NCBI GenBank assembly: GCA_946055775.1
Contig: CAMGHE010000010.1
Span: 1-35,482 of the forward strand
DNA from: an uncultured Bacteroidales bacterium
GTDB taxonomy: Bacteria > Bacteroidota > Bacteroidia > Bacteroidales > Bacteroidaceae
Direction: 5' to 3'
Length of the DNA: 35,482 nucleotides
The number at the start of each line of letters is the position of its first letter. The stretch's first letter is position 1. Under the pieces are notes generated by a model, which did no database searches, was not told the origin of the DNA, and was given only the letters and a program-made list of their open reading frames with translations. The position numbers and the translations under genes are program-made. Below are positions 1 to 35,482 of the stretch, in pieces.

Positions 1-362
1 TGACAGCGGCTATACAGCCCTTCGGCTACAACATGAAGTATGTGGACAGAAAAGGGCTGGCTTCGGCCAACGGCATCGATGTCGGCAAGCACTCGAAGAG
101 CACCTACGGTTCGAACATCACCATGCGCCACGAGTGGAACATCGCCAAGAATATCTCGTGGAAAAGCCGTCTGTACTACTTCACCAACTACGAGCGGGTT
201 CTCGTGGAGTGGGAGCACTCCTTCAAGTTCTCCATCAACAAGTACCTCACCACCGACCTCTCGCTCTATCCCCGTTTTGACGACAGTGTCAAGCATGAAC
301 CCGGCGACTGTCTGCTGCAGATGCAGGAAATGCTTTCGTTCGGTCTGTCGCTGTCGCTTTAA
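1..362 (+). CDS. DUF3078 family protein, C-terminal part (partial)
   Basis: The reading frame is open from the left edge (first full codon at position 3) to a TAA at 360-362, so the start lies outside the window. The visible 119 residues alternate polar and aromatic positions, with stretches such as WNIAKNISWKSRLYYFTNYE and a late PRFDD. This pattern fits the last strands of the DUF3078 outer-membrane-type beta proteins of Bacteroidetes, whose function is unknown. It sits 49 bp upstream of the FAH-like gene on the same strand and probably shares its transcript. Assignment is by recognition of the family pattern, not by a search. Confidence 0.7.
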   Translation, partial: TAAIQPFGYNMKYVDRKGLASANGIDVGKHSKSTYGSNITMRHEWNIAKNISWKSRLYYFTNYERVLVEWEHSFKFSINKYLTTDLSLYPRFDDSVKHEPGDCLLQMQEMLSFGLSLSL

Positions 363-411
363 GCGCCGCCTTTGATTCGGCGCGGCATAGCCTTCCACTC
401 CCACACCCGCC

Positions 412-1026
412 ATGAAAATCTTTACGACCTATAACAACTATCCCGGCGTGCCGCCGCTGCACCCCGCGCTCACTGGCGACGAGCCCAGCGTAGCGTGCCT
501 GCCTGATACGGCCCTGCTCAAGGACAACAAACCCTTCTTCATCCCAGATTGGGCCGAGCCCTGCGTGGCCTATGCCTCGCTGGTGGTCCACGTCAGCCGC
601 TTAGGCCGCTGCATATCGCCGCGCTTCGCCCACCGCTATTACGATGCCGTGACGGTGGGACTCTCGCTGGTGGCGACCCCTCTGCTGGACAAGGCCGTCT
701 GCAGCGCCGCCCCGTGGTCGGCCGCCGTAGGGTTCGACAGCGCCGCCGTGATAGGGAGTTTTATGCCCCTTGGCGATGGCGGGCAGATAGGCGACATGCC
801 TTTCCGCGTGACCTGTGACGGGCAGGACGTCTTGACCCCAACGGCCCAGAACGCCCCCCGATGGACCATCGACGACCTCATTGCCCATGTGAGCCGGTGG
901 TCGATGCTGCGCCGCGGCGACCTCATCTACCTCGGCTACCCCTGCCAACCCCTCACGCTGACGCCCGAGATGCACTTGAACGGTTACCTTAACGATACGC
1001 TGGTGCTCTCGATGAACATCAAGTAG
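412..1026 (+). CDS. FAH-family protein, probably catalytically inactive
   Basis: This 204-residue protein has the length and layout of the fumarylacetoacetate hydrolase / acylpyruvase fold. It retains the substrate-loop segment LLKDNKPFFIPDW, the family segment RLGRCISPRFAHRYYDAVTVG, and a late RRGDLIYLGYP. Active relatives bind a divalent metal through an E-x-E pair and a later Asp. By eye, the E-x-E strand (usually like YEAELVVRI) reads AYASLVVHV here, and the usual TVGIDFTARD reads TVGLSLVATP, so all three ligands appear replaced. The TGTP motif is also changed, to LGYP. The frame is intact over full length, so it is not a simple pseudogene. It lies between the DUF3078 gene and porU (27 bp gap), a gene order familiar in Bacteroidales. 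The role is unknown; a structural or vestigial role is possible. Confidence 0.75.
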   Translation: MKIFTTYNNYPGVPPLHPALTGDEPSVACLPDTALLKDNKPFFIPDWAEPCVAYASLVVHVSRLGRCISPRFAHRYYDAVTVGLSLVATPLLDKAVCSAAPWSAAVGFDSAAVIGSFMPLGDGGQIGDMPFRVTCDGQDVLTPTAQNAPRWTIDDLIAHVSRWSMLRRGDLIYLGYPCQPLTLTPEMHLNGYLNDTLVLSMNIK

Positions 1027-1053
1027 TTACTCTACCATATTCCCCATTACAAC

Positions 1054-4000
1054 ATGACGCTACGCATTCTTCTTTCCATACCCCGTAGGCTCCGCATCGG
1101 CCTCTGCCTTGCTGCCCTCCTTATGGCCGCCATGCCCCTACGGACCCAGGCCCAGCAAGGCGATACTGTATTCACCGACCTACCCGTGGACCAATATCCC
1201 GTGACGGCCGAGGGGCTGCCGCGATATGCCTGCCAGTATCGGGTGGATGCCCGCACCTGGCCCGCCATGGCCGACAGCGTACGACTGATATATCCCGTCT
1301 TTGAGCCGCTGTCGCGCGAGGAAGTGACCATCATTCGGGAGCGCGGGTTACAGGTAGCCTCCGAACTGCGGCCCGTGGTGACCTACGGCATCAGTCGGCG
1401 GCAGGGGCTGGCCGACATTGCGTTCTGCCCCATCGTCAAGCGCAATGGGAAGTACCAGCGCCTAGTGTCGTGCAAAATATATATGCCCGACCACGCCTAC
1501 CAGACCGCTGCCGCACGCTCCGGCGCGCTACGCTCGGCGCTGAAGACTGGTGACGCCGCAGACGAGCGCTGGGCAGCCCATTCGGTGCTGGCCAGCGGGA
1601 AGTGGGTGAAAATCCGTGTGTCGGCCGAGGGCGTCTATGAACTGACGGAGAGTAAACTGCGCCAGATGGGCTTCAACGACATCCACCGCGTAAAGGTGTT
1701 CGGCTACGGTGGTCGCCCCCTGCCCGAAGACTGGACTTTCGGCACAAGTCAGGCCGTCCCCGACGACCTCTGCGAGATTCCACTCTACGCCAAGAGCGGC
1801 GCGCTGCTGTTCTTCGCCGAAGGTTTGGTGAGGTGGCACTGGAACACGTCGCTCAACCAATGGACGCACCAGGCTAATCCGTACAGCCGCTACAGTTACT
1901 ACTTTGTCACCGAAGGCGACAACCCCAAGCGCATGCAGCCCCTGGCCGCAGCGGCAGCAGGCGAGACGGTCAGCGAGATACAGCACCACGCCCTATATGA
2001 GCGTGACGCTGCTGCCCTGTACGAGGGCGGGCGCGAACTCTACGACCCTACCGACCTGAGCATATCGTCGCAGCAGGTGTCGCTGGCCACCCCCGACATC
2101 GTGGACGAGAGCACGGCCCGCGTCTTTATCAGCATCGGCGGGGTGGGGCAGAAGGCCTCTGTCCCCGTCCAACTGACGCTCGAAGGTGAGACGCTGGGCA
2201 GTTTCAGCCTGTCGGCTACGGCCAGCAACGAGTCTGGCGCCGAGACCCGCCGCACCTTCACGACCACCAAGTTGGCTGCCAAGAATAACTTCGGCATATC
2301 GGCGCAGACCGTCACGCAGACGCGCCTCAATGCCCTCCGTATCACCTACCAACGCCGCCTCAATGCCGCCTCGGAGGTCTATAGTTTCTGTCCGCGGAAG
2401 TCCGGCAACATCACGCTGAACATTGCCGGAGCATCGGCTACGACGCAGGTGTGGCGCCTACAGGACGCCATGAACGACGCTGCCATCCTCTCGGGTGTCC
2501 TGGCCGACAACACCTATAGCGTCTCCTGCCCCGACGGCAATCTGCGCTACGCCATCGTCGATGTCAGCCGCGCCTATCCCGCTCCTGAGGTGGTGGGCAA
2601 CGTGGCCAATCAGGACCTGCACGCCACACCCCATGCCGACATGGTCATCATCGTGCCGCCCTCCGGCCGCTATGCCGGGCAGGCCGAACGTCTGGCTCAG
2701 GCTCACCGAGAGAAACAGGGACTCCGGGTGGAGGTGGTCAACGCCACACATATATATAATGAGTATGCCTCCGGCGCCCCTGATGCCACCGCCATCCGCC
2801 GCTATATGAAGATGCTCTACGACCGTGCCCAGACCGATGCCGACATGCCCCGTTACATGCTGCTCTTCGGGCCCTGTGCGTGGGACAACCGCATGCTCTC
2901 CGACGGCTGGAGCAGCATGTCTGCCGACGACTACCTGCCGGCCTTTGAGGTGAGCCACGGCGCGGCGGAGCCCAGCAACACCAACATCGCCATCGGCCCG
3001 ATAAGCAGTTACGTGACCGACGACTACTATACCTGGTTGGACGATAGAGAAGGGACAACCTATCAGCGCAACAAGCCCGACGTGGCCACCGGCCGCATAC
3101 CCTGCACCGACGAGAAGACGGCCGCCGCAGTGGTGGACAAACTCATCGCCTATATGGATGGCAAGCAGGCTGGTGCCTGGCAGAGCCGCCTCTTCGTGCT
3201 CGCCGACGACCTGAACAACACCCTGCACATGAAGGCCGCCGACCGCGTGGCCGCGGCCATGTCGGCGACGGTGAACGAACGCCTGCGCCTGCGCAAGGTA
3301 TATTGGGACGTCTATCCGCGCACTTATACGGCTACCGGCTATTCCTATCCCCAGGCCACGGCACTGCTGCAGACCCAGATGGAACAGGGCGCGCTGCTGT
3401 TCAACTATATCGGCCACGGCAGTCCGGAACAGATATCGCATTCGCGCGTACTGGTGACGGAAGACTTCGCCAAATCGTCGTCGGGCCGCTTCCCCCTGTG
3501 GATTATGGCCTCGTGTGAAATCAGTCCATACGACGCGCCGGGCGATGACATCGGCCGCGTAGCGCTGGCCAACCCTACTGGTGGCGCCATCGGCGTGATT
3601 TGCGCCTCGCGTTCCGTCTATGCCGACTATAACGAGCAACTCAACACGGCCCTCTGCAAGCAGTTGTTCCCCAGCAAGAGCGATGGCACGCAGAAGACCA
3701 TCGGCGAGGCCCTGCGCCTGGCCAAGAATGCCGTCATCACAGATGGCACGGACGTGAGCATCAACAAACTGAAGTATGTGCTGCTCGGCGACCCGGCCCT
3801 GCTGCTGGCGGCGCCCAGCAGGCAGATGTATATCGACAGCATCAACGGGCAGCCCCTGCGCAGCGGTCAGGTGATGCCGCTGGCCGCAGGTTCGGTGGTG
3901 ACGCTGGGTGGTTACGTGTCTGGCACCAAGGGCGGAACAGATGCAGCTTATCGCGGCACGGTGACGCTGACACTGGCAGACAGGATGGAGACCATCACCT

Positions 4001-4905
4001 GCCAGAACAATTCCGGCGGCGACAACGTCATGACCTTCAACGACCGCACGAAGACGCTCTTCGAGACTACCGACTCCATTCGAGCCGGCCGCTTCAGCCT
4101 ACAAGTCCGCATTCCGCGCGACATCAGTTATTCGGACGAGCGTGCCCTCATCTCGCTCTATGGGCAGTCGGCCGACGCGCTGCCGGCGGCCGCTGGTAAG
4201 TGCGAGCAAATCTGCCTCAACGGCTCTGTCACCGCCGAAGAGCCCGACACGCTGGCGCCGAAGGTGATGCTCTACCTCAACGAACCCGACTTCCCCTCCG
4301 GCGGCCTGACCGATCCGTCGCCCGTCTTCGTGGCCGTGGTGTCGGACGACAACGGTCTGTCAACTGCTTCGCTCAGCGCCGGACGAGGCATGGAACTGGT
4401 GGTCGATGGCGAGACGGGTTCGCCGATAGACATGAGCAGTTACTTCGCCTACGATTTCGGTTCGTATCAGAGCGGCCGCGTGACCTATCCCCTGTCCGAC
4501 CTCACGACGGGCCCCCACAGCCTGCGCATCCGCGCCAGCGACATTGATGGCAATGTGACCACTGAAACCCTGGCCTTCCATGTGACAGATGAGATGCCGA
4601 CAGCCTTTGCCGTCAGCGCCACCGACAACCCTGCCCATTCCGCCACCTCACTCGTCACCGTCGGCGTGGCTACGGCGGCAGACAGTCCGACGACACTCAC
4701 CCTCGAGGTCTATGACCTGTATGGAAATTGCCTCTGGCAGCACAGTCAGGTGGTCACCACGACGCACCATGTGGTAAAGTGGCCGCTGACCACTACTGCA
4801 GGCAACCCCGTGCCCTCCGGCCTGTACCTGTACCGGGCAGTCAGCGAAGGACCCAACGGCAAACAGACCACCGATGCTCAGAAGATAGTGGTGGTGCGCC
4901 ACTGA
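1054..4905 (+). CDS. porU: Type IX secretion system sortase PorU (C25 family)
   Basis: PorU is the cell-surface cysteine protease of the type IX secretion system. It removes the C-terminal secretion domain of cargo proteins and transfers them to A-LPS. The 1283-residue product starts with a signal peptide (arginine-rich start, hydrophobic residues about 15-27, likely cut after TQA at 33). The caspase-like gingipain fold carries the expected dyad: His788 in FNYIGHGSPEQ and Cys821 in IMASCEISPYD, followed by NPTGGAIGVICASR. Beta-sandwich regions follow, and the last 80 residues (VYDLYGN to SGLYLYRA to QKIVVVRH) resemble a T9SS CTD / FlgD-like Ig domain, as known for PorU. It is somewhat longer than the Porphyromonas protein. 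porV follows after 220 bp. Confidence 0.95.
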   Translation: MTLRILLSIPRRLRIGLCLAALLMAAMPLRTQAQQGDTVFTDLPVDQYPVTAEGLPRYACQYRVDARTWPAMADSVRLIYPVFEPLSREEVTIIRERGLQVASELRPVVTYGISRRQGLADIAFCPIVKRNGKYQRLVSCKIYMPDHAYQTAAARSGALRSALKTGDAADERWAAHSVLASGKWVKIRVSAEGVYELTESKLRQMGFNDIHRVKVFGYGGRPLPEDWTFGTSQAVPDDLCEIPLYAKSGALLFFAEGLVRWHWNTSLNQWTHQANPYSRYSYYFVTEGDNPKRMQPLAAAAAGETVSEIQHHALYERDAAALYEGGRELYDPTDLSISSQQVSLATPDIVDESTARVFISIGGVGQKASVPVQLTLEGETLGSFSLSATASNESGAETRRTFTTTKLAAKNNFGISAQTVTQTRLNALRITYQRRLNAASEVYSFCPRKSGNITLNIAGASATTQVWRLQDAMNDAAILSGVLADNTYSVSCPDGNLRYAIVDVSRAYPAPEVVGNVANQDLHATPHADMVIIVPPSGRYAGQAERLAQAHREKQGLRVEVVNATHIYNEYASGAPDATAIRRYMKMLYDRAQTDADMPRYMLLFGPCAWDNRMLSDGWSSMSADDYLPAFEVSHGAAEPSNTNIAIGPISSYVTDDYYTWLDDREGTTYQRNKPDVATGRIPCTDEKTAAAVVDKLIAYMDGKQAGAWQSRLFVLADDLNNTLHMKAADRVAAAMSATVNERLRLRKVYWDVYPRTYTATGYSYPQATALLQTQMEQGALLFNYIGHGSPEQISHSRVLVTEDFAKSSSGRFPLWIMASCEISPYDAPGDDIGRVALANPTGGAIGVICASRSVYADYNEQLNTALCKQLFPSKSDGTQKTIGEALRLAKNAVITDGTDVSINKLKYVLLGDPALLLAAPSRQMYIDSINGQPLRSGQVMPLAAGSVVTLGGYVSGTKGGTDAAYRGTVTLTLADRMETITCQNNSGGDNVMTFNDRTKTLFETTDSIRAGRFSLQVRIPRDISYSDERALISLYGQSADALPAAAGKCEQICLNGSVTAEEPDTLAPKVMLYLNEPDFPSGGLTDPSPVFVAVVSDDNGLSTASLSAGRGMELVVDGETGSPIDMSSYFAYDFGSYQSGRVTYPLSDLTTGPHSLRIRASDIDGNVTTETLAFHVTDEMPTAFAVSATDNPAHSATSLVTVGVATAADSPTTLTLEVYDLYGNCLWQHSQVVTTTHHVVKWPLTTTAGNPVPSGLYLYRAVSEGPNGKQTTDAQKIVVVRH

Positions 4906-4920
4906 GGGCGCCATGCACGC

Positions 4921-4943
4921 GCTGGAGTAACCACTCCTCCAGC
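4921..4943 (+). terminator. Hairpin just after porU
   Basis: A perfect 7-bp stem (GCTGGAG at 4921-4927, CTCCAGC at 4937-4943) with a 9-nt loop starts 16 bp after the porU stop. There is no U-tract after it, so it could be a weak terminator or a transcript-stability structure between porU and porV. Confidence 0.35.
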
Positions 4944-5057
4944 CCTGGCTTCATAAAGCATGCAAAAAACGCTGCCGGCGCACAATAAAAGGCCGACCGG
5001 CGCGTTAAAACCAATGTGACAAAACGCAGCGGTTACACGCTCCTATTCGATAAACAC

Positions 5058-5104
5058 AGGCAGACGTCGCGGAGAACTTTACACCATTCCGCAAGAGTCT
5101 GCCT
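5058..5104 (+). promoter_or_regulatory. Nested hairpin in the porV leader
   Basis: An outer 8-bp stem (AGGCAGAC at 5058-5065 with GTCTGCCT at 5097-5104) encloses a 5-bp inner stem (GCGGA at 5069-5073, TCCGC at 5088-5092). It ends 21 bp before the porV start codon, so it would lie in the 5' leader of the messenger. It could be the terminator of porU transcription or a translational control structure. No known riboswitch was recognised. Confidence 0.4.
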
Positions 5105-5125
5105 CACAACAGATCTCTTCCCTTC

Positions 5126-6277
5126 ATGAAACCCTTACGATTTCTGACGCTCGCCGGTGCCCTTTTAGCCATTGTGGGCCAAGGATATGCACAAGAAGAC
5201 CTGAAAGACCGATTCAACCCAATCCTGACGGCCGTTACCTCTCAGACCATCGCCCCCGACGCCCGGGCAGCCGGTATGGGCGACATCGGTGCGGCCACTG
5301 AACCGGATGTGCATTCGCAGAGTTGGAACCCCGCCAAATATCCCTTCACCATCAGCAGGGCCGGCATCGCCATCAACTATACGCCGTGGCTTCGCGAACT
5401 GGTCAACGACATTGCCCTGCTCAATGCCGTGGGCTATATTCGCCTCGGCGACTACCAAGCCCTCAGTGCCTCGGTGCGCTATTTCTCGCTGGGCGACTTC
5501 ACCGCGGGAACAATGACGGTGAAGCCCTATGAGTTTTCGGTGGACGTGGGCTACTCGCGTATGCTGAGCGAGACGTTCTCGGCTGCCGTAGCCCTGCGCT
5601 ACATGTACTCGGACTTGTCGGGGCATTCGGACGACAACACCACGCCGGGCTCTGCCTTCGCCGCTGACATTGCCTGCTACTATAACAATTATGTCATGAT
5701 GGGCAGTCGCGAGTGTCTGCTGGCCCTTGGTATGAACATCAGCAATATCGGTAGCAAAATAAACTTTGGCAGCGACTACAGTTATTTTATCCCGACCAAC
5801 CTGCGTCTCGGATTGAGTTATACCATGCCTATCAACGAATATAACCGCTTTTCTATCTCAGCCGACGCTAACAAACTGCTGGTGCCCTCCATGCCCCTTC
5901 AGCGCGAGGACGAGGATAACGAAGCCTATGAGCAGCGCATCCGTGACGAGTATTATGATATGTCGGCCATCTCCGGCATCTTCAAGAGTTTTGGCGACTC
6001 TGAACGTGGCTTCAAGGGTGAACTGGAGGAAATACAGTGGAGCATCGGTGCGGAATATACCTATAATGACAAGTTCAGTCTGCGCGCCGGCTACCACCAC
6101 GAGAGCGAGATGCAGGGCAACCGTAAGTATTACACCGTCGGTGCCGGCTTGCGGATGAACGTGCTGAGCGTCGATGCCGGCTATGTCATCGCCACTACGC
6201 CCAGCAACCCGCTCGATGCTACGCTGCGCGTGTCGCTGTCCTTTGATATGGACGGTATCAAGAGCCTGTTCCGATAA
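5126..6277 (+). CDS. porV: Type IX secretion outer-membrane protein PorV (LptO)
   Basis: PorV is the FadL-like outer-membrane beta-barrel of the T9SS. It accepts cargo from the SprA translocon and shuttles it to the PorU attachment complex. The 383-residue product has a signal peptide ending GQGYA-Q (cut after residue 22). The N-terminal conserved segment is clear: NPILTAVTSQTIAPDARAAGMGDIGAATEPD, then SQSWNPAKYPF and INYTPWLRELVNDIALL. The rest is a barrel of alternating strands ending in an aromatic C-terminus (FDMDGIKSLFR). The length matches the family. It lies downstream of porU and upstream of ispF, the usual Bacteroidales order. Confidence 0.95.
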   Translation: MKPLRFLTLAGALLAIVGQGYAQEDLKDRFNPILTAVTSQTIAPDARAAGMGDIGAATEPDVHSQSWNPAKYPFTISRAGIAINYTPWLRELVNDIALLNAVGYIRLGDYQALSASVRYFSLGDFTAGTMTVKPYEFSVDVGYSRMLSETFSAAVALRYMYSDLSGHSDDNTTPGSAFAADIACYYNNYVMMGSRECLLALGMNISNIGSKINFGSDYSYFIPTNLRLGLSYTMPINEYNRFSISADANKLLVPSMPLQREDEDNEAYEQRIRDEYYDMSAISGIFKSFGDSERGFKGELEEIQWSIGAEYTYNDKFSLRAGYHHESEMQGNRKYYTVGAGLRMNVLSVDAGYVIATTPSNPLDATLRVSLSFDMDGIKSLFR

Positions 6278-6360
6278 GGTCCTACTATGTGAGCAGAGGG
6301 CAGGTCAACAGGCTTGCACTCAGCAGGTTCAATAGTCTTTACAATATAAACCATTCTGCA

Positions 6361-6840
6361 ATGAGCAAAATAAGAGTAGGCATGGGGTACGACGTTCATG
6401 CCTTGGTGTCCGACCGTCCGCTGTGGCTCGGAGGCATCCGTCTAGAGCATACCCACGGTCTGAAGGGACATAGCGACGCCGACGTGCTGATACACGCCAT
6501 CTGCGACGCCTTGCTTGGCGCCGCCGCCATGCGCGACATAGGTTTCCACTTCCCGGACACTTCCGACCAGTTTGAGGGCATCGACAGTAAGATCCTCCTA
6601 CAGCGCACGGTGAAACTGATTGCGGAGAAAGGATGGCGTGTGGGCAATGTAGATGCCACCGTCTGCGCCGAAGCCCCCAAACTTCAGCGCCACATTCCCA
6701 CGATGTGTGCCACGCTGGCCCCTATCATGGGTGTGGACGTGGACGACGTTAGCATAAAGGCCACTACCACCGAGCGTCTGGGCTTTACGGGTCGCCGTGA
6801 GGGGATATCGGCCTATGCCGTCGTGCTCATTGAAAAGTAA
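6361..6840 (+). CDS. ispF: 2-C-methyl-D-erythritol 2,4-cyclodiphosphate synthase
   Basis: IspF catalyses the fifth step of the MEP isoprenoid pathway in the cytoplasm, cyclising CDP-methylerythritol 2-phosphate to MEcPP with release of CMP. The 159-residue protein is the normal family length. The zinc site is complete: Asp11 and His13 in GYDVHAL and His45 in DVLIHAICDALLGAA. GHSDAD, the substrate-loop region IGFHFPDTS and the C-terminal KATTTERLGFTGRREGI are also present. The ATG at 6361 is chosen because MSKIRVGMGYDVH is the usual N-terminus; an in-frame ATG at 6289 would add 24 residues unlike the family. It follows porV by 83 bp. Confidence 0.96.
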   Translation: MSKIRVGMGYDVHALVSDRPLWLGGIRLEHTHGLKGHSDADVLIHAICDALLGAAAMRDIGFHFPDTSDQFEGIDSKILLQRTVKLIAEKGWRVGNVDATVCAEAPKLQRHIPTMCATLAPIMGVDVDDVSIKATTTERLGFTGRREGISAYAVVLIEK

Positions 6841-7156
6841 GTACAGCGACAGCAGGTCCTCCTCCTCAATATACGGTGTCTTCGTCGTAGAGCGATGGAT
6901 ATCATTTGCTGCAAACATGTGGAGATGAGTAGATTGGCGGCGCTCAATCTGCCTCATTCTATTGGATGTTGCCAGATTGAGGCTAAATATGATACAAGTT
7001 TTCCCTTATGATGCAGATGCCAAGACGAATGCTCCTAAACTTTGCAGCGGTTAAAAGATTCAGTTATGCTGGCGCTGAACTTCACACTGATAAGGGCCAC
7101 GTCAAGAACGCAGGCAAAAAAGCCGTGCCTTCGGACAAGAAAAATTAGGTAAACTA
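6841..7156. other. Intergenic region with competing inverted repeats
   Basis: The gap between ispF and ppdK is 387 bp and holds no credible gene. Two overlapping inverted repeats share a segment. AGATTG at 6931-6936 pairs with CAATCT at 6945-6950, with outer ATGAG/CTCAT at 6925-6929 and 6953-6957. CTCAATCTG at 6943-6951 pairs with CAGATTGAG at 6973-6981. The two folds are mutually exclusive. No tRNA or known riboswitch was recognised. Confidence 0.35.
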
Positions 7157-7187
7157 TTGCGAGGGTGGGATAATTTTTATAATTTTG
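7157..7187 (+). promoter_or_regulatory. Bacteroidetes-type promoter for ppdK
   Basis: A TTG at 7157-7159 is followed after 20 bp by TAATTTTG at 7180-7187, which fits the Bacteroidetes consensus (-33 TTTG / -7 TAnnTTTG, spacing near 20). The -7 box lies 40 bp before the ppdK start codon and the interval is AT-rich. Inferred from sequence only. Confidence 0.65.
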
Positions 7188-7227
7188 TCCGCAACGAAAG
7201 TTTAGAATAACAAAATATTAATTTACT

Positions 7228-9951
7228 ATGGAAGACCACAAAAGAGTCTACACCTTTGGCGCTGGCAAGGCAGAAGGCCGTGCCGACATGCGCAATGAGT
7301 TGGGTGGCAAGGGTGCTAACCTTGCCGAAATGAACCTGATTGGCGTACCTGTGCCTCCTGGTTTTACAATCACTACCGACACCTGCAACGACTACTATAA
7401 AATAGGAAAGGAAGAAGTTGTAGCCCTCCTCAAGAGCGAGGTGGAGAAAGCACTGCATGGCGTTGAGGAACTGATGGACTCCAAGTTTGGCGACGTTCAG
7501 AATCCCCTCCTTCTCTCCGTTCGTTCGGGTGCCCGTGCGTCGATGCCCGGTATGATGGATACAATCCTCAACCTGGGTCTCAACGACGAGGTTGTTGAAG
7601 GTCTGGCAGCCAAGACGGGTAACCCCCGTTTTGCCTACGATGCCTACCGTCGCTTCGTACAGATGTACGGCGACGTGGTGCTTGGCATGAAGCCCGTCAA
7701 CAAGGAAGACGTCGATCCCTTCGAGGAAATCATCGACGCTGTGAAGAAAGAGAAGGGTGTGAAGCTCGACAACGAATTGGACGTTGACGACCTGAAGACC
7801 CTCGTAGTTCGTTTCAAGGCTGCCATCCAGGAACGTACCGGCAAGGCTTTCCCCACCAACCCCATGGAACAGCTTTGGGGCGCCATCTGCGCCGTGTTCG
7901 ATTCGTGGATGAACGAACGCGCCATCCTCTACCGCAAGATGGAAGGCATCCCCGCAGAGTGGGGTACCGCCGTTACCGTCATGGCCATGGTCTTCGGTAA
8001 CATGGGTAACACCTCTGCTACTGGCGTATGCTTCAGCCGCGATGCCGCTACCGGCGAAGACATCTTCAACGGCGAATGGCTCGTCAACGCTCAGGGCGAA
8101 GACGTGGTGGCAGGTATCCGCACGCCGCAGCAGATTACCCTCGAGGGTAGCCGCCGCTGGGCCGAACTTCAGGGCATCAGCGAGGAAGTGCGCAGTTCGC
8201 AGTATCCTTCGATGGAAGAGGCTATGCCCGAAATCTACAAGCAACTTGATGCCATTCAGACCAAACTGGAAGAGCACTATCACGACATGCAGGACATGGA
8301 GTTCACCGTTCAGGAAGGCAAACTCTGGTTCCTCCAGACGCGTAACGGTAAGCGCACCGGTGCCGCCATGGTCAAGATCGCTATGGACCTGCTCCGTCAG
8401 GGCATGATTGACGAGAAGACGGCTATCAACCGTTGCGAGCCCGCCAAACTCGACGAACTGCTCCACCCCGTATTCAGCAAGGATTCGCTGGCCAAGGCCG
8501 TCGAACTGACGCGCGGTCTGCCCGCCAGCCCGGGTGCTGCCTGCGGTCAGATTGTATTCTTCGCCGACGATGCTGCCAAATGGCATGCTGACGGCCACAA
8601 GGTTGTTATGGTTCGTATCGAGACCAGCCCCGAAGACCTCGCAGGTATGGCCGTTGCAGAGGGTATCCTGACGGCACGCGGCGGTATGACCAGCCACGCA
8701 GCCGTAGTAGCCCGCGGTATGGGTAAGTGCTGCGTCAGCGGTGCCGGCGCCATCAACGTGGACTACAAGTCGAAGACTGTCGAAATCGATGGCGTAGTAC
8801 TCAAGGAGGGCGATTACATCTCGCTGAACGGTACGAACGGCCGTGTATATAAGGGCGAAATCAAGACGCAGGCTGCCGAAATCTCCGGCGACTTCGCCGC
8901 TCTGATGGACCTCTGCGCCAAGTATTCCCGCCTCCAGGTACGCACCAATGCCGATACGCCCCACGATGCTGAGGTGGCCCGCAAGTTCGGCGCCGTAGGT
9001 ATCGGTCTGTGCCGCACCGAGCACATGTTCTTCGACAAGGAGAAGATTGTTGCCATGCGCGAGATGATTCTGGCCGAAGACGTAGAAGGCCGCCGCAAGG
9101 CTCTCGCCAAGCTCCTTCCCTACCAGAAGGAAGACTTCAAGGGCATCTTCCGCGCTATGGACGGTCACCCCGTAAACGTACGTCTGCTCGATCCTCCTCT
9201 CCACGAGTTTGTTCCCCACGATGCCAAGGGGCAGGAAGAGATGGCCAAGGCTATGGGCGTTACCGTTGAGTACATCCGCCAGCGCGTAGAGAGCCTCTGC
9301 GAGCACAACCCCATGCTCGGTCACCGCGGTTGCCGCCTGGGCAACACCTATCCCTGCATCACACAGATGCAGACCCGCGCCATCCTTGGGGCCTGCATCG
9401 ACCTGAAACGCGAAGGCCTCGACCCGCATCCCGAGATCATGGTGCCTCTGACCGGTATTCTCTACGAGTTCGAAGCACAGGAAGATGTTATCCGTGCTGA
9501 AGCCAAGGCCCTCTTCGAAGAGGAAGGCATTGAGATTCCCTTCAAGGTTGGTACGATGATTGAGATTCCTCGCGCAGCCCTGACTGCCGATCGCATCGCC
9601 ACTCACGCTGAATACTTCAGTTTCGGTACGAACGATCTTACGCAGATGACCTTCGGCTACTCGCGCGACGACATCGCCAGCTTCCTCCCCGTATATCTCG
9701 AGAAGAAGATTCTGAAGGTTGACCCCTTCCAGGTTCTCGACCAGAACGGCGTAGGTCAGCTCATCAACATGGCCGTAGAAAAGGGCCGCAGCGTACGCCC
9801 CGACCTGAAGTGCGGTATCTGCGGTGAGCACGGCGGCGAACCTTCGTCTGTGAAGTTCTGCCACAAGGCCGGCTTGAACTACGTCAGCTGCTCACCCTTC
9901 CGTGTGCCCATCGCCCGCCTCGCTGCCGCACAGGCAGCGGTTGAGGAATAA
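7228..9951 (+). CDS. ppdK: Pyruvate, phosphate dikinase
   Basis: This 907-residue cytoplasmic enzyme interconverts pyruvate, ATP and phosphate with PEP, AMP and pyrophosphate, serving glycolysis or gluconeogenesis in anaerobes. The N-terminal ATP-grasp domain is recognisable (TFGAGKAEGRADMRNELGGK, then LLSVRSGARASMPGMMDTIL). The central phosphohistidine domain has His490 in the signature GGMTSHAAVVARGMGK. The C-terminal TIM-barrel PEP/pyruvate domain has GLCRTEHMFF, GHRGCRLG, SFGTNDLTQMTFGYSRDD, and the catalytic-cysteine segment CGICGEHGGEP near residues 862-872. All key motifs are present and the length is normal. It is transcribed alone, with promoter boxes upstream and a hairpin terminator downstream. 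Confidence 0.98.
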   Translation: MEDHKRVYTFGAGKAEGRADMRNELGGKGANLAEMNLIGVPVPPGFTITTDTCNDYYKIGKEEVVALLKSEVEKALHGVEELMDSKFGDVQNPLLLSVRSGARASMPGMMDTILNLGLNDEVVEGLAAKTGNPRFAYDAYRRFVQMYGDVVLGMKPVNKEDVDPFEEIIDAVKKEKGVKLDNELDVDDLKTLVVRFKAAIQERTGKAFPTNPMEQLWGAICAVFDSWMNERAILYRKMEGIPAEWGTAVTVMAMVFGNMGNTSATGVCFSRDAATGEDIFNGEWLVNAQGEDVVAGIRTPQQITLEGSRRWAELQGISEEVRSSQYPSMEEAMPEIYKQLDAIQTKLEEHYHDMQDMEFTVQEGKLWFLQTRNGKRTGAAMVKIAMDLLRQGMIDEKTAINRCEPAKLDELLHPVFSKDSLAKAVELTRGLPASPGAACGQIVFFADDAAKWHADGHKVVMVRIETSPEDLAGMAVAEGILTARGGMTSHAAVVARGMGKCCVSGAGAINVDYKSKTVEIDGVVLKEGDYISLNGTNGRVYKGEIKTQAAEISGDFAALMDLCAKYSRLQVRTNADTPHDAEVARKFGAVGIGLCRTEHMFFDKEKIVAMREMILAEDVEGRRKALAKLLPYQKEDFKGIFRAMDGHPVNVRLLDPPLHEFVPHDAKGQEEMAKAMGVTVEYIRQRVESLCEHNPMLGHRGCRLGNTYPCITQMQTRAILGACIDLKREGLDPHPEIMVPLTGILYEFEAQEDVIRAEAKALFEEEGIEIPFKVGTMIEIPRAALTADRIATHAEYFSFGTNDLTQMTFGYSRDDIASFLPVYLEKKILKVDPFQVLDQNGVGQLINMAVEKGRSVRPDLKCGICGEHGGEPSSVKFCHKAGLNYVSCSPFRVPIARLAAAQAAVEE

Positions 9952-9970
9952 CAACCGGACACTGATTTAG

Positions 9971-10022
9971 TACGAATTAGGCGGAAGTTCCCTAAAACCA
10001 GGAGCTTCCGCCTAAGTTCGTA
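9971..10022. terminator. Bidirectional hairpin terminator between ppdK and the sulfatase
   Basis: A 17-bp stem (9971-9987 with 10005-10022, one bulged G) has AGGCGGAAG/CTTCCGCCT at its core and a 17-nt loop. It starts 20 bp after the ppdK stop and lies 134 bp beyond the sulfatase stop on the other strand, so it can end both converging transcripts. It lacks a long U-tract. The remaining 10023-10155 shows nothing further. Confidence 0.7.
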
Positions 10023-10155
10023 ATTAGCGGTTCATGGGATGAGGACAGTGGGCTAAAAGCAATCGTAGTCTGACCATAAGTAGGCGCCGTGGAGCGAATT
10101 GGTCGTAGCATCGCTTAACTTGCATCCCCGCCATGTTCGACGGCCCAATGTACAG

Positions 10156-11616
10156 TTATGGCTCAATGCGCTCATCTTCCGCAGCCGAGGGCCGGAGCGT
10201 CAATGCTAACTTGCGGCGGGCAATCTCTGCCTGCATCTTGCGGATGGTTGATGAATTGTGGACGTCAGTGGCTACGTTGTGGTTTTCAGCGGGGTCTGTG
10301 CAGTGGTCGAAGAGCATCTGCGCCTTTACCAGATGCTGTTTGTCGTACCATTCGGCATAACTATGGCTTTCGGTGACGAGGTTTACTCCCGTTCCCCACT
10401 GTATGAAAGCGCTCGGGCGGTGGCGCTTCTTTGGATGTTGCAGGACGCTGAGGAAACTCTGGCCCTGAAGGTGCGAGGGTTTGACAATGCCGCAGGCTTC
10501 GCACAGGGTAGGGTAGAGATCGACAAACTCAACAATGCTTGAGGTCCTGGCGTGCTTGCCTTGGGGCGTGGCTACTAGCAGCGGGGCGTGCGTGGCCTGC
10601 TGCATCAGGGTGTGCTTGCCCCAGAAATTGTGCTCGCCAAGGTGCCAGCCGTGGTCGCCTAGCAGTACGATGATGGTGCTGTCTGCCAGTCCTGTCTGTC
10701 GCAGTTGGTCGAGCACAAGGCCAATTTGTGCGTCAATGAAACTGACGCAAGCAAAATAGGCATGGCGCGCCTCGCGGTGAAATTCCGTAGAGGAGGTGTT
10801 ATCTGTGCGGGTGTATTGGAAAATCTCGCGTGAGGATGCTACTTGCTGGGGCAGCTTGTCGGGGCGGTAGCGGTTGTCGGCGATGGCGATGCTGTCTCGT
10901 TGGTATAAATCCCAATAGCGTTTCGGCGCGATGAACGGAAGATGCGGTTTGCGAAAACCGACAGCCAGAAAGAACGGTTTCCCTTGTAACTTCAATTCAG
11001 CCAGTGTGCTGACAGCCTTTTGGGCAATCTGGTTGTCCTCGTAGCAACTGTCGGGCAAGTCGGCCGCCTCGAAGTAGGGACCGCGATGGTTTTGTGGGTT
11101 GAGTTCGTACTCGGCCAAAGGTTGCTTCCATACGTTCCACTTGTTATATACCGCCCAGTCGCCGCTGGCCGGACTGACAATCCATGGTGCTTCGCTCCAA
11201 CTTTCGGTACGGTCCTGATAGTGGTGGAACACCTTGCCAATCGACAGTGTGCAATAGCCCGCCTGCTTGAAGGCCTTCGGCAGGGTAAGTACGTCAGGCA
11301 GGTCGCGTTCGGCGTATGTCTCGGCATCAACGAAGCGGCCCAATCGGAAATCTGGATAGACGCCAGTTAGCAGGCTTGCCCGCGACGCACCGCTCACGGG
11401 CACGTTGCAGTAGGCATTGCTGAAGACGGTGGCGTGCTTCGCTAAGTCATCAATGTGAGGCGTTATGACTTGAGGACTACCGTAGCATCCCAATTCGGGG
11501 CGAAGGTCGTCCACGATGATGAAGAGCACGTTGAGGGGCTGGTCTTGCTGCGCCATGGTTGTCAGGGCGGTAGCAGTCAGTGGTATGAAAATGGCCTTTT
11601 TCCCAGAGGTGAACAT
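10156..11616 (-). CDS. Sulfatase, iduronate-2-sulfatase-like, serine type
   Basis: This 486-residue alkaline-phosphatase-superfamily sulfatase is predicted to remove sulfate esters from glycans. An N-terminal hydrophobic signal (residues 8-22) indicates export. Metal ligands are visible as Asp36-Asp37 in FIIVDDLRPELGCYG and in GDHGWHLGEH near residue 322. The active-site motif reads SGASR (Ser75-Arg79) followed by ASLLTG, so the formylglycine precursor is a serine. In Bacteroidetes such sites are matured by the radical-SAM enzyme anSME, which is not in this window. GKVFHH and FLAVGFRKPHLPF also match iduronate-2-sulfatase relatives (S1_7-like). The substrate could be a host glycosaminoglycan, but no polysaccharide-utilisation genes are adjacent to support this. 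Confidence 0.9.
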   Translation of the reverse strand: MFTSGKKAIFIPLTATALTTMAQQDQPLNVLFIIVDDLRPELGCYGSPQVITPHIDDLAKHATVFSNAYCNVPVSGASRASLLTGVYPDFRLGRFVDAETYAERDLPDVLTLPKAFKQAGYCTLSIGKVFHHYQDRTESWSEAPWIVSPASGDWAVYNKWNVWKQPLAEYELNPQNHRGPYFEAADLPDSCYEDNQIAQKAVSTLAELKLQGKPFFLAVGFRKPHLPFIAPKRYWDLYQRDSIAIADNRYRPDKLPQQVASSREIFQYTRTDNTSSTEFHREARHAYFACVSFIDAQIGLVLDQLRQTGLADSTIIVLLGDHGWHLGEHNFWGKHTLMQQATHAPLLVATPQGKHARTSSIVEFVDLYPTLCEACGIVKPSHLQGQSFLSVLQHPKKRHRPSAFIQWGTGVNLVTESHSYAEWYDKQHLVKAQMLFDHCTDPAENHNVATDVHNSSTIRKMQAEIARRKLALTLRPSAAEDERIEP

Positions 11617-11678
11617 GTGGTGTTTTTGTGAAATTTGCTTGATGATACAAAGATGATGGGCTCAATCCCTATCATGTG

Positions 11679-11711
11679 CAAAGATACAGGTTTCATTAGA
11701 AATGCCGAAAA
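11679..11711 (-). promoter_or_regulatory. Candidate promoter for the sulfatase gene
   Basis: On the minus strand TATCTTTG (11679-11686) matches the -7 box TAnnTTTG. TTTTC (11707-11711) lies 20 bp upstream, one base from the TTTG -33 box. The -7 box is 62 bp before the sulfatase start codon. Confidence 0.5.
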
Positions 11712-11919
11712 GGCCGTGCCCCATCTTATCAATCATTGACTGTATGCCAGCCCTTTCATGCACGCTCGCTCCGAAAAAATGCGTTGCGCGCCACATTTTG
11801 TCCACGCTGTTATCCTTTCGAAGTCATATATTCAACTGTGTCCTCATCCATTGAATCGGGTTGGAGATGTTTCTACGGGACTTGCACCCTTTAGACAATG
11901 CTCCCGCAGAGCGTACTAA

Positions 11920-11954
11920 CAAAGAATCTCGCGGGTAATTCGCGAGATTCTTTG
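11920..11954. repeat. Perfect 14-bp hairpin
   Basis: CAAAGAATCTCGCG at 11920-11933 is exactly complementary to 11941-11954, with a 7-nt loop. It is not near the end of a recognised gene, so a terminator role is uncertain. It may belong to a small untranslated RNA or a dispersed repeat. Confidence 0.6.
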
Positions 11955-12325
11955 AATGGATTGTCCAGACTATCAAAATCGAGTCCGGCTTTGTTTGCTT
12001 CGTAGAGGCGTTCAAGCCAATACAGTTGTTTTCTTTAGCCCAACTTCAACGCCGAATACTATTTTTCAATCTCAATTCAGCCTGATTCGCCCACGCTCAT
12101 ATGTACAATACATTGAGCAACAATGCCCACTCTCTGCATAGTCCTTGCCAATTGCCTTTGTAATACCCACAGAAGTGGAATTTATGTTGTACCTTCGCGC
12201 CGAGGAAGAAACCTCATCGTTCTCAGAGCGAAGGTGCGGATGGCCTTCAGCCATCCTGCGCCTCAAACCGCGTTGTAGCCTCTTCGCAGCGAGAATGTAT
12301 CCACGTTACAAAAACGAAATCTGTA

Positions 12326-12471
12326 GACATGGCACCGGGAGCGCAGCTTAGTAGTGCCATGTCCATTGACATGGCACCGGGGCGCAGCCGCGTTTTTGCG
12401 GCAAAGAATAGGTGTCGCGGCCGACGTCGCGACGCGTGCTGAGTGCCACGTCAATGGACATGGCACTACTA
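12326..12471. repeat. Composite repeat element with perfect 22-bp inverted ends
   Basis: A perfect 22-bp inverted repeat lies at 12349-12370 and 12450-12471. Its left arm is itself part of a tight palindrome (GTGCCATGTC, CATT, GACATGGCAC at 12354-12377). A direct repeat of about 20 bp, beginning GACATGGCACCGGG, lies at 12326-12346 and 12368-12387. The 79-bp centre holds two more GC hairpins: GCCGC/GCGGC at 12387-12402 and GTCGCG/CGCGAC at 12414-12433. The whole starts 67 bp beyond the stop of the last fimbrillin gene. It may be a MITE-like or REP-like intergenic element that also ends transcription of the array. Confidence 0.65.
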
Positions 12472-12537
12472 CGCGGCCTCACCCATTGACCTGAGCCCTC
12501 CACCGGCACAATCCGCACAGGCACCTACGCCCGGCCA

Positions 12538-14865
12538 CTAATAGACGCGGGGAAAGAAGCCGGGGGCGTAGTAGAATTTGTAGGACTCGTATCTGGCCTT
12601 GAACCAGGCGTCGTGAGAGGGGTTGTTGATGCCAGAGGGGATGGTGCCAGCCACCAGGTGCTCATAGAAGGTCTGTAGGCCCTGATTGAGGCTTAGGTGC
12701 TGCATGTACCATTGTTCGTCACCAATATCGTGTGTGAGGATGGGCTCCGTGCCGTTGACGAACTCGTTGGACTGTATCATTTCGATGCTGACAGGGAAGC
12801 ACATCTTGCCGTGTACCAGTACGTCGAAGTCGGACTTATCCGGGTCGGCATCCTTGTTGAAGTAGCAGCAGTAGGCGAAACTGTCGTCGGGGTCGTACTT
12901 ACCCACGCCGGCATAGGTGTGGTAGTGTTCGTCGCTGCCGGCCAGGTTTTTCTCCTTGCCGCTGTGGTAGCAAGAGAGGAGCAGTCCCTTGTTGTAGCCC
13001 ACGAGACCGCCGATGACGCCATCGCCCTCGGCCCATGCCTCGACATCACCCACATGGGCGCAGGAGATAAGCCCACCTTTCTCACCCACGGTGCCGACGA
13101 GGCTGCCGCTGTATATGGCATTGTTGGATGGTACCTTCTGTCGTATGGTGCCTTCGGCAAAGATGGCGGCGATGAATCCGTCGCTCTCGTTGGCCACGAG
13201 GCCGCGGCCGTCCACCTCGATGACGTCGTAAAGGTGAAGGCCTTCGACGACGGCCTCGGAGCCCAGACGGTCGAAGAGGGGCTTGCCGTAGAGGTGGCGT
13301 ATGGAGCGTTTGCTGCCCAGGAAGTTGCCATTGAACATACATGTGCCTTCGCCGATGCTGCACCACTTTACCCGCTGGTCTGCGGTGGCGAAGAGCGAGG
13401 GCTGGAGCACGATGTCGGCATCGAGATGGACGTAGTAGCCCTCGAAGTTGAAGCCGTTGGTCAGCGTGGCCTCCGTGCCGTCTAAGCGTGTGTAGGTGGA
13501 GGTGACGCGGTCGGTACCCTTCACCTCATGGGCGAAGGACACCAGTTGGCTGGCCGTGGTGATGCTGAAGGGCGCCGCGGCCGAGCCGTCGTTGCCGTAG
13601 ATATCGACCAGCTTGTGCGTGGTGGGATGGATGTAGAGCCATGTGGCATCGTCCTCATTGGCCTTGGGGTCCCCCGCCAGCGTAAAGTTGCTGCGTTCGA
13701 GCATGTCGGCTGTGAGCAGTACGGTGTTCTTTTTCAGTTCGCTGTTGTCGGGCGTCTCGACATACTGCCAGTCCATGTATTCAGCGCCGACGGTGATTTC
13801 TTCGTTTTTATGGTTGAGGCTGATGTGGATGGTGGTGCAGTAGCCCGCACGATATTCGATGGGCGCGATGGCGGCGCGGTAGGTCTTAGTGAGCATCACG
13901 TCGGGGTTCATCGGGTCGGGATAGGACACGTCGAAGGTCATCTGCTGGCTGACGTCGGCACGAGGCACCGCCAGGGCGTAGAAGACGAACTGCTTGCCCA
14001 CGCCCGTACCGGTGCCGTCGGGGCGGGGAATCCACATGCGCGTGTCGAGCGTCTCATTGTCGGCATGGGGCAGAGGCGTGACCCCCGTTGACTGCTGCAT
14101 CCAGCGGTAGCGCACGGGCATATCGCGTAGCACCATGTGGCTGACCACCGACCGCGTGTCTGCGGCGTCGTTGCTGGCCGAGAAGCCCTGGATGTTGACG
14201 ATGACGCGGACATTGGCCAGCGCGTGGTGGAAATAGAGTTTGGCCACAGATCCACCCGTTTCCGACACCTTGTCGGTGTCGTAGGTGAGGAGCAGGTCGT
14301 CCGCCTTGATATTGGCATCTGTGGTATGATCGACGAAGCGCGTGACCACGTCATCTATGGTCTCCGAGCCTATGGAGCGCAGGGTGCCGCTGTAGATGCC
14401 GTGCTCGCCCAGTGTCCAGGCGAAGGTTTCGCGCGGCTGCGGCAGACTGTAGCCGATGTAGGTATGGGGGTTGGTGGCGTCGCTCCAGTAGATGGCGTCG
14501 GGCACCTGTGTGGGGTTGGCCTCGGTGCCGCCGCGATTTTCATCGCGGTCCCACCCGCCGGTGGTCTGTCCCACGCCCACGGTATGGTTAAAGACGATGT
14601 CCGAGTAGGTGAAGCCCGGTATGGGACTCATCGTACGCTTGATGGTGGTGAGCACCATTTGGTCAGCGTTGACAAAGACGCTGCGCCCCACGTGATAGTC
14701 CTTGTCCAGCGCAGGGGCGCGCTTGGCGGTGCTGCCATAGACCGAAGCCTCTATACCAGTGAGGGGGACGGCACCGATGTCGGCCGGCCCGGTGAGGGCG
14801 TCGTCGGCCGTGCAGGCTGCCAAACACAAGACAGAGAGAAGGAGGTATAGGAAACGGATCATCAT
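12538..14865 (-). CDS. Fimbrillin-like lipoprotein with GLUG-like tail
   Basis: This 775-residue product is the last gene of the array. The signal peptide ends LAAC with lipid Cys18, followed by TADD. A candidate pilin-processing arginine lies at Arg49 (AKRAPAL). The fimbrillin module runs to about residue 380: DAIYWSDATNPHTYIGYSLP, then FHHALANVRVIVNIQGF near 213 and YMDWQYVETPDN near 365. The long tail (about 400-775) has GNFLGSKRSIRHLYG, GSLVGTVGEKGG and GGLVGYNKGLLLSC, typical of GLUG or right-handed beta-repeat adhesive regions. The size and tail suggest a tip or adhesin subunit (inference). Two ATG codons are in tandem at the start; either may be used. Confidence 0.8.
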   Translation of the reverse strand: MMIRFLYLLLSVLCLAACTADDALTGPADIGAVPLTGIEASVYGSTAKRAPALDKDYHVGRSVFVNADQMVLTTIKRTMSPIPGFTYSDIVFNHTVGVGQTTGGWDRDENRGGTEANPTQVPDAIYWSDATNPHTYIGYSLPQPRETFAWTLGEHGIYSGTLRSIGSETIDDVVTRFVDHTTDANIKADDLLLTYDTDKVSETGGSVAKLYFHHALANVRVIVNIQGFSASNDAADTRSVVSHMVLRDMPVRYRWMQQSTGVTPLPHADNETLDTRMWIPRPDGTGTGVGKQFVFYALAVPRADVSQQMTFDVSYPDPMNPDVMLTKTYRAAIAPIEYRAGYCTTIHISLNHKNEEITVGAEYMDWQYVETPDNSELKKNTVLLTADMLERSNFTLAGDPKANEDDATWLYIHPTTHKLVDIYGNDGSAAAPFSITTASQLVSFAHEVKGTDRVTSTYTRLDGTEATLTNGFNFEGYYVHLDADIVLQPSLFATADQRVKWCSIGEGTCMFNGNFLGSKRSIRHLYGKPLFDRLGSEAVVEGLHLYDVIEVDGRGLVANESDGFIAAIFAEGTIRQKVPSNNAIYSGSLVGTVGEKGGLISCAHVGDVEAWAEGDGVIGGLVGYNKGLLLSCYHSGKEKNLAGSDEHYHTYAGVGKYDPDDSFAYCCYFNKDADPDKSDFDVLVHGKMCFPVSIEMIQSNEFVNGTEPILTHDIGDEQWYMQHLSLNQGLQTFYEHLVAGTIPSGINNPSHDAWFKARYESYKFYYAPGFFPRVY

Positions 14866-14928
14866 GATGCAACGCGAAAGGGAATGGGTGAGGGAAGATA
14901 AATGGGGTGAGAGAATATGGGAGATGGC

Positions 14929-16026
14929 TTAGGGAGCAGGGGGGACGGCTATAGGGTCGGCCAGCGTCACCTTGATGGGATACGAGTGTCCCTCCTCGAA
15001 GGAGGTGATGTCGAGCGTGGCGCTATAGCGGCGCTCCCCGTCGCGCAGCCAGAACACGGCCTTCTGCGTGAGGACGCAGGGCGGCACATAGAGCAGGTAG
15101 TGTAGGCGTTGGTCGGGGTCGGCATAGGCCGTATAGGTGGCCGTGTTGGACACGGTGCCCACCACGCGGCTATTGGCGCCGCCCGGATTGGCCGGTCCCC
15201 CCGTGAGCGTGGCGATGCTGGAGCGCCGTTTGGGCGTCTCTTCCAGCACCTCGATGCCCAGCACGTGGCCGTTGTTTTCGTAACTGCACGAGGCCTTCTC
15301 GCGGTAAGAGTAACTGTCGTTCTCGTAGCCGCGGTCGGCATAGTAGTCGCCGATGACCAGTTCGGCACCGTCGATGTCGGGCATCCCCTCGAGAGTGAGT
15401 AGTGCCGCGTCGGTCAGCGGATAGGGCTGCGGCACACCATCGACGGTTTGCGTGAGCGCCGCGTCGTCGATGGTGATATCGAGGCGCGCCACCTTGTGGG
15501 TGAAGATGAGGTGCACCTCCTTGGCCCCCGTCTGGCGGATGGCCTGCGCCCAGATGACGTCGCTCTGCTTGAAGTCTTCCAGTTTGCTTTGGTCGGCGCA
15601 GAAGAAGTTGCTGGGCCGTGTGTAGCGGTAGTTGTTGACGACGAAGATGCGTGTGCCCGTGGTGTTTTGTGCCGTATAAACATAAGTCGTGGCCTGCGCC
15701 TCGACGCTCTGTCCAGTGCTGATGTAGGTGGACCCCGTGCCGTCGATGGTGAACCCGTAGTAGCCCGAGCCCCACAGTTCGCCGCTCTGGTGGTCGTCCG
15801 TGTGGGGGCAGATGACCTTCATGCGGAACTTGTCGCCATTTTCCATGCTGAGGCCGTCGGTTGAGGTGCGCAGGGCCGGTTCGCCCTTGAAGGGGGCCAG
15901 GCTCAATTTGAGCGTCACGCCATCGTCCTGCGGCGTCAGCAGGTCTATGTCGTCGCCTGAGCATCCCGCCGCGGCGATGGTGGCGGCCAGGATGAGGCTA
16001 TGGGTGAAGAGAGTATGTTGTTTCAT
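14929..16026 (-). CDS. Fimbrillin-like lipoprotein, short single module
   Basis: At 365 residues this is the shortest complete member of the array. The ATG at 16024-16026 is chosen because it gives a lipoprotein signal (MKQHTLFTHSLILAATIAAAGC, written as residues 1-22 with Cys22) followed by SGDD; an in-frame start 36 codons upstream would bury it. Arg53 in PALRTSTDG is at the conserved candidate processing position. LIFTHKVARLDITIDD near residue 175 corresponds to the F-x-H-x-x-S-K-I strand of Mfa-like proteins, and the end SYPIKVTLADPIAVPPAP matches their last strand without the usual DW. It is flanked by two much larger members. Confidence 0.75.
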   Translation of the reverse strand: MKQHTLFTHSLILAATIAAAGCSGDDIDLLTPQDDGVTLKLSLAPFKGEPALRTSTDGLSMENGDKFRMKVICPHTDDHQSGELWGSGYYGFTIDGTGSTYISTGQSVEAQATTYVYTAQNTTGTRIFVVNNYRYTRPSNFFCADQSKLEDFKQSDVIWAQAIRQTGAKEVHLIFTHKVARLDITIDDAALTQTVDGVPQPYPLTDAALLTLEGMPDIDGAELVIGDYYADRGYENDSYSYREKASCSYENNGHVLGIEVLEETPKRRSSIATLTGGPANPGGANSRVVGTVSNTATYTAYADPDQRLHYLLYVPPCVLTQKAVFWLRDGERRYSATLDITSFEEGHSYPIKVTLADPIAVPPAP

Positions 16027-16106
16027 GCGTTGAAAGGCAAAGTGAAGAGAAAGCCCTTTATCATAAGCGTAGCATTTCGGTCGCAGGTCGTGCCGATTGG
16101 CCACGC

Positions 16107-18869
16107 TTAGTTGGGCTGCTCGATGGGGTTCCAATCTTTGACGTCGTTGGCAGAGAGTTGTCCCTCAACGAGTTTGGGGTAGCGATGGACGTAGGTGGTG
16201 CTCTCCGCCGCATAGTGCATGGTGCAGGGGTGGTGCGAGCCGCGGTTGGCGTTATACCACCAGATGGCATAGTTCATGGCATGGTAGGGCGCCAAACCAT
16301 AATACTGTTCGTAGTTGGCCTGCTTGAGGAGTGTGGTCATGGGGACGTTGTGCACAAGGTAGTCGTTCTTGGCGCGAAGGATGTCGGTGGTGCCGCCGCG
16401 GATATACTCCAGCAGCGAGTAGTCGTCTGTGGTGTTGCCAACGGCATTGGCCGCAGGGGCAATCTGCTTGTCGTAGTAGTTGCACATGAAGTTGCGGAAG
16501 GCTGGGCGCTGTGCTGCCACCTGGCTGTTGGCCTTCTGTACGCTCAGTTTGATTTGCGGTTTGAGTGTGCCCTCGATGTCGGTGCCCACCAGGGCACCGC
16601 CTGTGATGTCCTTGGCCGCCTGCATACATCCCAGCATATTGATGCTGCCCGCCGTGCCCACCAGGGCGCCTCCCCCGTCGCCCACATGGATGCAGCCCAC
16701 GACGTAGGATGTGCCGCTTACGCCCTGCTCCATGGTCAGGCTGGTGGCGATGCTGTTGCCCGTGCTCGGTGCCAGCAGGGAGATGCCCGCCAGGTAGATG
16801 GGATTGACGCCCTCGTTGAGCAGGGCTGTAGCGTGCGTGCTCTCCACGCGGAGGTTGGTGACGGCAGCCCCGTAGGGCGCCTTGCCGTCCATGTAGCCGA
16901 AGAGGTATTCGTCCCTCATGTGGAGGTTGCGGAGGCAGTGGCCGTCGCCGTCGAAGCAGCCCATGAAGGGTGTGGCCGCGCTACTGCCGATGCTCTCGAG
17001 CGCCCAGTCTTTGAGGTCCAGGTCGCTGGCCAGCCGGACGGTGAAGTTCATGCGCAGGTTGTCGTCATAGAAGGGGAAGGCCCCTTTCAGGTAGTCGCGC
17101 TCAGAGTGTGCCGCCTTGTCGGCATTGGCGGGGTAGTAGTGGTCGTAGAAGATGTAGCCCATTTCCTCGGCCTCCTCCTCCTCAATCCATACGGGGTTGA
17201 ACTGGCTGTTGGTCAGCGACCACCCGTAGGTGTCGGGCTCGCGGATTATCTGCCCGCCGACAACCGTCTCCTTGTACGTCTTCACCAGGCGGTAGAGTCC
17301 AGACGTTTGTGTGGCCGCTGTGCCGTTGACCAGGCGGATGAACTCAAGAAACTCCTTTTCGTTGCTGATGACAAACTCGGGGTTATAGTCGGTTGTGCCC
17401 GCATTGCGTATGGCTGTGGCGATGGCGTCCTTCCACCAGGTGTAGTCTTTCGTTGTCGAGACGGGCTGCTCGGCCCCCTGATTGGTGCCTTCGCCCTCAG
17501 TCTCGGGCTCCTCGGTCCACGACAACTTCTTGTCTGCCACAACGTAGAGGCTGCCGTAGCGATAGCCCACACGGAAGGTGTAACTGGTGCCCGGCGTCAT
17601 TTTCAGACCGTTGGGGAACGCCGGGATAGGTTTGCCGTTGGCGTCGGTGATGACCTTGCCATTGCTGTCGCGCTCCACGATATCGCGCAGCGAGAAGATA
17701 TGGTAGCGCCCCTCGTAGCCTGGCGTGTTGAAGCCGTCGCCATTGTTGACGTCGTACATGTAGATGCGGAAGCGCGTGCAAGGCGGCAGCACAAGGATGT
17801 CGCCTTGTGCCTCGCTGGTGCTCATGTCGTAGGGGATGGTGATGAAATACTGGCTGCCGTTGATGCCGCAGAAGAAGGGGCGCTTGGCCTCGGTGGCGAT
17901 GGCGTCGGCATCCTTGGTGCCGTAGGCGATGAAGATGTTGGGGTCTTGGTCTTCGAGGCGGCGCACCTGATCGTTGCTCAGGCTGCTCCAAGCCTCGGTC
18001 TTGACGGCATAGAGCGTACCGCTCTGCATGTTGACACCCGCCGGCATGCACATGCGGCGGAAGACCGCCGTCACGCTGTCACATTCGGCTTGGGCCAAAG
18101 CGTCGGGCTTGCCCGCCTCGGTGGGGGCATTGTCATTGTCGGTGATGTCGGCGTTGTCGGCATACTTATAGTCTTGCCAGCCGTCGAGGCGCTCTGTGCC
18201 ATTGGGGTTGATGCCCGCGCATAGTTCAATGCGCTGAATCTGGTTGCCGCTCTGGAGCACGCGGAACACGATGCGGCTGCCCAGGTGGTTCAGTACGAGA
18301 GGGATGCCTGCTGTGGGGCCCGAGGCATTCACCCAGCCCGCCATGCAGAAGTCGGGGTAGAAGTAGGTGGGGGTGGCGTTGCGCAGCACATTATTGTAGT
18401 TGCTTTGGCTCCAGGCGCGGAAGCGCAGCGTGCGGCCGTTCTCCCACGTCAGAGAGTCTGCCTCGGTCTGTGTGAACGTCGTATAGATACCATCGCCATC
18501 CTTATCGTCATAGCCCTGACGGCCAGACTCGGGCAGCCAGTCGATACCCAAGTGGATGTCGCCCGCGGCATATTTATGCATCAGGTAGTAGGTGCGATAG
18601 ACCTCTGCACGCTCCCAGTTGCCGTCCTGGCCCAGATAGTTGCGGTAGATGCGCATGCGGTCGTTTTGGTTGAACGAGCCGTCGTCGATGGTGGTATAAC
18701 TGGTGGCGCGTTTGGCGAAGGGGTCGGCCACCGATACGTTGAAGTTGACGGCGCGGCCTATCCACGCACGCTGGTCGGGCGACAGGGCGGACACGTCCAG
18801 GTCGTCTTGTGAGCATGCTGAGGCCATGGCGACCAGCAGCAGGCAGAGAATATGGTGGAAAATCTTCAT
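16107..18869 (-). CDS. Large fimbrillin-like lipoprotein with GLUG-like tail
   Basis: A 920-residue lipoprotein whose signal peptide ends MASAC (Cys19), followed by SQDD. Arg54 in FAKRATSY is the candidate maturation site. The fimbrillin-like region is about 40-450: NQNDRMRIYRNYLGQ, then LVLNHLGSRIVFRVLQSG near 195, and a strand YTFRVGYRYGSLYVV ending in LSWTEE. A Glu/Thr-rich linker follows, then a beta-repeat tail with GCFDGDGHCLRNLHM near 640 and two GGALVGT repeats near 737 and 760. It starts 6 bp after the stop of the preceding gene, so translation may be coupled. Likely a tip or adhesive subunit; function inferred. Confidence 0.78.
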   Translation of the reverse strand: MKIFHHILCLLLVAMASACSQDDLDVSALSPDQRAWIGRAVNFNVSVADPFAKRATSYTTIDDGSFNQNDRMRIYRNYLGQDGNWERAEVYRTYYLMHKYAAGDIHLGIDWLPESGRQGYDDKDGDGIYTTFTQTEADSLTWENGRTLRFRAWSQSNYNNVLRNATPTYFYPDFCMAGWVNASGPTAGIPLVLNHLGSRIVFRVLQSGNQIQRIELCAGINPNGTERLDGWQDYKYADNADITDNDNAPTEAGKPDALAQAECDSVTAVFRRMCMPAGVNMQSGTLYAVKTEAWSSLSNDQVRRLEDQDPNIFIAYGTKDADAIATEAKRPFFCGINGSQYFITIPYDMSTSEAQGDILVLPPCTRFRIYMYDVNNGDGFNTPGYEGRYHIFSLRDIVERDSNGKVITDANGKPIPAFPNGLKMTPGTSYTFRVGYRYGSLYVVADKKLSWTEEPETEGEGTNQGAEQPVSTTKDYTWWKDAIATAIRNAGTTDYNPEFVISNEKEFLEFIRLVNGTAATQTSGLYRLVKTYKETVVGGQIIREPDTYGWSLTNSQFNPVWIEEEEAEEMGYIFYDHYYPANADKAAHSERDYLKGAFPFYDDNLRMNFTVRLASDLDLKDWALESIGSSAATPFMGCFDGDGHCLRNLHMRDEYLFGYMDGKAPYGAAVTNLRVESTHATALLNEGVNPIYLAGISLLAPSTGNSIATSLTMEQGVSGTSYVVGCIHVGDGGGALVGTAGSINMLGCMQAAKDITGGALVGTDIEGTLKPQIKLSVQKANSQVAAQRPAFRNFMCNYYDKQIAPAANAVGNTTDDYSLLEYIRGGTTDILRAKNDYLVHNVPMTTLLKQANYEQYYGLAPYHAMNYAIWWYNANRGSHHPCTMHYAAESTTYVHRYPKLVEGQLSANDVKDWNPIEQPN

Positions 18870-18875
18870 GGCAGG

Positions 18876-21443
18876 CTAATATTTGGGTAAGGCGGGAATG
18901 CGGTCCGTCACTTTGTCGGTGCCGGCAGCGCCATCCTTACAGTTTTGCACGTTGCCTGTGATAACGGCTCCCTCTTTGAACAAACGTGCGCCTTTGACGG
19001 TGAGGTTGAGCACCTCGGCGCGCCATCCTGTGCCCGTGGCGGCATCCTTGTAGGGCAGCCAGTAGGCCCCCTCCTTGTGGACGTTGGCCAGCCATGGGCC
19101 AGCATAGGCAGGGTTGTCTTCCTGCGGTGTGGTGTAGGTACCGTTGAGGCCGGCGAAGAGTGCCGTGCACGATGTGTGCTGGACGATGCGATAGAGCACG
19201 GTCGGCTTGACATAGGGCGTGTAGGCCGAGCCGTTGTAGGTATAATAGGTCGTGGTGCCCGTCATCACCTGCTCCACCGTGGGCGTAGCCTCGTGGTAGG
19301 TGTCGTAGGCCTCCGTCTTGATAGTGGCTGTGGTGGCCTTGATAGAGGACGATAAGACATTGTACCCCTTGAGGTCGCCCACTTTGGCCACCTTCGAGTC
19401 GTCGCGTACCACCCATTTACCCTCTGTAGAAGGTTGGAGCACGAGGGTGCTCTTGTCGTAAGTCGTGCCATCCACCTCGACGATGTCGTCGGCCGTGTAA
19501 TAGACCGGCTGGAGTGTGGCGGTGACGTAACTTTCACCGTTGACGATGGTCAGTTCGGCCGTCGTATAATAGACCGCCTCGTGGTGGGTCTTGGTGTAGA
19601 GTTGCGGCAGGGCGAAGGGCGTTGTTTCGATGTTGGAGTAGGCCTCGGCCGGTTTGGTGTCGTAAAGGTTGCCCGGACTGCTATAGTCCACCGTCTCGAC
19701 ATACTCCTTCCACGGCGTGTCCGTGTTGGTCAGCGTGATGGTGTGATACTTTCTGTCGTCCTCGCCGAAACCGTTGAGGTGGCCAGTGAAGACGAAGTTG
19801 TCCGGCAGCATGCGGGCATCGATAGTCATGTCCAGGCTGAGGTTAAAGTAGTCGCCATGGTGTGCGCCGCCCTCGTAGGCTTCGGAGAAATACTTTATCC
19901 ACGTCTTCTCGCTCAGATACTGGCCCGTGGCATCGTCTTCGCCCGTGGTGCCCTCGTCGTAAAATCCGCCGTCCGTCACCTTGTCGCCGCCGTCGTTGAT
20001 ATAACTGTCCTTGCGGCGGGTATAGGCGCGCTGCCACGAACTGCCCGCCTGCGACAGCGTATGGCCATTCTTATTGTCCACGCCGTACCACTCGTCGCGG
20101 CTCGAGGTCTCGAGCCATACGTCGGCGCCCGAGGTGTTGTAATCGACACCCTCCTTGCTGACGTGCAGATAGACCACCGTCTCGTAGTTGGCGTCGAGGT
20201 CAAACTCGAAGGTTTTCTCGTAGGTCAGACCGTTCTCCAGGGTGATGAGGAAGTCTATCTGGTTGGTTCTGTTGGCCAGCTTTTGCCGCTTGACGGGGTC
20301 GGCATAGCCCTCCTCGTCGTACATGACATTGTCGTAGGAAGTATAGGTGGGTCGGACGATAAGGTCGTAGATGGGGACGTGCTGATAGGTCACCTTCTCA
20401 TAGCCCGCCGGCGAGGCCGCCACCTGTTCGTATTTGGCATTGCGGGGATAGACGATCTCCTTGGCCGACTTATAGACCACCATCGTCTTCTCCTCACCAT
20501 AGAAGTGGGGCGTTACCTTGCGCACACGTTCGGCCCATTGTGGGGTGAGCGTGTGCAGGCGTGTGTTCGCATCATAAACATCATGGACGCCGCGGAGCAC
20601 ATCGACGTTGCAAAACTTGATGGCTGTGGTGTTGGGGTCGTCGGGCGTTGTGATGGTTCGCTGTTCCTCGTCGTGCACCACGTAGTAGCCTTTGATTTTC
20701 GTGTCCAGTTCGGGGTCTATGATGATGTAGGCCATGACGTGGGCCAGGCGGTGGCGGAAGGGCAGTTTGATGCGTTCGACGGTGGCCGATATGCGTGTGT
20801 TGGCCTGCATGCCCAAGTAGTGTGAGAGCAGGGTGTAGTTGCCCAGCGCGTTGTCGGTGCCCGTGCTGGTGTCGTTGCTCTGGTTGGTGGTGAGGTATTT
20901 CACGGCCGCCACCGACGCCACGCCATTGAAGTCAGTGCGGTCTGTCTCCATTTCACTGGCGTCCGTGTTGAAGCGGATGCGTGTGGGCACATGGACACCC
21001 TCGAAATAGTGTGGGCCGTTATCCAGCCAGCGGGCTTTGTCGTCGGTCACAGCGCCGTCTGCTGCGCGATAGTTGAACGAATAGACGGCCAGGCCACTTA
21101 CGGGGTGGGTGTCATAGACCTGATTGTCTATGGTGCCGCCCTGCAGTTTGAGGATGGCCACGCGCTCCGTGCTCTTGTCGCCCACCTTGCCAAAGGTGAT
21201 GTCCAGGCCCTGCTTGAGGGGCTGGATGAGCCACGACACCTGCTCGGCATCCTGCACGGCGCCAGTGGCGCGTGTCAGCCGCAGGGGCGTCAGGTCCGAC
21301 GTCACCGTCAGTCCAGAGGCTTCTGCGCCGACGTTGATGACGTTGTCCCCGCTGTCGCCACCCCAGGCCATATCGTCGGAGCATCCGCAGAGCGTCAGAG
21401 CGCCTGCGGCCAGCAGTGTCAAATAAGCGTATGTTGTGCTCAT
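18876..21443 (-). CDS. Large fimbrillin-like lipoprotein, divergent
   Basis: This 855-residue product is the most divergent array member. The start at 21441-21443 (ATG) is preferred: it lies 10 bp after the preceding stop and gives the signal MSTTYAYLTLLAAGALTLCGC (Cys21) followed by SDDMAW; the frame is open 19 codons further upstream into the preceding gene. Arg58 in LRLTRATGA fits the conserved site. PFRHRLAHVMAYIIIDPELD near residue 234 resembles the F-x-H-x-x-(S/A)-K/H strand. The C-terminal half is beta-rich with many Tyr and Thr (for example NFVFTGHLNGFGEDDRKYHTITL) but no clear GLUG repeat. Surface subunit of unknown exact role. Confidence 0.72.
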   Translation of the reverse strand: MSTTYAYLTLLAAGALTLCGCSDDMAWGGDSGDNVINVGAEASGLTVTSDLTPLRLTRATGAVQDAEQVSWLIQPLKQGLDITFGKVGDKSTERVAILKLQGGTIDNQVYDTHPVSGLAVYSFNYRAADGAVTDDKARWLDNGPHYFEGVHVPTRIRFNTDASEMETDRTDFNGVASVAAVKYLTTNQSNDTSTGTDNALGNYTLLSHYLGMQANTRISATVERIKLPFRHRLAHVMAYIIIDPELDTKIKGYYVVHDEEQRTITTPDDPNTTAIKFCNVDVLRGVHDVYDANTRLHTLTPQWAERVRKVTPHFYGEEKTMVVYKSAKEIVYPRNAKYEQVAASPAGYEKVTYQHVPIYDLIVRPTYTSYDNVMYDEEGYADPVKRQKLANRTNQIDFLITLENGLTYEKTFEFDLDANYETVVYLHVSKEGVDYNTSGADVWLETSSRDEWYGVDNKNGHTLSQAGSSWQRAYTRRKDSYINDGGDKVTDGGFYDEGTTGEDDATGQYLSEKTWIKYFSEAYEGGAHHGDYFNLSLDMTIDARMLPDNFVFTGHLNGFGEDDRKYHTITLTNTDTPWKEYVETVDYSSPGNLYDTKPAEAYSNIETTPFALPQLYTKTHHEAVYYTTAELTIVNGESYVTATLQPVYYTADDIVEVDGTTYDKSTLVLQPSTEGKWVVRDDSKVAKVGDLKGYNVLSSSIKATTATIKTEAYDTYHEATPTVEQVMTGTTTYYTYNGSAYTPYVKPTVLYRIVQHTSCTALFAGLNGTYTTPQEDNPAYAGPWLANVHKEGAYWLPYKDAATGTGWRAEVLNLTVKGARLFKEGAVITGNVQNCKDGAAGTDKVTDRIPALPKY

Positions 21444-21453
21444 GATGTGCGTG

Positions 21454-24400
21454 TTAGAAATCGGTATCGAAGGTGGGCACGACGCTGTTGCGCTTGCCAA
21501 TCACCTTTTCTTCGTTCAGGCCCGTGGCCCAGTAGTTGGCGCCGACGGCACTCAGGGGCCACCAGTTACCTTCGCTGATGCGGTCAGAGCTCATGCCGTT
21601 GACAATCTGCGAGTCGCTGCCCGTGGTGGCGTAGCAGGTATAGCCGATGATGGCGCCCTTCGAACTGCGGTCGGCAGCGCCTTCGGCCGGGCGCTGGGCG
21701 TTGTACCAACTGGAGCAGTCGGCAATCTGCAGGCTCGGATTCTCCGTGCCTTTGGGCGATGTGCCACCCACGATGCCGCCATAGTAGCAGTTGGCCGTGC
21801 GGATGGCCGCTGTAGAGTTGTCGGCTCCGCATACGGCATTGTCCGTCTGCATCAAGTAACTGCTCTCCAGAATGCTGGCTTGCGCCGCGCAGGCTATCAG
21901 GCCGCCAGCGTAGTGTTTCGACTGCGTGCCCAGGTTTTCTGGCAGCCACATGCGCACCGGTACTTGCACCTTGCACCCTTTGATGGTGGCACCGCCATAG
22001 GCCCATACCACGAGGCCGCTGGGGGTGGCCGCCTGGACATAGACGTCGTTGCGGCCTTCGCCATCTTTGTGCGCCTTGACACTGACGTTGGTCAGTTTGC
22101 CCTTGGCTCCATATACGGCATAGGCCAGGGGTGCTATGGCATCGGTGGCGTTATACTCGCCCGTTTCGGCAGATACTGAGGGCTCGGCCACTATCGACTG
22201 CTCCATGTAGAGCGTCAGATCCTTGATTTCGCCCAGCACATAGTTGAACAGCATGGGCGCTGTGGCATAATGGGTGGCCGTGCCCTCGCCGGGCTTCGTG
22301 CCCGTGGTGGTGGTGACCGTCTTATTACCCGTTAGGGTGATGGTCTTGTCGTTGCCGTCCAGATTGAAGTGGACGTTATTGGCATTGTTCAGGTCGTCGG
22401 CGAAGACCGTGCCATAGACCCAGTCGGTCGCCGGGTCGTCGCTGCGCTGTACGGTGAAGCTTTTGGAGATGCGGTAGTTTCTGTCCATGAGGTTGTATGC
22501 GGCCGACAGCAGCATGGCCAATTCCTCCTGGCAGTCGATAACGCCGTCATACAACGTACCGCCATACTTGTTGGGGTTGGTCTCCGGACTGGCATCGTTG
22601 ATGGGGTTGACGGCCGTGGTGGGCCATCCGTTGCCATAGGCGCGCAGGTCGGCGGCGCCCGCTTCGGCGAAGATGTTTTTGAAGTTCCCGCCACCCTGCT
22701 TGATGGTGATGCCGTACTCAAAGGTGTTGTTGGACACGCGGCCTGTGGCGTAGCCCGCAATGCCACCCCCCTTGATGGTGGCAGCGCCATTAACGGCAGC
22801 GTTGACCATGCAACCGTCGATGGCTGCCATCGATGTGCCGTCGGGCGAAACCGATACCGCCGCTATGCCGCCCACAAACCCCGTGTACGAGCCATTGCCG
22901 TCAGTCTGTGTGGTGGGTGTGGCGCCATAAACAGGCAGCGAGGATGTGCAGCGGTATATGGTGCCGTGGTTGAGGCTCACCATGCCTGCTACGGTGGCCC
23001 GGGCCGTGCTCTGCTCGCCGTTGGTCACCACGTTGACGCGCTCTATCGTCCCATCGTTGGTGCGTGCGATGGCGCAATCGACTTCTGCCCCTTCGCCCAT
23101 CAAGATGGTGCCGTTGAGCAGGTTGGCCGACGACGACATGCTGTTGAACAGGCGGTGCTTCGTGCTCAGCGTGCAGCCCGCCATGTTGAGCGTGGCGTTC
23201 AGGTCATACTCGCCTGTCCAGTCGCTGGGGGCATCCAGGTCAATCGCGATGGGCTGGATGATGCCCACGCTGCCCTGGCGGTTGGTCTTGGGGTCGGCGA
23301 GGAAGGCGATGAGTTCTTCGCGGCTTTTGATGACGATGGGGGTGCCGTTCTGCCCGTAGTCGTCACAGATGGTGCTGGTGGCCACCTCGGTCCAGTCTTC
23401 TATCCATGCCGTGATGAGAATTTTGCGGCTCTCGCGCGACAGCGTCACCTCGATGGTCAGGTGTTTGCCTGCCTCCAGATTGTAGGCCGCTTCGGCTTCG
23501 GCCTCCTCGCCTTTGCCGTTGATATAGCGGTTATCGTTGCCGGCATAGAAGGAGAAGTTCTGGTCTGACAGGTTGATTTTGGCGATGACATCCTCCTCCT
23601 TGCGCGCCCCGCCGTAGTTGTACGGTTCGACGATGGCATCGTAGCGTGTGGTGCTCACCTTCGTCTGAGCCTCGCCGTTGGCATCTTTTTCGTAGTCGAT
23701 GAGGTATTCGCTGGCCAGAGGCTCTGTGATGGGGGTGGCAATGAGGTTGCTGCCCTCTTTGGTGAAACTGTTGATGGCCATGCGGATGTTGGTGCTGGCG
23801 TTGTCGAAGTGGAGCGCTTCGCGTTTCACACCTTCGCCCGCCTTGAGAATCACGGTAATCCAGGCCCGCTGGTGCTGCAGGAACAGGGGAATGTGTTTGT
23901 AGTCGGCCGGCTGGAGCATCTCGCCCATGGCGTTTTTCCACACCTTGTTCATCGCGCCCCACTCCTTGTTTGTGTGATAGTTGGGGGCGTCTATGCGGTC
24001 CACGCCCTGATTGCCGGCGGGCTTGGTGTCGTCAAGGAGGGGCATGTAGGCATAGCCGTGCAGGCGGTCCTGTGCCAGCCATAGTGTCGGTGTGCTTTGG
24101 TCCGTCTCAAGGACGTCTGTGCCCGCTGTGGCTTCAAAGGCATAGCGCTTTTGGTTTGATGGCCAGTGGAGCGGTGTACCCATGCCCTCGGCCGGTTCCA
24201 GCAGTCCCGTCTCGTCATAGCCCCTGTTGGTTTCGGTGATGGTCTCAGCCGGGCGGGGCTTGTAGGCACAGGTCCCTATTGCGCCGTCCACGCTCTCCTC
24301 CAGCATGTGGACAGTCAGCGTATAGTCGTCCTGAATGGTCGTGTAGCCCTCCAACAAGTCGGCATCGGGACTGAACGAGCGTTTGGCGCTACGGTGGGCC

Positions 24401-24537
24401 GGCACGTTGGTGGTGAATGTCACGGCCTCGCCCTCCGTAAACCCGGCGGGATTGGGGTCGGCGAAGGGCTGGAAGTCTGAGCAGGCGCTGAGGCCAGCCA
24501 GCAGGACATATATGATGATATGATACAGTGCTTTCAA
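21454..24537 (-). CDS. Very large fimbrillin-like lipoprotein with GLUG repeats
   Basis: The largest member at 1027 residues. The only start that keeps the signal peptide (MKALYHIIIYVLLAGLSAC, Cys19, then SDFQ) is a TTG at 24535-24537, preceded on the coding strand by runs of eight C and eight A. Arg53 in SAKRSFSP fits the candidate processing site. The fimbrillin module (to about 390) includes LQHQRAWITVILKAGEGV near 219 and ITAWIEDWTEV near 381. A long beta-repeat tail follows, with GFVGGIAAV near 552, GGGIAGYATGRVSNNTFE near 592, AGGLIACAAQ near 880 and YYGGIVGGTSPKG near 920, typical of GLUG-type adhesive regions. Probably an adhesin or tip protein (inference). Confidence 0.8.
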   Translation of the reverse strand: MKALYHIIIYVLLAGLSACSDFQPFADPNPAGFTEGEAVTFTTNVPAHRSAKRSFSPDADLLEGYTTIQDDYTLTVHMLEESVDGAIGTCAYKPRPAETITETNRGYDETGLLEPAEGMGTPLHWPSNQKRYAFEATAGTDVLETDQSTPTLWLAQDRLHGYAYMPLLDDTKPAGNQGVDRIDAPNYHTNKEWGAMNKVWKNAMGEMLQPADYKHIPLFLQHQRAWITVILKAGEGVKREALHFDNASTNIRMAINSFTKEGSNLIATPITEPLASEYLIDYEKDANGEAQTKVSTTRYDAIVEPYNYGGARKEEDVIAKINLSDQNFSFYAGNDNRYINGKGEEAEAEAAYNLEAGKHLTIEVTLSRESRKILITAWIEDWTEVATSTICDDYGQNGTPIVIKSREELIAFLADPKTNRQGSVGIIQPIAIDLDAPSDWTGEYDLNATLNMAGCTLSTKHRLFNSMSSSANLLNGTILMGEGAEVDCAIARTNDGTIERVNVVTNGEQSTARATVAGMVSLNHGTIYRCTSSLPVYGATPTTQTDGNGSYTGFVGGIAAVSVSPDGTSMAAIDGCMVNAAVNGAATIKGGGIAGYATGRVSNNTFEYGITIKQGGGNFKNIFAEAGAADLRAYGNGWPTTAVNPINDASPETNPNKYGGTLYDGVIDCQEELAMLLSAAYNLMDRNYRISKSFTVQRSDDPATDWVYGTVFADDLNNANNVHFNLDGNDKTITLTGNKTVTTTTGTKPGEGTATHYATAPMLFNYVLGEIKDLTLYMEQSIVAEPSVSAETGEYNATDAIAPLAYAVYGAKGKLTNVSVKAHKDGEGRNDVYVQAATPSGLVVWAYGGATIKGCKVQVPVRMWLPENLGTQSKHYAGGLIACAAQASILESSYLMQTDNAVCGADNSTAAIRTANCYYGGIVGGTSPKGTENPSLQIADCSSWYNAQRPAEGAADRSSKGAIIGYTCYATTGSDSQIVNGMSSDRISEGNWWPLSAVGANYWATGLNEEKVIGKRNSVVPTFDTDF

Positions 24538-24547
24538 GGCGGTGGCG

Positions 24548-24563
24548 TTTTTTTTGGGGGGGG
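24548..24563. repeat. Homopolymer tract T8G8 at a gene start
   Basis: Eight T (24548-24555) are directly followed by eight G (24556-24563). On the coding strand this reads C8A8, lying 10-25 bases upstream of the TTG start of the 1027-residue gene and after the stop of the 613-residue gene. Such runs are prone to slippage and could alter ribosome access or transcript level. Confidence 0.8.
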
Positions 24564-24573
24564 CTTGTGGGGG

Positions 24574-26415
24574 TTATTCGATGGTGCCGTCGGTGGTGTA
24601 TTCCAGTTCGTCGCTGGGCACAATCCAATCGACAATTTCGGTGCGCACGATGGCCAGGGTGCCGCGGCGCAGTTCGATGTTCCAGATATACTTGTAGCCG
24701 CTCTTCAGGTTACGTAGTTTGTCATCGGAAATGAGGTAGGTGGCTTTGTGCTCGATGCCCGTGCCGTCCTTGGCCTCGTTCCAGGTGATGCGTATGGCCT
24801 GCAACTGGCCGAAGGTGATGGCGTTGTAGGCTTTGAGGTAGCCCACGGGGTATTCGTAGTCGGGATTGCCCTGACCCATGTCGAACATGCTGAAGGAGGT
24901 GCCGTACTGGTTTTGGGTCAGATGGGCGTCGTTGTATTTTGAAATATCCACCGACTCGTAGGTCGTGGGCTCCACTTCACCCTCCTCATTGAGTTCGGTG
25001 AAGACGTAGCCCTTTTCACTTACGCCGAGCAGTTCGACCTTCTGAATATTGTCCTTGTCGATGACCACCGAGAGGTCCTCCGAACTTTTCAGGTTGACCT
25101 GCACCTGACTGAACTGGTGCTTGAAGTAGAGGTTGACGCGGTTGGCGCTCTGTGTGGCACCGAGCGGGGCCTGACGGGTCAGTGCCTGGCAGATGTCGGG
25201 CTGTTCGGCCATTGAGGTCTTGCCCTTGTCGGTCAGGTCAAACACGTTGGCGGGCAGATTCGTCACCACCTCCTGCTCCTTCTTCTCCTGTAGTTCCTTG
25301 TAGTAGAAGGTATAGCGCGGCGTGCTCTCGTCATACTTCACGTTGCCATATTCGTCGGTGACGAAGTAGGTCCACAGCGCCGTGTTGTCGGGCTCATTGG
25401 CGGCATAACTTATCTCGGCCAGATATTTGTTGGTATTTTTGTTGTAGAGGAAGGCCGGCTTGTGTTTGCTGTCGTACTTTATCTCGATGTCATCGCCCGT
25501 GGTGGGGCCGGTGTAGGGCACCTTGTCATAGAACATCTGATACTGTATCCAGCCTCTCTTGCGGTGGACGTCATCGACGTTTTCGGTGGTGGCCTTGGCC
25601 TCGGTGTACTTGCACGACCAGCCGTAAGCGTAGTAGTATTTTGCGTCGGTAAAGTCGGCCTCTGTCAGACCGTCGGGCATTTGGCTCCTGACATAGGCGT
25701 CATAGTTGTCGTCCTTCTGAATGTAGGTGCGCACCTCTTCCCACGAGGCCAGTTCGGGGTGTGGCGTTCCCACGGTATAGAGTTCGTAGCCAGCGTTGAC
25801 CCACTGCTCCTCCCTGCGTCCCGTGCGTTTGGCGTAGAGCGTGTCGGCCGGGACGAACTTGAGCGCGCCCGAGCCCTTGTCGGGGGTGTAGCCGATGGTC
25901 CGTGCCTTGTTCAGGTCGGTCCAGGCCAGGAAGGCGTGCTCTTTACGGTTTTGCCAGTAGAGGCAGGTGGCTTCAGCATCGTTGCCGAAGACGTCGAATA
26001 GGTTCTGGTTGGCCTCGTCCAGTGCGACGAAGTTGTTGCGCCAGTAGAGCGCGTTGCCCACATCGCCCTTGACCTTCATCCATACCGTCACGTCCGAGCC
26101 TCCCGTCACGTCATACTTTGCCCCTTCGCCTGTAGCCGCCTTGTAGTACATGCGGCAGACGAAGCGGTAGCCGTCGGGCATGTAGTAGGTCTTGCCCGGC
26201 GTGGTCACCAGACCTTCGCCAGCGCGCTTGCCACTGGCGTTTTCTGTGGTGCCGGCGGCAAAGGTCACCATCTCGCCGCGGCCGTCCGCCCCTGGAAGGG
26301 CATCGGTGGCCGTCAGTTCGTCGTTGCATGAGGCGGCGGCCAGCATGAAGGCTACTGCCCACGCCATGTGCCGCAGGTTAGTTTGGAACGTATTGAACAG
26401 GTGTGTGAACTTCAA
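24574..26415 (-). CDS. Fimbrillin-like lipoprotein, single large module
   Basis: This 613-residue member starts at a TTG (26413-26415), with an SD-like AAAGGGA a few bases upstream and no ATG before residue 17. The start gives a basic N-terminus, a hydrophobic stretch and Cys30 in AAASC, followed by NDE. Arg64 in SGKRAGEG is the candidate maturation site. The family strands are FKHQFSQVQVNLKSSEDL near 435 and the C-terminal YKYIWNIELRRGTLAIV to VDWIVP near 593. Tyr/Trp-rich segments such as GNALYWRNNF and TCLYWQNRKEHAFLAW match the YW-containing strand of its neighbours. Its stop is in the same frame as the next gene, 36 bp downstream. Confidence 0.8.
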   Translation of the reverse strand: MKFTHLFNTFQTNLRHMAWAVAFMLAAASCNDELTATDALPGADGRGEMVTFAAGTTENASGKRAGEGLVTTPGKTYYMPDGYRFVCRMYYKAATGEGAKYDVTGGSDVTVWMKVKGDVGNALYWRNNFVALDEANQNLFDVFGNDAEATCLYWQNRKEHAFLAWTDLNKARTIGYTPDKGSGALKFVPADTLYAKRTGRREEQWVNAGYELYTVGTPHPELASWEEVRTYIQKDDNYDAYVRSQMPDGLTEADFTDAKYYYAYGWSCKYTEAKATTENVDDVHRKRGWIQYQMFYDKVPYTGPTTGDDIEIKYDSKHKPAFLYNKNTNKYLAEISYAANEPDNTALWTYFVTDEYGNVKYDESTPRYTFYYKELQEKKEQEVVTNLPANVFDLTDKGKTSMAEQPDICQALTRQAPLGATQSANRVNLYFKHQFSQVQVNLKSSEDLSVVIDKDNIQKVELLGVSEKGYVFTELNEEGEVEPTTYESVDISKYNDAHLTQNQYGTSFSMFDMGQGNPDYEYPVGYLKAYNAITFGQLQAIRITWNEAKDGTGIEHKATYLISDDKLRNLKSGYKYIWNIELRRGTLAIVRTEIVDWIVPSDELEYTTDGTIE

Positions 26416-26483
26416 TGTGATTCCCTTTCTTTTATTGGACCGTGGTTCTGTGGAGTAGATGGTCAGTTGAGGGGGCTTGGGGA

Positions 26484-28394
26484 TTAGTCCCAGTCGAGGT
26501 TGGCATTGCCGCCGCCTGAGGCCTGAATCCAGTCTTTCACCAGCGCGCGGAAGGTGATGGCCTCCTTGGCCAGACTGATGTCGTAGATATAGTGCTTACC
26601 CTGCGCCCAGGCGCCGATGACGTCCTTCGGGTCGCTGGTGCTGTCCTTGTCCTCGCAGAGGTTGAGCTTCAGGCTGTAGGTCGTGCCGTCCTTGAGCGTG
26701 AGGATGAGGCGGGCGTTGTCGCCGATGGTTTGGGGGATGAAGCACTCGCCGTCTGTGATGGTCAGCGTGTGCAGCGCGCTCCCCGTGGCTGTGTGCGTCA
26801 CCGTATAGGCGTTGTCTGTTGTGGCATCGGGTGCTATCGTGCCCTTGTCCATATTGAGCGTACCCGTGGTGGCCAGGTGCGTCAGTCGCAGTGTGGCGCC
26901 GTCCAAATCTACCTTCGCCGCGTCTTCGGCCGCCGTGCTCAGACGGAAGGTCACCTTGCTCATGGCATGCTCGTAGTGGAGCGGCACGTCGCCCGTTCGC
27001 GGACTGATGGTCTTCTCGGCCTCCGTGCCCACCAGAGCCTTGTCGGCCTCGTCGTCGCAGGCGTAGCCCCAGAGCACGTCATGCCCCTGCGCCATGCCCG
27101 TTGTCGTGCCTGCTGGCGAGAGCGCGCGGAAATAGGAGGCATCGCTCTGCCCGGCCCAGTAGATGGGGTCGGTATAGGTCCATGTCGTCGTCTCCTCGTT
27201 CCAGGTTAGGGTGGTACTCTTGGTGGTGAAGTCTTTGGGCGCGCCACTCTTGTAGATGTCTGTACCGCCCGTCTTCAAGTCGTCGGCGATGGTTCCCGTT
27301 GTGGTAATGTCGGGGACAAACTGGATGATGCCTATGCCCGTGGCGTTGACCACGTCCCAGTCGGCTATCTGCGCCATTACCGTGATCTTCTGCTTCGACA
27401 GCGTGACGTTCAGCAGATAGTTGACGCCCGATGCCGTCTCCGTGATGGCGCCCCAGTGGCCCGCGGAGAGGATGTCGGCGTTGAGTTCAATCTTGTAGGT
27501 GTTGTTCTCCACGTCCGTCAGCGTAGCCCATAGTTGGCCCTCTGCCAGCGCCGTGTGGGGCACAAAGACGGCCTCGAATGTGGCCGTGCGGCCTGCCGCC
27601 GTCTTGTGCATGGTAATGTCGCCGCTGGTGTAGGCTCCGCTCACCTGGGCCGTCGAGGCCGTGAAGGTGCCCGCCGTATGTACGTTGTGCAACGTGACGG
27701 TGGTGGCTGCGAAAGGCGTCTCGCCGAAGGTCTCATCGGCCGTGACGATGATGGTCGCTTTGCTCATGGCGTGGGTATAGGGGATGACCAGGCCCTTGCG
27801 GTTCGGGTCCTGATTCTGTGTGCCGTGTGCGTAGGGCACCATCTCCTGACTCTTGGCCCATAGCAGGTCACTGGTCCGGACGCCCGCGGTCTGGTCCGTC
27901 TGCACGCTGCGGTCCTGCACGTCGGTTGCCACGGTATAGTCGGCATTCGTGGCATCGGGGTCGTTGTAGCAGTAGCCCCAGGCGAGGCGCAGGCCGTGGT
28001 TGGTCAGGCGTATGTCGTCGGCGGTGCTGCTGAAGTCGTCCCAGTAGAGGACGGGATCGGTATCGAAGTCGGCCGTCTGCCACACCTTCGTATCTCCCAC
28101 CTGTGTCATGGCGGGGTTGGCGTGCATGGTGAGGATGACATTCTTGGCAAAGCCGCCCTGCGTCGTATAGGTCTCGCCCTCCTTCAGCACATGCTGCAGG
28201 TGGGCCACCATTTTGTCGCCTGTCTCGAACGTGTGATCTACGGCGCGCTTGGGCGTGGCCGTCATCGCGACGCCAACGCTCAGGGCCACGGGGGCCTTGC
28301 TGTCGCCCATGAAGTAGGGGGCGTCGGTCTCCACGCTGTTGCTGCAGGCCGTCAGTGCGGCGATGCAGGTGAGGTATGCGGTTTTTCTTATCAT
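26484..28394 (-). CDS. Two-module fimbrillin-like lipoprotein
   Basis: A 636-residue product with signal peptide ending LTAC (Cys17), then SNSVET. Arg50 in TPKRAVDH is at the conserved position. Two tandem fimbrillin modules are evident. Module 1 has DPVLYWDDFSS, RTSDLLWAKSQ, YTHAMSKATIIVTADETF near 208 and VMAQIADWDVV near 344. Module 2 has DPIYWAGQSDASYFRALSPAG, YEHAMSKVTFRLST near 475 and the final KHYIYDISLAKEAITFRALVKDW near 620. The repetition suggests internal duplication. Likely a pilus-type or surface beta-sandwich subunit. A perfect hairpin (28419-28444) precedes the gene. Confidence 0.85.
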   Translation of the reverse strand: MIRKTAYLTCIAALTACSNSVETDAPYFMGDSKAPVALSVGVAMTATPKRAVDHTFETGDKMVAHLQHVLKEGETYTTQGGFAKNVILTMHANPAMTQVGDTKVWQTADFDTDPVLYWDDFSSTADDIRLTNHGLRLAWGYCYNDPDATNADYTVATDVQDRSVQTDQTAGVRTSDLLWAKSQEMVPYAHGTQNQDPNRKGLVIPYTHAMSKATIIVTADETFGETPFAATTVTLHNVHTAGTFTASTAQVSGAYTSGDITMHKTAAGRTATFEAVFVPHTALAEGQLWATLTDVENNTYKIELNADILSAGHWGAITETASGVNYLLNVTLSKQKITVMAQIADWDVVNATGIGIIQFVPDITTTGTIADDLKTGGTDIYKSGAPKDFTTKSTTLTWNEETTTWTYTDPIYWAGQSDASYFRALSPAGTTTGMAQGHDVLWGYACDDEADKALVGTEAEKTISPRTGDVPLHYEHAMSKVTFRLSTAAEDAAKVDLDGATLRLTHLATTGTLNMDKGTIAPDATTDNAYTVTHTATGSALHTLTITDGECFIPQTIGDNARLILTLKDGTTYSLKLNLCEDKDSTSDPKDVIGAWAQGKHYIYDISLAKEAITFRALVKDWIQASGGGNANLDWD

Positions 28395-28418
28395 GGCAGT
28401 TGTCGTGGTTGGTAGGTG

Positions 28419-28444
28419 AGCCTGTCGTGCCCGTGCGACAGGCT
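28419..28444 (-). promoter_or_regulatory. Intercistronic hairpin in the fimbrillin array
   Basis: AGCCTGTCG (28419-28427) and CGACAGGCT (28436-28444) form a perfect 9-bp stem with an 8-nt loop inside the 57-bp gap between the 717- and 636-residue genes. It may process or stabilise the messenger, or partly terminate it to adjust subunit ratios. Confidence 0.5.
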
Positions 28445-28451
28445 GCTGGCC

Positions 28452-30605
28452 TTACATCCAGATGGGCGTGTCGGCGGTGACGGTGTCCCAGTCGGCGATG
28501 GTGGCGGTGACGGTGATGCCCGTCTTGGTGATGGTCAGGGTGTAGATATACTTTTTGCCCGGCTCCCAAGCGTCGATGGTCTTGGGCACGCCGCCTTCGT
28601 TGACCTGAATGCCCTTGATGCCGAGCACCGTCTCGTAGGCGTCACTGGTCGCGCCGCCGTCTTCGCTCACGGTGATGCGGAAGGCCAGGTTGCCGCTGGT
28701 GTTCGTCAGGCTTTGCGGTACGATGGCATCTCGGTAGTTGGCATATTTCGCTGGCTCACCAAGGCTATTGTCGTTGGCCATGATGTAGGTAGCCGGCGTA
28801 TTGTCGGTGAAGTCCGAACTGCCATCGCCCAGCATCAGTGCGCCCTCGGTGTAGCCGTTGAGAATCTCCACCTTGGTATGCTCGTTGAAACTTACGCGGT
28901 TGGTGGACGAGACGTCAGCGTTGGTCTTCAGTTGGACGATGACCTGCGACATGGCATACTGGAAGTTCAGGTGTATCTTGCCGTCGGCATCGTGTGTGCT
29001 GCCGTCCGGGGCATCGGTGGCGCAGATACCCCCCACGCCGTGCTCTTCGCCCGTCTTCTTGCAGGTTTCGTCGGGCGTGCCGTCAGCCTTTCGCGGCAGG
29101 CCCAGGCGCAGGTCAGAGGGATATTGCCCCGCTGTGTAGGGCTCGTTCTGCACAAGGATGCGCTTGCCGCCGTCCAACTTGGCAGCCGTAGGCCCGGTGG
29201 CACTACCCACCTGCGGCCAGATGGCTCGGAAGAAGTAGTGCGTCTTGTGGTCGGGCCAGTAGAGTTGCGGCGTCATGACGTAGCGGCTGTGCTCGGCGTC
29301 GTAAGAGATGACGGCTTGGTCGCTGTTGTCGGTATAAGGTCCCGCCATCCTGTCGGTGCTGCGGTACAGGCTGAAGGTCTCGGTGAAGGCCGCGCCGTCC
29401 TGACCGTAGCATTTGTCGAAGTTGATGATGGGTGCCTCGTTCGCGGCCTCGATGTTGTCCCAATCCTTGGTCGTGGCCGTTATGTCAACGCTCGTTTTGT
29501 TGACCGTAATCTGGAAAACATAGTTGGTGCCCTGTTGCAGCGTCGTGGTGAGGCCCGCGGCCGTCATGGCCTCGTTGATTTTCTTTGCCGTGACCAAGTA
29601 TTCGTTGCCGTCGGCCATGATGCTGAGCACGTTCGTGGCGTCGGCGAAGGCACACTGGGGAAAGACCAGCGCCGTCAGCGTCGCGGTGTGACTACCGCCG
29701 CCCATGCTGACGTGACACAGTATGTTGCCCTTGGCTGGCGTGCTGTCGTCGGCAAAGTCGGTCGCGGTGGGCGTGCTGGTTTTATGGATAATATCTACCA
29801 GTCCGACGTAGGGGAAGTCCAGCAGGGTCACTCTGGGCACATCTTGAAATGTGGGTTGCCCTGAACCGTTTGGCGCGAAGCCCTTGCCCGCGGTCAGTTC
29901 GACGGTGATGCGCGTCATGGCGTGGGTGAACTCCAGCAGGTTCGACGGCGTGTTGCCCGACTTGCCCGAGACGTCGTCAAACTTCAGCGTGCCGTCGCCA
30001 GTGGCCGTGACATTGTTGCTGGTCAGCAGGTCACTGTTGGTGACGGTGGTGCCATCACTTTGGTTTAAGGGCAGGGTCCAGTGGAGTCTTGTCCAATCGC
30101 CCGACTCCAGCATGACCTTCAGGTTATTGTTGCTGGCGTTTGTGCCGTCAGGCAGTGTGCCCACCTGATTTGAAGTATCGATATAGTTGGCCACTGCCAC
30201 ACCATAGATATTCAAGCCGTAGGCCCGGCCGGCGGTATTGGCTGGGTCGGCCGTGTGGAAGTCGTCCCAGTAGAGCATGGGGTCCATGCTTACTTCGTTA
30301 TGCTTGCTCGCTTCCGAATAGCCCACGAAGTCGGTCATCGTGGCCGTGGTGCGCAGACGCCACCACCCGTCGCTCCGCTGGCCGTCCATGCGCAGTACGG
30401 CTTTCGTCATGTAGGGTTCGAAAACGATATGCTCGCCATGGTTGTCGTCGATGGCGCGCAGGGGGCGCGCCTGCTGGCTGATGCTGGCGCGCAGCGTGAT
30501 GGCGCTGTCGGCTGCTCCTACGCTATAGGTCGGCGTAACCTCCTCGCTACATGCCGCGGCGAGCATGGCAAGCACAATGCAAAAGATATAGGGAATGCGT
30601 CTCAT
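28452..30605 (-). CDS. Two-module fimbrillin-like lipoprotein
   Basis: A 717-residue product with signal peptide ending LAAAC (Cys19), followed by SEE. The candidate site is Arg50 in RPLRAIDD. Module 1 has DPMLYWDDFHTAD, FTHAMTRITVELTAGKGFAP near 227 and YVFQITVNKTSVDITATTKDW near 380. Module 2 has PQLYWPDHKTHYFFRAIWPQ, FQYAMSQVIVQLKTNADV near 549 and YIYTLTITKTGITVTATIADW near 706, with a short tail DTVTADTPIWM. The start ATG is only 3 bp after the previous stop, implying translational coupling. The strong similarity of the module ends to those of the next upstream gene suggests recent duplication. Confidence 0.86.
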   Translation of the reverse strand: MRRIPYIFCIVLAMLAAACSEEVTPTYSVGAADSAITLRASISQQARPLRAIDDNHGEHIVFEPYMTKAVLRMDGQRSDGWWRLRTTATMTDFVGYSEASKHNEVSMDPMLYWDDFHTADPANTAGRAYGLNIYGVAVANYIDTSNQVGTLPDGTNASNNNLKVMLESGDWTRLHWTLPLNQSDGTTVTNSDLLTSNNVTATGDGTLKFDDVSGKSGNTPSNLLEFTHAMTRITVELTAGKGFAPNGSGQPTFQDVPRVTLLDFPYVGLVDIIHKTSTPTATDFADDSTPAKGNILCHVSMGGGSHTATLTALVFPQCAFADATNVLSIMADGNEYLVTAKKINEAMTAAGLTTTLQQGTNYVFQITVNKTSVDITATTKDWDNIEAANEAPIINFDKCYGQDGAAFTETFSLYRSTDRMAGPYTDNSDQAVISYDAEHSRYVMTPQLYWPDHKTHYFFRAIWPQVGSATGPTAAKLDGGKRILVQNEPYTAGQYPSDLRLGLPRKADGTPDETCKKTGEEHGVGGICATDAPDGSTHDADGKIHLNFQYAMSQVIVQLKTNADVSSTNRVSFNEHTKVEILNGYTEGALMLGDGSSDFTDNTPATYIMANDNSLGEPAKYANYRDAIVPQSLTNTSGNLAFRITVSEDGGATSDAYETVLGIKGIQVNEGGVPKTIDAWEPGKKYIYTLTITKTGITVTATIADWDTVTADTPIWM

Positions 30606-30608
30606 GTC

Positions 30609-32744
30609 TTACTGTATTTGCACGTCGTCCCGTCCAGCCTCAATCTCCTCCCAATCCAGGATGGTGGCCTTCAGGTCGGTGATGCCCTTCTTGGTCAGTT
30701 TGAAGCGGTAGGTATATTTCACACCCGGATACCAGCGGTCCACTTTGTTGTCCGTGTAGGCGGGGTAGAGGACGTTGTCAGCACTGATGGCCGAGGTGGC
30801 TCTGACCTCCTTCATCGTGACGATGTATTGGTTGTGGTCGGGCGTGGTGATGACCAGCACCACGTCGTTCAGGGCCTGCGGCACGGCGCCGTAGCCCTGC
30901 CACTTTACATGCCCGGTGCCATCTGGTGCCTGTAGGGCGGTAAAGACGTAGTCTGTCGTTGGTGCGTCAGCCACCACCAAACCATTGCCCAGGAACACTT
31001 TGCCCGTGGTGGCAATGTGTTGCAAGGTGATGGTCGTGTGGTTGAGTGCTGTGCCGTCGCCCAGATCGACACGGTCTTCGCCATCCGAGGTGTAGATGTC
31101 GAACGAGACATCGCTCATGGTGTGGAACATCAGCAGGCGTATCTCGTCCTTTGTAGCGCCGATGGCGGGGTGTATGCGGTGGCTGTCGTCGGCATCGAAG
31201 CCGTGTGTCGTGGTGTAGGCCATCTTCTCCGAGTCGGCGATGTCCTTGAACGGGGCACCCCAGGTGATGTCGGTATAGGTCTCGCCGTGCGTCAGGCCCA
31301 CGTAGTCGCGGCCATCGCCGGTCGTCGCCTTCGTCTGCCCCATGGGCGCGATGGCGCGCAGGTGGTAGAAGGTTTTATTGTTTGGCCAGTACCAGTCTGT
31401 CTGCAGTTTTCGCGGCGTGCCTGTCAGTCTGTTCGGCCCTTCATAGGTGCCGCGCCAGACGTAGCCCTTGCCCATGTCTGTCGTTATGTCGTCGGTGATA
31501 TTGGCGGCTGTCTCGCCCAGACGGTAGATATCGGCATCGGTCACGGTGCCGCTGCGGTCTTCCAAGTTGAGTGTCACCTTGGCGTTGCTTGGGTACAGTT
31601 CTTCTGACCCTACTTGCTCCCAGTCGAGCAGGGTGGCGGTGATATGCTCAATGCCCGTCTTGGCGATGATTAGGGTGAAGACATAGTTGACGCCTGGCTT
31701 GAGCCGTGTGCCGTCGGTGAGGTGGGCGGTGCGGTCGGCCGCAGTGATTTTCTCCAGCAGGTCGGCCTTCGACAGTTGGTAGTGGTTGTCGGCGATGGTG
31801 AAGTCGATGTCGCCCTTTACTGCCGTGTTCAGGTCTGTTGTGGGCATGACGAGGGCCTCCAGCGTGTAGCCGGTGGCGGCGCTGCCGCTCTGCGCCATGG
31901 TCTGGATGACCTCGCCGGAGTAGGCACCGGTAAACTCGCCCGTGGCGATGTTGAAGAGTGTGTTTTTGGTGTAGAAGTTCTCCAGCCGGATGTTCGTGTT
32001 CGGGTCAAACACAAACTCGCTCTCCTCAAAGCCCTTGCCGCGCTGCACCACGAAAGTGATTTTCGATAGCGCGTGGTAGAAGGCTAAGCGGCCGTGGTCG
32101 AACTTCCCCGTCAGCGTGTTGCTGAACTTCAGCCGGCCGTCACCATAGGGCGCGGCGTTGTTGGCGATGTTGTTGCTGTAGCACAGGTCTTCGTCGCGGA
32201 GCGTCGTTGCCGTCTGGTTGGTCGATACCGCCACGTTGGCGACGGTCAGGTCATTGACCGTCGTGCTCCAGGCGCCCGTTGTCGGCAGGGCGGTATATTG
32301 GTAGTCCGACCGTCCGCCGATGGTGATGGTCTTCGTGCTGCCCGGTGAGCAGGCGGCATAGATAGACACCTTTGCGTCGCGGGCATAGCAGTCGTCCCAA
32401 TAGCGCATGTAGCCTTCGCCAAACTGCACCCGGTTGACCTTCTCGGCATCGGGCGCATCGGTGATGCCCTTCGTCACGGCATAGAGGGGCGTTACGGCGT
32501 CCTTCTCGCTCTTCATCACCATGAAGAGGGCCGTCCCCTCTGGCAAGTGCCCGCGGTCGGCCACAGCAGGGTCCTGCGTGATGGCGCGTTTCTGGATGGA
32601 GACCGTGTTTGTCCCTCCCACCGACAGTTCGATGGGACTCCTGTCCGCGACGATGGGGTCGGGGACAGTCGCCTCCTCCGAGCATGCCGTCAGAAACCAC
32701 AGGCACGACAGGGTGAACAGTATGTTCTTTGTTAGATAAAACAT
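30609..32744 (-). CDS. Two-module fimbrillin-like lipoprotein
   Basis: The 711-residue protein starts at the ATG 32742-32744, chosen because it gives the signal MFYLTKNILFTLSCLWFLTAC (Cys21, then SEEA); a frame extending 20 codons upstream reads into the gap hairpin. Arg53 in IQKRAITQ is the candidate processing site. Module 1 contains YMRYWDDCYARDAKVSIYAAC, LRDEDLCYSNN, FYHALSKITFVVQRGKGFEE near 225 and ITATLLDWEQV near 373. Module 2 contains TDWYWPNNKTFYHLRAIAPMG, FHTMSDVSFDIYTSDG near 541 and LKATILDWEEI near 697. It is very close in plan to its two neighbours. Likely a type V pilus-like subunit. Confidence 0.86.
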   Translation of the reverse strand: MFYLTKNILFTLSCLWFLTACSEEATVPDPIVADRSPIELSVGGTNTVSIQKRAITQDPAVADRGHLPEGTALFMVMKSEKDAVTPLYAVTKGITDAPDAEKVNRVQFGEGYMRYWDDCYARDAKVSIYAACSPGSTKTITIGGRSDYQYTALPTTGAWSTTVNDLTVANVAVSTNQTATTLRDEDLCYSNNIANNAAPYGDGRLKFSNTLTGKFDHGRLAFYHALSKITFVVQRGKGFEESEFVFDPNTNIRLENFYTKNTLFNIATGEFTGAYSGEVIQTMAQSGSAATGYTLEALVMPTTDLNTAVKGDIDFTIADNHYQLSKADLLEKITAADRTAHLTDGTRLKPGVNYVFTLIIAKTGIEHITATLLDWEQVGSEELYPSNAKVTLNLEDRSGTVTDADIYRLGETAANITDDITTDMGKGYVWRGTYEGPNRLTGTPRKLQTDWYWPNNKTFYHLRAIAPMGQTKATTGDGRDYVGLTHGETYTDITWGAPFKDIADSEKMAYTTTHGFDADDSHRIHPAIGATKDEIRLLMFHTMSDVSFDIYTSDGEDRVDLGDGTALNHTTITLQHIATTGKVFLGNGLVVADAPTTDYVFTALQAPDGTGHVKWQGYGAVPQALNDVVLVITTPDHNQYIVTMKEVRATSAISADNVLYPAYTDNKVDRWYPGVKYTYRFKLTKKGITDLKATILDWEEIEAGRDDVQIQ

Positions 32745-32765
32745 GATGGGTTCGACTGATGGCTT

Positions 32766-32794
32766 CTGCCGCCGCTCTGCTGGCGTGGCGGCAG
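32766..32794 (-). promoter_or_regulatory. GC-rich intercistronic hairpin
   Basis: CTGCCGCC (32766-32773) pairs with GGCGGCAG (32787-32794) around a 13-nt loop, within the 61-bp gap between the 777- and 711-residue genes. As with the hairpin at 28419-28444, partial termination or RNA processing is possible. Confidence 0.45.
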
Positions 32795-32805
32795 GACCAA
32801 ACACT

Positions 32806-35139
32806 TTAGTCTTCTAGGGTGATGTCTTTATCGCTGGCATGAACGTCAATCCAATCGGCCACGGTGCAGGTGATGTTTTCTATGCCCTTCTTGCTGATGA
32901 AGAAGGTATAGATGTAGCGGTGGTTAGGCAGCCAGTGGGTGATGGGGGTAGAAGAGCCCTGCGGCGTAATCGTGCTCAGGTCTTCGATGCAGTAGTACAG
33001 GTTGTCGTCGGGCGTCTGAATCTTGATGGCCACCTTGCCTGTCTTGGCGTTACCACGGCTGAGGGTCTGGGGCACGACGCGCCAGGAGAAGGCATTGGTC
33101 ACTGTCGGGTTGGTTGCAAAGAACGTTGCGGGCGTATTTCCCGGCGACGTCAGCAGTTGTGTTTCCGTCGCATAGTCGGCCGGCGCTACTGCCTTCACAA
33201 AGCCGTTGCCCATCTTGACCTGACCATTGCGGGCAAACTGGTAGAGGGTGACGGTGGTAAACTGCTGGGCAGGGTCCTTGGTGCTGTCATAGAGTTTGAC
33301 GCCGCCATCAGCCTCAGACTTCGTCTTGACGATGACCTGTATCTCGCTCAGCATGTGGAACTCCTGGATGGCGATGGTGCCCGTCGTCGAGCCGATGGCC
33401 TTGTAAATGATGTCCGTGTAGCCTTCGTTGGTGCCTTCAGTGATGTTATATTTTGATGCGGCCTTATCTGTGCCAGAGTAGTTCTTCAGCGGGGCACCCC
33501 AGTGTGGGTCGGTGCTGGAGGCAGCGCCGTCGTGGATGGTGAAGTAGTCGTCCGTAGCATCGCTTGTGCCCAAAATGGCCGTACCCTTATTCACCGTGCG
33601 GAAGTGGTAGAAGGTTCGGTTGTCCTCGAAGTACCAGTTCGTCTTCCAGTTCTTAGAGGTTGCGTAGTCATCGGCTTTTGAAAGCGAGCCGTCCGTCGTC
33701 GTGGCCTTGTCGGTATAGTTGCCGCTCCACTCATAGTTCTCGTAGGCGTCAGCCGAGGGCGTCGTCTGGCTGGTGTGGATGCCGCCGGCATCTTTCGGCA
33801 GGCGGTACAGGTCAAAGTTGTCACAGGCTGTGCCCTTCGTGTCCTTGAGACCGAGGGTGACGTACGAGTTGTACAGGGGCTTCTCGGCGGCCGTCACGTC
33901 CAGCCAGTCGGCTACGGTGGCCGTCAACGACTCTACCTTGGTCTTATTGACGGTGATGGTCAGCACATAGTTCTTGCCCTGCTCCATGGTGTAACAAGTC
34001 GTTTCGGAATCGCTCAAACCATTGCCAGGGGCAGCCTCTTTGAGGGCCTTGAAGATGAGGTCCTGCGTGATATAATAGGTATTGTCATCGATGGTGAACT
34101 GCAGGACGTTTGTGGGGTCGCCATTGTTGAAGGCGTAGCCCGGCAGCATCTGCATAGAGGTGGTGTACGAGGCGTAGAGGGTGGAGCCACTGGGGCGTAC
34201 CACCGTCGGCTGGGTGGTGATGGTTGGTGTGGGAGTGACGCCTTCCCATTGCCCTGTCGAGACGTCCAGTGTGCCCGAGTACTTCATATATTTGGCCTGT
34301 ACACCGGCTGAGCTGAGCTCAAAGTTGTTGGTGGCATCGAAGCCCTTGCCGCTCTTGATGGTGATGGTCAGTCGCGACAGACTATGGTTGAAGATAAGGT
34401 GGCCCTTGTCAAACTTGCCTGGCGACGTGGGGTCGAGAGGGTCCGACAGCGAAAAGCGCATACGGTCCTGGGTGAACACATTGGGGGCAGTCAGCGCTGC
34501 GTCGATGTTGGGCACGTATGCACTGCTGCTGAAATTCCACACATAGCGGCCAGCCTCTCCGGTCGTGGCGTCCTTGCGGATATTCCGGCTATATACCAGG
34601 TCCTCGTTCTCAAGAGTGGTGGCGTTCTGAGTAGTAGCGACCGTCCATTGTATCTTGTTGTCCTCTGCTGTGGTGGTCCATCCAGAGTCCGGTCCCTTCA
34701 GTTTGTTTTCTACCAGCAGACCGGCATCGTTCTTATTCGGAATGGCCACGGCAAAGACCGAGAGATGGGCGTTACGGCCGAAGGCATCGTCCCAGTAGCG
34801 GATGTAGGCGTTGTCCTGGCCCACGGTAGAGTATTTCTTGTCGCCCACCTTGGTGTTGGCTACGGCCAGCGTCTTGGTGTAGCGGTGGTTACCCGTGGCA
34901 GCCTCGTTGTTATCGCTCTGTATGCGCATCAGGATGCGTGTCGGGGCAGTAAAGCCATCGTATGTGGGGGTCAACGGGGCACGTTTCATCGTCCCGGTCG
35001 CATTGTCGCCCAGGCCCACAGAGAGGTTGATCATTTCGCCTTCCCCGCTGGGTGTGGTGCTTTCTGCCATGTCGCTGTCGGAGCACGACGTGGCCAAAAG
35101 GGTGGTGGCGAGAGCCGCCAAATAGAGGAACTGTTTCAT
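32806..35139 (-). CDS. Two-module fimbrillin-like lipoprotein
   Basis: The first complete gene of the array (in transcription order) encodes 777 residues. The signal peptide MKQFLYLAALATTLLATSC gives lipid Cys19, followed by SDSD. Arg53 in TMKRAPLTP is the candidate processing site. Module 1 has NAYIRYWDDAFGRNAHLSVFA, LENEDLVYSRN, FNHSLSRLTITIKSGKGFD near 248 and LTATVADWLDV near 411. Module 2 has TNWYFEDNRTFYHFRTVNKG, FHMLSEIQVIVKTKSEADG near 596 and ITCTVADWIDV near 763. The messenger upstream of the start is A-rich with AAGG, usual for Bacteroidetes initiation. Surface-exposed pilin-like subunit by inference. Confidence 0.87.
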   Translation of the reverse strand: MKQFLYLAALATTLLATSCSDSDMAESTTPSGEGEMINLSVGLGDNATGTMKRAPLTPTYDGFTAPTRILMRIQSDNNEAATGNHRYTKTLAVANTKVGDKKYSTVGQDNAYIRYWDDAFGRNAHLSVFAVAIPNKNDAGLLVENKLKGPDSGWTTTAEDNKIQWTVATTQNATTLENEDLVYSRNIRKDATTGEAGRYVWNFSSSAYVPNIDAALTAPNVFTQDRMRFSLSDPLDPTSPGKFDKGHLIFNHSLSRLTITIKSGKGFDATNNFELSSAGVQAKYMKYSGTLDVSTGQWEGVTPTPTITTQPTVVRPSGSTLYASYTTSMQMLPGYAFNNGDPTNVLQFTIDDNTYYITQDLIFKALKEAAPGNGLSDSETTCYTMEQGKNYVLTITVNKTKVESLTATVADWLDVTAAEKPLYNSYVTLGLKDTKGTACDNFDLYRLPKDAGGIHTSQTTPSADAYENYEWSGNYTDKATTTDGSLSKADDYATSKNWKTNWYFEDNRTFYHFRTVNKGTAILGTSDATDDYFTIHDGAASSTDPHWGAPLKNYSGTDKAASKYNITEGTNEGYTDIIYKAIGSTTGTIAIQEFHMLSEIQVIVKTKSEADGGVKLYDSTKDPAQQFTTVTLYQFARNGQVKMGNGFVKAVAPADYATETQLLTSPGNTPATFFATNPTVTNAFSWRVVPQTLSRGNAKTGKVAIKIQTPDDNLYYCIEDLSTITPQGSSTPITHWLPNHRYIYTFFISKKGIENITCTVADWIDVHASDKDITLED

Positions 35140-35276
35140 ATCGCCTTGTGTTTTTTTGTTGCTTATGGTGGTTGTTTTGTTTTTTGTTTGGTGTCGCGGG
35201 TGGCAGCGCGGTTTCGACGCGTCTTCGCTTTTAACGCGTTTTCTTGGCGGCGCGTTCTCGCTTTTGCCCCGCCCCC
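35140..35276. other. Largest gap inside the array, A-rich leader and near-direct repeat
   Basis: The 137-bp spacer has a near-direct 15-bp repeat (35218-35232 and 35251-35265, CGCGT-CTCGCTTTT type with one transposition of bases). On the coding strand a long A-rich tract follows just before the start of the 777-residue gene. No TAnnTTTG box was found, so an internal promoter is unproven. Confidence 0.4.
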
Positions 35277-35482
35277 TTACTGTTCCAGGTCGGTGTCTAA
35301 ACTGCCTGTGACGTCCTCCCAGGGTACGAGGGAGGCGGTGAAGGTGAGGGCGAGTTTATCGGGTGTGCTACCCTCTGTGCCGAGCACGAGGTAGTAGGTG
35401 TAGATGAAACCTGACCGCCAGGTGTGTTTGGGGTGGTAGGTGCCATCCAGTTCGTATTCGATGGGCACGTCGGTGAACGTCT
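35277..35482 (-). CDS. Fimbrillin-like protein, C-terminal end (partial)
   Basis: The frame is open from the right edge to a TAA at 35277-35279, giving the last 67 or so residues of another array member. The sequence PKHTWRSGFIYTYYLVLGTEG followed by LALTFTASLVPWEDVTGSLDTDLEQ matches the terminal strands of the neighbours (W-x-x-G-x-x-Y-T-Y, then an alternating strand ending in W). Everything upstream, including its signal peptide and number of modules, lies outside the window. It shows the array continues beyond the sequence given. Confidence 0.75.
   Translation of the reverse strand, partial: TFTDVPIEYELDGTYHPKHTWRSGFIYTYYLVLGTEGSTPDKLALTFTASLVPWEDVTGSLDTDLEQ

Follow-up and report, generated by a model that had tools for sequence, protein, structure and literature searches.

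The question raised by this locus is what a tandem array of eleven genes, ten of them complete and encoding predicted surface lipoproteins, builds in an uncultured Bacteroidales bacterium: one pilus, several pili, a coat of separately anchored proteins or a store of variant subunits. The window (the whole stretch of DNA analysed, 35,482 nucleotides) is an entire contig and ends at position 35482. A sequence-only reading had described eleven fimbrillin-like lipoprotein genes on the minus strand, separated by gaps of 3-137 bp. This layout was confirmed: the array runs from 12538 to 35480 on the minus strand and comprises ten complete open reading frames, g1 to g10 (12538-35139; 365-1027 aa after start correction), and 67 codons of an eleventh gene, g0, with 3-80 bp between complete genes and 137 bp between g0 and g1. 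A pattern search detected lipobox-type signals in 10/10 complete genes, each with its own start and signal sequence, in agreement with the lipoprotein claim. The GC content of the array (0.57-0.62) falls within that of the whole window (0.53-0.63), indicating that composition is no mark of foreign origin. Rfam matches, tRNA genes and tandem repeats were absent from the window, no plasmid matched at megablast sensitivity, and no viral relatives of g1 were found.

Comparison of the right window end with contig C94 from the same genome revealed a 55-base exact overlap at the contig ends. C94 carries the upstream genes, encoding a DUF3575 protein (u3), a DUF5119 protein (u2), a FimA-like protein (u1) and the front of g0. 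Across the two overlapping contigs, the full set amounts to 14 genes in the order u3-u2-u1-g0 to g10, spanning ~29.5 kb. The earlier statement that only subunit-like genes are present is therefore true of the window only through the contig's end at 35482; it fails for the genome as a whole, since C94 carries DUF3575 and DUF5119 genes. The sequence-only reading had also suggested an upstream search for an anchor; no FimB/Mfa2-type anchor was recognised, as no Pfam family of this type matched the ten window genes or u3, u2, u1 and g0 of the carrier G076 (E up to 0.1). In our judgement, the array is quite probably the downstream part of a 14-gene locus, likely a single operon, that would encode a large multi-subunit type V pilus and be exchanged as a cassette. 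Sequence comparisons established the gene set and its order, the modules, a putative processing site and a split between genes with a predicted stalk-type tail (g0-g5) and genes without it (g6-g10).

Fimbrillin modules were searched for with Pfam, hhalign profile comparison of ortholog families and PDB sequence and profile searches. The window holds the 3' end of g0 (35277-35480, 67 aa), a single-module fimbrillin-like lipoprotein gene; its frame was taken from a match to the g0 profile (79 bits; frame 2, reverse complement), its coordinates were derived by hand, and the rest is a 399-codon open frame running off the start of C94 (g0 profile, 434 bits). The four following genes encode double Mfa-like pilins with two FimA/Mfa-like modules each and a stalk-type tail: g1 (32806-35139, 777 aa; PF13149 in two stretches; hhalign probabilities of 98 and 94 for the two modules; Trp 15 residues from the C-terminus), g2 (30609-32744, start corrected from 32804, 711 aa; Pfam, lipobox, hhalign and tail), g3 (28452-30605, 717 aa; Pfam, hhalign and tail) and g4 (26484-28394, 636 aa; PF13149 at 141 bits in two stretches; hhalign). 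PDB profile searches with g1-g4 led to 4k4k (E 5.6e-7), a solved adhesion protein that g4 resembles (4k4k_A, E 1e-4). The g5 product (24574-26415, 613 aa), an Mfa-like pilin with a stalk-type tail (PF13149, 35.7 bits; hhalign 88), extends ~200 aa beyond several of its orthologs.

The remaining genes are more heterogeneous. The tip-type protein g6 (21454-24537, 1027 aa) combines an Mfa-like N-terminal region (hhalign 87-92) with a GLUG-type C-terminal region; GLUG was found in 6/12 orthologs and Mfa_like_1 in 3/12, and the window protein itself matched neither (E up to 0.05 throughout). A large surface lipoprotein with a lipobox is predicted for g7 (18876-21443, start corrected from 21500, 855 aa), which matched no Pfam family at E 0.05 and reached hhalign values of 20-24 only; an R-A site was present in 8/8 rows counted. 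The tip-type surface lipoprotein g8 (16107-18869, 920 aa) has an N-terminal region like that of g9 (hhalign 95 over 2-207) and a C-terminal region like that of g10 (98 over 394-725); compared directly with Mfa it reached 47, and no Pfam family was found in 10/10 g8 proteins scanned. g9 (14929-16026, start corrected from 16134, 365 aa) encodes a single Mfa-like lipoprotein without a stalk-type tail (PF13149, 40 bits; hhalign 96). The last gene, g10 (12538-14865, 775 aa), encodes a tip-type protein with an Mfa-like N-terminal region (hhalign 96-97) and a GLUG-like C-terminal region; Mfa_like_1 was found in 7/9 orthologs and GLUG in 2/9, with a best GLUG E-value of only 0.03, and the window protein itself matched neither. 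PDB profile searches of g6, g8, g10 and u2 returned no credible match, and the ten window proteins, like u3, u2, u1 and g0 of G076, had no match in NCBIfam.

The claim that every gene of the array encodes an Mfa/FimA-like lipoprotein was thus upheld in part. Eight of the eleven window genes (g0, g1-g4, g5, g9 and g10), together with u1, are FimA/Mfa-like by Pfam or profile comparison, and g6 is likely so (87-92); g8 is borderline (47-48) and the match of g7 is weak (20-24). All controls (5/5 unrelated window proteins and 13/13 reversed alignments) scored below 2, indicating that the module matches are more than chance. Among the families that the earlier reading had named, PF13149 was found in several genes, DUF5119 on C94 and GLUG in g6 and g10 orthologs; g7 and g8 matched no Pfam family.

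Landmarks expected of type V pilins were recognised in the predicted proteins, namely the lipobox, an R-[AST] site, stalk-type Trp tails and C-terminal extensions. The putative processing site R-[AST], sought between Cys+15 and Cys+54 and typically located ~30 residues after the lipobox Cys, was present in 81/97 pilin-family proteins against ~23.5 expected, and in 0/5 u2 proteins; this count used 102 of 127 rows, the 25 dropped being partial or without a found lipobox. A Trp 9-20 residues from the C-terminus (the stalk-type tail) was found in 81/83 g0-g5 proteins against 16.7 expected, compared with 4/84 g6-g10, 3/14 u1 and 0/13 u2 proteins; the Trp of module 1 was conserved in 54/54 g1-g4 proteins. 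C-terminal extensions are carried by g6, g8 and g10, with GLUG matches for g6 and, weakly, g10, and a C-terminal region of g8 in common with g10. A C11 (clostripain-family) peptidase was encoded in 16/16 other carriers searched and was not found in the window's own genome (~85% complete), whose sole C25 peptidase match, encoded next to PorV in the window, looks like PorU.

These landmarks bear on the possibility that the locus makes a heterogeneous coat, in which FimA-fold lipoproteins are clustered yet remain singly lipid-anchored adhesins and never polymerise. The lipoprotein prediction for all ten complete window genes, the near absence of stalk-type tails from g6-g10 and the failure to find a C11 peptidase in the own genome are all compatible with such a coat. 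However, a coat would need neither the R-[AST] site nor the stalk-type tail, so the conservation of both counts against it, as does the C11 peptidase of the other carriers. We therefore regard a coat as unlikely. Of the three readings offered from sequence alone, the modules, the controls and the tails best support an expanded multi-subunit type V pilus.

The assembly of such a pilus could proceed as follows. The DUF3575 protein u3, taken as an outer-membrane protein, and u2, a DUF5119 lipoprotein without the processing site, would form the base, and we propose u2 as a functional stand-in for a FimB/Mfa2-type anchor. The pilins would reach the surface as lipoproteins, where an Arg-specific surface protease, for example C11, may cut after the Arg at about Cys+30, freeing the first strand and opening a groove. 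This groove would be filled by the C-terminal strand of the next subunit, which follows the conserved Trp. The double pilins g1-g4 may serve as ready-linked shaft units; a second R-[AST] was found after the first module in 11/14 g2 and 11/14 g3 proteins (1/10 for g1, 1/16 for g4), so the term "ready-linked" may fail for some of them. The g6, g8 and g10 proteins would be adhesins at the end or side of the pilus, their large C-terminal regions replacing the donor tail. The structural genes would move between species as a cassette behind more conserved base genes. To our knowledge, six stalk-type genes in one pilus have no characterised precedent.

Alternatively, one operon and a common base could serve several different pili, with a separate stalk made from each double pilin and every tip-type protein belonging to one of these pili. 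After u1, the locus contains six genes of stalk type and five others, and carriers have either three or four double-pilin genes. Nothing in the sequence, however, pairs a particular stalk with a particular tip, and g5-g10 occurred in every case where this stretch was fully read, including those lacking a double pilin. We regard several pili as improbable. A store of variants that recombine within the genome to vary the expressed pilin, the third earlier suggestion, was rejected as very improbable: g1-g4 are tandem paralogs, the only full-length ones detected by BLAST (24-29% identity), and most of the variation in gene number across the 14 families concerns them, but gene order, like ortholog identity, agreed in 21/21 genomes or records read, orthologs are much closer to each other (35-93% identity), no long near-identical repeats were found within the array, and every complete gene keeps a start and signal sequence of its own. 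The distance between orthologs and paralogs indicates that the genes are distinct parts rather than spare copies.

Returning to the single large pilus, 11 genomes whose flanks differ carry u3 to g10 on a single contig; the PorU-PorV-IspF neighbourhood seen in the window is replaced by other genes in other carriers and is therefore not required. The ~19 kb upstream of g1 in G453 yielded no match to u3, u2, u1 or g0; the base genes thus need not lie next to the others. As possible marks of an invertible promoter, inverted repeats were sought ahead of u3 in G671, G076, G450, G456 and G455, and no consistent ones were found in these five carriers. G671 is a single-contig genome, and a cultured host may thus exist. 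Exchange was assessed from identities and Mantel correlation. As a species marker, PPDK did not clearly correlate with g6 or g8; it looks unreliable, with only 77% identity between the own copy and that of G076 within one genus, and rpoB was therefore added. The operon genes do not track rpoB, and at one site the structural genes of two species have diverged strongly despite 99% RpoB identity. Against a shared cassette, the distance pattern of g6 did not recur in the pilin g4 (rho 0.20, fraction 0.158). The structural gene set appears, from these comparisons, to have been exchanged between related gut genomes as a cassette.

A more specific picture is possible but on balance doubtful: about 11 non-interchangeable pilins would follow one another in a fixed order along a heteropolymeric pilus, the ready-linked double pilins forming the shaft and several beta-helix proteins acting as adhesins, and the locus would resemble a serotype locus, keeping its DUF3575/DUF5119 base while taking up new structural cassettes from other species. 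If the pilus reading is correct, a conserved 14-gene version, including tandem pilin fusions and a number of adhesin-like subunits, would show that type V pili can have a much more complex composition. Two questions would also become testable: by what means subunits are ordered in the absence of chaperones, and whether pilus types, like capsule types, are swapped among gut Bacteroidales. Among the matches listed in an open-access subset of the literature, no such operon was described, which is no proof of its being unpublished.

Smaller clusters of the DUF3575-DUF5119-FimA-like kind occur in the same genomes. L080 starts with clear relatives of u3, u2 and u1 (401, 398 and 211 bits), behind which more large genes lie; L082 and L085 are possibly similar, their match to u3 being weak (38 and 74 bits) and none to u2 being reported. 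Unlike the present locus, none of the three has detectable g6-g10 relatives. Characterised type V pili are described as having three kinds of structural protein (PMC12632263) or five genes (PMC5789003). Similarly to the mfa1-5 and fimA-E clusters of P. gingivalis (PMC5789003), the locus combines predicted lipoprotein pilins, a putative Arg processing site after the first strand (Arg43-54 in Mfa1, Mfa3 and Mfa4), a putative uncut anchor (Mfa2 has no site), a conserved Trp before the C-terminal strand of shaft proteins and a tip-type protein with extra C-terminal residues. It differs in having 14 genes rather than five, two FimA-like modules per chain in g1-g4, GLUG-type C-terminal regions, and a proposed base of DUF3575 and DUF5119 proteins in place of Mfa2/FimB. 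The general plan also resembles that of the three-component type V pili of gut Bacteroides, in which tip, stalk and anchor are accompanied by clostripain processing (PMC12632263). The C11 peptidase of the 16 other carriers fits this likeness, unlike its absence from the searched draft genome of the window; and where those pili have one stalk-type and one tip-type gene, the present locus has many of both.

Reading of the open reading frames confirmed the tandem array proposed from the sequence alone: ten complete genes plus the 3' end of another, all on the minus strand, occupy 12538-35480. We number them in the direction of transcription, from the cut gene (g0) to g10. Once three minus-strand starts had been corrected by the position of signal and lipobox (g2 to 32744, g7 to 21443, g9 to 16026), the gaps measured 3-80 bp from one complete gene to the next, with 137 bp separating g1 from the cut gene. 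The window makes up one entire contig, C10. The sequence upstream of 35482, where the sequence-only reading had proposed to look for an anchor, protease or regulator, very probably continues on contig C94 of the same draft genome (2.2 Mb, about 85% complete); the window end and the C94 start have 55 identical bases in common, so that the two contigs very probably adjoin. C94 did hold further genes: u3 (DUF3575 type), u2 (DUF5119 type), the FimA-like u1 and the first part of g0. They share one strand and score 434-768 bits against the family profiles; no FimB/Mfa2-type anchor was recognised in the locus. Pfam names of u3, u2, u1 and g0 were taken from the orthologs in genome G076, and the FimA-like part of u1 from profile comparison. 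The complete set comprises 14 genes over about 29.5 kb, a sum worked by hand over C94 and the window. The N-terminal half of u3 (C94, 5113-6564, minus strand, and the orthologs in alignment A12) contains an invariant GAASPEG and, after it, positions with conserved N and R; by eye this may resemble the OmpA peptidoglycan-binding domain.

Orthologs in G076 and G069 were 35-65% and 68-93% identical, respectively, to the proteins of our genome. Within the array, full-length paralogs detected by BLAST were confined to g1-g4 (24-29% identity), the match between g1 and g5 covered 48 residues of the signal region, and a search for long near-identical repeats found none. Among the eight modules of g1-g4, seven carry one of seven 49-base elements (61-80% identical to their reference) at the C-terminal end. 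Judged by these comparisons, the array genes are distinct parts, not copies.

Pfam Mfa_like_1 matched two stretches in each of g1-g4, one in g5 and one in g9. When profiles of the ortholog families were set against 24 ordinary Mfa_like_1 regions from the genus, g1-g4 each showed two modules (p94-99), and u1, g0, g9 and g10 (p96-97), g5 (p88) and g6 (p87-92) a single one; g8 reached 47-48, g7 20-24, and u2 and u3 scored 0. Scores stayed below 2 for every control, namely 13 reversed alignments and five unrelated proteins from the window. The first 207 columns of g8 resembled g9 (p95) and its C-terminal part g10 (p98), as did the C-terminal part of g6 (p97); Pfam assigned no family to any of ten g8 orthologs. 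GLUG was matched in 6/12 g6 and 2/9 g10 orthologs, and not in the window's own g6 and g10 proteins. Against solved structures, the g1-g4 profile (A4) matched the adhesion protein 4k4k (5.6e-7) and, weakly, 3t2l (0.016).

According to PMC5789003, P. gingivalis precursors are lipidated and cut at Arg43-54, the anchor being uncut; shaft proteins have a conserved Trp ahead of the final strand, and the tip protein runs 105 residues beyond that Trp. Of 97 pilin-family proteins, 81 had an R-[AST] motif at Cys+15 to +54 (about 23.5 expected), whereas none of 5 u2 proteins had it, counting 102 of 127 rows after 25 that were partial or without a found lipobox had been dropped. The site was seen in just 3/7 u1 and 2/4 g0 proteins; for g3 and g8, the earliest match frequently preceded the more typical position. 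Among g0-g5 proteins, 81/83 had a Trp 9-20 residues before the C-terminal end (16.7 expected), compared with 4/84 g6-g10 (all four g7), 3/14 u1 and 0/13 u2, which divides the operon into stalk-type genes and other genes. The Trp at the module junction was kept in 54/54 g1-g4 proteins. R-[AST] followed the junction in 11/14 g2 and 11/14 g3 but only 1/10 g1 and 1/16 g4; the junction is therefore no more than a candidate cutting site.

Bacteroides pilins are cut by a surface clostripain, as described in PMC12632263. A C11 (clostripain family) peptidase was present in 16/16 other carriers searched and was not found in our draft genome, about 85% complete. The sole C25 match in this genome, window gene 1054-4905, adjoins PorV and looks like PorU, a name inferred from that neighbour. 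In two genera (window 1054-6840; G671:C1 about 2959700-2965000, named from sequence starts only), the same IspF, PorV and PorU-like genes have the pilus locus on their downstream side, though oppositely oriented.

Gene families were built from our genome, G069, G076 and G030, then sought in 13 g6 loci from a scan of named genomes (G069 and G076 among them again), with upstream regions added where fetched, and in seven further genomes; these were chosen from 17 that matched g8 in a set of 399 genomes of the family. Among these 17, G510 and G618 matched weakly, and the strong G617, G668 and G797, as well as G676 (its contig as long as that of G456), stand outside the order count; G467 has the g8 coordinates of G450 and is probably the same genome. 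Within-contig order agreed in 21/21 genomes or records showing at least two of the genes (ours, G069, G076, G030, G450-G456, L058, L059, L065, G671, G804, G691, G792, G715, G774 and G538), and u3 to g10 lay on a single contig in 11 (G076, G452, G455, G456, G671, G804, G691, G792, G715, G774 and G538). G453 gave no u3-g0 match within about 19 kb upstream, though three double-pilin genes and g5-g10 were present. Split genes were seen for u1 (G455, G774) and g6 (L065). The number of double-pilin genes per carrier is three or four, the missing member of g1-g4 being ambiguous in some (G671, G792). Four of 58 genomes of the genus carry g6, and 6/13 record titles of g6 loci name horse or 'equi', the remainder giving no host name. 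Among 393 genomes spread over the order, few of them from our family, the narrower g8 alignment A2 matched our genome only.

Additional genes and elements accompany the operon in some carriers. Four loci contain an additional gene for a large protein (560-1602 aa); the four are homologous to one another, match no operon family and lie between g3 and g4 (L066:970-5775; G774:C84:26021-30316), directly before g4 (L062:583-3057) or before g1 (L061:551-2230); a Pfam scan of the L066, L062 and L061 copies gave no match. Four carriers have a homologous flanking lipoprotein-like gene (279-326 aa, 44-81% identical; C94 6899-7780, L049 6844-7800, L051 6867-7706, L084 417-1394), three beside u3 and that of G069 beyond g10. 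G456 combines the giant operon with a smaller u3-u2-u1 type cluster (C50:60000-79000) that includes two PIN-domain genes, as in toxin-antitoxin pairs. In G454, g6 occurs on two contigs (L062, L064) whose common part is 89.5-97% identical in DNA, so this genome contains the operon twice or else in two strain versions. The region preceding u3 in G076 (L049:5950-6850) has a cluster of related elements, each about 32-35 bases long and occurring in either orientation, with 43 inverted pairs; no such cluster was seen upstream of u3 in the four other carriers looked at.

Pairwise identities of g6 correlated with those of u3, u2, g8, g9 and g10 (rho 0.50-0.73, permutation fraction <= 0.0045) and not with those of g4 (rho 0.20, fraction 0.158). 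Correlation with rpoB was not clear for any of the seven operon families tested (rho from -0.15 to 0.30, the lowest fraction being 0.076 for g8), with 10-12 genomes per family; rpoB was not found in our genome. G715 and G792, with RpoB 99% identical, carry the operon at one common site, adjoining genes that resemble those of ATP synthase. Their DNA is 86% similar through the flank, and this similarity breaks off where u2 ends; the proteins of u3 and u2 are 75% and 74% identical, and those from u1 onward 30-55%. Over u1 to g2, G792 shows greater identity with G671 (51-65%) despite an RpoB identity of 94%. Some of these differences may reflect fast divergence, but for the closeness to G671 the simpler explanation is that the structural cassette was replaced.

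Among the readings first offered, a multi-subunit type V pilus, a surface coat or a stock of variant subunits, the sequence evidence makes a large type V pilus locus the most likely. g7 is unplaced within this scheme. By inference, the locus may build a heteropolymer of fixed order with ready-linked double pilins and may undergo serotype-like exchange. By most of the landmarks tested, the locus fits a type V pilus, with putative polymerisation.
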